This document shows, one piece after another, positions 1 to 46,405 of a stretch of 46,405 bases of DNA. The position numbers were made by a program, and so were the translations under genes. The stretch is from Hahella ganghwensis DSM 17046 (GTDB taxonomy: Bacteria; Pseudomonadota; Gammaproteobacteria; Pseudomonadales; Oleiphilaceae). The notes under the pieces were generated by a model that did not search any database, was not told the DNA's origin, and saw nothing but the letters and a program-made list of their open reading frames with translations. Location of the stretch: assembly GCF_000376785.1 (NCBI RefSeq), contig NZ_AQXX01000089.1, positions 1 through 46,405 of the forward strand, given 5' to 3'. The first letter of the stretch is position 1. Each line of letters starts with the position of its first letter.

Positions 1-333
1 AATGTCGACGAAGCGCATGTTAGGACGAACGACAGCCTCACAAATGGCTTCTGCATCGGCAACATCGCTCTTATTAGTCTTCACATAGGGTTTGACATAT
101 TGGGGAGGCATCAGACGAACATCATGACCTAAGGAACGTAATTCTCTCGCCCAATAATGAGCACTTCCGCAGGCTTCCATGCCAATCAAACAAGGCTCTA
201 GATTGCGAAAGAATGATTTAAGATTATGGCGACGAATAGCCTTATTCAGAAGGCAATTACCATCTCGATCAGAGGCATGGATCTGAAAAATATTCTTGGC
301 CAAATCAATACCAATAACGGATATACTTTTCAT
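1..333 (-). CDS. IS110-family transposase, N-terminal part (runs off window edge)
   Basis: Reading the minus strand from an ATG at 333 gives 111 codons with no stop before the window edge. The protein begins MKSISVIGIDLAKNIFQIHA, the first strand and acidic residue of the RuvC-like DEDD domain of IS110 transposases. It continues with GMEACGSAHYWAREL, a run of the MPPQYVKPYVK type and KSDVADAEAICEAV, all strongly conserved in this family. IS110 enzymes move circular DNA without terminal inverted repeats, guided by a bridge RNA encoded in the element. The C-terminal serine-containing domain lies outside the window, so whether the gene is complete cannot be judged. Confidence 0.93.
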   Translation of the reverse strand, partial: MKSISVIGIDLAKNIFQIHASDRDGNCLLNKAIRRHNLKSFFRNLEPCLIGMEACGSAHYWARELRSLGHDVRLMPPQYVKPYVKTNKSDVADAEAICEAVVRPNMRFVDI

Positions 334-480
334 AATATCTCCCTCCAGCTCACTGATTCCAGTGTAAAAAACCGAAGAGTAAATCTATCTCATTTTAGAG
401 AAACCGTGCGTGCGCATATACACTTTCTTGGGGTTCTCGTTATCACAAAAAGCCAGACCCCAAGTTATTGAATCGAAGCA
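334..480 (-). ncRNA. Candidate IS110 bridge RNA region upstream of the transposase
   Basis: The stretch before the transposase start has no ORF on its own strand. It contains a hairpin with a perfect 8-bp stem (CTTGGGGT at 427-434 pairing with ACCCCAAG at 457-464) around a 22-nt loop. In the IS110 group the bridge RNA, with target- and donor-binding loops, is encoded between the left end and tnpA, which is this position. The RNA boundaries and the element end are inferred, not seen. Confidence 0.35.
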
Positions 481-600
481 CTTTTCAGAACACCATCATC
501 GGAAAACCGAGCCATTCGATACGACAAAGCGTGCGAGTATCTTGACTCCTTAGCGACATACTTTTTTTATACAGAAAAATATCACAAGGAGTGTGAGTAT

Positions 601-1048
601 ATGGCCAGCCCTTTTTTAGAATCTATTCGCAGAGAAATCCGTCTTAGGGAATACAGTATCCGGACCGAGAAGAGCAATTTTTTCTGGATTCGGCGCTATA
701 TCTATTTTATTGAGAAACGCCATCCGAAAGACGTTGGGGCTGCTGAAGTCAAAGCATTCTTATCCATGTTGGCTGTTGCCAGCAGGCCGCCGTCAACACT
801 CAGAAAGTCGCTTTGAATGCACTGATATTTCTATATAACAAGGTGTTGACGCAACCTTTGGGAGAGCTTGGTTTTTCGTTGGCAAGAAAACAGCGCTCTC
901 TACCAACTGTACTAACACCGAAGGAAGTCGCTAGTATTATCAGTCAGCTTGAAGGGCGAAATAGGCTGATTATTGAGATCCTTTACGGTAGTGGGTTGCG
1001 CGTAACGGAATGCCTTAGATTGCGTGTTATTGTTTTGGCAAAGACCGC
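601..1048 (+). pseudogene. Integron-type tyrosine recombinase (IntI-like), frameshifted and truncated
   Basis: The first reading frame starts at an ATG preceded by AAGGAG and encodes a SAM-like N-terminal core-binding domain (SPFLESIRREIRLREYSIRT, then WIRRYIYFIEKRHP). Around 775-800 the frame changes by one base. The sequence then continues in the next frame as QKVALNALIFLYNKVL, then LPTVLTPKEVASIISQL and ILYGSGLRVTECLRLRV, which contains the first catalytic Arg region. Homology ends abruptly near 1045 and the remaining catalytic residues (HxxR, H/W, Tyr) are missing. The LTPKEV and YGSGLR..ECLRLRV wording is closer to integron integrases than to XerC/D, although a related phage-type recombinase is possible. 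It cannot be active as written. No attI or attC site was recognised next to it. Confidence 0.8.
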
Positions 1049-1152
1049 AATTAAATGTAGCATTTAAATAACAGAAAGACACATTAATACTCAGCGACCG
1101 AAGGCAAGAGTTGAAGGGTTATTTCATGGCGTGGAACGGGCATTTCAGAATA

Positions 1153-1173
1153 ACGACCACCTGTAGTGGTCGT
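1153..1173 (-). terminator. Hairpin downstream of the lipoprotein gene
   Basis: There is a perfect 8-bp inverted repeat (ACGACCAC, 5-nt loop, GTGGTCGT). It lies 25 bases beyond the stop of the minus-strand gene ending at 1199. On the minus strand it is followed by a short T-rich stretch (TTATTCT), so it is a modest intrinsic terminator candidate. Confidence 0.5.
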
Positions 1174-1198
1174 CAGTTGGCTGCGTTCTGTAAACTGA

Positions 1199-1723
1199 TC
1201 ACAGCAGTTCTATCGCATGATACTCCGAATCACAGTGCTTCGCACTCTTATCACAGGTTTCTAGCACCAGATAGAGCTGCTTCGGCAGGTAAGGCAGCAT
1301 GTTCCCGACATATACTTCCGGATGATTCGGAAACGGATCTCCGATGATTCCACACGACATATAGAGATCCATGGTAAAGTGACAAGAAAGATCTTCTGTA
1401 TTTCTACTGCACTCACTACCATCCACACCGCAGATATCGTCCCAGATCCTTATAGAATCATGGCCGTATCGATCATGGCTGAGTCTCAGTGTTGCATAAT
1501 GCTCTCGATCTCTTGAATGGGTATGCCATTCCACATCGAACCGACCACCGTGAATCGCCGGAGAGATATCCTTCACCACATCCTGATCATACAGGTCGTA
1601 CCAATGACCATAACTATCCTCCATACTGAAGCTCTTAATGCTGATTCGATCATCAGTATCTTTCACTGTTACCTTGCAACCGGCAAGAAACAGCACAAGG
1701 CATACAACGGCGCAATATTTCAT
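1199..1723 (-). CDS. Putative lipoprotein of unknown function
   Basis: From the ATG at 1723 the product (174 aa) begins MKYCAVVCLVLFLAGCKV. This is a classic lipoprotein signal with an LAGC lipobox and Cys16 as the lipidation site. An ATG two codons upstream (1729) is possible, but GGAGG is better spaced (9 nt) for 1723. The mature protein is rich in His, Asp and Tyr and has several cysteines (for example DDICGVDGSECSRN, CHFTMDLYMSCG and ETCDKSAKHC) that could form disulphides in the periplasm. I recognise no family. It is probably monocistronic, followed by a hairpin at 1153-1173. Confidence 0.7.
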   Translation of the reverse strand: MKYCAVVCLVLFLAGCKVTVKDTDDRISIKSFSMEDSYGHWYDLYDQDVVKDISPAIHGGRFDVEWHTHSRDREHYATLRLSHDRYGHDSIRIWDDICGVDGSECSRNTEDLSCHFTMDLYMSCGIIGDPFPNHPEVYVGNMLPYLPKQLYLVLETCDKSAKHCDSEYHAIELL

Positions 1724-1747
1724 CTTCATCGTCCTCCATATGAAGAA

Positions 1748-2180
1748 TCATACGGCACTCAAATTAATGCAGGCTGAACAAAGGCTCAGCGGCCGGACCG
1801 GCTTGCTCGAATAGAAACAGATAGCCGTGACCACCCCTTTTTCAGGAATTTCCCGCCTGGATTCAAAACCATAAATGGCAAAATAGAGTTCATCCCACAG
1901 GACCTGAAGACGACCGGCTTTGGCCACTTCGGAATTGGCGCGATCTTCATTTGCTTGATGCCTGATACCCCTGATGGTTTTTAAACAAATAAAGTCCCTA
2001 TACAGCAAATAAAATCCCCATACCAAACGTACAGAACAACGAGAAAGCTATAATGAGCATTAACAGGATGACAATGAACAGAACATAGCGTCGCTTCCAG
2101 TCAGGCCAACGAATGAGCCTGCCGCAGTCGGCTGATATAAGCTTCGGTCGTATATGCTTCTGAAAGACAGCCAGAATCAC
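1748..2180 (-). pseudogene. Possible small membrane protein gene, broken by a frameshift
   Basis: Two overlapping minus-strand frames may be one gene. The upstream frame (2180 to 1998) has a basic stretch WPDWKRRYVLF followed by one strong transmembrane helix (VILLMLIIAFSLFCTFGMGI), then stops. The second frame (to 1748) continues as YRDFICLKTIRGIRHQANED and LQVLWDELYFAIYGFESRRE, which looks like a cytoplasmic tail. A one-base shift near 2000 would join them into a protein of about 140 aa. No family is recognised. The alternatives are a real 60-aa membrane peptide, or no gene. Confidence 0.3.
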
Positions 2181-2198
2181 TGCATGGAGAGAACTCTA

Positions 2199-2945
2199 AT
2201 GACGCTTAATGACAAACAAGAGGCAATGTGCGAACAAAGTCGCTGGGACTTTTCTGACCTTTCGGCGCTGTTTCTTAACTGCACCCTGAAAAGGAGTCCG
2301 GAAAGATCCCACACTCAAGGCCTGATCGACATTTCGAAAGCCATCATGGAGAAAAACGGTGTAAAGGTCGAGGTGGTCAGGCCAGTAGATTATCGGTTGG
2401 CCTATGGTGTCTACCCCGACATGACCAAATACGGTTGGACACAGGATCAGTGGCCGGAGCTTTACCAGAAAGTCAAAGCAGCCAATATATTGGTCATAGG
2501 CTCTCCAATCTGGCTGGGAGAAAAATCCTCGGTGTGCACACTGACCATTGAGCGTTTGTATTCAAATTCCGGTGAGCTGAATGATAACGGTCAATATGCG
2601 TACTATGGGGGTGTCGGTGGCTGCTTGATCACCGGCAATGAGGACGGCGCCAAGCACTGCTCCATGAATATCCTTTATTCATTGCAGCATCTTGGATATG
2701 CCATACCTCCGCAGGCAGACGCTGCCTGGCTTGGAGAGGCTGGTCCTGGCCCTTCCTATCTGGATGAAGGTTCTGGTGGCCCTGAGAACGACTTCACTAA
2801 TCGCAATACCACATTTATGACCTGGAATCTCCTGCATTTGGCGAGAATGATAAAGGATGCCGGAGGAATCCCAGCTCATGGCAACCAACGCTCCCAATGG
2901 GATGCGGGTTGCCGTTTTGATTACCCCAATCCAGATTACCGCTAA
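2199..2945 (+). CDS. Flavodoxin-fold NAD(P)H-dependent oxidoreductase
   Basis: The product (248 aa) has a flavodoxin-like/WrbA-type core. Strand 1 and the phosphate loop region are ALFLNCTLKRSPERSHTQG, followed by a VRPVDY strand, then KVKAANILVIGSPIWLGEKS, the usual FMN-contacting P-[IV]-[WY] loop. A glycine-rich YYGGVGGCLITGNEDGAKHC completes the FMN site. Such proteins bind FMN and reduce quinones, azo compounds or similar acceptors in the cytosol; the substrate here is unknown. The start at 2199 is chosen because GGAGA lies 8 nt upstream; ATGs at 2154 and 2184 are in frame. It is a single gene ending in a strong hairpin at 2963. Confidence 0.8.
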   Translation: MTLNDKQEAMCEQSRWDFSDLSALFLNCTLKRSPERSHTQGLIDISKAIMEKNGVKVEVVRPVDYRLAYGVYPDMTKYGWTQDQWPELYQKVKAANILVIGSPIWLGEKSSVCTLTIERLYSNSGELNDNGQYAYYGGVGGCLITGNEDGAKHCSMNILYSLQHLGYAIPPQADAAWLGEAGPGPSYLDEGSGGPENDFTNRNTTFMTWNLLHLARMIKDAGGIPAHGNQRSQWDAGCRFDYPNPDYR

Positions 2946-2962
2946 ATAGCAGACTGGCCAAT

Positions 2963-2989
2963 AAAGCCGACACATACAGTGTCGGCTTT
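2963..2989. terminator. Bidirectional rho-independent terminator
   Basis: A perfect 11-bp stem (AAAGCCGACAC / GTGTCGGCTTT) with a 5-nt loop lies between two convergent genes (ends at 2945 and 3005). A-runs and T-runs flank the GC core on both strands, so it can serve both genes. Confidence 0.88.
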
Positions 2990-3004
2990 AAAGTCTTGAC
3001 GATC

Positions 3005-4332
3005 CTATCTCAGTTCATCTTCACTTTCAGGGGCGGGCAATGAGCACAGCTGCGTCCAATCACCAGGAGATCCATTGCAATCCCCTGCTCTGAACTGACT
3101 TCCATACAACCCGCCCCAAGCAATGCTGCTGATGCTGACGTATCGGTTAGCACGGAAGTTAAGCAGAATTCCGGCGCGTTCCGGCACAGAGTTATATTCT
3201 TCGTCATCATGAGTGGTAACATCCGTGGCTAACGTCAGGCCGTTGCCTTCCATCAAAGATGTGAGCGTATTGTCTGGCCCTAGAGTGAATGCCTGAGTGG
3301 CCAGGTTGTAATCCAAGCCATCTTCATACCCGTAAGACACCCAGAAATTGAGAGCCGAACGCTTGGTTAGCCCTTCGATCTCTAGATTCGTATCCCCCTC
3401 GTGACTTAACACATAAGGCTCCCCCAATCTTTTATCTGTCCCGCTCATTACCTGAATAAAAGTTTTCTTATCTGCATAGGGATCATCACCATCCCATATC
3501 GTCCAGGCGACAATATATCGATGGTTGGAAAGCGTTAAAATCTTGGGTTCGTGGTCTGTCTCGGCTTTGAAGCCAATATTGAACTCTCTATCTCTCTTTG
3601 GCTGACCATATTCATCAAAGCGTCGACCAAATACCCTCTCAGCTTTTCGCTCGCTTCGCTCAAACATGACCACAAACTCTCCATTATCGAAAGCTGTAAT
3701 CCGCACGTCGTCTTTAAATCGATTGGTATATCCATAGGAGTATTCAGTGTCTACCCTAATCGTTTCCCCGATTTGCTGCAGGCTCGGACTAAAGATTCTG
3801 GCGTAAATATTGGACTCCCCAGGGGAGCTGTCGGGCAAGTCGTCGTCAATCATATCCATTAATACTTCTGTCCAGGCTACCACGATATTGCCGTTTGCCA
3901 ACTTGGCTGCCCACACATCAGAATGCGAGTAAACATATTCTCCAATATTGTCCGTTAGTTTGACTGTTTCCCCAAGCATCACACCGTTACTGTCATATAC
4001 TTGGCCAAAGCCTCCGGTACTCCCCCTGCCTATTTTGTTATATATAATGACAAACTGATCATCTTCCAGCGAAAAGATCTGGCTTGGTCGTAAATCCTCG
4101 CTCTGCTGATTGGTTTGGATACTTCTATATTGTTTACCGAGATCATCGACAATCCAGCCCTCAGCCCCCCGCCAACTATGCCAGGCAACTGCATAGTTTC
4201 CATCCTCCGAGAGCTTTCCCGCGGCAAAAGTGTCTGACCTGGTGGAATCTGAGAATTCAAACGATCGGCGTGAGTTAGTGAGTGAATTGCCAGCAAGCTG
4301 AGCCCTGCCGTATAGACTATTTCCTTGAGCAT
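3005..4332 (-). CDS. Exported repeat protein with signal peptide out of frame
   Basis: The long open frame reaches 4471, but its first 60 or so residues look non-coding. The likely true start is the ATG at 4332 in the neighbouring frame. It follows a GGAAAG Shine-Dalgarno sequence and encodes a convincing signal peptide, MLKEIVYTAGLSLLAIHSLT-HA. The body reads in the other frame from about FEFSDSTRSDTFAAGKLSED to the end, so a single-base shift is needed between about 4230 and 4266. The body has repeated units of the type 'NGNIVVAWTE...IYARIFSP...GETI', seen about five times (AVAWHSW, VVAWTEV, VVMFERS, IVAWTIW). These suggest a beta-propeller-like extracellular domain, and a C-terminal pair of cysteines is present. 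No enzyme motif is visible. It is either a recent pseudogene or carries a sequencing error. Confidence 0.65.
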
Positions 4333-4635
4333 GATTTTGCTTTCCTTGTTGAGTTGTTATCAAAAAATCATAGCAAACACCTTTATGAATCAGTACAGCC
4401 ATATGGAATAGGCCAGTAATATTTAATGTTATTAGTTTTTCATTTAACAAGATCTCATCGGTCGCCAACAATCCAAGCCGACAGGGTTTTAACTAGAAGT
4501 GTTTCCTAAACCAATCAGAAAAACCGCACGAAAGGAAACACGGTAGGAAACAAAGACAGGCGACAACCCCATTCCTCTCGATATTACAGAGCGCTGCTAC
4601 ACTGTAATCATGACTGATTTCTATTTTCGGGAGTC

Positions 4636-5517
4636 ATGAAAAATGCAGGTGATGTATTAATGCTTTTGATATCACTTTCCAAAGACAAGTTTTATCACAA
4701 AAAGCTCGCTTTACTTTTGCGGATCATCTTATGCCTGAGCATTGCCCAAACAGTGCGTGCGGAAGCCGATACAGGTAATCATCCAAATGTGCGCGCAAGA
4801 ATAGGTCTAGAGAAGATAGTAAACCTCGCGAACGGTGAATGGCCCCCCTATCATTCCCAGAGCCTTGAGCATTTTGGCATTGCTTCCCAGATCATTACAG
4901 AGGCCTTTCTCCTTGAAGGAATTCAGGTTAAATACCATTTTCTTCCATGGAAACGGGGGATGGTGATGGCCAAAGACGGCAAACTCGATGGCACAGCTGT
5001 GTGGCGACACAAAAGAGACTTTGAAAAGAACTTCTTCTTCAGTGATACCATCATTAAAAGTCAGGCTGTATTTTTTCATCTCAAGTCTTTTGATTTTGAT
5101 TGGGATAGATTTACAGAACTGAAATCATTGAATATCGGCGGCACCATCGGCTATGGATACAACGATGACTACACCAAAGCCGAAAAGTCTCAGCAATATC
5201 ACATCAGTCGATCCAACTCTGACGAAGTGAATTTTAAAATGTTGCTGGCTGGCTACATCGATGTGTTCCCCATCACGACTGAAGTGGGTTATTTCATCCT
5301 GAAAAAACACTTTAGCAGTGCCGAACGGCAATTAATAACTCATCACCCCAAAAGCCTTACACCTGAAAATGAACGCTCCTTGCACCTCTTGCTTACCAAA
5401 GCAAATACGGAAAACCTGGAGGTATTGAAACGATTTAATCGGGGGCTTGCCAAGTTGAAGCAACAGGACAGAGTCAATCAGATTATTCGTGAGTTCATGA
5501 AGGACTCTCAGCTATAG
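4636..5517 (+). CDS. Orphan family-3 periplasmic solute-binding protein (1 of 6)
   Basis: The 293-aa product has a basic n-region and a hydrophobic stretch (KKLALLLRIILCLSIAQTVRA) forming a signal peptide. It is followed by the bacterial solute-binding protein family 3 fold (PF00497 type). The ligand-facing start NGEWPPYHSQSLEHFGIAS is followed by FLPWKRGMVMAKDGKLDG and a lobe-2 segment LNIGGTIGYGYNDD. It is a close paralogue of the gene at 8709-9482, sharing NGEWPPY, HFG.AS, IGGTIGY and the EVGY segment. No permease or ATPase gene lies nearby, so it may feed a distant transporter, act as a ligand sensor, or be an uncharacterised periplasmic protein. It ends one base before the convergent HxlR gene. 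ATG 4660 is an alternative start with AGGT upstream. Confidence 0.85.
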   Translation: MKNAGDVLMLLISLSKDKFYHKKLALLLRIILCLSIAQTVRAEADTGNHPNVRARIGLEKIVNLANGEWPPYHSQSLEHFGIASQIITEAFLLEGIQVKYHFLPWKRGMVMAKDGKLDGTAVWRHKRDFEKNFFFSDTIIKSQAVFFHLKSFDFDWDRFTELKSLNIGGTIGYGYNDDYTKAEKSQQYHISRSNSDEVNFKMLLAGYIDVFPITTEVGYFILKKHFSSAERQLITHHPKSLTPENERSLHLLLTKANTENLEVLKRFNRGLAKLKQQDRVNQIIREFMKDSQL

Positions 5518-5518
5518 A

Positions 5519-5860
5519 TCAGCCTGATGCTTCAATGTCTTCCTGTAGCTTCTCGAGCTCATCAAGAATACGAATAAATTTCGTTCCAAAAGGAGTCACG
5601 CGGTATTCCACCCGAGGTGGCACCTCGTTGTAACTGACCCGCTCAAGAATGCCAAACTGAGTGTTCTTGCGAAGACACTCATTGAGCACTTTCGTCGTCA
5701 ACCCCTCAACATTACGAACCATTTCCCCCGGACGATTAATACCATTCGAAAGCAACTGAAACACTGTCAGTGACCATTTGCAGCCATAGATCGTCTCGAC
5801 CATACGAGCGCTTCGTTCAGGCGGAGACTTGCGAGAATATTTTTTTTCCTGTGTTTTCAT
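5519..5860 (-). CDS. HxlR-family winged-helix transcriptional regulator
   Basis: The 113-aa product matches the HxlR (PF01638) length and layout. The first helices contain MVETIYGCKWSLTVFQLLSN, then RPGEMVRNVEGLTTKVLNEC, which corresponds to the recognition helix region (usually 'is.kmLt..Lr.L'). A beta wing EVPPRVEYRVTPFG, typical of the family, precedes a dimerising C-terminal helix (KFIRILDELEKLQED). The cysteine beside KWS is in the place used for redox sensing in several HxlR regulators. The gene is divergent from the SDR gene starting at 6048 and probably controls it. The start is the ATG at 5860; the TTG one codon earlier is less likely. Confidence 0.88.
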   Translation of the reverse strand: MKTQEKKYSRKSPPERSARMVETIYGCKWSLTVFQLLSNGINRPGEMVRNVEGLTTKVLNECLRKNTQFGILERVSYNEVPPRVEYRVTPFGTKFIRILDELEKLQEDIEASG

Positions 5861-5864
5861 CAAT

Positions 5865-5884
5865 GTATACCAAAAAGTACCTAC
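5865..5884. promoter_or_regulatory. Candidate HxlR operator just upstream of its gene
   Basis: The bases immediately before the HxlR start read, on the minus strand, GGTACTTTTTGGTATAC. This is a pair of GGTA half-sites separated by a T tract and resembles the A/T-centred operators of HxlR/YodB-type regulators. The position would suit autorepression and control of the divergent SDR gene. It was found by eye only. Confidence 0.25.
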
Positions 5885-6047
5885 ATAACCATTTTGTGCT
5901 TACTTTTCAATAAGCTACAGGGTTATTTATGCTTCGTCCATAGCTGACAAGCAATCCAGTAACCAGCCAAATATTTCGATAGCCGGTCCAGCTAATAACC
6001 AAACCTGTCAATCATTGAACCAATTGATAATCCAAGAAGGTAATCAC

Positions 6048-6812
6048 ATGACAAATTCTACACAACCTAAAGCACTCATCGTGGGCGGTTCCAGCGGCAT
6101 GGGGCTGGAGTCCGCCCGGCAGCTTTTGGCGCGAGGCATAGAGACGACCATCGTTGGAAGTTCCGCCGAAAAACTCGATTCAGCCAAAAAAGCCTTAGCC
6201 TCTGAAGGCAGTGTCAGTGTGCTCCAGGCCAATCTCTATGAGGCAGAAGACGTTCAGCGCCTGGTGGATTCTATTGAAAACCAGGGATGGATAAAATACC
6301 TGGTCAATGCTGCCGGGAAATTCAAGCCGACCAGTTTTCTTGACCACTCAGCGCAGGACTATGACACTTATCTAAACCTCAATCGAGCCACTTTTTTTAT
6401 CTCACAAGCTGTTGCCAAAAACATGGCCGCCAATGGCGGCGGGTCAATCGTGCACATTGGTTCCATGTGGGCTAAACAGGCCATTAAAGCCACTCCGTCT
6501 TCAGCCTACTCAATGGCCAAGGCTGGCTTGCATTCCCTGACTCAACATATGGCTATGGAACTGGCTGATCACAACATCCGGGTCAATGCTGTTTCTCCTG
6601 CTGTGGTCAAAACACCGATCTATGAAGCCTTCATTGATCCGGCAGATCTGGACGAGACGCTGACGACATTTGATGGATTTCATCCTGCAGGGCGTATTGG
6701 AACACCCCTGGATGTAGCGAATACGATTATGTTTCTCCTCAGCGATGAATCTTCCTGGGTAACTGGTGCGGTATGGGATGTGGATGGCGGTGTTATGGCC
6801 GGTAGAAATTAG
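6048..6812 (+). CDS. Short-chain dehydrogenase/reductase (SDR)
   Basis: The 254-aa product is a classical SDR of normal length. The nucleotide-binding glycine motif is VGGSSGMG (residues 12-19) and the NAAG motif is at 87-90. The active-site Ser is about residue 139 (HIGSMWAK) and the YSMAK motif gives Tyr154 and Lys158. The C-terminus ends in the usual [12 protein letters not shown]. The substrate is unknown; an NAD(P)-dependent oxidoreduction of a small alcohol or ketone is expected in the cytosol. The ATG at 6048 has AAGAAGG 7 nt upstream and is preferred over a TTG at 6015. Pairing with a divergent HxlR regulator suggests induction by an electrophile, quinone or related compound. Confidence 0.92.
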
Positions 6813-7166
6813 TATTTTGGTAGGTTAATACAGTGGCACAAGGAAGTGCCTAGACGTATGCTCCCATTACTTCGAACCAAGGAAATGTGTAAAGCCCCCT
6901 CCCAAGGCCACTAATAATTCACGTTATAGCAGTCTAAATTCTACATAGACCCAAGGTCATAGTATCTAAACCCAACTTCATAGTGAGTACGGGTGATTTT
7001 CAGTCAAGGAATATTGCTGAACAATGTTATGTGATTGAACACCAATACTTTTTCACCGCCGGGTAAGCAGTTTCTCCCTCGTTGGTGTTCATTCTTCATG
7101 GGGTGATTTCTCAATAGTAGAGCCCCCTCACCTCCCAAATACAATCTCATGGAAAGGGGATTTAGA
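6813..7166. other. Gene-free interval with a long-range inverted repeat
   Basis: No convincing ORF lies in this 354-base stretch. Near its start is a weak 5-bp hairpin (GGCAC / GTGCC, about 6835-6850). Near its end is the stronger inverted repeat listed separately. The promoter of the protease gene at 7167 should lie here. Confidence 0.5.
7036..7091. repeat. 10-bp perfect inverted repeat upstream of the protease gene
   Basis: TGAACACCAA at 7036-7045 is the exact reverse complement of TTGGTGTTCA at 7082-7091, with 36 bases between. It lies 75 bases before the protease start. It could be a pair of operator half-sites or a stem in the 5' leader RNA. Confidence 0.5.
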
Positions 7167-8650
7167 ATGAAACTGTATACAAGAAATATAATGCTTGGCG
7201 CTTTGGCGGGAGTTCTCTCTGCCGGCGCAGTTCATGCTGACTCAAATGATCCGGAAGCTATCAGCAGCTCAAGAAGTGTACTCCACAAAATTGTGGGTGG
7301 AGAAGAAGCCGCCCCTGGCGAATTCCCATTTATGGTCTCCCTGCAATATAAGGGGTTTGGACACTTCTGTGGCGCATCTCTGATTGATGATTACTACGCA
7401 CTGACAGCGTCGCACTGTACTGAAGGCGAATCTGCGCAGCAGCTGGAAGTCATTATCGGTATGCATAACCAAAACGATACCAGCAGCACCCAGTCAATCC
7501 AGGTTGCTGAAATCATCAATCATCCCAGTTATGACATTGCCCTGCTGAAGTTGGCGGATAAAGCTGATGATCAATACACCCGAATTTCTCTCGGTAACGA
7601 AAATGATGTCTATGACGGCATGTCCACTACCGTAATTGGCTGGGGAAATCTGCAAGAAGGCGGAAGCGGATCCGACACCCTGCAGAAAGTTGACGTCCCG
7701 GTGGTGTCACTTGAAGAATGCCGTTCTGCGTATGGCAATTCAGTTCATGAGAACAATATCTGCGCCGGTTTACAGGAAGGTGGTAAAGACTCCTGTCAGG
7801 GCGATTCTGGCGGACCATTGTTCTTTAACCAGGCCGGTGAGTTCAGACAGTTAGGTGTTGTCAGTTGGGGGGAGGTTGTGCCAGACCCGGTAAGTACGGG
7901 GTGTATACCTCTGTGCCGGGCTTTATCGACTGGATTACATCTTATACCGGTAATGATGACGGGGGAGCCGATGGAGGTGATGACGGCGGTGATGATAATG
8001 GCAAAGCCACTCCCCTGACCAACGGTAGCCCGGCAACCGGTTTAAGTGGTGAGTCTGGCAGCATGAATTACTTTGTGCTGGATGTACCTGCCGGAGCCTC
8101 AGGGCTGTCTTTCGAGATTTCCGGTGGTACAGGTGATGCCGACATGTATGTAAAAGCCGGCGGCGAACCCACTGAGTCGGATTTTGATTGTCGACCCTAT
8201 AAGAACGGAAACAATGAAAGCTGTGCCGATATGGAAATTGTTCCAGGAAAGTATTACGTCATGTTGCACGGATACCGCAGCTACAGTGACGTATCTCTCA
8301 CCGGATCTTACACTGGAGGAGACGGTGATGATGGTGATGACGGCAAAAACGGCAATGGTACGGAAACGGATCTTTCTGCCTCTATGGGAGAGTGGCTCCA
8401 CTTCAGTGACCGTATCCCGGAAGGTGTCAAGACGCTGACAATCACTATATCCAGCGAAAGCCGTGGTGATGCAGACTTGTATGTCCGTCAGGGCAGCCAG
8501 CCTACTGAGAGCGAATTCGAATGCCGTCCCTATCAAAACGGCAGCAACGAGTCCTGCACTATTGAAAGTCCAACAGCCGGCGAATGGTTCATGAGCCTGA
8601 AAGGCTACAGTGACTTCAGAGATGTTACCCTGGAGTGGATTTCAGAATAA
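7167..8650 (+). pseudogene. Trypsin-like serine protease with two C-terminal PPC domains, frameshifted
   Basis: Starting at ATG 7167 (GGAAAGGGGA upstream), the product has a signal peptide MKLYTRNIMLGALAGVLSAG, a propeptide and an IVGGEEAAPGEFPF activation site. The S1 catalytic triad is His83 (LTASHC), Asp123 (SYDIALLKL) and Ser214 (GDSGGP). At the last conserved motif, GVVSWGEGCARPGKYGVYT, the frame breaks: the first frame reads GVVSWGEVVPDP and runs out at 8018. From 7865 the next frame continues with GGCARPGKYGVYTSVPGFID. The break is at the G run 7867-7872; one extra base would restore the frame. Downstream are two bacterial pre-peptidase C-terminal domains (about 8020-8310 and 8370-8645, each with DADMYVK/DADLYVR, the CRPY pair and an ES-C motif), joined by Asp/Gly linkers. 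When intact it would be a secreted protease of about 494 aa. Confidence 0.88.
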
Positions 8651-8672
8651 TTATCCCAGCGTTTACAATCAG

Positions 8673-8714
8673 CGGGCAGCAGGGCCATGGGTTTCCTGCT
8701 GCCCGTTATTATTT
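8673..8714. terminator. Bidirectional rho-independent terminator
   Basis: An 11-bp perfect stem (CGGGCAGCAGG / CCTGCTGCCCG) with an 11-nt loop is followed on the plus strand by TTATTATTTT. It sits between the convergent protease and solute-binding protein genes and overlaps the latter's stop codon region. Confidence 0.88.
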
Positions 8715-9482
8715 TGGAAGCTCTGATACGGGGTGATATCCACCGACGGCAGCAGAATCTATCATCTCGTCGAATCGACCAGACTCTTTCAGCTTCACCA
8801 GACCTTGGTTGAAGGCTTTCAAGATACTATTCGCCTTCGGCGACTTTCGAGACACGATCATATAGTAAGAGGTTTCCCGAAAAGGTCTTGTAGTGGTAAT
8901 GAGATTGATTTGCTGCGACGGAAAGTTTCTATGGAGTACTTCGTAACCCACCTCAAGCTCAATTGGAAAAAGATCAAGACGGTCTGCCAGAATCAACTTC
9001 AGATTCTGCGCATCTGAACGTACACGTGAGATATTCAGTTTGCCGCTTTTTTCCAGTTTTGATAGCTCGGGACCGTAATAATACCCAATCGTGCCACCGA
9101 TTCTGTATCCCTTCAGGTCCTCAAGCGCTTCCCACTCAAAAACCTTATCTCTCCGATGAAAAAATACCGACCTCAACTTGATGACAGGCTCACTATATAG
9201 AAACCGGGTTTCCCTCTCTCTGCTGAAAGTCCAGACAATGCTGGCGTCCCAAATACCGTCTTCGGCAAATTCCAACGATCGCACCCATGGAAAGAATCCG
9301 TATTCAACCTGGAAATTTTCCAGTTTCAACGCTTCGGGCACGATGTGAGAGGCGACGCCGAAATGATTGTAATGTTGCGACAAATAGGGTGGCCACTCCC
9401 CGTTTGTAATACGAACTGTATCAGCCTGACCTGACAGGGATACAACCAAAAGAAAAAGTGCCAGAGCAATCAATCTTCGCAT
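8709..9482 (-). CDS. Orphan family-3 periplasmic solute-binding protein (2 of 6)
   Basis: The 257-aa product has a clear signal peptide (MRRLIALALFLLVVSLSGQA) followed by the SBP family-3 fold. Visible segments are RITNGEWPPYLSQHYNHFGV, FFPWVRSLEFAEDGIWDA, FLYSEPVIKLRSVFFHRRD, YRIGGTIGYYYGP and LDLFPIELEVGYEVL. It is paralogous to the protein at 4636-5517 along its whole length, which points to duplication in this lineage. No transport partner genes are next to it. It faces the HTH-receiver gene at 9666 divergently across 183 bases that should hold both promoters. Confidence 0.87.
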   Translation of the reverse strand: MRRLIALALFLLVVSLSGQADTVRITNGEWPPYLSQHYNHFGVASHIVPEALKLENFQVEYGFFPWVRSLEFAEDGIWDASIVWTFSRERETRFLYSEPVIKLRSVFFHRRDKVFEWEALEDLKGYRIGGTIGYYYGPELSKLEKSGKLNISRVRSDAQNLKLILADRLDLFPIELEVGYEVLHRNFPSQQINLITTTRPFRETSYYMIVSRKSPKANSILKAFNQGLVKLKESGRFDEMIDSAAVGGYHPVSELPK

Positions 9483-9665
9483 ATCGACCTACTACAAAAT
9501 TAAAAAGGCGTTCGGCTTTATACGTTGAATACCATTAATAGTGGATCATAAATGAGAAAATATCGCCTATATGCAAAAACAATCTATAGAGAGACATACC
9601 TCATATTGACTAACCTAACAAACGGAACTATTTTTTATTCAGGATAGGCATTAAGCAATGCAATC

Positions 9666-10223
9666 ATGAAAGAAGTTTTCACTACAACGGAAGTCGCCAA
9701 CCTCTGCGGAGTGAGCTTTCGGACAGTTATACGCTGGATTGAGCGAGGCGAATTAGGCGCCTATAAACTGCCTGGTCGTGGTGACCACCGAATACCACGG
9801 GCCGATCTGGCAAAATTCATGGATCAGCACCAAATCCCCTTTCCTGACGACTGGCAGGCCCTGCCCCGACGAATTCTTATCGCCGAAGATGAGCCAAATA
9901 TGGCCAGAGCCATTGAACGGGTTCTTCGTAAATCCGACTACGAAACAGTTGTAGCAAACGACGGCTTTCTGGCCGGATCGCTGCTTCATACTTTCAAACC
10001 CGGGCTATTAACGCTGGATATCCGGATGCCGGGGATTGACGGGCTGGGCGTACTCCGGTTCCTGCAAAATCAAACATTCCCGTTCTCCACCAAAATACTG
10101 GTGGTTTCAGGAGAAACGGATGACCGTCTCCAGGAAGCTCTGGCGCTTGGAGCGCATGGCGCCCTGGCAAAGCCTTTCAGTAATGAGAAGCTTTTGTCTG
10201 AAGTTAAACGGTTACTCGGATAA
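9666..10223 (+). CDS. Response regulator with N-terminal excisionase-type HTH and C-terminal receiver
   Basis: The 185-aa product has a MerR/excisionase-like helix-turn-helix at residues 3-55 (FTTTEVANLCGVSFRTVIRW, then GELGAYKLPGRGDHRIPRAD). After a short linker comes a CheY-like receiver domain (about 68-185). The receiver residues are intact: Glu74/Asp75 acidic pair, Asp118 phosphoacceptor in LLTLDIRMPGIDG, Ser148 and Lys169 (LAKPF). The order (DNA-binding first, receiver last) is the reverse of most response regulators, but the combination is known. No histidine kinase is encoded nearby, so it is an orphan regulator. Its position among four solute-binding protein genes makes these plausible targets, which is inference only. 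Confidence 0.9.
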   Translation: MKEVFTTTEVANLCGVSFRTVIRWIERGELGAYKLPGRGDHRIPRADLAKFMDQHQIPFPDDWQALPRRILIAEDEPNMARAIERVLRKSDYETVVANDGFLAGSLLHTFKPGLLTLDIRMPGIDGLGVLRFLQNQTFPFSTKILVVSGETDDRLQEALALGAHGALAKPFSNEKLLSEVKRLLG

Positions 10224-10399
10224 CTCCATCGACTTCTGGACACTGGGTTTTATGCCTTCTGTTGTATTCGCAAACTAAAATGCCACCCATGGGCCAGCAT
10301 ATGCTGGTCTATACTGAATATATCTACCTGAGATCAAAGGATTGATTTCATTGAAAGGAGGCCGGTAGTCAGTCTCAGGCGCTTTGAGGTTGTTTATCA

Positions 10400-11197
10400 A
10401 TGAAACGCCCTTCGATGATACGAGCAAAGATATTCCTGCTGTGCGCTTTCAGTGTCTGGAGCGTTATTTTCATCGCCACCGCCGCTGCTGAATCTATTGA
10501 TCTGACTCTACGCAATAGTACTAACAACAAGCTTCTGGTGGCCATTGATGCCTGGCCACCATTCCGTATTCTCGAAGAAGATGAATACCGGGGAATTGAC
10601 TTCGAACTCTGGACACGTCTGGCCGATGAACTTGGGCTTACCCTGGAGTTTGTCCGTTGTCCCTGGGTGCGCTGCCTAAAAATGATGGAGAACGGCGACG
10701 TTGATGCCATGAGCGGGTTGGCTTTACGAGAAGACCGGGCCGTCTATATGGAGTATCTACCACCGGCGTATTACCAGTGTTCCACCGTGTTCTATGTAAA
10801 AAAGGGACAAGGCCATCGCATTCACCGCTACCGTGATCTCTATCAGCTTAACGTCGGAATTGTCGCAGGCTCTGCCTATTTCCAGCCATTCGACAAAGAC
10901 CCTAACATTTCAAAGGTCAGCGTCAGTACTGAGAAGCAACTCATTCAAATGCTCGGCAAAGAAAGGATACCCGCTATTATCGGCACAGACTGCCAGGCTG
11001 ATTATGAGATTGCCCAATCGCCTTTCAAAGGTTTCTTCGAGAAAGCAGAATACCGGCCTGGCAATAGCGTCAATCTGTACTTCGCCATTTCAAAGAAATC
11101 AAAGTTTCGCGAGAAACGGGAGGATTTTACACGGGCCCTGGAAAGTTTATTGAGGACCGGTGCAGTTGAAGATATTCAACAAGTCTACCTGCATTAA
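10400..11197 (+). CDS. Orphan family-3 periplasmic solute-binding protein (3 of 6)
   Basis: The 265-aa product has a signal peptide (RAKIFLLCAFSVWSVIFIAT, cleavage after about TAAA) and the SBP family-3 fold. Visible segments are LLVAIDAWPPFRILEEDEYR, GIDFELWTRLADELGL, CPWVRCLKMMENGDVDAMSG and LNVGIVAGSAYFQPFD. It is more distant from copies 1 and 2 and closer to canonical amino-acid-binding proteins ('G.d.el...la..lgl'). Four cysteines in the mature part (RCPWVRC, YYQCST, TDCQAD) could make disulphides. A second ATG at 10415 is possible. No transporter genes are nearby. Confidence 0.85.
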   Translation: MKRPSMIRAKIFLLCAFSVWSVIFIATAAAESIDLTLRNSTNNKLLVAIDAWPPFRILEEDEYRGIDFELWTRLADELGLTLEFVRCPWVRCLKMMENGDVDAMSGLALREDRAVYMEYLPPAYYQCSTVFYVKKGQGHRIHRYRDLYQLNVGIVAGSAYFQPFDKDPNISKVSVSTEKQLIQMLGKERIPAIIGTDCQADYEIAQSPFKGFFEKAEYRPGNSVNLYFAISKKSKFREKREDFTRALESLLRTGAVEDIQQVYLH

Positions 11198-11450
11198 CAT
11201 TGTAGGCGTGTAAACTTTGTCGAAGCTTGAATCTTGTCTAGGCTTAGTAAGTAACATTTGTGTGTAAAGACGGTGTGAAAAGAAGGTTCGATCAAAAGAT
11301 ACGATCTGCACCGCCTTCCTGGGGGCTCTGGAGATGGGCTCCTGTTCCAGGAGTGATGAAGGTATTCAATGATGGAATAATCCATCGGGATTTTGACCCT
11401 ATGAAGTCTTGAGATCAGTATTTGATGAAAGACTTTCCGGAGCCATGGGT

Positions 11451-12266
11451 ATGAAGTTACAGTTCCTAATTGTCTTTTTTTCTTGCCTGATTGTCTTCCC
11501 CGCATACGGGGAAGAGCACGATCCTACCTTTGATTCGCGGGATCTACCGGATCTCCCATCCAGGCATATGACCATTGCCTTTGCTGAGAATTACCCACCT
11601 TTTAGCTGGTCTGAAGGCAAACATGAGGTCAAAGGCATATTGAAAGACATTCTTCATGAAGTGCTTGAGGACCGTTTGGGGCTATCCGTGAGTTATGACA
11701 CTTACCCCTGGGCCAGAGGGCAGCAGCTGGTCAGAGAAGGTCTGGTTGATGCTTTTTTTACTATTCCAAACAGCGATAGACTCACCTATACAGAGGTCAG
11801 CCTTTGGCCATTATTTGCCTCTGATTATTATATGTATACAGGGAAAAATAACCCCAACATTCCGGTTCTGAAAGAAATCACAACATTGGCGGAGCTCAAA
11901 ACACACTCATACCTGACTCACTCTTATATCCTGGGTGGAGGATGGCATGGCGAAAACTTGGGAGATGTGGAAAACAAATGGATTGAACAGGACTCTAAAA
12001 AGATTCTCAAGCTGCTCGAATTTAACAGGGCTGACGTCTACATTGAGCAACGACCGCTTATGCATTACCAGATGAAAATCTTAGGCTACAAAGACGAAAT
12101 TCTGGAAATGCCAGCCCAATTGGATACCACCAAATGGCATCTGTGTATCAGTAAAAAATCCCCTTACACAATCATACTGCCAATGCTGAACGACCTTCTG
12201 GGTACTTTGGCAACAAGTGGCGAGTTGAGGAAGATTAATCAAAAGATTTTTGATCGTTACAGGTAG
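11451..12266 (+). CDS. Orphan family-3 periplasmic solute-binding protein (4 of 6)
   Basis: From ATG 11451 (CGGAG 8 nt upstream) the product begins with a signal peptide, MKLQFLIVFFSCLIVFPAYG. The open frame extends to a TTG at 11409 without better support. The SBP family-3 fold is visible in MTIAFAENYPPFSWSEGKHE, VKGILKDILHEVLEDRLGL, YPWARGQQLVREGLVDAFFT and a C-terminal WHLCISKKSPYTIILPMLND. It lies in the same orientation as copy 3, 253 bases downstream, so cotranscription is possible but not clear. The ligand is unknown. Confidence 0.85.
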   Translation: MKLQFLIVFFSCLIVFPAYGEEHDPTFDSRDLPDLPSRHMTIAFAENYPPFSWSEGKHEVKGILKDILHEVLEDRLGLSVSYDTYPWARGQQLVREGLVDAFFTIPNSDRLTYTEVSLWPLFASDYYMYTGKNNPNIPVLKEITTLAELKTHSYLTHSYILGGGWHGENLGDVENKWIEQDSKKILKLLEFNRADVYIEQRPLMHYQMKILGYKDEILEMPAQLDTTKWHLCISKKSPYTIILPMLNDLLGTLATSGELRKINQKIFDRYR

Positions 12267-12398
12267 TATTGTATTTTCTGTTACAAAAACGGAGTACGAG
12301 GTCTTTTATCGCTCACACGCTTGATGACACTCCCACGCACTCCATGGACAAACGAAGAACTCACATTGGCCTTCTAAGCTATTTAGTCCACTTATCCA

Positions 12399-13142
12399 CT
12401 ATCTCCTGAACTTTTCCATTACTTTGCAGTTTTCAATAGCGCTTTTCATTTTGGCTATAAAGTCTTCTCGGTAGGGATATTTCGCGTTATTCCCATTCGA
12501 GAAAGCCAAGTAAGCAACTTCTTCGTTGATGGTTGCGGCAGGGACGATTGAAAGATCCTTCAATGCGTTATCAGATCGGTTATTTTCCAGGGTCCAGAGT
12601 ACTGATACCTTATCGTTTGGGTGTCCATCTATACGGCCTGCCGCCATTTTTTTCAGGTTTGATACGATATCAGGAGCCTGACTCATAGAGAATAAAGACT
12701 GCTGCTCTTCTGACAAAGTTGCATACCCGCTTTGTAACCCCACCCGCATTCCTTTGAAATCATCAGGCCATTTGCCCAGCGGCTTTTTGTCAGCCGTGGC
12801 TTTAGTGACGAACATGGTCACCGTTTCCGTTAGCAGCGGTATTGAATAATCCATCCACGGTCGGTCTTCAGGCCTGTAATAAGGCGGAAAAAGAGCAAAC
12901 GCCTCGGCGCTCTCCATCAGCGCCAAACCACGTTTCCAGGGTAAAGGCTTTAAGGTGATCTGGTAGGACGGAGTTAACTTCGCCGCTTCCATGATAATAT
13001 CGACATAAATACCCTTGGGCTTGCCATTTTCTGCATAGCTATAAGGAGGATAGGCTTCCTCCATCAAAAGCGTCACTGACTGAGCATTGGCAACTCCTGA
13101 CAACCCGGCTAGCAGAACTGCAACGAAGATAAAGATTTTCAT
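12399..13142 (-). CDS. Orphan family-3 periplasmic solute-binding protein (5 of 6)
   Basis: The product (247 aa) begins MKIFIFVAVLLAGLSGVANA, a textbook signal peptide. ATG 13142 is chosen because AGGGGA precedes it; an ATG seven codons earlier adds no signal features. Family-3 features are LLMEEAYPPYSYAENGKPKG, IYVDIIMEAAKL, LPWKRGLALMESAEAFALFP, MRVGLQSGYATLSEEQQ and a lobe segment KMAAGRIDGHPNDKVSVLW. It is convergent with copy 4. The aromatic-proline ligand-pocket start (YPPYSY) is shared with the other copies. Confidence 0.87.
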   Translation of the reverse strand: MKIFIFVAVLLAGLSGVANAQSVTLLMEEAYPPYSYAENGKPKGIYVDIIMEAAKLTPSYQITLKPLPWKRGLALMESAEAFALFPPYYRPEDRPWMDYSIPLLTETVTMFVTKATADKKPLGKWPDDFKGMRVGLQSGYATLSEEQQSLFSMSQAPDIVSNLKKMAAGRIDGHPNDKVSVLWTLENNRSDNALKDLSIVPAATINEEVAYLAFSNGNNAKYPYREDFIAKMKSAIENCKVMEKFRR

Positions 13143-13353
13143 ATGGATCCCCTGAAGATTCATCTGAGATTTCGATCTCCAGCATCATGCAAGGACAAAC
13201 TCCCACAGAGCGTGAACTCACAAGACAACCTCTACCGAATGTCTGGCTGGTGATGCCTATTCACTTACGGGAAAATGATTGGTATGGATTTCAATTTGGT
13301 GGCTCTTAAAGATTAATGGGGATTTCCTTATCTCGACACACTCAGAAGCCGGA

Positions 13354-13806
13354 ATGAAGTTAACTGCAGCCGACTACAATATTTTAAGCTATCTCTTGAA
13401 GACAAATAAGATGTCTCACGAGCAAGCTATCCAGTGGGCCTGTTCACAGTATTCGGATGAAGGCATAGATCCTTTCATTGAGAAACTATCGTTAGCATCC
13501 GATGTCGCAGAAATATTGGGACTCATCAGCGACGCATTTCATGTCTACGGGGAACCCGATCAAAAGTTTCTGGCAGGCGAAGCTGCTAATGACTACTTTG
13601 ACGGCAATCTAGCTTTGTATAAGGCCATTAGCCGCCTACTTTTTGATCTGGCTTTAGCGAGGGAGGAGCTTCAACCGTTATACATAGCCGAAGACCTCTT
13701 CGAATGGCATGATGATGCAGAGAGCGAAGCCAAAAAACACGCACTGCCTCTATTCAACAGATATCGAGCTGAATATCTATATTCTGTCGGGAAATTCAGA
13801 GTCTAA
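13354..13806 (+). CDS. Hypothetical cytosolic protein (DUF2247-like)
   Basis: The 150-aa product from ATG 13354 begins MKLTAADYNILSYLLKTNKM. The open frame reaches 13279, but the extra 25 residues look non-coding. It is mostly helical and acidic (DPFIEKLSLASDVAEILGLI, LYIAEDLFEWHDDAESEAKK). The size and helical layout resemble DUF2247 proteins, some of which occur as immunity proteins in polymorphic toxin loci, but I am not certain of this assignment. It overlaps the 3' end of the convergent gene at 13796 by 11 bases. Confidence 0.6.
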   Translation: MKLTAADYNILSYLLKTNKMSHEQAIQWACSQYSDEGIDPFIEKLSLASDVAEILGLISDAFHVYGEPDQKFLAGEAANDYFDGNLALYKAISRLLFDLALAREELQPLYIAEDLFEWHDDAESEAKKHALPLFNRYRAEYLYSVGKFRV

Positions 13807-14188
13807 AAGGCACGGTCATATCAAGCTCATGAATAACCTGCCCCAAAACCTTTACAGCCAGCTGTTTCTGCCTCTCTGAGCCTAAAGGATTGGAAAACGG
13901 TGTATAGGTGATACCTCCGGTCCTACCCTCAGGCTGGGCACCACCAACATCAGTCACGATACCTTCGCTATTAACAGTAATATCTGGCGTCAAATAAATT
14001 TTTGCACCGCTCTTTCTGACCAGAGCTTCCATTAAATTACTATCCACGCGAATTAAGAACTTTGGGCAAAGCATTAAACACTCGATTGTCTCAGAGAAGC
14101 CTATATCCATGCCTCGATCACAACCATTTCCTGGGTGTCCGGGATCTCCGTTCCCTTGTATGACGCCAACAAAACGGAGGTCACACAT
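13796..14188 (-). CDS. Hypothetical protein
   Basis: The 130-aa product starts at an ATG (AAGG 5 nt upstream) and has no signal peptide or membrane segment. The N-terminus is Gly/Pro/Cys rich (GNGDPGHPGNGCDRG). The rest looks like an alpha/beta domain (LIRVDSNLMEALVRKSGAKI, YLTPDITVNSEGIVTDVGGA, KQLAVKVLGQVIHELD). I recognise no family. It ends convergently against, and overlaps, the gene at 13354-13806. A toxin/immunity or accessory-island role is only a guess. Confidence 0.5.
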   Translation of the reverse strand: MCDLRFVGVIQGNGDPGHPGNGCDRGMDIGFSETIECLMLCPKFLIRVDSNLMEALVRKSGAKIYLTPDITVNSEGIVTDVGGAQPEGRTGGITYTPFSNPLGSERQKQLAVKVLGQVIHELDMTVPFRL

Positions 14189-14215
14189 AACTACCTTGTT
14201 AGCTTACACCTATAG

Positions 14216-14539
14216 TTACCGGCTCAACCTAATTGATTCCGCCCCCTTACAATCTTCATTTCCCTCGTCATAGTCATAAACCTTAACTTTTTGGTTTGCT
14301 AAATAGGCTGCAAGAGCTATTGAAAATGCTCGGTCGTATACTTTTTCAGAACCAGCAGCACTTAGAGGAAATCTAATTTGCTTATTTGCACATAGCCCTT
14401 CCCCACCAGACACATGGATATAGAAAAGTTCAGCATTACCAGCAGTATTCGATATTTCAATAATATCTGCGTCTTTAACTAACCAATCAGCCTGAGCAGA
14501 AACTGATACAAATAACAAACTCAGAATTATTTTCTTCAT
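14216..14539 (-). CDS. Small secreted protein (DUF5992-like)
   Basis: The 107-aa product has a signal peptide (MKKIILSLLFVSVSAQA) and a compact mature domain beginning DWLVKDADIIEISNTAGNAE. It continues with FYIHVSGGEGLCANKQIRFP and ends KVYDYDEGNEDCKGAESIRL. Two cysteines probably form a disulphide. The pattern (DW.V..A....I.NT..N...F...VSGG.G.C) resembles the small periplasmic proteins catalogued as DUF5992. Function is unknown. It lies 27 bases downstream of the 14188 start and is in the same orientation, but there is no evidence that they act together. Confidence 0.75.
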   Translation of the reverse strand: MKKIILSLLFVSVSAQADWLVKDADIIEISNTAGNAELFYIHVSGGEGLCANKQIRFPLSAAGSEKVYDRAFSIALAAYLANQKVKVYDYDEGNEDCKGAESIRLSR

Positions 14540-14803
14540 AAAAAACTCCTCAAATTATTCATTATGCTAATGCCGTTGTATGTTGCAGTTTTGGAGGTAC
14601 CGGTTTTAACTATCAAACACCAAAAAGAGCAATAGAGAAACACAAACAAAAATCTACTTTGATTTAATCATTATCTACTAATCTACTGGCCTAAACGCCT
14701 ACGTTATGGGCTGGCCAATGTATGGGTCTTAGAATCCGGCTAACGGTAGCTCAGATGCAACGGCTGTCGTAACATATTTCTATCCCGCCCAACTTCCCTC
14801 TTT

Positions 14804-15562
14804 TCAGGAAGTGAATTTATATTTTCCTATGTCGTTACCTGCATTCCGTATTTCGTCAATCAGACTATCGCTTCCATCAGCCCTCTGCTCCTTCCATTGA
14901 TCAAAAAACACCAAATCTTCCAAGGGCAAACGCTTGCGCCATCCCGCTTTCTCAAGGTCGGGGGTGGCATTAAAGTGGGAGACTTTGCCAACGCAGAGAT
15001 AAGCAATAGGAACAATGTCCTCAGGAATATTCAGAATCTCGTGCAAAGCCTGTTCTTTGATGATGCTGACCCACCCCACTCCCAAGCCTTCTGCTCTTGC
15101 GGCGAGCCAGAGATTCTGCACGGCGCAGACGGTGCTGTAGAGATCCACGGTTTTGATATGGGTGCGACCCAAGACGACGGGGCCGGATCTGGAACGGTCA
15201 CAGGTGACGCAGATGTTCAGGGGGGCATCCAGAATACCTTCGAGCTTTAATGACCGGTAGTTTTCCTGTTTTTCTTTGGCGAACATCTTCGCCGCTTCCT
15301 CATTGGCTTCGAGAAAGGATTGAAAGATACGCTCTCTGATGGTGTTTGACCGGATAACGATAAAATTCCACGGCTGCATGAAGCCGACGGAGGGCGCATG
15401 ATGAGCAGCTTGTAAAATTCGGGCTACTTTGTCGTCAGGAATGTCGTTTGGTAGGAACTGGCCGCGAACATCCCGTCGGTTGAAAATAGTCTTGTATAAA
15501 CTTTCCCGGTCCCTGTCTGTGAATTCAACGTCCTTTATCGAGGTCCTGGAATGGGGTTTCAC
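14804..15562 (-). CDS. bluB: 5,6-dimethylbenzimidazole synthase
   Basis: BluB is a nitroreductase-fold flavoprotein that cleaves reduced FMN with O2 to make 5,6-dimethylbenzimidazole, the lower ligand of cobalamin. The 252-aa product shows the family's opening IFNRRDVRGQFLPNDIPDDK, then AHHAPSVGFMQPWNFIVI, FAKEKQENYRSLKLEGILDA and the characteristic AAR/GLGVGWVSI region. The start is a GTG at 15562 with AGAGGAA ahead of it, two bases after the cobD stop. It is the last gene of the B12 operon, placing an oxygen-dependent step beside an otherwise oxygen-independent corrin pathway. Confidence 0.95.
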   Translation of the reverse strand: MKPHSRTSIKDVEFTDRDRESLYKTIFNRRDVRGQFLPNDIPDDKVARILQAAHHAPSVGFMQPWNFIVIRSNTIRERIFQSFLEANEEAAKMFAKEKQENYRSLKLEGILDAPLNICVTCDRSRSGPVVLGRTHIKTVDLYSTVCAVQNLWLAARAEGLGVGWVSIIKEQALHEILNIPEDIVPIAYLCVGKVSHFNATPDLEKAGWRKRLPLEDLVFFDQWKEQRADGSDSLIDEIRNAGNDIGKYKFTS

Positions 15563-15563
15563 G

Positions 15564-16739
15564 TTATTTCCTCTTCAAGAAATAGGAGGTTACGGCCTGT
15601 TCAATACGTTTGCAGGAGGCGGTATCTGCCGGATTGACCAATCCGGTTCTAAGGAGGCTGTATTTGCCGTTGACATTGATCACCCGCACCAGAATGCCTC
15701 GCTCCGCCAGGAACGACTGCGCTTCTCGGGCAAGATCTGTCTTGATCAGATAGCTGGAGAACAATCCCTGATGAGTGCTCTGCAGAGGGTTCAGAACCTC
15801 CATCATGCCCCGGAAAAGCGTTTCGGTGTAGGTCGCAGAAGTCTGTATACGATAGCGAGCCTTACGATGCCAGAGATGATTGGCGAAAGCATCGATGGCG
15901 ATGGATTGTGCCGGGCCATTTACATTCCAGACACCGGCAACTTGCTGTACCCGGTTGCGAATGGTCGGGTTACCGAACATAAACCCCAGCCTGATGCCGG
16001 CAAGCCCAAAAAACTTACCGAATGATCTGAGGACCACCATATTGCCCGTAAAGTGATGCGTGAGGACACTTTCGTCTGGGGTCAGATCCATAAAGGCTTC
16101 GTCAACGATCAAATAGCAACCTTCATCCAAACGATCCGCCCACTCCCGGAGTTTTTCCGGCGGAAATCTCATACCTGTCGGATTATTCGGATTGATGACC
16201 AGCAGGTGGCAGCACCTGTTTTTTTGCAGATACCGGTCGATAAAATCGGAGGCTTCTTCTTGGTCGAAGGATGGATAACTGATGATTTCAGCCCCTGACT
16301 TTGACCATTGCAATGCATGTTCCTGGTAGCCAATTCTGGGTACCAGCAGGGGAAAGGATGTCAGACAGCCAGGCAATGACTGAATTGCGGTCTGAGTACC
16401 GGAGATCGGCAGCAACTGAGCGTTTCCGTAATAGCCGGACGCCCTTTCCAGTAACAGAGGCGACAGATAAGGCAAGCGCTGGAATGCAATAGGGTCTGGA
16501 TCTGCGACCGGATAAGGATCGGGATTGATACCGGTTGAAAGATCGATCCAGTAATCCAACGGAATACCGTAATGGCGACTGGCAGAATAGAGGTCACCGC
16601 CGTGGATGACGGAACTCTCATCACAAAGCTTAGATGTTTCATCACGAGCAACGGCACTCTCGCCAGAGTTAAAAGAGCTTTCGCCTATATCGGAACCGGC
16701 ATAAGTCATTGAGGGATAGAGATGGATGTCCTGATTCAT
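15564..16739 (-). CDS. cobD: L-threonine-O-3-phosphate decarboxylase
   Basis: This PLP-dependent class I/II aminotransferase-fold enzyme makes (R)-1-amino-2-propanol phosphate for the nucleotide loop. The product begins MNQDIHLYPSMTYAGSDIGE, a non-conserved extension. The family core then starts at VIHGGDLYSASRHYGIPLDY (the usual HGG) and WIDLSTGINPDPYP. PLP-binding features are INPNNPTG, LIVDEAFMDLTPDE and the Schiff-base Lys in RSFGKFFGLAGIRLG. ATG 16739 is favoured because it makes an ATGA overlap with the cbiB stop; the open frame upstream is inside cbiB. The N-terminal region of about 45 residues before the core is longer than usual. Confidence 0.93.
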   Translation of the reverse strand: MNQDIHLYPSMTYAGSDIGESSFNSGESAVARDETSKLCDESSVIHGGDLYSASRHYGIPLDYWIDLSTGINPDPYPVADPDPIAFQRLPYLSPLLLERASGYYGNAQLLPISGTQTAIQSLPGCLTSFPLLVPRIGYQEHALQWSKSGAEIISYPSFDQEEASDFIDRYLQKNRCCHLLVINPNNPTGMRFPPEKLREWADRLDEGCYLIVDEAFMDLTPDESVLTHHFTGNMVVLRSFGKFFGLAGIRLGFMFGNPTIRNRVQQVAGVWNVNGPAQSIAIDAFANHLWHRKARYRIQTSATYTETLFRGMMEVLNPLQSTHQGLFSSYLIKTDLAREAQSFLAERGILVRVINVNGKYSLLRTGLVNPADTASCKRIEQAVTSYFLKRK

Positions 16740-17674
16740 ATCCAAAGCCCATAACAGAATAATAATCCTCCCCAGAGCAACAGGGAGCGGTTGACCAGCC
16801 CGCAGGCTTGTTTGATGGTGTCTGCATTCGCCGGACTGCCGAACTCTGGCCCTAACGAGGGGCGATCCTGCCACTGGCCATGGTATATTGCCCCGCCTCC
16901 CAGGCTGACATTGAGCGCTCCGGCACCGGAAGCCATCACAGGACCTGCGTTAGGACTTTTCCAGGTATTGGCCTGCAGTCGCCAGCAATGAAAGGCGCAG
17001 AGTGTTTTGCCGCTTACAGCGTAAGTGAAAGCTGTCAGCCGTGCCGGGATCAGGTTGAGCAGATCATCAAATCGTGCGGCGGCCCAGCCAAACTTGATAA
17101 ACCGGGTATTTCTATACCCCCACATGGCGTCCAATGTATTGCTTAAACGATACATCACCACCCCGGGAATCCCGCCGACAATAAACCAGAACAAGGCAGA
17201 AAAAATAGCGTCTGCGCCATTTTCAAGTACCGATTCGGTCGCAGCCACGGCGATGCCCTGCTCATTCAGTCCGTCTGTATCACGACTGACAATCATTGAT
17301 ACAGCGTAACGAGCCTGATCCATATCGCCAATCTTCAGCGGTTCTGACACAGCACGGGCATGACTCAGCAGGCTCTGCCATCCAATGGCCAGATAAAGTA
17401 CGACACCGGCTGACAGTGCATAAGGGTAGTTAACTGAAGATGGTTCGCTATCGAGAGACCACTGTGACTCAAACCACCAGGCCAGAAAAGTGAATGGGGC
17501 TATCGCCAATGCCAGTGCGATCACTCCGGCGATGTAGCCTTCACAACGAGGCTTCAATATCTTCTCAAGCCAATCCGCCAACTTGCCGAAACCGACTAAC
17601 GGGTGCCACCGCCTGGGTTCGGCAAATACGCGATCCAGAATAAGTGCCACCATCACCGACAGGAACAAGGTCAT
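16736..17674 (-). CDS. cbiB: Adenosylcobinamide-phosphate synthase (CbiB)
   Basis: CbiB (called CobD in Pseudomonas nomenclature) attaches the aminopropanol phosphate to adenosylcobyric acid in the inner membrane. The 312-aa product has the family start ALILDRVFAEPRRWHPLVGFG and several membrane segments (for example IAGVIALALAIAPFTFLAWW). Conserved internal motifs are VSRDTDGLNEQGIAVAATES, VLENGADAIFSALFWFI, MWGYRN...FGWAAARFDD and a C-terminal GGGAIYHGQW. It overlaps cobN (ATGA, 17671-17674) and cobD (ATGA), so translational coupling is likely. Its substrate needs cobyric acid synthase (CobQ/CbiP), which is not in the window. Confidence 0.95.
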   Translation of the reverse strand: MTLFLSVMVALILDRVFAEPRRWHPLVGFGKLADWLEKILKPRCEGYIAGVIALALAIAPFTFLAWWFESQWSLDSEPSSVNYPYALSAGVVLYLAIGWQSLLSHARAVSEPLKIGDMDQARYAVSMIVSRDTDGLNEQGIAVAATESVLENGADAIFSALFWFIVGGIPGVVMYRLSNTLDAMWGYRNTRFIKFGWAAARFDDLLNLIPARLTAFTYAVSGKTLCAFHCWRLQANTWKSPNAGPVMASGAGALNVSLGGGAIYHGQWQDRPSLGPEFGSPANADTIKQACGLVNRSLLLWGGLLFCYGLWI

Positions 17675-20600
17675 GGAGTTTCCCGTCCCTCATCAATGTC
17701 CAACAGGAGATTCTGTAGTGCTTTCGCGTGATCTTCCGCGTCTCGCCACATCCCCCGCTGCGTAGCTTCCAGTAGTCGTTCAGCCATCTCTTCCAGTGCT
17801 GATGGACTGTGCGCCTGCAGAAATTCACGATTGTCCTGATCCAGCACCAGAGTATCGGCAACCTGGGCGTACTGGTAGTCGTCAATCAGATCCGTTGTAG
17901 CGTCGTAGGCGAAGAGATAGTCGATGGTCGCCGACATTTCAAACGCCCCCTTGTAGCCGTGCTCCCGCATGGCAGACAACCATTTGGGGTTTAACACCCG
18001 GCTACGAATCACTCGGTTGAGCTCTTCTTTCAGGGTGCGGATTTTGGGCGCCGCCGGGTTGGAGTGATCTCCGTGGTATATCGCTGGCATTGTGCCCCGA
18101 AAAACGTTCACCGCGTTGGACATGCCCCCCTGGAACTGATAGTAATCGTCCGAGTCCAGCACATCGTGTTCACGGTTGTCCTGGTTTTGGACCACCACTT
18201 CGAGTTGGGATAACCGATGCTGAAATTCTTCTCTGACCTGGATACCATCCCCATGGATCTGGCCATAGGCATAGCCACCCCAATTCACGTAGGCTTCAGC
18301 GAGATCGCCTTTATTCTCCCAGCATCGCTCATCGATCAGCCCCTGCAGTCCTGCCCCATAGGCACCGGGTTTACTGCCGAAAACACGAAAACTGGCTTGC
18401 CGGTGCGCATCTTCGGCACTCATTCCCTGCTCTATGAGCACCTGTTGGCGTTCTTGGATATGTTGCAGTATAAAATTTTCATCGCCCGGCTCTTCCAACT
18501 TGGCAATGGCCTGAACCGCTGCGTCGTATAAGCGAATCACATTGGGAAAAGCATCTCTGAAGAAGCCGGAAACGCGCAAAGTCACATCGACTCTTGGCCG
18601 CTTAAGCAACATGGTAGGCACGATTTCAAAGTCAACCACCCGATGAGATCCTTGCGCCCAGATAGGCTTTAGCCCCATCAAGGCGAATGCCTGAGCAATA
18701 TCGTCACCACCGGTCCTCATTGTCGCCGTTCCCCAGACTGACAGACCCAGTTCTTTTGGGTAATCGCCGTGTTCCTGCAAATGGCGTTCAATCAAGGCTT
18801 GAGCAGAACGTTCGCCAATCGCCCAGGCAGTCGGCGAAGGTATGGCGCGGGAATCGACCGAATAGAAATTTCGACCGGTCGGTAGTGTATCCAGTCGCCC
18901 GCGAGTGGGAGCTCCACTGGGACCAGGCGGGACAAATCGGCCGCTCAACCCGTTCATTAAAGAGTCAATTTCCAGCGAAGCGCTCTGGTGCAAGGCAAAT
19001 ACAATTCGTTCTCTGGTGTATTCCAGCAATGCGAAGGTGGCAGGGAACTCGTGCCTGATCTGGCTTGTATCCTCGGAATCAAGTACATGTTTCCGCATCC
19101 ACTGACTCGCAAGCAGCTCCAGGCGCTCACGGGTATCAGACTCGGTACGCCATGGTTGGTCTGATAATTGATCTAATATCGAGGGCTTGGGACCGGTCCA
19201 GATTGTGCTACCGGCCGCGAGAGGATCAAAAATGTCTTCGTTCTGATAAAGTTCCAGGTCAATGGCAATATTGTGCAATATCCCCCGGCTTTCTGGCGTG
19301 TCTCCGCGAGGAAGTCGCAATAAGGCTACGAGCGTATCACAAAGCTTTTCGTCGTCAGGCAACTCCCCAAGAATGTGAAGTCCATGTCGGATCTGGGCTT
19401 CCTTGATGTCACACAAGTAAGTATCGAGCTCATTCAGAAGCGTTTCATCATCGGAAGCGACCATTTCTTCCGTCATTCCCAACTCATGAATCACGCCTGT
19501 TGATCGGACCAGTTCCAGAATGGTTTCACGCAGCCAGTTTTCCCGGCGTTTATCCAGACCGCTGGCCTGATAGAATTCATCGACCAGTCCTTCAAGCTCC
19601 GCTAGCTCACCATAGGTTTCCGCGCGCGTCATCGGTGGCATCAGATGATCGATAATCACTGCCTGGGCACGGCGCTTGGCTTGAGCGCCTTCGCCGGGAT
19701 CATTGACGATAAACGGATAGAAATGCGGCATTGGCCCCAGAGCAATATCCGGCCAGCAACAGGAGGATAGCGCGGTTCCCTTTCCGGGCAGCCACTCCAG
19801 ATTCCCGTGCTTGCCTACATGCACAATCGCATCCACCTGATAGCAAAAACGCAGCCAGAAATAGAACGCCAGATAGCTGTGAGGAGGAATCAGATCAGGG
19901 TCATGGTAATTGGCCGCCAGATCCCGATCGAAACCTCGCGCCGGTTGAATTCCGATAAAGGTCTCCCCTAACCGGATACCCGACAGCATCAACCTGCCCT
20001 GCCGGTATTTTGGATCCTGTTCCGGGCCACCCCATTGGTCGATGACTGCCTGCTGGCAGGATGCGGGCAACTGGGAAAAGTATTTTTGGTAATCCTCCAG
20101 CGCCAGGCTTTGCCAGCAAGGTAGAAAATGCAGCGTGTTGGGATTATTGGTCACGGATGTGAGCAAGGCTTGAATCAGTTCTGTGCCCGTTGCGGGAATC
20201 TCTCCGGCAGAACCTACTGGATAACCCGCATCCTTAAATGCCCGCAGAATATTGACCACCGATGCCGGAGTATCCAGGCCGACTCCATTGCCAATACGAC
20301 CGTCTTTAGTGGGATAGTTAGCCAGTATCAGGGCGATGCGTTTTTCCTCATTGGATTTAGACGCCAACTGACAATAGCGTCTGGCCAACTCACTGACGAA
20401 TGCCGCCCGTTCCTGATGCAGTGCGTAACGGACAACGGACGCCTGACAACGATCGCTATAATAGTTCTCTGCTTTAAAGCTGACGGCCCGCGTGATGATT
20501 CTACCGTCCATTTCCGGCAGTACCACATGCATGGCTATGTCCCGGCTACGCAGCCCTTGGGTATATTGCTCCCAATCTTCTTCTGCTGTGCTCGACAGGA

Positions 20601-21594
20601 TCAATTGCATCACCGGCAGAGACTCGTCAAAGGGCGAATCAAATTCTGTCGGTTGCGAGGAAAGATCCGAACTGGCAACCCGGTTGATGGCAAACCCGGT
20701 GGTGTTCAGGACCAATTTGGCCTGGGTTTCAGCGATCAGTACGTTCAGTTGCTTCAGGGTATCCGCATCTTTTAACGACGCCACTGATACCGGCAAAGGA
20801 TTCAATCCCTGATTTTCAGTTTGCTCGATCAGTTCATCGAACATCTGAGTGTCAGCGCTTTGCAGGTGGCTGCGGTAGAACAGAAGGAGAACAATGGTCC
20901 CCAGGGGCTCGTTATTGTTGAGAAAACTGCCACCGACGACTGTCCTACCACGATCTCGCTGTAGATCCTGCCATCTCTGCTCCCACCAATGTTGCCCTTC
21001 CGCCAGTGAGAAAGAACGTGATGGCTGTCGGCCACTCTTAGGAACGTAGATCAAGCAATTGGGCAATGGCCTTGGTTCAAGCCAGGACACCGGGAGATCG
21101 AAATAGGTTGCGGCTATAAAATTAAATAACTGACGAGCGTTATGAACCCCGCTTTCACGCAGATAACGCCAAACCCTGCAGGATTCGCTGGCAGCAACTG
21201 TTGACGCCTCTGTTAACGCCTCGTCAGGAGCATCGTCGCCGGGGACGACAATCAACCGGCGACAACACGTTTCCCCATTCCCGGACCACTCCCGGAGCCT
21301 TTCGAAGCCATATTCCCAGTATCCCTGCCCGCCAAGAAGAGAAAGAACAATGACCCTCGCCCGGTCCAGCACCTTGTCCTGATATAGGTCGAACGCTGCC
21401 GGCTTCATCAGATGGGTCCAGTTGGCCAGACGTATGGTCGGATAATCGTCTGGCAGATTTTCCGCCGCATGAGCCAGAGCCGACAGGCTGCTGTCAGCAG
21501 CCGACAGAATCACAATATCTGCCGGCGACTGATTCAGATCGATGATACCTTCGTCATCGACAAATCCGCCGGGTCTGGCCGCAAATAGATGCAT
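17671..21594 (-). CDS. cobN: Cobaltochelatase large subunit CobN
   Basis: The 1307-aa product is full length for the CobN/BchH family. Family marks include YPTKDGRIGNGVGLDTPAS, DAIVHVGKHGNLEWLPGKG (the metal-insertion domain), PAMTRAETYGELAELE-like helices and a C-terminal WGGYAYGQIHGDG with TIDYLFAYDATTDLIDDYQY. CobN inserts cobalt late, into hydrogenobyrinic acid a,c-diamide, using an AAA+ partner. Here that partner is likely the ChlID fusion encoded at 33784-35562 rather than CobS/CobT. The start codon overlaps the cobW stop by one base. Its presence together with CbiX is discussed in the findings. Confidence 0.96.
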   Translation of the reverse strand: MHLFAARPGGFVDDEGIIDLNQSPADIVILSAADSSLSALAHAAENLPDDYPTIRLANWTHLMKPAAFDLYQDKVLDRARVIVLSLLGGQGYWEYGFERLREWSGNGETCCRRLIVVPGDDAPDEALTEASTVAASESCRVWRYLRESGVHNARQLFNFIAATYFDLPVSWLEPRPLPNCLIYVPKSGRQPSRSFSLAEGQHWWEQRWQDLQRDRGRTVVGGSFLNNNEPLGTIVLLLFYRSHLQSADTQMFDELIEQTENQGLNPLPVSVASLKDADTLKQLNVLIAETQAKLVLNTTGFAINRVASSDLSSQPTEFDSPFDESLPVMQLILSSTAEEDWEQYTQGLRSRDIAMHVVLPEMDGRIITRAVSFKAENYYSDRCQASVVRYALHQERAAFVSELARRYCQLASKSNEEKRIALILANYPTKDGRIGNGVGLDTPASVVNILRAFKDAGYPVGSAGEIPATGTELIQALLTSVTNNPNTLHFLPCWQSLALEDYQKYFSQLPASCQQAVIDQWGGPEQDPKYRQGRLMLSGIRLGETFIGIQPARGFDRDLAANYHDPDLIPPHSYLAFYFWLRFCYQVDAIVHVGKHGNLEWLPGKGTALSSCCWPDIALGPMPHFYPFIVNDPGEGAQAKRRAQAVIIDHLMPPMTRAETYGELAELEGLVDEFYQASGLDKRRENWLRETILELVRSTGVIHELGMTEEMVASDDETLLNELDTYLCDIKEAQIRHGLHILGELPDDEKLCDTLVALLRLPRGDTPESRGILHNIAIDLELYQNEDIFDPLAAGSTIWTGPKPSILDQLSDQPWRTESDTRERLELLASQWMRKHVLDSEDTSQIRHEFPATFALLEYTRERIVFALHQSASLEIDSLMNGLSGRFVPPGPSGAPTRGRLDTLPTGRNFYSVDSRAIPSPTAWAIGERSAQALIERHLQEHGDYPKELGLSVWGTATMRTGGDDIAQAFALMGLKPIWAQGSHRVVDFEIVPTMLLKRPRVDVTLRVSGFFRDAFPNVIRLYDAAVQAIAKLEEPGDENFILQHIQERQQVLIEQGMSAEDAHRQASFRVFGSKPGAYGAGLQGLIDERCWENKGDLAEAYVNWGGYAYGQIHGDGIQVREEFQHRLSQLEVVVQNQDNREHDVLDSDDYYQFQGGMSNAVNVFRGTMPAIYHGDHSNPAAPKIRTLKEELNRVIRSRVLNPKWLSAMREHGYKGAFEMSATIDYLFAYDATTDLIDDYQYAQVADTLVLDQDNREFLQAHSPSALEEMAERLLEATQRGMWRDAEDHAKALQNLLLDIDEGRETP

Positions 21595-22712
21595 CAGCTG
21601 ACGGTTTCCAGCTCTGCCCGCTTTAATGCATCGGTCAGCCCCGCGGTATCCAGCTCTTTGCCAATTACGACCAAACGGGTGTGGCGGGGCTCTCCCTCAC
21701 GCCACAACCGGTCAAAATGGACGTCGAGACGTTCGCCGACGGCCTGCATCACCTGCCGCATGGGTTTGCCCGGTACCGCGGCAAAGCCCTTGGCCCGATA
21801 AATAGCATGCTCTTTCAACAGATTCTGCAATTGACTCCGCAGTTTGTCTGCATCGACCTCCCCCAGAGTGATCACGCAGGAATCAAAGTGATCGTGAGCG
21901 TGCTCATGGTGTTCGCCGTGTTCGTGGTGGTGGTCATGATGATTATGAACATCATTGATCCGGGATTCGCTTTCCGCCTCGATGCCCAACAGCATCTCCA
22001 GCGGTAATTGATCGTTGATGAAATCACCGTGACTGATGTATACCGTTTTCACCGACGCCGGCACTTTTCTCGACACGATGCCTCTTACCAACTCGCGCTC
22101 ATTTTCACTGAGCAGATCGTTTTTACCCACCAATACCATATCAGCCGCACTCAACTGGTCGTCCAGCAGCTCCTGCAAGGTGGGATCATGGTCCAGGTTT
22201 TCATCAGCCAGCCTTTGCGCCTGAACTTTTTCCTCATCATTGGCGAAGCGACCCGCGGCCACGGCCGGACCGTCGATCAGGGTAATGACCGCATCGACCG
22301 TACAATGCTGCTTAATGTCAGGCCAGTTGAAGGCTTGTACCAAAGGCTTGGGCAGTGCCAGTCCGCTGGTTTCAATCAGGATGTGGTCGATATCCTCCCG
22401 ACGCGCGACCAGTTGCTGCATGACGGGAAGAAACTCTTCCTCCACAGTGCAACAGATACAGCCGTTGGCCAGTTCGTATATCCCATTGCCAGCCCCTGAC
22501 TCATTTGGTCCGGTGGCGCCTGCTCCCTCTTCTTCACAATCCAACGGGCAGCTGCGCAGAAGATCCGCGTCAATATCCAATTCTCCGAATTCATTGACGA
22601 TGACGGCAATTCGTTTACCGGCCGCCTGCTTTAAGATATTGGACAACAGCGTGGTTTTTCCGCTGCCGAGAAATCCAGTCACAATGGTCGCGGGGATTTT
22701 ATTCAGTTGCAT
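21594..22712 (-). CDS. cobW: Cobalamin-pathway GTPase/metallochaperone CobW
   Basis: The 372-aa product belongs to the COG0523 G3E GTPases. A Walker A motif (VTGFLGSGKTTLLSN) starts near residue 12, followed by VNEFGELDID and the metal-binding CxCC motif (ANGCICCTVEEEFLP). GTPase signatures ETSGLALPKPLV and GKNDLL come next. A His-rich linker (DVHNHHDHHHEHGEHHEHAHD, trimmed) precedes the CobW C-terminal domain. It probably delivers cobalt to CobN in the cytosol. The ATG at 22712 is preferred to 22718 because AGGA is 6 nt from it. It lies 74 bases after cobM, the largest gap in this half of the operon. Confidence 0.94.
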   Translation of the reverse strand: MQLNKIPATIVTGFLGSGKTTLLSNILKQAAGKRIAVIVNEFGELDIDADLLRSCPLDCEEEGAGATGPNESGAGNGIYELANGCICCTVEEEFLPVMQQLVARREDIDHILIETSGLALPKPLVQAFNWPDIKQHCTVDAVITLIDGPAVAAGRFANDEEKVQAQRLADENLDHDPTLQELLDDQLSAADMVLVGKNDLLSENERELVRGIVSRKVPASVKTVYISHGDFINDQLPLEMLLGIEAESESRINDVHNHHDHHHEHGEHHEHAHDHFDSCVITLGEVDADKLRSQLQNLLKEHAIYRAKGFAAVPGKPMRQVMQAVGERLDVHFDRLWREGEPRHTRLVVIGKELDTAGLTDALKRAELETVS

Positions 22713-22786
22713 AGTCATTCCTGTCCGATCGAAGTTGTCTTTGGCGGTTGTAGCGTTGTTCGAGGTTCAAGGTTCAGGGTTCATCG

Positions 22787-23575
22787 CTATCGTTTGACGG
22801 TCCGGGGCTCGGATGGTTTCACCCTGGGCCGGTATATGTGTGCCTGGTTCTGGTCATAGAGGTAGGAATCGCTGAACGCATCCGTATTCAATACCCGGCC
22901 TACCAATATCAATGAAGTGCGAGTGAATTTTTTGGCCCGCACTTTCTCTACAATGTCACCGAGTGTGCCCGTTACTTTGTCCTGATCAGGCCAGGAAGTG
23001 CGATAGCAAACCGCCACCGGGCAGTCCTCACCGTAATGGGGAATCAGTTCCTCAACAACTTTATGGATGCGAGTAACCCCCAGGTGTATTGCCAGTGTTG
23101 CACCGCTTCTGGCCAGTTCCGGGAGACGCTCACGTTCTGGAAACGGCGTCTTGCCTTCAAATCGGGTCATGATGATGGTTTGAGAAACCCCTGACAGGGT
23201 CAGTTCTTTCCCCAGCCATGCAGCAGATGCTGAGGTAGCGGTAACACCGGGGATGACTTCATAGTCGATGCCAAGAGACTCCAGCCGCCGGATCTGCTCG
23301 CCGATCGCACCGTAGACCGAGGGGTCGCCAGAGTGTACTCGTGCCACATCCTGGCCCTGTTCACATGCGTTCTGTATATGTTCGATTATCTCCTCAAGAT
23401 CCAGAGAGGCGGTATCAATAATTTGTTTAGCGCGGCCTTCAGCTATTTCGAGAATTTCTCTGGGCACCAATGAACCTGCATAAAGAACCACCGGACATTG
23501 CGCGATGAGCCGCTGCCCTTTGACAGTGATCAACTCCGGATCTCCCGGGCCGGCGCCGATGAAATAGACTTTCAT
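22787..23575 (-). CDS. cobM: Precorrin-4 / cobalt-precorrin-4 C11-methyltransferase
   Basis: The 262-aa product is a tetrapyrrole methylase (PF00590) beginning MKVYFIGAGPGDPELITVKG. The CobM/CbiF subgroup is indicated by VLYAGSLVPREILE, DVARVHSGDPSVYGAIGEQI, YEVIPGVTATSASAAWLGKE and TIIMTRFEGKTPFPE. It transfers a methyl group from S-adenosylmethionine to C11 of the ring-contracted intermediate. The ATG at 23575 forms an ATGA overlap with the cobJ stop. The frame is open upstream inside cobJ, but that extension is not homologous. Confidence 0.95.
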   Translation of the reverse strand: MKVYFIGAGPGDPELITVKGQRLIAQCPVVLYAGSLVPREILEIAEGRAKQIIDTASLDLEEIIEHIQNACEQGQDVARVHSGDPSVYGAIGEQIRRLESLGIDYEVIPGVTATSASAAWLGKELTLSGVSQTIIMTRFEGKTPFPERERLPELARSGATLAIHLGVTRIHKVVEELIPHYGEDCPVAVCYRTSWPDQDKVTGTLGDIVEKVRAKKFTRTSLILVGRVLNTDAFSDSYLYDQNQAHIYRPRVKPSEPRTVKR

Positions 23576-24375
23576 GCCGACTCCTTGTGTTGTGTGGGAG
23601 ACCACAATTTTCTATAGCCTCGGGGGGTGTATACCCATTCTTTCGTTCCGTTGATAATGTGCCTGGATTCGCTGTTGCCAACAGACACCAGCGTAAACAT
23701 GTCTACGTCGCCTGCATCGAGTTCTGCCAGGGTGATAATGGCAATCGATTCGTCTTCCCGGGTCAGCTGGCGGCCGATGAATACCGGCGTTTCTGAAGGC
23801 CGGTGTTTAAGCAGAATGTCCCTGGCATGGTTTAACTGCCAGTGACGCTTTTTGGATACCGGGTTGTAGAAAGAAATGACAAAATCACCGGCTCCCGCAT
23901 GTTCGATACGGTTAACGATGGTGTCCCATGGCGTCAGGAGATCGGACAGTGAAATCGTACAGAAATCATGCCCCAAAAGAGCTCCCACCCGGCCGGCTCC
24001 CGCCTGCATGGCCGAGATTCCGGGAATCACTTCTATTTCCACATTCAGCCATTCCGGATGATGCTCCAGACCCTGTAACTGCTGATCCAGCAACTCGAAC
24101 ACCAACGTTGCCATGGCGTAGATACCGATATCACCGCTGGAGATCAGTGACACCGTCTTTCCCGAGGCGGCCAGATCAAGGGCCAACCGAGCTCTGCCGG
24201 TTTCCTCGCCAAGGGGAAGGTCATGGTGGGATTTACCGGAACATATCGCCCCCAACAGATTAAGATAAAGACCATAGGCCACCAGATCAGTGGATGATTC
24301 AATGGCCTTACGGGCTTTTGGGGTGACCAGTTCAGGATCACCGGGACCTGACCCGATAACGAATAATTTACCCAT
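23572..24375 (-). CDS. cobJ: Precorrin-3B / cobalt-precorrin-3 C17-methyltransferase
   Basis: The 267-aa tetrapyrrole methylase begins MGKLFVIGSGPGDPELVTPK. It carries the CobJ/CbiH marks LVAYGLYLNLLG, VSLISSGDIGIYAMATLVFE, VEVIPGISAMQAGAGRVGAL-like sequence, FCTISLSDLLTPWDTIVNRI and FVISFYNPVSKKRHWQL. It methylates C17 with ring contraction. In the oxygen-independent route CbiH does this on cobalt-precorrin-3 without CobG. The fused iron-sulphur domain of some CbiH proteins is absent. It overlaps cbiG by 8 bases and cobM by 4. Confidence 0.94.
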   Translation of the reverse strand: MGKLFVIGSGPGDPELVTPKARKAIESSTDLVAYGLYLNLLGAICSGKSHHDLPLGEETGRARLALDLAASGKTVSLISSGDIGIYAMATLVFELLDQQLQGLEHHPEWLNVEIEVIPGISAMQAGAGRVGALLGHDFCTISLSDLLTPWDTIVNRIEHAGAGDFVISFYNPVSKKRHWQLNHARDILLKHRPSETPVFIGRQLTREDESIAIITLAELDAGDVDMFTLVSVGNSESRHIINGTKEWVYTPRGYRKLWSPTQHKESA

Positions 24376-25204
24376 TTTTCAATTCAGCATTTAGTTTGTG
24401 TTTAAAGGAGTTTTGTTTGTCGGCAGAAGAGTTTTGTTCGATAGGCGCAGGTGGATAGCTTCTGGCAATGGCACAGGTGGCTCTCCGGCTCTTTTGTTTG
24501 TTCAGAACCAGCTCAGCCTGTTCTCCTGTCGCGTTTCCGGCGGCATATAACGCGGCGGATTCCGCCACTCCATAAACCCCCACCGTGTTATAAACATACT
24601 CAGATCGGGTGCTTAATAACCCCTCCATGGTACTCAAGCTGGCCTTACTCCAGGTATGAAAGGGTCTATCCAGGTTTTCTGCCAGAGCGATTAATCCCTG
24701 CTCATCGGCCTTGATATCGATACTGTTGATCGACTGGATCTGGGTGATTGAGAGTCCTGCATCGTCCAGGCAGTGCTGCAGCAATTCCTGGAGTTCATCC
24801 TTGGAACAATCGCGTTCGCACCCCATCCCGACGGTATATATCGGGTCCAGATAGCGGCTGGCGGTTGTGACCACAAGCTGCGCCTCAAGCAACTGAGCGA
24901 TTTCCTTTCCCCACTGGTTGGCGCCTCCCTCATGACCGGAAAGCAACGGAATAACGAATTGTCCTGCTTCATCCAATACCAATACCGGGGGATCTTCCTG
25001 TTTCGATCGGATCACCGGCGCCAGAGTTCTGACGACAATGCCAGTGGCACAAATCAGAATCAGTCGATCCCCGTTAGTGAATGCCTGTTGTACCCGCTCG
25101 GTAAAGGGCTGTGGTTTGTACCAAAGCTCACTGCCAGTCAGTTGCGACGTCAGGAAGTTACCCAACTTTCTGCCAGCTTCCGTTAACGCCAGGACACGAA
25201 TCAC
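24368..25204 (-). CDS. cbiG: Cobalt-precorrin-5A hydrolase CbiG, apparently without the middle domain
   Basis: CbiG opens the delta-lactone of cobalt-precorrin-5A and releases acetaldehyde in the oxygen-independent pathway. The N-terminal domain is seen as LICATGIVVRTLAPVIRSKQ and VIPLLSGHEGGANQWGKEIA. The C-terminal CobE-like domain starts YTVGMGCERDCSKDELQELL and ends near RATCAIAR. At 278 aa the protein is shorter than typical CbiG, and only a short stretch separates the two domains, so the family's middle domain seems to be missing. The last 30 residues are low complexity (Ser, Lys, Asn). The GTG start overlaps the cobI stop. Its presence argues for an early-cobalt ring contraction route. 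Confidence 0.9.
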   Translation of the reverse strand: MIRVLALTEAGRKLGNFLTSQLTGSELWYKPQPFTERVQQAFTNGDRLILICATGIVVRTLAPVIRSKQEDPPVLVLDEAGQFVIPLLSGHEGGANQWGKEIAQLLEAQLVVTTASRYLDPIYTVGMGCERDCSKDELQELLQHCLDDAGLSITQIQSINSIDIKADEQGLIALAENLDRPFHTWSKASLSTMEGLLSTRSEYVYNTVGVYGVAESAALYAAGNATGEQAELVLNKQKSRRATCAIARSYPPAPIEQNSSADKQNSFKHKLNAELKNG

Positions 25205-25953
25205 CCGAGATCCTCCGTTCGACGTTGTGGCGTAATTACAAACAGCGAAAAATAGGGGCCAGCCTGTCCCGGAGCTTCCCGGTCCAGCGTGGTGACATCG
25301 TTCACAATGCGTTCGTTGTCGCGACCGATATACTCCAGGTAGGACGCCTGCGCCAGTCGTCCGCTCTCCGCCAATAATTTGAGAATGCGCTGGCGGGACT
25401 TCCCGGCTTTCATGATCACAACGCTGTCATAGCTGCCGAGTGTGTTTAGAATCGAGGCATCAGAATGCCGCCCGCTGATCACAGAATAAGACTCTTTCAG
25501 TAATGTGAGAGGCAGGCTGAGTGCGGCGGATGCCGCCTGAGGTGACGATATTCCCGGCACCACCATACATCGGCAATCCGATTGCAGGCGATTCAGCAGG
25601 TAAGCAAACGACCCAAAAAACAGCGGATCCCCCTCACAAAGAAACACCACGGTTAGTCCGGCAGACACATGCTCTCTGATCAATATTGCCGCCTCATCAT
25701 AGACGGCGTTCGCAATTCGCCGGTCTTCGCACATAGGCAGCTCTATCGGCATTTCGGTTTGCGAGGGATCGGCCTCTTTCAGGACCTGAGCCGCAATCTG
25801 TCGGGCCTGGGAATGACCTTGATCATTGCACAGATAAGCCACCACATCGGCTTCCCTGATCAATCGCGCAGCTTTCAGCGTTAACAATTCCGGATCGCCC
25901 GGGCCGACCCCAACACCGTAAAAACATCCTGTCTCTGACTTCGAATTGTTCAT
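25201..25953 (-). CDS. cobI: Precorrin-2 / cobalt-factor II C20-methyltransferase
   Basis: The 250-aa product is the CobI/CbiL tetrapyrrole methylase. It begins with GCFYGVGVGPGDPELLTLKA, followed by IPIELPM-like strand residues, VVFLCEGDPLFFGSFAYLLN, CMVVPGISSPQAASAALSLP and VVIMKAGKSRQRILKLLAES. It adds the methyl at C20 that is later lost on ring contraction. Sequence alone does not decide whether it uses metal-free precorrin-2 or cobalt-factor II. It starts two bases after the cbiET stop and overlaps cbiG (GTGA). Confidence 0.94.
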   Translation of the reverse strand: MNNSKSETGCFYGVGVGPGDPELLTLKAARLIREADVVAYLCNDQGHSQARQIAAQVLKEADPSQTEMPIELPMCEDRRIANAVYDEAAILIREHVSAGLTVVFLCEGDPLFFGSFAYLLNRLQSDCRCMVVPGISSPQAASAALSLPLTLLKESYSVISGRHSDASILNTLGSYDSVVIMKAGKSRQRILKLLAESGRLAQASYLEYIGRDNERIVNDVTTLDREAPGQAGPYFSLFVITPQRRTEDLG

Positions 25954-25955
25954 AC

Positions 25956-27341
25956 CTATCCCCTTCCTGCCCTGTCCCTTCCTGCTACGAACACATCTGA
26001 GATTTCTTCATAGCGTTCCTGGCCGTCTATCGATGTCTCGTCCGGAAGTTGGGCGGTAGATTGCTTATCCGGTGAATTGGCGAGCCGCTTGATAAAGCGG
26101 AACAAGGTGACAGGCAAAACCGGACGGTAGATCAACTGATCAGACAGGAAGCCCCCTTTACTGACAGCGATCTGACAGGTCTCAGGTTTAGCGTCTGCTG
26201 CCAGATTCCGCTGCGTCAGAAACGTCATAAACTGATGTCGGGTGTTTTCAGTCACTGCTGAGGCCACCAATACCCCACCTGGAGGAAGCATTTCCCAGGT
26301 CTGAGCCAAAAGTTCAGGCAGTCGCCCGTCACTGCCGCCAATAAACACTTTGTTCGGATGTGAAAGCCCTTCCAGTATTTCTGGCGCCCGCCCCGGCTGG
26401 ACGCTCAGGTTACTGACGACTCCAAAGCGGCGCCGGTTTTTTTCCAGGTGTTTCAGTCGTTCAGTATGTTGCTCAATCGCAATGACCTGACAACACTCAT
26501 TCCAATAAGCAAGCTCAATCGCCACCGAACCACAGCCGGCTCCAATGTCCCAGATAACGTCATCATTGGACGGCTGCAGCAGGGACAGGATATTGAGCCG
26601 GACCTCTCTTTTGGTGATCATTCCCTTTCCTGGTTCGGTCCCTGTCTCAAAATGGTCATCGGGGATACCGGGGAATTCCGGTAGCACCCCACCATCACCA
26701 CGGGTTTCTATGACCGTGATATGCAAGGGGTCGAATAATTGAACTGATTGGGCGAGCTCTGACGCATCAAAGTGGCTCAGCCTCTGATTTTCATAGCCCA
26801 TGGATTCGCATACGACGAGTTTGGACTGCTCAAACCCGGCAGCCACGCATTCCCTCGCCAGTACTTGTGGCGTACTGTATTTGTCAGTGAGCACCACCAA
26901 TGTATGGCGATGTTTGAGAACCGTCCGGATACGCTCCATGGGGCGTCCATGGAGGCTAATTACTTCTACATCCTGAAGAGAAAGACCGAGGGCATGACAG
27001 GCTGCCTGGATGCTGGACACGGCAGGATAGAAAAACAACTGCTCCGGCGGAATATGGCGACTCAGCCATCTCCCAATGCCGTAATACAAGGGATCGCCGG
27101 AAGCCAGTATCACAGTGTGGCCTCTGTTCGACTCCTGGCTGAGCGCTGATTCCAGATACAAAGCCAACTCTGACAGCGGGGGCAGCTCCAGGGTCTGTTG
27201 CTGCTGCAGAAGCGTTTCCACCACCTTGAGCTGGCGGGCGGAGCCAATCACCCGATCGGCGTTCTCTAGAGCCTGCAGCGCTTTCTGGCTGAGCTCCGGT
27301 GTTTCCGTCACGCCAAGTCCGATCACATGGATTGAGTTCAA
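25956..27341 (-). CDS. cobL: Fused precorrin-6Y C5,15-methyltransferase (decarboxylating), CbiET/CobL
   Basis: The product (461 aa) joins two enzymes. The N-terminal CbiE tetrapyrrole methylase shows IHVIGLGVTETPELSQKALQ, VILASGDPLYYGIGRWLSRH and VEVISLHGRPMERI. The C-terminal CbiT methyltransferase/decarboxylase shows MITKREVRLNILSLLQPSND, IWDIGAGCGSVAIELAYWNE and VFIGGSDGRLPELLAQTWEM. Together they methylate C5 and C15 and decarboxylate the ring C acetate. A 40-residue non-conserved tail follows. The start is taken as TTG 27341, which has AAAGGAG 7 nt upstream and overlaps the cobH stop. The open frame to 27431 lies inside cobH. Confidence 0.93.
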   Translation of the reverse strand: MNSIHVIGLGVTETPELSQKALQALENADRVIGSARQLKVVETLLQQQQTLELPPLSELALYLESALSQESNRGHTVILASGDPLYYGIGRWLSRHIPPEQLFFYPAVSSIQAACHALGLSLQDVEVISLHGRPMERIRTVLKHRHTLVVLTDKYSTPQVLARECVAAGFEQSKLVVCESMGYENQRLSHFDASELAQSVQLFDPLHITVIETRGDGGVLPEFPGIPDDHFETGTEPGKGMITKREVRLNILSLLQPSNDDVIWDIGAGCGSVAIELAYWNECCQVIAIEQHTERLKHLEKNRRRFGVVSNLSVQPGRAPEILEGLSHPNKVFIGGSDGRLPELLAQTWEMLPPGGVLVASAVTENTRHQFMTFLTQRNLAADAKPETCQIAVSKGGFLSDQLIYRPVLPVTLFRFIKRLANSPDKQSTAQLPDETSIDGQERYEEISDVFVAGRDRAGRG

Positions 27342-27979
27342 TACCACTCTCCTTTCAGGCAGCGCAGTAGCGCGTTGCAGGTGGCAGAAGACACAGCACT
27401 TCCACCCTGGCGCCCTAACAGCGTGATGCATTCAACTCCGAGTGAGTAGTGGAGGTCCCATAAAGCCTGTTTGGACTCTGCTGCCCCGACAAAGCCCACC
27501 GGCATACCGATGATCAGTGCGGGTCTGGGACTCCCAGATTCCAACATTTCAAGTAAGCGAAATAATGCCGTGGGCGCGTTCCCGATGATCACAACACTGT
27601 TTTCAAGTAATGGAGGCCAGAGTTTAAGCGCTGCCATGGAGCGCGTTTCCTGCTTCTGCGCAGCCAGTGCCGGTACTCTTGGATCATTGAGAAAGCAGAA
27701 CGGTTCAGATGCCAGCATTCGTTTAGTGAGCCCCTGCTTTACCATTTCGGCGTCGCAGAGTATCGGGCAACATTCAGACAATGCTTCCAGCCCCCTTTCG
27801 CAAGCCTTGGCACTGAAGCGTACCTGCGAGGCCACTTCCGGCATTCCGATACTGTGAACGATCCGCATTACGACTTGCGCCTGCGCCGGAGTCAGTCCGT
27901 TGAGGTCTGTCAGCGCCCGAATTTGCCTGAAGCTTTCCTGCTCGATCTGTTGGGGACTGGTTTCGTAGTCGAATGTCAT
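27338..27979 (-). CDS. cobH: Precorrin-8X methylmutase (CobH/CbiC)
   Basis: CobH/CbiC moves the C11 methyl to C12, giving hydrogenobyrinate or cobyrinate. The 213-aa product is of normal length. The catalytic His lies in VVMRIVHSIGMPEVASQV. Other conserved parts are CPILCDAEMVKQGLTKRML, VVIIGNAPTALFRLLEML, LIIGMPVGFVGAAESKQAL and a GRQGGSAVSSATCNALL tail (normally G.KGGS..AAA..NAL). It lies between cbiX (46-base gap) and cbiET (overlap) in the operon. Confidence 0.95.
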   Translation of the reverse strand: MTFDYETSPQQIEQESFRQIRALTDLNGLTPAQAQVVMRIVHSIGMPEVASQVRFSAKACERGLEALSECCPILCDAEMVKQGLTKRMLASEPFCFLNDPRVPALAAQKQETRSMAALKLWPPLLENSVVIIGNAPTALFRLLEMLESGSPRPALIIGMPVGFVGAAESKQALWDLHYSLGVECITLLGRQGGSAVSSATCNALLRCLKGEWY

Positions 27980-28025
27980 CTGATCAGCTTATTTTTCTTC
28001 AATAGAGACGGTTTTTAGCCAGAAC

Positions 28026-29027
28026 CTATTGTGGTTCTTTGCTGCGTTCATGCTCGATCTTATCGTGACCCTGATCATGGCCGTGATCATGGTGGTGATG
28101 ATGGTGATGGTGATGATGACCGTGATCAGCATCGGTGCCGATACCCTGCACATGATGGTGATGGCTTTCCTGGGGACGACCCACTTTGTGTTCAGCGCCG
28201 ACGATCTGCACCCGGTACTGACACAGCTGGCAGTTCATATTCGGGTTGCCCGCCTCAATTTCCCCCAGCTTTTCCACGAAAGTATCGATCACCTTGGCGT
28301 GGTCGTTCAGATAGGAAGCTTTTACCACCGCCACTTCTGGATGCGCCTCCGCGTATTCATCCACCCAGGCGTAGATCTTCTTGACCAGTCTTCCGGTAAA
28401 CAGGAAATACGGAAACACAATGACTTGTTTGAAACCCAGTCCGTGGGCACGCTCCAGACAGTCCGGTACCAATGGGGTCGTCACTCCGCTGTAACAGGTT
28501 GTCGCCCAACCAAAGCCCATGCCTTCTTCAAGAAACCGGGTAATCTTACAAATATTGGAGTTGGCGTCTGCGTCTGAGGCGCCTCTGCCGACCACGACCA
28601 ACAAAGTATCCTTGCGCTGGTAGCCAGATCCCACCTGAGCTTTCAGTTCTTCCTCTGCCTGTTCTATACGCGCCTGGGCGGCCTGGAGCATTTTGGGGTT
28701 TACTCCCAGCTCAGCGCCATAATCTATCTTGATTCCATACTCCAATTGAAGCGCATTCAGTTCACTGGGGATGTCGTTTTTGGCATGCCCGCCAGCCATT
28801 AACATACCGGGAATGGCCTGGATGTGAGTGGCGCCTTTGGATACCAGATTTTCCACCCCCTGGGCGATAATCGGACGCACGAATTCAAGGAACCCGGTCT
28901 CCACCAGTCGATCAGGGAAACGTTCCCGGAAGTGTTCCGCCAACTGATAAAATTCTTCCACGGCTTCGACGTCGCGGGACCCATGCCCTACGAACAAAAT
29001 CGCAGGTTTATCGGGTGAAGTTGTCAT
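28026..29027 (-). CDS. cbiX: Long-form sirohydrochlorin cobaltochelatase CbiX with His-rich, CxxC tail
   Basis: The 333-aa product has two class II chelatase halves. The first contains the catalytic His in AILFVGHGSRDVEAVEEFYQ and GGHAKNDIP. The second contains VVGRGASDADANSNICKITR and QVIVFPYFLFTGRLVKKIY. The C-terminus carries the MxCxxC motif (NPNMNCQLCQYRVQIVG) known to bind a 4Fe-4S cluster in long CbiX proteins. It is followed by a tail in which most residues are His or Asp (one run of ten His). The tail is encoded by a CAT/CAC repeat at about 28060-28125. CbiX inserts cobalt into sirohydrochlorin, the first committed step of the early-cobalt pathway. Confidence 0.95.
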   Translation of the reverse strand: MTTSPDKPAILFVGHGSRDVEAVEEFYQLAEHFRERFPDRLVETGFLEFVRPIIAQGVENLVSKGATHIQAIPGMLMAGGHAKNDIPSELNALQLEYGIKIDYGAELGVNPKMLQAAQARIEQAEEELKAQVGSGYQRKDTLLVVVGRGASDADANSNICKITRFLEEGMGFGWATTCYSGVTTPLVPDCLERAHGLGFKQVIVFPYFLFTGRLVKKIYAWVDEYAEAHPEVAVVKASYLNDHAKVIDTFVEKLGEIEAGNPNMNCQLCQYRVQIVGAEHKVGRPQESHHHHVQGIGTDADHGHHHHHHHHHHDHGHDQGHDKIEHERSKEPQ

Positions 29028-29037
29028 GACTAGACCT

Positions 29038-29838
29038 CTACTCTCTATTTGTCACTGCTCTGGAAAATCGACCTGTAGCGCTCAGCGTCTTAAACTGCTC
29101 GAGCACAAAGGATTCCATGGCAGCAATATTGTTAAACTCATCATCAACCGGAGTCAGCTCCGGCCGTTCCAGCATGTATACCGGGATGTTCAGTTCCCGC
29201 GCGGCCTGCAATTTGGCAACCGTGGCATCGCCCCCACTGTTCTTGCTGATGACGGCATCAATGCCATGTTGACGCATCAGGTTCCGTTCATTCGCCACTT
29301 CAAACGGGCCGATGGCTTTGACCCATTCCATATCACCGGGTAAGGGAAACCTGGGCTCTACTGCCGTTCGCAACAACTGTCGCTGTCCCTGCTGCTGGTA
29401 TTCAGCCAGCCTCTCCAGAATGCCCTGATCCGGCTGCCCGGCTGTCAGAAAAAGCGACTTTTTGGTACTAACCGAATCCAACAATTCAAACCAGTCCGAA
29501 AAACGGCTCCAGTTGTCTTCTTTCTGTGGCCGCCAGGCCGGACGCTGAAAGCGCCAGTAAGGTATGCCCGTGAAAGCCGCGCTTTCCCTCGCCGTTTCGC
29601 TCATTTTCCTGGCGTAAGGATGAGTTACATCCAAAATGGCACTGATATTCTGCTCACAAAGGAAACGGTCCAAACCTCCCACCTGGGTATAGCCACCACT
29701 GAACACCTCACAAGAGACGTTAGGGGTTCTGACCAAACCTGCAATGCTGTAAATAAGTTGAACTCCCTGTCTGCTGAGGCTTTCGGCCAGTCGCCTTCCA
29801 TCTGCCGTTCCGCCCAGTAGCAAAAGAGTGCCTTTCAT
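29038..29838 (-). CDS. cobK: Precorrin-6A / cobalt-precorrin-6A reductase (CobK/CbiJ)
   Basis: The 266-aa product begins [20 protein letters not shown], with the NAD(P)H-binding glycine motif. It continues with [44 protein letters not shown] and a C-terminal [37 protein letters not shown], all typical of CobK/CbiJ. It reduces the macrocycle with NAD(P)H before the C5/C15 methylations. It overlaps cbiD by an ATGA and is 10 bases before cbiX. Confidence 0.94.
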
Positions 29839-30992
29839 CCTTGCAACCCCTCAAACGCACTCCCAACAAATCGGCCCTTCCGGTCCACTGCCCAGACTTC
29901 GAGTTCTACATCCAGGGGAACCATACTTCTTGCCTTGGCAAGCGCCTGTCGACAAACCTCATCCGCAAGAGGTATCTCTTTGCTAACACAAAGTTTCAGC
30001 ACTTCTATGGTGGTGTTGGCCTGTAAAACCTGATGAATCAGGTCATTATCAGCGCCCAGGTTTCCAGCCATTTCTGCCAGTTGCTTAAAATCAATCGACG
30101 AGGCTCGGCTGTGCAGGTCCAGATGGCCGTTAGCCAGCTTGGTCATCTTGCCGAAGCCGCCACAGAGACTGACTTTTTTGATCCTGACCCGGCGGAGATA
30201 TTTCAATACCGCACCGGCAAAATCCCCCATCTCGATGAGAGCCATATCCGTCAGGCCGTAAAGGTCTCGTATGGCTGCCTCACTACTGCTGCCAGTGGTG
30301 GCGGCAATATGGTCAATACCGTTGGCATGGGCCACATCGATCCCCTGATGAATCGAGGCAATATAGGCAGAGCAAGAAAACGGCCTGACTATGCCAGTCG
30401 TTCCCAATATGGACAGTCCTCCTACGATTCCCAGACGTGGGTTCATGGTTTTCAGGGCCAGTTCATGCCCGTTTTCCACACCGACAGCCACTTCAAAACC
30501 GCCCAGGTAGCCAAACTGCTCAGCTGCCTGTTCAAGATGATCCCGGATCATTTGACGGGGAACCGGATTAATAGACGGCTCCCCTACCCCCAGACTCAGC
30601 CCGTCCCGGGTGACAGTACCAACGCCTTCGGCGGCTTTAAACATCACTCCGGGTTGCGACCGCAGACGTAAACGAACGAAGACCCTGGCGCCGTGAGTCA
30701 CGTCCGGATCGTCGCCGGCATTCTTAATCGTTGACGCCATCACTTGCTGTTCGTCAACTCGCTGAAGGTCACTGATTTGCAACCTAACGAGTTTCCCCCG
30801 AGGTAACTTCACGGAGACTTCTTGTGGTAAATCCCGCTGTGGTAAATCCCGCTCTTTCAGATCAGAACAGGCATGAGCATTATTGCCATTCAGCAGACGC
30901 TGGGCGGCGGCAACGCAACAAGCCGTCGCACAAGTGCCAGTGGTCAAACCGGTCCTCAGCTTTTGAGGCTGCTCACTACTTTCCGGCCACAT
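29835..30992 (-). CDS. cbiD: Cobalt-precorrin-5B C1-methyltransferase CbiD
   Basis: CbiD methylates C1 in the oxygen-independent pathway and can replace CobF in some aerobic organisms. The product (385 aa) shows the family start [20 protein letters not shown], then [75 protein letters not shown] and [23 protein letters not shown] 30992 is preferred (AGG 8 nt ahead) over the GTG at 31001. A 15-bp perfect tandem duplication (30823-30852) encodes a repeated RDLPQ in a variable loop after the first motif. Confidence 0.95.
30823..30852. repeat. 15-bp perfect tandem duplication inside cbiD
   Basis: The 15-base unit TGTGGTAAATCCCGC occurs at 30823-30837 and again at 30838-30852. It is in frame and duplicates five residues in a surface-type loop, so the protein stays intact. 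It looks like a recent slippage event. Confidence 0.85.
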
Positions 30993-31017
30993 CGGGGACA
31001 CCTGACTGCAACATCAA

Positions 31018-31668
31018 TCAAACAACCTGACTCAGCCAATAGCTGCCAAGCACCACGGAGACAGAAGCAATCAGATATTGGTTCCAGCGAAACCAGCGCT
31101 CGCTGAAACGCTGGAGTTTAAGCTGGACCGTCCCAAGCCCAAGACCGAAGCACAACATGGACAGCAGAACGCCAAGGGAAAAGACCAGGATATAAGCCAC
31201 GGCAATCACTAACTGGCCCTGTGTAATCACGGGTACCAATGCCAATGCCGAGGCACTGCCCGCAAGACCATGCAGCATACCCACCATTAATGGCGCCCTT
31301 GGCTTCCCGGTCTGCCCGCGTGTTTTTAGTAATCGGTTTTTTTCCAATTCAGAGCCTTCACCCGACCGCGAGCGATAGCGCCAGAAACACATTATCCCGA
31401 TAGCGATGAGCAGAATTCCCACACTTGCTTCCGCTGAAATCTGTAACGCCTCAGGTAAACGAAACCCCAGTCCGAACAACAGCAGACCGCAGGCCAATAA
31501 CACACCGCCATGCCCAAGAGCCCAGCTGGCGCAATACAGCAGCGTGCGGCGAATACCGGTTTTTTCACTGCTGAGTGCAGAAACGGCCATAACATGATCC
31601 GGGTCCAGTGCATGGACAAATCCCAAAGAAAATCCTGCACCGATCAGTGCGATAGAACTAGACAACAC
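31018..31668 (-). CDS. NiCoT/HoxN-like nickel-cobalt transporter
   Basis: The 216-aa membrane protein carries the nickel/cobalt transporter signature LGFVHALDPDHVMAVSALSS (HAxDxDH motif) in its first helices and about six transmembrane segments. A second conserved pair GMLHGLAGSASALAL lies in the middle. It is shorter than classical NiCoT proteins and resembles the compact UreH/HupE-like branch. Given its place in the operon, cobalt is the likely substrate. The start is a GTG at 31668 with AGGAGAT upstream, overlapping the cobB stop by 11 bases. Confidence 0.85.
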   Translation of the reverse strand: MLSSSIALIGAGFSLGFVHALDPDHVMAVSALSSEKTGIRRTLLYCASWALGHGGVLLACGLLLFGLGFRLPEALQISAEASVGILLIAIGIMCFWRYRSRSGEGSELEKNRLLKTRGQTGKPRAPLMVGMLHGLAGSASALALVPVITQGQLVIAVAYILVFSLGVLLSMLCFGLGLGTVQLKLQRFSERWFRWNQYLIASVSVVLGSYWLSQVV

Positions 31669-33139
31669 AACTTATCTCCTGATCCCCTGAAATGGTCGCT
31701 TTTCGGTAAAACAGGGCGGCCACCGCCTCAGGGTTGGATGGAAAGAAAAGGTGGAGATAGGTCGCCGTAAGGCCCTGTAATCGAAAGATGGGCTCTCCAG
31801 GGGCAGAATGACGCTGCCGGCGACCATACCCGATAGGCTCCGGGGTATCAAAACTACGTGAACGGTGATGAGCATGGGCCTGGACTTCACCTTCCGGGAG
31901 CACAGCGGTCTGCATTCCCTGGCACCCTCTTTTTCCACGCATCATGCCTTTACCGGGAATCAGTCCCAGCATGTTAAAGGTGTTTTCATCCAGGTCCGTC
32001 AGAGTTTCCAGGCAATACAGGAAGCCACCACATTCCGCCAGAATAGGACGCTGCTGAATGAAGTGTTGCCTGATCGCCTCTTTCATAGGCTCATTGGCAG
32101 AAAGCACTTCGGCATAAAGTTCCGGATAACCCCCGGGCAACCAGATTGCATCAACCGATCCTGGCTCGCTGTCATGCAGTGGGGAAAAGAATTCAAATTG
32201 GGCGCCAAGCTCATTGAGCAGGCGCAGATTTGCAGCATAGATAAAACTGAACGCCTCATCTTTGGCAATCCCCACACGCAGGCCCTGTAGCGGTCTACCT
32301 AAACCTCCTTCCCTTGCTGCAACCGGTGCTTGAAAAAGCACACCCTTTGTTTCGTTTGTCTTACCTGGTCGACTGTTCTCACTTGACCCATTTTTCTCAT
32401 CGAGCCCTATTTTTTTAATTAGGCCTGTATCCAATGAGGTTTTAAGCGCAAACAACTCTGAAGCCTCAATCCCCCCGGCAGCCAGCGCCTTGGCTCCGGC
32501 TTCAAATCGTTCCTCCAGCTCTTGCCTGACTTCACTGGCCTGTACCAACCCGAGGTGTCTTTCCGGTAACGCCAGCTCCGGATTTCTTGGCATTGTGGCA
32601 ATAAGAGGAAGCGATTCCGGTAAGTTATCCCGAATCAATTGAGCATGGCGCTCTGATCCGCAGTGATTGGCGATCACCCCGACCAGGTTAATGTCCTGGC
32701 GAAACCCGGCCAAACCCGCTGCAATAGCAGCCGCTGTCTGGGCCATCCCCTTTACATCCATCACCAGTATGACCGGAATGCCGAAACAAGCCGCTAAATC
32801 GGCACTGGAAGGTTCTCCATCAAAAATCCCCATAGCACCTTCGACAAGAATCAGGTCCGCGTCTTGTGCTGCCTGGTGTAAGGCCTGACGACAGTAGTCC
32901 TCACCGGCCATCCAAAGATCAAGTTGTTCTACCGGGTGACCTGATGCCTGCTCCAGTATTTGGGGGTCCAGATAATCCGGGCCGGTCTTGAAGACTCTCA
33001 CCCTGATCCCCTGATTGCGCAGATAACGGGCAAGCGCGGCAGTGACCGTCGTTTTACCCTGGCCAGAGGCTGGAGCCGCCAGAAAGTATGCTGGACAACA
33101 AACTGATGTCTCAACCTGATCCGGGATTGCAACCGACAT
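31658..33139 (-). CDS. cobB: Cobyrinic / hydrogenobyrinic acid a,c-diamide synthase
   Basis: The 493-aa product has an ATP-dependent N-terminal domain (P-loop LAAPASGQGKTTVTAALARY, VFKTGPDYLDP, LVEGAMGIFDG) and a C-terminal class I glutamine amidotransferase-like domain. The latter has IWLPGGYPELYAEVL and the nucleophile Cys in RPILAECGGFLYCLETL. It amidates the a and c acetates with glutamine. A low-complexity linker of about 40 residues joins the domains. The CobB (hydrogenobyrinate) and CbiA (cobyrinate) versions cannot be separated by eye. Its ATG overlaps the cobO stop by one base. Confidence 0.95.
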   Translation of the reverse strand: MSVAIPDQVETSVCCPAYFLAAPASGQGKTTVTAALARYLRNQGIRVRVFKTGPDYLDPQILEQASGHPVEQLDLWMAGEDYCRQALHQAAQDADLILVEGAMGIFDGEPSSADLAACFGIPVILVMDVKGMAQTAAAIAAGLAGFRQDINLVGVIANHCGSERHAQLIRDNLPESLPLIATMPRNPELALPERHLGLVQASEVRQELEERFEAGAKALAAGGIEASELFALKTSLDTGLIKKIGLDEKNGSSENSRPGKTNETKGVLFQAPVAAREGGLGRPLQGLRVGIAKDEAFSFIYAANLRLLNELGAQFEFFSPLHDSEPGSVDAIWLPGGYPELYAEVLSANEPMKEAIRQHFIQQRPILAECGGFLYCLETLTDLDENTFNMLGLIPGKGMMRGKRGCQGMQTAVLPEGEVQAHAHHRSRSFDTPEPIGYGRRQRHSAPGEPIFRLQGLTATYLHLFFPSNPEAVAALFYRKATISGDQEISCVV

Positions 33140-33732
33140 TAGAATTCGATTCCTGCCTGGGCTTTGACACCGAGCCGGAAGGCGTGACGCTCCTCCTGCA
33201 CGACACTGATAGTGTCTCCGATGTCCAGTAGCGGCCGCGCCATAGTGCGGCCGGTAATGATAACATTCTGCATGGGCGGCCTTTGTTTAAGCGCCTCCAC
33301 CACCGGCTCTACATCCAGGTAGCCATATTTGAACATGTAACTCATTTCATCGAAGACCAGCATGTCGTAGCTTTCGTCGGCGAGTAGCTTTTTGGCAAGC
33401 TCCCAGGCCTTTTGGGCGGCTGCGATATCCTGTTCCCGATCCTGGGTTTCCCAGGTAAATCCGTGCCCCATGACGTGCCAGTCGACTTGCGGGTGGTCCT
33501 TAAAGAACAGATGTTCACCGGTTTCAGTTCGCCCTTTGATAAATTGGATCACCGCACAGCGCTTGCCGTGGCCGACTGACCTGAGCATAGTGCCAAAGGC
33601 AGAACTGCTCTTACCCTTGCCATTTCCTTTCAGAAGAATCAGGATGCCGCGCTCTTCTGACGCCTGGGCAATCTTGGCATCCATCACGGCTTTTTTGGCC
33701 GCCATTTTCTGTCGATGCTTGTCTTCGGTCAT
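33139..33732 (-). CDS. cobO: Corrinoid adenosyltransferase CobO/BtuR (CobA type)
   Basis: The 197-aa product has the P-loop GILILLKGNGKGKSSSAFGT and the family segments CAVIQFIKGRTETGEHLFF, MLVFDEMSYMFKYGYLD and NVIITGRTMARPLLDIGDTI. It transfers the adenosyl group from ATP to cob(I)yrinate a,c-diamide or salvaged corrinoids. The start ATG at 33732 has AGGA upstream. The gene follows the chelatase subunit by 51 bases. Confidence 0.96.
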   Translation of the reverse strand: MTEDKHRQKMAAKKAVMDAKIAQASEERGILILLKGNGKGKSSSAFGTMLRSVGHGKRCAVIQFIKGRTETGEHLFFKDHPQVDWHVMGHGFTWETQDREQDIAAAQKAWELAKKLLADESYDMLVFDEMSYMFKYGYLDVEPVVEALKQRPPMQNVIITGRTMARPLLDIGDTISVVQEERHAFRLGVKAQAGIEF

Positions 33733-33783
33733 TAATCCTGAGACTCCTCTGTTTGATCCCGCGATAAAATGAATGATTGTCTA

Positions 33784-35562
33784 TCAGGCCGGTCCAGTAC
33801 CTGCTGCGTTATTGATGCCGGTCAAAGTCAGATAAACGGCACCAAGTTGCTCGGCAAGGGCTGCCGCTCTTCCCCGTTTCACCCTTGACTGTTCAATATC
33901 AATCACCGTGCATTCCCCAGGCAAAGCAATATCTGTAATCGTTTGTCGGGTAAGACCATCGGTCAGTAGATAAGTGAATAATTGAATATCGGGTTCCTGC
34001 TTAGAAAGTTTCTTCAGATAAGCATGGGCTTTCAGTAATACGTCCCGCACCGGCGTTCCTCCACCGGCCTCCAGACTGTTCATCAGATGACGTATATCCT
34101 TCGGTGATCTCATTTGTCTGGCGAGCAGGTTCTGTACCTGCTCATTACCAAACCCGATAATCTGCAACTGGTGTCGTTCCAGATATGCCTGTTCAGCGAT
34201 GCGGGAAACAATTCCCTTGGCTTTACCAAAGTGACTGTTTCTCAAAGTGGACGCCGAAGCATCCAGTAACACAAGGTGCAATACCGGACACCCACTCCGG
34301 CCCTTTTTGAAGCTGATTTTTTCCGGCGGCCAGTTCGCTCCGTTTGTCAGCAGGGTCCGAAACCAGTCGGGAAGACTCTTTTTCTGTCTTTTGGCATTGC
34401 CCGTTCCGGCTCTGGTACCGGCGAGCCGTCGCGCATTGGGTGACTTGATCGATAAATGAGACCTGTTATATCCAGTCGACTGGCTTGATGTCGGTGCAGA
34501 TGTGCTGAGAAAATCGCCCGCTTTTTCATTATCCATCTCCTGAGACTGGGGCGGCATCGCTCCCCACTGTCCAGCCTCAGCTTCTACCTGCTCAGTGTCG
34601 GAATCCGCTGTATTCGGTTCTGCAGCAATGGACTCATTCTGGTTAATTGAGGTAGGCGGTCTGGAGAATGGTGGACGCGGGTTTTCAGGTGGCCTGGGAG
34701 GTTGCCGGCTTCTTCTGCGATGCGCCAGTACTAGCGACTCAACCGCATCGATGTCCTCAAGGGATACAAAATCATTCTGGCGCCAGGCGGCATTCGCCAC
34801 GGCTGCCCGATACCACACGATATCCGCCCGCAGACCATCGACACAGGCAGCCTCACAACGGCGGGCTATCTCGACTCTCAGTTCATCGCTACAATGAACT
34901 TTTCCCAGGTGTTCTCTGGCGCGAAGGATATTTTCCCTGAGGGTCTTCTGCTCACGATGATATGACTCGCAGAAATCGGCGGGATTCTGGTCGAAGGCTT
35001 CACGTCTACGGACGATTTCGATTCGCTCTTCAAGGTTGTATTGACTGTCCAGTTCAACCATCAAACCGAAACGGTCACTGAGTTGTGGGCGCAACTCTCC
35101 TTCATCCGGATTCATCGTACCCACCAGCAAAAAATCGGATGCATGGGAATGACTGATGCCGTCCCGTTCGACCCGATTGACCCCACTGGCCGCAACATCC
35201 AATAAAAGATCGACCAACGGGTCCGCCAGCAGATTAACCTCATCCACATACAGAACCCCCTTATGGGCCTTGGCCAGTATACCGGGGTTGAACATAACTT
35301 CCCGTTCGTGGAGCACTTGCTGCAGATTCATGGTACCGGTGACCATTTCTTCGGTTGCCCCGAGAGGCAGCGTGACGAATGCCGGCTGATCAGGCAAAAC
35401 ATCTGCCAGCCCCCGGGCCAGGGTCGATTTGGCACACCCCCGTGGACCGCTGATAAGAACACCACCAATTCTGGGATTAACGGCGGCCAGGATCAGTGCT
35501 CGTTTAAAGGGCGCTTGTCCGGCCACTGCCGAAAACGGGTAATCAGGCACTTGCGGCGACAT
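33784..35562 (-). CDS. ChlI/ChlD-type fused AAA+ / vWA chelatase subunit
   Basis: The 592-aa product has an N-terminal AAA+ domain like magnesium chelatase BchI. It has Walker A GPRGCAKSTLARGL, HKGVLYVDEVNLLADPLVD (Walker B) and LVGTMNPDEGELRPQLSDRF. A Pro- and acid-rich linker (about residues 290-390) leads to a von Willebrand A domain with the MIDAS motif LLDASASTLRNSHF, then GGGTPVRDVL and YLLTDGLT. Such fusions act as the ATPase partner of CobN in organisms lacking CobS and CobT, which fits the operon. It overlaps cbtA by 20 bases. It contains both the I and D parts in one chain. Confidence 0.92.
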   Translation of the reverse strand: MSPQVPDYPFSAVAGQAPFKRALILAAVNPRIGGVLISGPRGCAKSTLARGLADVLPDQPAFVTLPLGATEEMVTGTMNLQQVLHEREVMFNPGILAKAHKGVLYVDEVNLLADPLVDLLLDVAASGVNRVERDGISHSHASDFLLVGTMNPDEGELRPQLSDRFGLMVELDSQYNLEERIEIVRRREAFDQNPADFCESYHREQKTLRENILRAREHLGKVHCSDELRVEIARRCEAACVDGLRADIVWYRAAVANAAWRQNDFVSLEDIDAVESLVLAHRRRSRQPPRPPENPRPPFSRPPTSINQNESIAAEPNTADSDTEQVEAEAGQWGAMPPQSQEMDNEKAGDFLSTSAPTSSQSTGYNRSHLSIKSPNARRLAGTRAGTGNAKRQKKSLPDWFRTLLTNGANWPPEKISFKKGRSGCPVLHLVLLDASASTLRNSHFGKAKGIVSRIAEQAYLERHQLQIIGFGNEQVQNLLARQMRSPKDIRHLMNSLEAGGGTPVRDVLLKAHAYLKKLSKQEPDIQLFTYLLTDGLTRQTITDIALPGECTVIDIEQSRVKRGRAAALAEQLGAVYLTLTGINNAAGTGPA

Positions 35563-36418
35563 TGTTATTGGAGTCTTTCAATACCCGGCGATTCAGAACC
35601 CAGGCACTCAACAATCCCAATGCTACCCAGAAAAGCAGATTGGCCAAGCTACTGGCGATAATGAAGTCGTGATGCAGACCACTCAGCGCCTCCACGGCCC
35701 CGGCATCAGGATGAGAAAACTCCGGTCCATCGTTATGTGGTGCACCGATGATAAACGGCACTACAATCGCAACCAGTCCCAGTGCTTTCCATTTGATGGG
35801 GGTAAATGCGAGAACCGCCAATCCGACGCCTGTCGCTATAACGGTCAATATCCACCATTCCTGACGAAATGACAGAGGCGCAGCTTCAATGCCAGGGATC
35901 TCCGGCGGTAAACCGATACCGGGGGCAGCGAAAAAAGCCAGGAATCCGGCCACTCCCCAATACAGTCCTTTCACTGGGTTGATCCTGGTGATTCCCAAGC
36001 TTTGGAACTGTGCCATCAGGGCCAGTAATACCGCGGCGAATCCGATGCTGGCCATGATATTGGAGACCAGTGTATAAGAGGTCCGCTCAGCGCCATCTTC
36101 CGGAGCCCAGGCATCTTCGCCATGGCTGTGCCCATGGGAGCTGGAGTGATGATCGTTCTCATGAGAGTGGCTTTCAGCACCATGATGATTCTCAGTTGAC
36201 ACCTGGTGACTTTGACTGGAATGAACTGAATCGCCAGTTGCTTCCTGAGAGTGGGCTGCCAATTGCGATGAATCTGCCACAGGTGCGCCCTCTGGTAATT
36301 CATATTCCTCCGCAGCGAAAATAATGGGGGCAACTCCCACCATCTGGGCCGCTGACAGAAACAATCCCGCCAGCAAACCCACAAAAAGGGCGTTTAAAAT
36401 AATTCTCCGAAATATCAT
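35543..36418 (-). CDS. cbtA: Cobalt transporter CbtA
   Basis: The product (291 aa) begins MIFRRIILNALFVGLLAGLF, the usual CbtA opening, with about five predicted transmembrane helices. A His-rich extracytoplasmic loop (residues 50-95, with NHHGAESHSHENDHHSSSHG) lies between helices 1 and 2 and probably captures metal. Conserved parts include KGLYWGVAGFLAFFAAPGIG-LPPEIPG. CbtA/CbtB pairs are predicted cobalt uptake systems found under B12 riboswitches. ATG 36418 is chosen by homology; the frame is open to 36502. Confidence 0.93.
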   Translation of the reverse strand: MIFRRIILNALFVGLLAGLFLSAAQMVGVAPIIFAAEEYELPEGAPVADSSQLAAHSQEATGDSVHSSQSHQVSTENHHGAESHSHENDHHSSSHGHSHGEDAWAPEDGAERTSYTLVSNIMASIGFAAVLLALMAQFQSLGITRINPVKGLYWGVAGFLAFFAAPGIGLPPEIPGIEAAPLSFRQEWWILTVIATGVGLAVLAFTPIKWKALGLVAIVVPFIIGAPHNDGPEFSHPDAGAVEALSGLHHDFIIASSLANLLFWVALGLLSAWVLNRRVLKDSNNNVAASA

Positions 36419-36588
36419 TGTTGTCTGTTTCCCAATGCTCTTTATCGTGTTCCTCCGACATTGCCCTGGCACAGGACGATAAGACCTGTTGCCGCATAAC
36501 ACTTCAGTTACGGTGGCAATACCGGCTTTAGGCAGAATGACGCCCCACAGGCACCTGGCCTGAAGTAATCAAGCTGTAATCTGGAGTA

Positions 36589-36774
36589 TCAGTGGCAGGG
36601 AAATGCCAATGAGTGACGGGTATCATGGGCAGCGTTATGGGCCGCATCCATTGGCAGAAAGCCAACGGCATACAGAATCACTGCACCAAAGATCAAAGCA
36701 CTGGAAGTTTGTAGAAATGTGGAGGATACAGGCCGGGAGACGGACTGCGCCCTGGAGACTGATTGTGTCGACAT
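36589..36774 (-). CDS. cbtB: Cobalt transporter subunit CbtB
   Basis: The 61-aa product has one transmembrane helix (SALIFGAVILYAVGFLPMDA). It ends in a compact His motif, HNAAHDTRHSLAFPCH, the CbtB signature thought to bind cobalt. The ATG at 36774 has AGAGGT 7 nt ahead; an upstream frame start at 36792 would add six residues. It is the first gene after the riboswitch. A 170-base gap separates it from cbtA, unusually wide for this operon. Confidence 0.93.
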   Translation of the reverse strand: MSTQSVSRAQSVSRPVSSTFLQTSSALIFGAVILYAVGFLPMDAAHNAAHDTRHSLAFPCH

Positions 36775-36823
36775 ACTGATTACCTCTGGCACCCACCGTA
36801 CCTGCTAAGTAGAGATGAACAAT

Positions 36824-37004
36824 ACAGGCCGGTCTTCGGGCTCAAAGAGGGTTACAGCCTTCGTTTACACCTTCCCGGCCATCTCAGTCCTGAGAGCCAG
36901 TGGCATTCGTAAACTACTCTTTTTTACCGATGCGGGGGCAGCGATGGAATCCGCCAGATGGCTTACCATACTTCCCGATTATCCCATGACATCAGGGCAC
37001 CTGT
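36824..37004 (-). promoter_or_regulatory. Cobalamin (adenosylcobalamin) riboswitch
   Basis: On the minus strand the order of conserved blocks is canonical. There is AGGTGCC near 36997-37003, then AATCGGGAAGTATGGT, GCTGCCCCCGCATCGGTAA, the B12-box block GCCACTG at 36898-36904, GGCCGGGAAGGTG, and GAGCCCGAAGACCGGCC near 36828-36846. ACAGG at the 5' end can pair with CCTGT at the 3' end to close the outer stem. It ends about 50 bases before the cbtB start and likely represses the operon when adenosylcobalamin is plentiful, probably at translation, since no terminator hairpin is obvious. Confidence 0.95.
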
Positions 37005-37161
37005 TCGTGAGCGAATAATGCTAAAGGCAATGGAATGTATTATCAAGCAAAAAGCGGCGAAGCTGGCAAAAGGTACTAGGAGCTGCAAAGGAGGCCAGGA
37101 TAATTCAAGAGCGATCGAATGCTCTCTGAATGACCTCACCGGATAAGGCATCTTGCTGATT

Positions 37162-37479
37162 CTATAGATTTCTGAAGCCGTATTGATTGGTGTCCACCTT
37201 TCCTGTAGAAGAAATAATGACAACCTGTCCTCCAATCCTCTGAAGGTCAGCGTTAAGGGTTCCTTGGAATATTCTTTGGCGAAACGCCAGGTATGGGGTA
37301 CACACTTCCGACTCTAAAAACTGATAGAGACCAGGCAAAGTAAACACCAGAAGACAGCCTTTCTCCCCCAGATTCACATCACCATTGAAGCCTTCAATTC
37401 TTTGAATAATGCTAGACTCCGCCTGCAGAATTTGTCTGAATAAATTCAGAATCAGCTCATTTACGTCACCTGCATTCAT
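37162..37479 (-). CDS. Hypothetical protein
   Basis: The 105-aa product has no signal peptide or membrane helix. It opens with a helix MNAGDVNELILNLFRQILQA and ends with KVDTNQYGFRNL. The composition (alternating hydrophobic helix and strand, LGEKGCLLVFTLPGLYQFLE) is protein-like. I recognise no family. It lies upstream of the B12 riboswitch in the same direction, but that leader makes cotranscription with the operon unlikely to be the main route. An AGAGC/GCTCT hairpin after its stop (about 37108-37126) may end its transcript. Confidence 0.5.
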   Translation of the reverse strand: MNAGDVNELILNLFRQILQAESSIIQRIEGFNGDVNLGEKGCLLVFTLPGLYQFLESEVCTPYLAFRQRIFQGTLNADLQRIGGQVVIISSTGKVDTNQYGFRNL

Positions 37480-37820
37480 TTTTCTTCTCTGACCTGGGCG
37501 ATTATTTTCGCTCCTTTCTAATTACAGTTTTTTAAGTCTTCCACTTTGCTTGCCAGCACCATAGACCAGAGCCATGCAGGTTATCCAACAAGCTCCATCC
37601 ACTCAACATCAAGGCAGCACTGACCACATTGCGTTTTTCCGACGTTACCTTGCAACTATTAATGATAGCTAACCACCATTTAATGACAATTAACCACCAT
37701 TTCGCCATCGTTTCAAAGTAGAGATCATCAGTTGAGTTTGCGCCGTTCGTTAGCTAACATCCAGCCATCATTGGTTATGAGAAATCCCTCTTTGGGTGGT
37801 CCTGAGGACCCTGGCATGTC
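37480..37820. other. Gene-free divergent control region with direct and inverted repeats
   Basis: No ORF is convincing here. The region separates the minus-strand gene at 37479 from the HupE operon at 37821. It holds the 12-bp direct repeat listed separately, a perfect palindrome GTTAGCTAAC (37749-37758), a related TAGCTAAC at 37666-37673, and a small hairpin GGTCC-TGA-GGACC (37798-37810) just before the operon. Confidence 0.6.
37670..37702. repeat. 12-bp direct repeat at 21-bp spacing, candidate operator
   Basis: TAACCACCATTT occurs at 37670-37681 and 37691-37702. The 21-base start-to-start distance is two DNA turns, so a dimeric or cooperative regulator could bind both on one face. It is about 120 bases upstream of the HupE operon. 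Confidence 0.6.
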
Positions 37821-38207
37821 ATGCAAATATCACTAAGGTCACGGTATATTTTGGTACTCCTTATCATCTCGCTTCTGGTGATGATATGTTCCCGTGGCGT
37901 TCTGGCAGCCGAGCAATATTTACACAGCAACTCGCCGAATCTGGATCTCGACACTTTCGTTCAGTTCCACGACCATTCTCACTCCCCAGTACTTGATCAT
38001 TTTCACGGCGGTCCAACGACAATAACAGACCAGGACCATTTGTTGCTGCATCTACTGGAATCAATGGAAAACCAGTCTTCACTGTCACTCAATCCCCCCC
38101 TGCCCAGCCTGGTACCGGGACAGGTTGCAGTGTCACCAACTCTATCCCCATTAACACCACTCCCCTACACCCTCTATCGACCGCCGAAGTTCTCTCGTAT
38201 TTCCTGA
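37821..38207 (+). CDS. Small exported His-containing protein
   Basis: The 128-aa product has a signal peptide (RYILVLLIISLLVMICSRGV, cleavage after LAA). Its mature part carries histidine clusters (FHDHSHSPVLDHFHGG, DQDHLLLHLL) and a Pro/Leu-rich tail. Histidines of this kind suggest transition-metal binding in the periplasm. It is first in a plus-strand group with HupE, an anchored protein and a DUF6488-like protein. No exact family is recognised. GAGG about 12 nt ahead of the ATG is a weak Shine-Dalgarno sequence. Confidence 0.65.
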   Translation: MQISLRSRYILVLLIISLLVMICSRGVLAAEQYLHSNSPNLDLDTFVQFHDHSHSPVLDHFHGGPTTITDQDHLLLHLLESMENQSSLSLNPPLPSLVPGQVAVSPTLSPLTPLPYTLYRPPKFSRIS

Positions 38208-38291
38208 TCTTAAACAAAATACGCAAAAGCAGTGCCGGAGTTCTGGCACCTGTTTGTATGTATTCATTTTTTGTATTCGGAGAATCACCGG

Positions 38292-39047
38292 ATGTTATTG
38301 ATCGCAACTTCTTTGCGAAAGAGAACCGGCGCCGAGGATGTGCGCCTGCTTCTCATTATCGCCGCATCAGGATTGACTTTTGCCCTGAGTCTGCTGTTGC
38401 TTGGCTGGTCAACACTGGCCACGGCTCACGGCGTTGCCGAGGGCGACGCGCTGTTCATCGAGCAGGCCGCAGGCGTTCAACTGATGCCATTTATCTATCT
38501 GGGCGCCAAACACATGGTGACAGGGTACGACCACCTGTTGTTTCTGGTGGGGGTAATTTTCTTCCTCTACCGGATGAAGGACATAGGCATCTACGTCACC
38601 CTGTTTGCCGTAGGGCACAGCGTCACCCTGCTTTATGGTGTGCTCAGCGGAGCCCATGTTAATCCCTATATCGTGGACGCCATTATCGGTTTATCCGTGG
38701 TCTATAAGGCACTGGATAACCTGGGGGCGTTCCGTCGATGGTTCGGGGTTCAGCCAAATGCCAAAGCAGCCGTACTTATTTTCGGATTTTTCCATGGCCT
38801 TGGTCTGGCGACCAAGCTTCAGGATTTTACCCTATCCGAAGAGGGGCTGATCGCGAATATTCTGGCATTCAATGTCGGAGTGGAAGTGGGTCAACTGGTT
38901 GCCCTCGGCGCCATTTTAATCGCCATGAATTATTGGCGCCGGTCAGCGTCATTTGTCCGACAGGCGTACGCGGCCAACGTGTTACTGATGACTGCAGGGT
39001 TTATGCTGATGGGCTACCAGATCACTGGCTACTTAACTATTTCCTGA
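38292..39047 (+). CDS. HupE/UreJ-family membrane protein (predicted metal transporter)
   Basis: The product (251 aa) has about six or seven transmembrane helices. HupE/UreJ signatures include FIYLGAKHMVTGYDHLLFLV, LFAVGHSVTLLYG, VDAIIGLSVVYKALDNLG, FGFFHGLGLATKLQDF and ILAFNVGVEVGQL. Members transport nickel or cobalt, and conserved His/Asp in HxxxGxDH fits metal passage. The ATG at 38292 is used because CGGAGAA lies 8 nt upstream; the frame is open to 38232. No hydrogenase or urease genes accompany it. Confidence 0.9.
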   Translation: MLLIATSLRKRTGAEDVRLLLIIAASGLTFALSLLLLGWSTLATAHGVAEGDALFIEQAAGVQLMPFIYLGAKHMVTGYDHLLFLVGVIFFLYRMKDIGIYVTLFAVGHSVTLLYGVLSGAHVNPYIVDAIIGLSVVYKALDNLGAFRRWFGVQPNAKAAVLIFGFFHGLGLATKLQDFTLSEEGLIANILAFNVGVEVGQLVALGAILIAMNYWRRSASFVRQAYAANVLLMTAGFMLMGYQITGYLTIS

Positions 39048-39057
39048 GGAGAGTCTA

Positions 39058-39651
39058 ATGCAGGATATATCGAATATGGACCGGGAGGGACTACCTTCCA
39101 GCAAGAGCTTACTGAAAGCCACCGGCCTGGCGTTGATCCTCGGAACCGCATTGCTGATCACCACCGTGCTTCCTGCCGAGTACGGTATTGATCCGACAGG
39201 CCTGGGAGAAAAACTGGGGTTAATGATGCTGAATTCAGCGGCAGCAGCACCGGTGAAAGAAGTGGCTACAGCCCCGCCGCCCAAGCTTAATCTTGCCGCA
39301 GGCCTGAGTCCTGTCTGGAAAGGCAAGAACGCCCATCGGACGGACACATTGTCAGTCACACTGGAGCCTGGACAAGGAGCGGAAATTAAAGCTCGTATGT
39401 TGACCGGTGAACGATTTGTCTTTACCTGGATGGCAGAAGGTCCCGTCAACTTCGACATGCACGGTGAAGAAATCAACGCTGGTGAAGAATTTACCAGTTA
39501 TTGGCTGGGACGTCACCAGACTGATGCCAGTGGATCATTTGAGGCCCCTTTTGACGGCACCCATGGCTGGTACTGGCACAACGGTGGCTCAAAAACGGTC
39601 AAGGTCCAGGTAACGACGAGCGGTTTCTATGAAGCCCTTTACCTTCCGTGA
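39058..39651 (+). CDS. Membrane-anchored periplasmic protein
   Basis: The 197-aa product has one N-terminal transmembrane segment (LLKATGLALILGTALLITTV) that serves as an uncleaved anchor. An Ala/Pro-rich linker leads to a periplasmic beta domain (SVTLEPGQGAEIKARMLTGE, FVFTWMAEGPVNFDMHGEE, PFDGTHGWYWHNGG). Proteins of this type commonly follow HupE-like genes in gammaproteobacteria and are listed as transmembrane anchor proteins. The histidines (FDMHGEE, GRHQ, GTHGWYWHNGG) could bind metal. It starts 10 bases after the HupE stop with GAGGAG upstream, so it is cotranscribed. Confidence 0.8.
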   Translation: MQDISNMDREGLPSSKSLLKATGLALILGTALLITTVLPAEYGIDPTGLGEKLGLMMLNSAAAAPVKEVATAPPPKLNLAAGLSPVWKGKNAHRTDTLSVTLEPGQGAEIKARMLTGERFVFTWMAEGPVNFDMHGEEINAGEEFTSYWLGRHQTDASGSFEAPFDGTHGWYWHNGGSKTVKVQVTTSGFYEALYLP

Positions 39652-39751
39652 CTTTCTTCCATGACAGTAAAAATCGCGTTGTCAGCGACCGGTCTAAGGC
39701 CAGCAACAACCTTTCCTTATCGACCCAAATACTAAACAAGGATTTCTTATT

Positions 39752-40093
39752 ATGATGATTGCGCGTTTTATCATAGCAACCCTTTTTGCTCTGACTCTGG
39801 CGAGCCCTGTCAGCGCCCATTCTGATCACGGTGCTGCAGCACCTATTACAGAAGCTCAAGCCTCGGAACAGGCAGATGCTGTAAAACAATACCTGGTGGA
39901 CAATCAGCAGGTCGAAGCTTCCTGGAATGAAGCGGGCAATGGCGCTGTCAGCTTGAAAGAGGTTGAAGCCGGGAAACTTTGGGTGGTGCAATATAACAAC
40001 CCGGCAGCAAGCGATCCGGCCGCCAGATCTCTATACGTGATCATTGATGAACTCGGCAATGTTCTGGCCGCAAACCACACGGGCGAAATTTAG
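39752..40093 (+). CDS. Small periplasmic protein (DUF6488-like)
   Basis: The 113-aa product has a signal peptide (MMIARFIIATLFALTLASPV, cleavage after VSA), then a HSDHGAAAP motif at the new N-terminus. A PepSY-like small domain follows (EQADAVKQYLVDNQQVEASW, KLWVVQYNNPAASDPAARSL, LYVIIDELGNVLAANHTG). It matches the small proteins listed as DUF6488 that follow HupE genes. The HxDH N-terminus could bind a metal. It ends the operon and is followed by a terminator. Confidence 0.75.
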   Translation: MMIARFIIATLFALTLASPVSAHSDHGAAAPITEAQASEQADAVKQYLVDNQQVEASWNEAGNGAVSLKEVEAGKLWVVQYNNPAASDPAARSLYVIIDELGNVLAANHTGEI

Positions 40094-40120
40094 GGTTTCG
40101 GCATTAAAGCATAGCCTTAA

Positions 40121-40149
40121 ACAGCGGGCATCCGGTGATGTCCCGCTGT
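40121..40149. terminator. Bidirectional rho-independent terminator
   Basis: ACAGCGGGCATC pairs with GATGTCCCGCTGT across a 4-nt loop (CGGT), with a one-base bulge. It lies between the convergent genes ending at 40093 and 40164 and is followed on the plus strand by ATTTC. Confidence 0.8.
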
Positions 40150-40163
40150 ATTTCAGGACGCCT

Positions 40164-40604
40164 CTATGGCCTGTTTATAGTCATGAGTTCATACAAACGA
40201 TTGACCAGATCCTGATAGGTAATATTGCAATCGTTTCTCAACTGCTCCTTACGCCAGTCGTTAAGCCAGTACCACTGCCCGGATTTAGCTTTGGCATCCG
40301 GATCAATTTTGGCAATCTCCTCTTTCAAAAAAGATTTGGTCTCTTTATCGCTGACATAATTGACGACCAGCGCATCTGGCCGCAACATATCTCTGCTTCC
40401 CTTCTGGGCTCGGTTTGGAGCACTCCTGGGTAAATCTCCGACATTGTCTCCAGACAACACAGCCTTGATATGCTGTTCAACTTCATTCTTTCTCAGAAAG
40501 CCGACTTTCAAACCGAGCGTTTTGGCGAAGTCTTTTAGTTCATTGGCATAAAAATAGCTCTGTTCAAACTGCTCCAGAGACATATCTTTGTGAAGCTTCG
40601 TCAA
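40164..40604 (-). CDS. SAP-like / DUF6434-type protein
   Basis: The 146-aa product begins with a short helical domain typical of SAP-like modules (FEQSYFYANELKDFAKTLGL, KVGFLRKNEVEQHIKAVLSG). A second part holds VVNYVSDKETKSFLKEEIAK and GQWYWLNDWRKEQLRNDCNI, a pattern seen in proteins listed as DUF6434. SAP modules often bind nucleic acid, but no enzymatic motif is present. The TTG start at 40604 has AAAGG 4 nt ahead; the ATG at 40583 is the alternative. Confidence 0.7.
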   Translation of the reverse strand: MTKLHKDMSLEQFEQSYFYANELKDFAKTLGLKVGFLRKNEVEQHIKAVLSGDNVGDLPRSAPNRAQKGSRDMLRPDALVVNYVSDKETKSFLKEEIAKIDPDAKAKSGQWYWLNDWRKEQLRNDCNITYQDLVNRLYELMTINRP

Positions 40605-40676
40605 GTGACCTTTCTTATGATGTTCTTACGATCGATTTTCCAGCATTTGATCTTTTAAATGACTGGCATTGAGTAT

Positions 40677-41405
40677 TCATTCCGTCAAAGTCAACAATAT
40701 ATCTGCATACCAGGTACAGTTCAGGCCCAGAAATTCATCCTGCTCAACATCTCTTGTTTGCATGTCCATTCTGCCGGAATGTATGCCCAGTAATAGCCAT
40801 GGAATATCGGCAGCCTTGCCTTTCAGATCATTTACCCGCATAGCGACTGGTGCACCACTTGATCCCCGGTGCATACGCCCATCGGTGAGAAAGTATCCCT
40901 TCCCCTGAAACCTTAAGCCGTAGGAAGAAGCCACTATTGCATGGCGCACCACCGGAAAGTGGTGCAAAGTATCATGAAACCCAAGCGGAAATCCGACCAC
41001 TGCCAGAGGGCTGCCAACCGGTACCTGGTCCTGACTATACTGCAGATGTTCTTCCGTGAAGGCCTTGTATACGGCGGATTCCGGAAGTGAGTTGCGGTCA
41101 ATTTCAATCACCGCCACATCAACATCGCCACCGCCATCTTCTCCCTGCACCCATATAGCCTTTCCTTCTTTATAAAGCAGTATTGAGAATCCGATACACT
41201 GGACCAGATTATCGGCTTCTGTATGCAGCTCGATCGATATCCTGTCAGGATGATGATGACTCTCTTCATCAATTAAGACATGACGACTGGTGACAAGATA
41301 TAGCCTTTTATGCCTTTCAAAAAAGAAGCCACTCGCATTCGAAATTAGTGTGTCCTGGTTGTAGGTGTATACACAGGTGGCGGTCAGCAGAATATTATCA
41401 ATCAT
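40677..41405 (-). CDS. Trypsin-fold serine protease without signal peptide
   Basis: The 242-aa product has an S1-type triad. The His is in LYLVTSRHVLIDEESHHHPD, the Asp in GGGDVDVAVIEIDRNSL and the nucleophile Ser in GRMHRGSSGAPVAMRV. No signal peptide or membrane segment is seen, so it may act in the cytosol, as do some trypsin-like proteins in conflict or regulatory systems. It has no fused effector domain, and its neighbours (SAP-like gene, PI-PLC gene) give no clear partner. The start is the ATG at 41405. Confidence 0.85.
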   Translation of the reverse strand: MIDNILLTATCVYTYNQDTLISNASGFFFERHKRLYLVTSRHVLIDEESHHHPDRISIELHTEADNLVQCIGFSILLYKEGKAIWVQGEDGGGDVDVAVIEIDRNSLPESAVYKAFTEEHLQYSQDQVPVGSPLAVVGFPLGFHDTLHHFPVVRHAIVASSYGLRFQGKGYFLTDGRMHRGSSGAPVAMRVNDLKGKAADIPWLLLGIHSGRMDMQTRDVEQDEFLGLNCTWYADILLTLTE

Positions 41406-41530
41406 AGAATCTTCCTGTGGGCATTTTCATAGAGATATCCAGGCTTCCATGAAAAGAATCTGAATGCGTATGGCTGGCAGAATTGCGGTTGCCCGGACTG
41501 TGTTTGGCAATTTCTGATGGGCAAATTCAT

Positions 41531-41579
41531 AAAAAAGCCAACTGACACAGCCTGACGTGGTTCAAACTGTATCAGTTGG
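41531..41579 (-). terminator. Rho-independent terminator of the PI-PLC gene
   Basis: CCAACTGACACAG (41538-41550) pairs with CTGTATCAGTTGG (41567-41579) with one mismatch. On the minus strand the stem is followed by GCTTTTTT, a good U tract, 55 bases after the gene's stop. Confidence 0.85.
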
Positions 41580-41633
41580 TGCGGAAGAGCTTCAATTAAT
41601 TATCGGATTCCCCCTTGATAATCACTCATGCCG

Positions 41634-43507
41634 TTACCTGTTAATCCCATTGAAACTACCACCGTTGTTGAGCCAGAGGGCCACATCTGTAGCGAAACCC
41701 TGCGCGGCATCGTGGTAGAGAAGATTCGGGAGGGAGTCGCTGCCAATGGCACCCGCTCGAAATTTTTGTTGCATGTATTCCCATAGGACACCGTTGGCGG
41801 AGGCCGCCATGCGCAGAATGGGAACACCGATACCCGCGCCGCAGGCAACGGCCTGCTCGGTATTCTGAGTCAGTGTCCAGGACAGAAGAAACAGGTCTCC
41901 TCCATGACTTTCCGGATTAGCAAGTTTCTGCAATTGGTCACTGACCATGGCATTCAAGTCTGAAGTATCGGAATAGTGATCGAACACAGTGAGGTCTGCG
42001 GTATCTGACGTCGGATAATCCAGATAGCTGTAGATTCCTTTGCCGGCATATTTCTGGTGCAGTGCGCTACTGAGATTGTCAAAGACAGCAATCACCCTTC
42101 CCCCTTGGGCAGTCATAGTACTGAGCGGCGTTTCTGCCAGAGGAAGCGGTCCGGTATAGAGGTATTCATCCAGGGCTGAGATCACCTCTGTACACAGGCG
42201 GTCCATTTCCTCTTCCGTGAAACCAGCACCATCCTTGTCCCGATTCATGTAATGGGAGAACTTGAGAATCGCCAGCTCAGAGGATCGGGTCATGAATATT
42301 TTTACGTCAGCCAATGCCGTCGCCAGATCCGGCCCGTTACACCCCAGAAGAGGATCGGTATTAAAGTGGCCGGTGGACAACGTTTCTTTGTAGATCACCG
42401 GCCGCACGTCAAAGTAGCGTATGCCGCTGTTAACTGCCCAAGGTAGGAGGACGTCTGGGTCTGTGTATTGCAACTGTTGGCACCAAAGGGTCCGAGTGAC
42501 GTACAGTTGTTGACCTCGTACATGGAGGCATCATGCGCCGCGGGCAAAATAACGTTCTTCAGGGTTTTCTGACCAATGACCTGGAGGCTGTTTTTCATCC
42601 AGTCGCTACGGTCGATGAACAGGGAAGCCGATGTCATCAGATCTGATCCATCCGTATGGGTTTCCACTAACTGGGTACCGTTATAAGCGATTGAAGGAAT
42701 ACTTCCCTGATCGCCATATTTTTCACTACCGCCACGCCATTCAATCGTGTTATTGCCCAGATTGACGCGTCCGATGCGTTTCCACAGAGTATTGAATGTC
42801 TGTGACTGGTGAACTTCTATGACCCAATAATCGTCTGTCAGTACAATAGAGGGATGAGAGCCGGAGTCATACTTTTGACTCTCTCCCCACTCGATCGTCT
42901 TACTGTCCGCATTAACTCTGCCAACGTGATACCAAAGATCTGTAGAAAGCCCTTCGGATTGATGGACCTCGACTACGACACCGTGACTGTTGATCGCCAC
43001 CGAGGGTGTTTGCCCAGTGTCGTAGTTGTGGCTGCTACCCCACTCAATAGTCTTGTTGCCGGCATTGACCCTGCCGACGTGATACCACATGTTGCTGGAG
43101 ATGCCGTCAGATTCATGTACCTCTACCACGGTTCCGGCTGAATTCATCGCCACCCTCGGAAACTTTCCGGTGTCGTACTTCTTACTGCCTCCCCAATTGA
43201 TGGTTTTATTTGCCTGATCCAGCTGGCCAACGTGGTACCACATATTATTTGAAAGTCCATCAGACTCATGAACCTCCACCACCAGGCCATTATTATCCAA
43301 CGCCACGCTGGGATAACGACCAGTATCGTACTCTCTGCTTTCTCCAAAATCCGTATACCCTCCTATCAGCTCGCCAACCTGATACCACAGCGTTTCCGTG
43401 ACCTGCGATTGGTGTACATCGATGACAAACTCACTCTTGTTCGTAGCAATACTGGGATAGATACCTTTCCCATAAGTCTGGGAAAATCCAATGGCGACAT
43501 TTCTCAT
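41634..43507 (-). pseudogene. Repeat protein with C-terminal PI-PLC X-type phosphodiesterase, frameshifted
   Basis: The first frame (ATG 43507, AGGAAG 7 nt upstream) has six repeats of about 50 residues ('PSVAINSHGVVVEVHQSEG...WYHVGRVN...KTIEWG...YDTG'). It then begins a PI-PLC-like catalytic domain (NVILPAAHDASMYEVNNCTS). It ends as TQTQTSSYLGQLTAAYATLT after a frame break. The next frame, in register from about 42435 to 41634, continues with NSGIRYFDVRPVIYKETLST, GHFNTD, ILKFSHYMN and LFLLSWTLTQ. The conserved His (AAHD), Arg/Asp (RYFDVRP) and second His (STGHF) are all present. One inserted base near 42433-42440 restores a protein of about 624 aa. No signal peptide is seen. When intact it would be a phosphodiesterase with a beta-repeat, lectin-like front part. 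Confidence 0.85.
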
Positions 43508-43525
43508 TTGCGTGCTTCCTGACAA

Positions 43526-44106
43526 CGGTTAATGATGCGTATGTTGTTGAAGAGTTTTGAACGTCAATAAAATGCGGGATACAGTCCTGTCACGGATAAT
43601 GATTCAACAGGATAGTCAAACGGTCAGACTGAGGATCACAACTTTCGTAACCAAGGATGGGGAATTCAGAGGCCGGAGCAGTTGGAGATAACTGGCAGAA
43701 CGAAAAATAGGTGCACCAGAGCCGTTCTCTGGCATGATAGTGATAAGAGTGCAACTGATTCCTTCCAGAGTGGCGCATGACAGTCCTCTTCCTTATTCCT
43801 TTCCGTGGCATGAACTGCAATGACGGACTTCTTACCATAAGTCGTATCTACAGGTTTAGATCAAATCAGCCCGCTTCGCAACCTGACTGGACCACCTTTT
43901 TAACGAATATTGAAAGATTAATTTGTGTCGGCTCTTAAGCAACAAATAAACGTTTTCAAAATGATGTTTCTTGAGTTCATCTCCCGAAATCCGGATTTCA
44001 AGCTATATTGCATAAAGGGGGACGTGAATGCCTGGTCACAGGTCAGTCTATGGTTGAGCCATCACACTTTAGTCCGGTTGAGTCGATTTACCGCATAAGA
44101 AACAAC
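43526..44106. other. Gene-free interval (about 580 bases)
   Basis: No convincing gene lies here. A minus-strand 82-codon frame (43590-43838) is rich in His, Arg and Ser and looks random. Near 44012-44057 there is AAAGGGGG followed, at good spacing, by an ATG (44028) opening a 9-codon frame that ends in TGA. This could be a leader peptide for the solute-binding protein at 44107, whose promoter should also lie in this interval. Confidence 0.5.
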
Positions 44107-44996
44107 ATGAATCACATCAAGACAGTTCTGATCACAGTATTACTCTCAGCCGTTTCTTTTAGCTGGGCAGAAGACAGGGTAACCCCTGAAGAAACGACTT
44201 CTAACCCGGAAAGAAACCTTCATGAGGAAAAAACGTTTGACCAGCAAGAAACGGATCAAGCCAAAAAACTGATCATCGGAATCAGTTTTTCCATTCCCCC
44301 CTACGTGATCACGGAGGAAAACAGTGGCCTGGAACTTGAGATTCTGCGGGAAAGCTTTGCCGTCAAAGGTTACTCCATTTTGCCTTCCTACCTGCCTCTT
44401 GCCCGGACATTCATAAATTTTGAAGATGGTAGTCTGGATGGCGTCATCAACGTCAAAAAAGCATGGTAGATGGTTACTACAGCGATGTGGTGATCACCTT
44501 TCACAATCATGCCGTAAGCCTCAAAGACAGAGGCCTGAAGATCAAGCGTATGGAGGATCTTTCACAACTGAGTATCGTGGCATTTCAGCGTGCGACCTTT
44601 ATCCTGGGCGAGGATTTCGCCCGCACCGTTCAATATAATAATGACTATAACGAAGTAGCTGACCAGTCCTTGCAGATCAAACAACTGTTCAGAAACCGAA
44701 CGGATGTGATTATTCTGGAGAAGAGGATCTTTCAGTATTTTCGCAGATGGCTCTATGACCGGGCCAGTATTCTAAACGATGAGTATATCGTCAGCCGCAG
44801 CGATCTCCGGCAACCTGTGGTCTATCACAATATATTTTCGCCCTCCGAATACCGGTTTGCCTTTCTTTCAGAGCAGGTGCGGGATGACTTCAATGAGGGT
44901 TTGCGCACCATTCGGGAAAACGGTACTTACGACAGCATCATGAGCAAATATGAAGAAGACCTGAGCCTTCCCAAAGTTGAAAAGGCCCAGGATTGA
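44107..44996 (+). pseudogene. Orphan family-3 solute-binding protein (6 of 6), frameshifted at an A run
   Basis: The first frame from ATG 44107 has a signal peptide (MNHIKTVLITVLLSAVSFSW), an acidic linker and the start of an SBP family-3 domain (KLIIGISFSIPPYVITEENS, LELEILRESFAVKGYSILP). It stops at 44469 just after GVINVKKAW. The next frame resumes with MVDGYYSDVVITFHNHAVSL and continues to 44996 through LSQLSIVAFQRATFILGEDF, KQLFRNRTDVIILEKRIFQY and a C-terminal RTIRENGTYDSIMSKYEEDL. The break is at the A run 44455-44460: seven A instead of six gives VKKSMVDGYY. It is either a pseudogene, a phase-variable gene or a sequencing error. Confidence 0.85.
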
Positions 44997-44999
44997 TCA

Positions 45000-46118
45000 T
45001 CATAGTTTTTCTCTGATGATCTCAAATAAGGGGCTTGATTTTCTTTCGACCGGGTCCGGTTCTCCTTTCTCCATCGCATCCCAATACTTCCAATGAACCT
45101 TGTCGGTGGCACCGAGTTCATAGTCCATTTTGTCCCAGCTATCTTCCCGGAAGGCATAAAATGCCCAGTGCAGATTCAATGATTCTGCGGCACTGAGTAC
45201 ATCTTTCAGATATTGATCACAGCCCGGCAGCAATCTGCCACAACCAAACTCTCCCAGTACCAATCTGTTCTGTGGTACGCCGACATTGCTGGCCCATTCC
45301 GAGGGGCCGGATAGATATTTCTTGACTCGCTCGCCGTCCCAAGTTGTCCATACTGAAGACTCTGAGGCAAAAGGCAACTTACCGGGATAAGAGAGCGGCT
45401 TTTCCCGCTTCATATTGGGTCCACTGGTATAATCGTACGGTTCGTACATGTGAAAGGCATACAACAGGTTTTCATCCTCAATACCTACGGGCCAGTATGA
45501 GAAGCTGTCTGCAGCGGCATACCATCCTGCGTCCAGCATAAGCGGGACATCAGGATTCACCCCCCGGATCGTTTTTATCAGTGTCTGGTAAAACTGTCTG
45601 AGATCCCTTGAACCACCCTGATGCTTCTGATACCAGTGTTTCATCTGATCTGGTAACGCATGCTCCTCAAGGCCGCCCTTCTTTTCCGGTGCTGGTTCGT
45701 TGACCAGATTAAAAGCCGCAATGGCAGGATGCCCTCGTAATGCCGAAGCCAGGTCCCGCCAAAAGCGGTTGGCATCTGTCCAGTATTTTTTGTCAGACCA
45801 GATACGGTCGTCGAACACTCCGTTATTGTTTTGAGCCCAACGCATATAAGGCAGTGACAGGGGTGTTATGACCACCTTCAGGTTGGCTTTATGGGCACGG
45901 TCCAGAGTGGCTTTCAGGACTTTCAGGTCATCTCCTGTCAGGGCCTGATAATGGTCAGCATCACCCAATAGGAAATCCCGGTTTTGAGTTGGCCATTTAT
46001 CGTATGACAGCCTGACCCAGGTTGCGCCATAGCCGGCAAGATCGTCAAAGTACTTCTGGGAGGGGGGCAAACGGTTGAAACTGTTCGCCCCATGCTGAGG
46101 ACTATTCCAGAACACCAT
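45000..46118 (-). CDS. Glycoside hydrolase family 5 (cellulase-like), N-terminus uncertain
   Basis: The product from ATG 46118 is 372 aa and starts inside the TIM-barrel fold (PQHGANSFNRLPPSQKYFDD). GH5 marks are WVRLSYDKWP, LKVVITPLSL, the acid/base Glu141 in AAFNLVNEPAPE, LLYAFHMYEPYDYT and the nucleophile Glu290 in NRLVLGEFGCGRLLPG. Such enzymes cut beta-glucans or mannans, normally outside the cell, but no signal peptide precedes the ATG. The frame is open for another 45 codons upstream without a start codon, ending in GHYPIQAQQM, so the exporting 5' end may have been lost or altered. It converges with the gene ending at 44996. Confidence 0.87.
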   Translation of the reverse strand: MVFWNSPQHGANSFNRLPPSQKYFDDLAGYGATWVRLSYDKWPTQNRDFLLGDADHYQALTGDDLKVLKATLDRAHKANLKVVITPLSLPYMRWAQNNNGVFDDRIWSDKKYWTDANRFWRDLASALRGHPAIAAFNLVNEPAPEKKGGLEEHALPDQMKHWYQKHQGGSRDLRQFYQTLIKTIRGVNPDVPLMLDAGWYAAADSFSYWPVGIEDENLLYAFHMYEPYDYTSGPNMKREKPLSYPGKLPFASESSVWTTWDGERVKKYLSGPSEWASNVGVPQNRLVLGEFGCGRLLPGCDQYLKDVLSAAESLNLHWAFYAFREDSWDKMDYELGATDKVHWKYWDAMEKGEPDPVERKSSPLFEIIREKL

Positions 46119-46253
46119 CTGTTGCGCCTGAATGGGGTAGTGACCGGGTAGCTGCGATAACCGCCAACTTTTTTTGCAGGTGATTTTTCTACGGGAAATT
46201 ACGGTTTGAGGTTGGTTTGTGATGGCGAAACCGCAACTTTCTGCGTAAATGCC

Positions 46254-46405
46254 TCAGCAGTGGTTATCATCCAGTTCAATCAGTCGCTTGTTCATGTCTT
46301 CTGGATGCTCCCAATACACCTTTCCTTTTCTGGGTGCGATTTGAAGGGTTAAATGCTTGGCGATGTCGTCATCGTCGCAGTCAGGTGCGCCAAGCACCCA
46401 TACTG
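46254..46405 (-). CDS. 3' end of an unidentified gene (runs off window edge)
   Basis: On the minus strand one frame is open from the window edge to a TGA at 46254-46256. It encodes 49 residues beginning VWVLGAPDCDDDDIAKHLTL and ending RLIELDDNHC. The composition is protein-like. It is in the same frame as the GH5 gene further down, separated from it by that stop codon, but shows no sign of being part of a glycosidase. I recognise no family. Confidence 0.45.
   Translation of the reverse strand, partial: VWVLGAPDCDDDDIAKHLTLQIAPRKGKVYWEHPEDMNKRLIELDDNHC

Follow-up and report, generated by a model that had tools for sequence, protein, structure and literature searches.

The window, a 46,405-nt stretch of Hahella ganghwensis DSM 17046 DNA, holds what is most likely a cobalt-early corrin operon, which also encodes the late cobaltochelatase CobN with its partners ChlID and CobW. 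We read this trio as a working second point of cobalt entry whose most likely job would be the loading of metal-free corrinoids (rough probability 0.5). From the gene content, gene absences, hallmark residues, co-occurrence and trees that we observed, we infer the pathway flux, the activity and substrate of CobN, and a role in salvage or re-metallation.

Gene content of the operon

Profile searches placed a cobalamin riboswitch at the head of a close-packed 20-gene operon, with all named genes on the minus strand:

36810..37018, minus: cobalamin riboswitch, operon leader (Rfam RF00174, 91.5 bits)
36589..36774, minus: 61-aa frame, presumably CbtB-like (His-rich end, place before CbtA)
35543..36502, minus: CbtA cobalt transporter subunit (TIGR02458, 212 bits, above 182.9; PF09490)
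33784..35562, minus: ChlID, fused AAA and integrin-I-like CobN partner (TIGR02442, 449 bits, below the 779 cut-off; GPRGCAKS P-loop; DASAS MIDAS-like motif)
33139..33732, minus: BtuR/CobO corrinoid adenosyltransferase (TIGR00708, 201 bits, above 167.8)
31658..33139, minus: CobB/CbiA a,c-diamide synthase (NF002204, 409 bits, above 254)
31018..31668, minus: NicO/UreH-like membrane protein, possible Co/Ni transporter (PF13386 above cut-off, PF03824 below; HALDPDH motif)
29835..31001, minus: CbiD C1-methyltransferase (TIGR00312, 380 bits, above 200)
29038..29838, minus: CobK/CbiJ reductase (NF005968, 198.6 bits, and TIGR00715, 122.1, both below cut-off)
28026..29027, minus: CbiX-L sirohydrochlorin chelatase, two lobes (PF01903 in two stretches; His15, His81, MNCQLC at 264, ten-His run at 304)
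27338..27979, minus: CobH/CbiC methylmutase (NF006136, 244 bits, below 276; PF02570, 227.8 bits, above cut-off)
25956..27431, minus: CbiET methyltransferase/decarboxylase (TIGR02467 and TIGR02469 above cut-off)
25201..25953, minus: CobI/CbiL C20-methyltransferase (TIGR01467, 194 bits, above 163)
24368..25204, minus: CbiG hydrolase, N and C domains (PF11760, PF01890)
23572..24375, minus: CobJ/CbiH C17-methyltransferase, ring contraction (TIGR01466, 284 bits, above 246)
22787..23605, minus: CobM/CbiF C11-methyltransferase (TIGR01465, 328 bits, above 260)
21594..22718, minus: CobW cobalt chaperone GTPase (TIGR02475, 448 bits, above 332; P-loop, CICC, His-rich stretch)
17671..21594, minus: CobN late cobaltochelatase large subunit (TIGR02257, 1571 bits, above 822; HVGKHG at residue 592)
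16736..17674, minus: CbiB/CobD adenosylcobinamide-phosphate synthase (TIGR00380, 199 bits, above 165.9)
15564..16739, minus: CobC/CobD-type threonine-phosphate decarboxylase (TIGR01140, 255 bits, below 290.6; ATG at 16739 preferred to GTG at 16874)
14804..15562, minus: BluB 5,6-dimethylbenzimidazole synthase (TIGR02476, 266 bits, above 150)

Gaps between neighboring genes from CbtA to BluB run from -139 to +68 bases, so that "one uninterrupted operon", as an earlier note on this DNA put it, is a fair description; the CbtB-CbtA gap is 86. The genes which that note had placed together (CbiX, CbiG, CbiD and CbiET with CobN, CobW, ChlID and BluB) were all recovered, and CbtB, CbtA and the NicO-like protein are members that it had not listed. 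CobK, CobH, CbiG, ChlID and the decarboxylase fall below NCBIfam cut-offs, yet their kind is unmistakable; for ChlID, the Pfam matches were to AAA models, with none to VWA at E 0.001.

Evidence for cobalt-early ring synthesis

The cobalt-early features of the operon are CbiX-L, a CbiG with an N-terminal hydrolase domain and CbiD, with CobG and CobZ missing; on the cobalt-late side CobG, CobZ and CobF are absent, and CobN, its AAA/integrin partner (ChlID, below the family cut-off) and CobW are present. The window CbiX carries His15 and His81 in its N lobe (GHGSR and GGHAKND motifs), an MxCxxC motif and a His-rich tail, and lacks the C-lobe His pair of the sirohaem type; passages of PMC7689651 give a His14/His79 pattern for Bacillus megaterium CbiX-L and a catalytic C-lobe pair for the sirohaem CbiX of Paracoccus. 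These hallmarks mark it as a probable large, cobalt-type CbiX-L, presumably acting on cobalt, and therefore the ring is most likely made by the cobalt-early route. We rejected a sirohaem enzyme on the N-lobe histidines and a complete CysG elsewhere in the genome (624 bits, cut-off 400) that is predicted to make sirohaem itself, though among solved chains the sirohydrochlorin ferrochelatases come nearest (103 bits). For CobI, precorrin-2 models scored 176 and 160 bits against at best 118 for cobalt-factor II models, all below NCBIfam cut-offs, and its three solved relatives are by name two precorrin-2 methyltransferases and one CbiL; CobJ has two (2zvb, 185 bits; 3nut, 171 bits).

The earlier note had listed CobG, CobZ and CobF as missing and proposed a genome-wide search for them and for a further chelatase. 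In the genome of the window (144 contigs, listed as 100% complete), this search returned no acceptable candidate for any of the three. The CobG model gave two matches only, so far below its 234.8-bit cut-off (152.6 and 33.4 bits) that we ruled out a hidden CobG, and we took the matching 553-aa and 855-aa frames for sulfite and nitrite reductase. There was no CobZ match at E 1e-10, and the best CobF match was the operon's own CobI (54.7 bits, cut-off 195.8); CbiD replaces CobF in some late pathways. Ring contraction should therefore follow the cobalt-early route, as had been proposed, with CobN surplus to it. A second, small CbiX (143-148 aa) is encoded outside the operon, at another place in the genome. 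Another riboswitch operon, which the earlier note did not mention, encodes a BtuB-like protein, CobQ, CobU, CobT, CobS and a histidine phosphatase.

Ring types and CobN across the order

Among 254 genomes sampled from the order, 58 make the ring, 36 with CbiX-L and 22 with CobG, and the two never coincide (a weak CbiX-like frame in G275, with 33 and 31 bits, was uncounted). CobN is present in 32 of the 36 CbiX-L genomes, leaving four that lack it, and in 20 of the 22 CobG genomes; sorting B12 makers as "aerobic" or "anaerobic" by their chelatase thus fails in this order, since CobN accompanies CbiX-L as often as it does CobG. The idea that the combination seen in the window is unusual finds no support: it is the majority state (32/58), and coexistence of cobNST with cbiX or cbiK is already in print (in parts of PMC6461909), as is an early-route Haloferax with CobN and ChlID, for which salvage was suggested (in parts of PMC8305020). 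In a class-wide sample, 26 of 40 CobH-positive genomes had no CobN above cut-off. Four genomes with CobN-family matches below cut-off (G174, G283, G433, G436) were left out of the counts.

The CobG class includes eight genomes (of 22) whose match lies below cut-off. Two apparent CbiX-L plus CobG genomes (G130, G158) were rejected because their "CobG" is NirA (NF007126, 708 and 674 bits, against 311 and 317 for CobG), so the TIGR02435 cut-off alone misleads; among the remaining 22 CobG matches, the competing-model scan covered G020 only, where CobG was best at 211 bits, below cut-off. At E 1e-50 the CobG model also matches 3 of 14 control genomes, one above cut-off. The CbiG_N domain was discarded as an early-route marker, as it also occurs, within frames of 550-664 aa, in 11 genomes of the CobG type; all 11 also have CobN, which agrees with the statement in the earlier note that pseudomonads pair CobN with CobG.

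Conservation of CobN and its partners

In each of the 32 CbiX-L genomes with a CobN, its frame is full length and stop-free. The HxGKHG motif is kept in 54/54 rows. Of the 335 columns invariant in the 20 CobG-type rows, 252 show the same residue throughout the 32 early-type rows, and no fixed difference separates the types. The window CobN is 51-54% identical to the 11 rows of the CbiG-fusion type, and among solved structures CobN chains match it best (1190 and 850 bits, versus 370 for HmuS). It thus looks intact and is likely a working late cobaltochelatase. In the CobN tree the ring types interleave (4 changes), while CobJ separates by ring type (1 change) and CobM shows 2 changes; all three are FastTree only, the latter two with long-branch warnings.

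Median identities of the window proteins to early-type and CobG-type relatives (32 and 23 genomes, the latter with G014 added; genes within fetched stretches only; 6 to 30 early and 1 to 22 CobG sequences per gene where both exist) were 74% and 41% for CobJ and 55% and 34% for CobI. The medians hardly differ for CobB (60/58), BtuR (71/68), ChlID (49/47) and the ring enzyme CbiD (59/55), and differ somewhat for CobN (63/53) and CobW (72/56).

A possible role in loading metal-free corrinoids

Two genomes without CobH, G217 and G391, share the gene order riboswitch, BtuR, periplasmic binding protein, FecCD-family permease, ATPase, CobW, CobN, ChlI, ChlD (ring absence was checked genome-wide in these two only, for G391 by CobH alone). 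The neighborhood of CobN, with BtuR and an importer of the BtuCD/FecCD type, suggests that metal-free corrinoids are salvaged or re-metallated. Of the two options that the earlier note gave for CobN-ChlID, these operons favor "another job" over a second de novo route. We scanned the named loci of the 80 CobNs nearest that of G217, a choice by which counts from them are no frequencies: among the matches listed, 12 of 80 are importer-CobN loci (one being G391), and BluB stands in 8 of the 29 that have CbiG and lack CobG. The O2 requirement of BluB, pointed out in the earlier note, presents no conflict, for an O2-independent ring route merely does not need O2.

Family scores point to no single cargo for the importer: the G217 permease is best matched by BtuC (225.6 bits, cut-off 334) and that of G391 by FecD (229.6 bits, BtuC second at 221.8), while for the G217 ATPase a haem ATPase model leads (246.9, cut-off 261), followed by the corrinoid one (221.3, cut-off 537). 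In the CobN tree the main split separates the importer-linked CobN of G217 from the window CobN (that of G391 is outside the tree), and the window CobN sits in a ring operon with no importer adjoining, a layout unlike that of the two ring-less genomes. A third ring-less genome, G235, has a CobN that is near sister to that of a ring-maker and may therefore just await loss.

In the proposed pathway, precorrin-2 made by CysG would be oxidized to sirohydrochlorin, into which CbiX-L would put cobalt; CobI, CobJ, CbiG, CobM, CbiD, CobK, CbiET and CobH would complete the ring, with contraction by CobJ and without CobG, and CobB would amidate and BtuR adenosylate. CobN, ChlID and CobW would form an ATP-driven late cobaltochelatase, dispensable to this route, that would most likely load corrinoids that were imported without metal, lost their cobalt or never received it, at the a,c-diamide stage or one like it, during the B12 shortage to which riboswitch control would point. 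We tentatively extend this to a wider, less probable reading, namely that the trio is a salvage or repair cobaltochelatase acting, before adenosylation, on metal-free corrinoids that cells import or produce through loss of cobalt, with a dedicated B12-riboswitch operon in some ring-less bacteria and as a second cobalt entry in early-route ones. Besides the layout, tree position and cargo above, the points against are the divergence of CobW, the presumed CobN partner, between types, the sub-cut-off ChlID, and the genomes lacking CobN (4/36 CbiX-L, 26/40 in the class). If CobN does serve salvage or repair, the retention of a late chelatase by early-route organisms, a loose end in print, becomes testable in culturable relatives (Marinomonas, Neptuniibacter, Oceanospirillum), and metal-free corrinoids may be a shared nutrient.

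Alternative explanations

The likeliest alternative, which we still consider unlikely, is that CobN, ChlID, CobW, CobB and BtuR accompany both ring types simply because they were inherited or transferred, and that CobN plays no necessary role in this host. The near-equal identities of CobB, BtuR and ChlID beside the divergent CobJ and CobI fit this, as do the differing ring types within one genus (G112 and G198 versus G179) and the four CbiX-L genomes without CobN. However, an intact CobN that keeps 252 of 335 columns would be hard to maintain without selection, and the division into modules is unclean, since CobN and CobW differ between types and CbiD hardly does.

It is rather improbable that CobN and CobW rescue the early route under cobalt shortage or after insertion of a wrong metal, with late intermediates being reloaded. 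CobW retains its CICC motif, and passages of PMC7689651 state that class II chelatases show little metal selectivity and that CobNST is specific for cobalt; yet a wrong metal would need removal first, and the portions of the literature searched contain no report of metal exchange by CobN. Two parallel de novo routes, in which some flux stays metal-free, an unknown oxygenase contracts the ring and cobalt enters at CobN, could draw on the presence of CobB, CobW, CobN and ChlID and on the available O2 that BluB implies, but we give them little credence: CobG and CobZ are absent, profile searches found no candidate oxygenase among the operon genes, and CbiX-L excludes CobG in the 58 ring-makers.

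Very doubtful is a standard late pathway, with CbiX for sirohaem and an unrecognized enzyme in place of CobG. The preference of CobI for precorrin-2 models and the ferrochelatases nearest CbiX would agree with it; against it stand the complete CysG, the N-lobe rather than C-lobe His pair and the mutual exclusion of CbiX-L and CobG in the order, and the search for its marks (cobG or cobZ elsewhere, a sirohaem CbiX) turned up the CbiX-L hallmarks and complete CysG instead. Barely credible is metal removal that harvests cobalt or iron in the manner of HmuS, a CobN relative demonstrated as a haem de-chelatase in a reaction reported as NADH-dependent (in parts of PMC12583661), given the ATPase partner, CobW, the 1571-bit TIGR02257 match and the closeness to CobN chains on which we ruled out an HmuS-like protein.

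Comparison with known systems

The pseudomonad late pathway comprises CobG, CbiD, CobN, ChlI/ChlD and CobW; the window shares CobN, CobW, CbiD and others with it, and differs in lacking CobG and in having CbiX-L, a free-standing CbiG and a CobJ of another clade. It resembles HmuS in chelatase superfamily and conserved histidine motif (as given in parts of PMC12583661), but its protein is much closer to CobN, has an ATPase partner and lies in no haem operon. By its CbiX-L hallmarks (compared with those in sections of PMC7689651), CbiG, CbiD, CbiET and lack of CobG, the window is like the early (anaerobic) pathway of B. megaterium, to which it adds CobN, ChlID and CobW in the same riboswitch operon. 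Haloferax volcanii likewise joins an early route to a late-type CobN and a fused ChlID (in parts of PMC8305020), whereas the window is bacterial, has CobW, BluB and CbiX-L, and carries CobN inside the ring operon.

Gene content and probable cobalt-early route of the window operon

The operon joins genes of early and late cobalt insertion in one unit, as the earlier note had read from the sequence: profile matches and close packing (intergenic gaps of -139 to +68 bases from CbtA onward) place CbiX, CbiG, CbiD and CbiET together with CobN, CobW, ChlID and BluB.

37018 down to 14804, minus strand: cobalamin riboswitch (91.5 bits) and 20 close-packed genes, in the order CbtB-like frame, CbtA, ChlID, BtuR, CobB, NicO-like membrane protein, CbiD, CobK, CbiX, CobH, CbiET, CobI, CbiG, CobJ, CobM, CobW, CobN, CbiB, CobC/CobD-type decarboxylase and BluB
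31018-31668, within the operon between CbiD and CobB: NicO/UreH-like membrane protein with the motif HALDPDH
38232-39047, plus strand, immediately past the riboswitch: HupE/UreJ_2 protein
4636-13163 (about 9 kb): five PF00497 frames (family 3 solute-binding proteins), one of them below the gathering score, with one trypsin-like and one PPC-domain frame

The nearest named locus among those fetched, from Hahella sp. CCB-MM4 (CbiX 94%, CobM 89% and CobN 77% identical), starts at CbiD and keeps the window's gene order from there to BluB. The NicO/UreH-like protein, with relatives in 7 early-type genomes (those with the large, two-lobed CbiX-L and no CobG), is a possible cobalt transporter alongside CbtAB, and the HupE/UreJ_2 protein a possible additional Ni/Co transporter.

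Judged by what is established about corrin synthesis, the pathway is cobalt-early and ring contraction falls to CobJ, in agreement with the route first proposed for it. The window CbiX is two-lobed, with His15 and His81 in its N-lobe, an MNCQLC motif and a run of ten histidines, the same layout as that described for Bacillus megaterium CbiX-L in a section of PMC7689651 (His14, His79, MXCXXC, His-rich tail). CbiG carries both N and C domains, the genome's CysG is complete (624 bits), and the genome-wide check proposed for CobG, CobZ and CobF, run as a profile search of the whole assembly, found none of them. Because the closest solved chains are sirohydrochlorin ferrochelatases (103 bits), and chelatase structure is not diagnostic of the metal according to the same review, the assignment of cobalt to CbiX rests on the motifs, the operon and CysG.

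Three further cobalamin riboswitches lie elsewhere in this genome. One heads genes for a BtuB-like receptor, CobQ, CobU, CobT, CobS and a histidine phosphatase, a second stands before a periplasmic binding protein, and the third leads a gene for the large subunit of a class I-type ribonucleotide reductase (1690 bits; stretch L049:4118-7048 with L016), which suggests a B12-independent enzyme under B12 switching.

Frequency of CobN beside each route

The sampled genomes of the order do not support the view that the mixture is unusual. In the order sample (254 genomes, each at least 90% complete), 58 were ring-makers as marked by CobH/CbiC; 36 of these encoded CbiX with two lobes and a frame length of at least 300 aa, 22 had CobG, and none had both (leaving out a weak CbiX-like frame in G275). 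CobN scored above cut-off in 54 of the 254, comprising 32 of 36 CbiX-L genomes, 20 of 22 CobG genomes and 2 of 196 without CobH (G217 and G235), so that it is equally common beside either route (Fisher p = 1, descriptive only, the genomes being related). Among the four CbiX-L genomes lacking CobN, G106 and G255 have more distant enzymes (CbiX approximately 30% identical).

The CobG count is 24 matches minus two frames (L053:8325-10169 and L055:2664-4424) that were rejected as NirA-type nitrite reductases. With 311-317 bits such enzymes clear the TIGR02435 cut-off for CobG and can mislead the annotation of B12 pathways.

In the class sample (299 genomes, partly overlapping the order sample), CobH was found in 40, CobN above cut-off in 15 and both in 14, leaving G391 as the only genome with CobN and no CobH; 26 of the 40 ring-makers, counted regardless of route type, had no CobN above cut-off. 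Among 14 controls, Synechococcus elongatus, Methanocaldococcus, Haloferax and Methanosarcina matched CobN, CbiG_N and CbiX; Synechococcus and Haloferax also matched CobG (E 1e-50), perhaps due to nitrite reductases. The 0.4 Mb listed genome G291 (96% complete; G291:C1) has matches to CobN as well as CobH and, if the listing is right, is a very reduced B12 maker.

The cobalt-early route has no O2 requirement, and B. megaterium operates it in air. None of the present results indicates that the route is incompatible with O2. Among the 80 listed named CobN loci closest to the CobN of G217, 29 have CbiG without CobG (24 of them with CbiX), and BluB is present in 8 of the 29. CobG occurs in 4 of the 80, and 11 have other ring genes only.

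Sequence kinship of CobN and the ring enzymes

Median identities of the window proteins to early-type and CobG-type relatives, in that order, differ strongly in most ring enzymes (CobJ 74/41%, CobI 55/34%, CobM 75/56%, CobH 65/48%, CbiET 48/33%, CobK 43/35%) and scarcely in CobB (60/58%), BtuR (71/68%) and ChlID (49/47%), with CobN at 63/53%; CbiD (59/55%) and CobW (72/56%) spoil a clean split between ring and non-ring proteins. On trees, one change of type is needed for CobJ, two for CobM, three for CobW and four for CobN, where the 40-row side of a midpoint root (used for drawing only) holds eight CobG-type rows, G235 and otherwise early-type rows.

The CobG-type genomes in the tree have a single CobN apiece and no counted CbiX-L, so their CobN should act on a metal-free corrinoid, and the interleaving of types argues that early-type CobNs share this activity, now or until recently. 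Of 335 columns invariant across 20 CobG-type CobN rows, 252 show the same residue throughout the 32 early-type rows (including those of the window, G040 and G112, the last encoded away from its ring operon) and 309 are kept in at least 90% of them, with no fixed differences. The HxGKHG motif is present in 54 of 54 CobN rows; the corresponding histidine of HmuS is described as essential (PMC12583661).

Importer-linked CobN operons

Profile searches of G217 (97% complete, 90 contigs) matched none of CobG, CbiG_N, CbiX and CobH. Its CobN lies in an operon (L058:3467-14220) of cobalamin riboswitch, BtuR, periplasmic binding protein, FecCD-family permease, ATPase, DUF1636 protein, CobW, CobN, ChlI and ChlD. 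The DUF1636 protein (PF07845, 108 bits; L058:7077-7502) thus falls between importer ATPase and CobW, a cobalt setting. G391, of another family and likewise without CobH by profile search, has the same order following CbiB-BtuR (L131:3900-14149), with the riboswitch between CbiB and BtuR. NCBIfam scores of the importer proteins fall below cut-off and are divided among B12, iron-chelate and haem models; the riboswitch, BtuR and CobN context suggests corrinoids as cargo.

Operons that provide for import, adenosylation and cobalt insertion but not for ring synthesis suggest that CobN may serve salvage of metal-free corrinoids, and these two are candidates for that function. In 12 of the 80 listed named loci, among them those of Thauera butanivorans, Pseudomonas insulae and Comamonas avium, two or all three of the importer genes lie upstream and the stretch is free of ring genes; 24 have neither a ring gene nor such an importer. 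In G112 the early-type ring operon and a riboswitch-BtuR-CobW-CobN-ChlI-ChlD cluster lie on separate contigs. The intact CobW-CobN pair of G235 follows a CobM remnant (L059:6816-7079, 117 residues aligned), and ring synthesis was apparently lost recently; this genome is weak evidence for salvage because the CobN tree places it as a close sister to a ring-maker. Unlike these importer-linked genes of G217 and G391, the window's CobN stands in a ring operon.

Comparison with known systems

For riboswitch-led operons that unite BtuR, an importer and CobN in genomes without ring synthesis, we found no earlier report in the open-access literature. A kin protein of CobN with a different job has a precedent in HmuS, and archaeal 'CobN' is noted as frequently separate from cob genes and unclear in function (both in portions of PMC12583661). 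Haloarchaea that, like the window, combine the early route with CobN and ChlID are described in PMC8305020, with salvage offered there as speculation. Given these precedents, the window operon is a further case of something described before.
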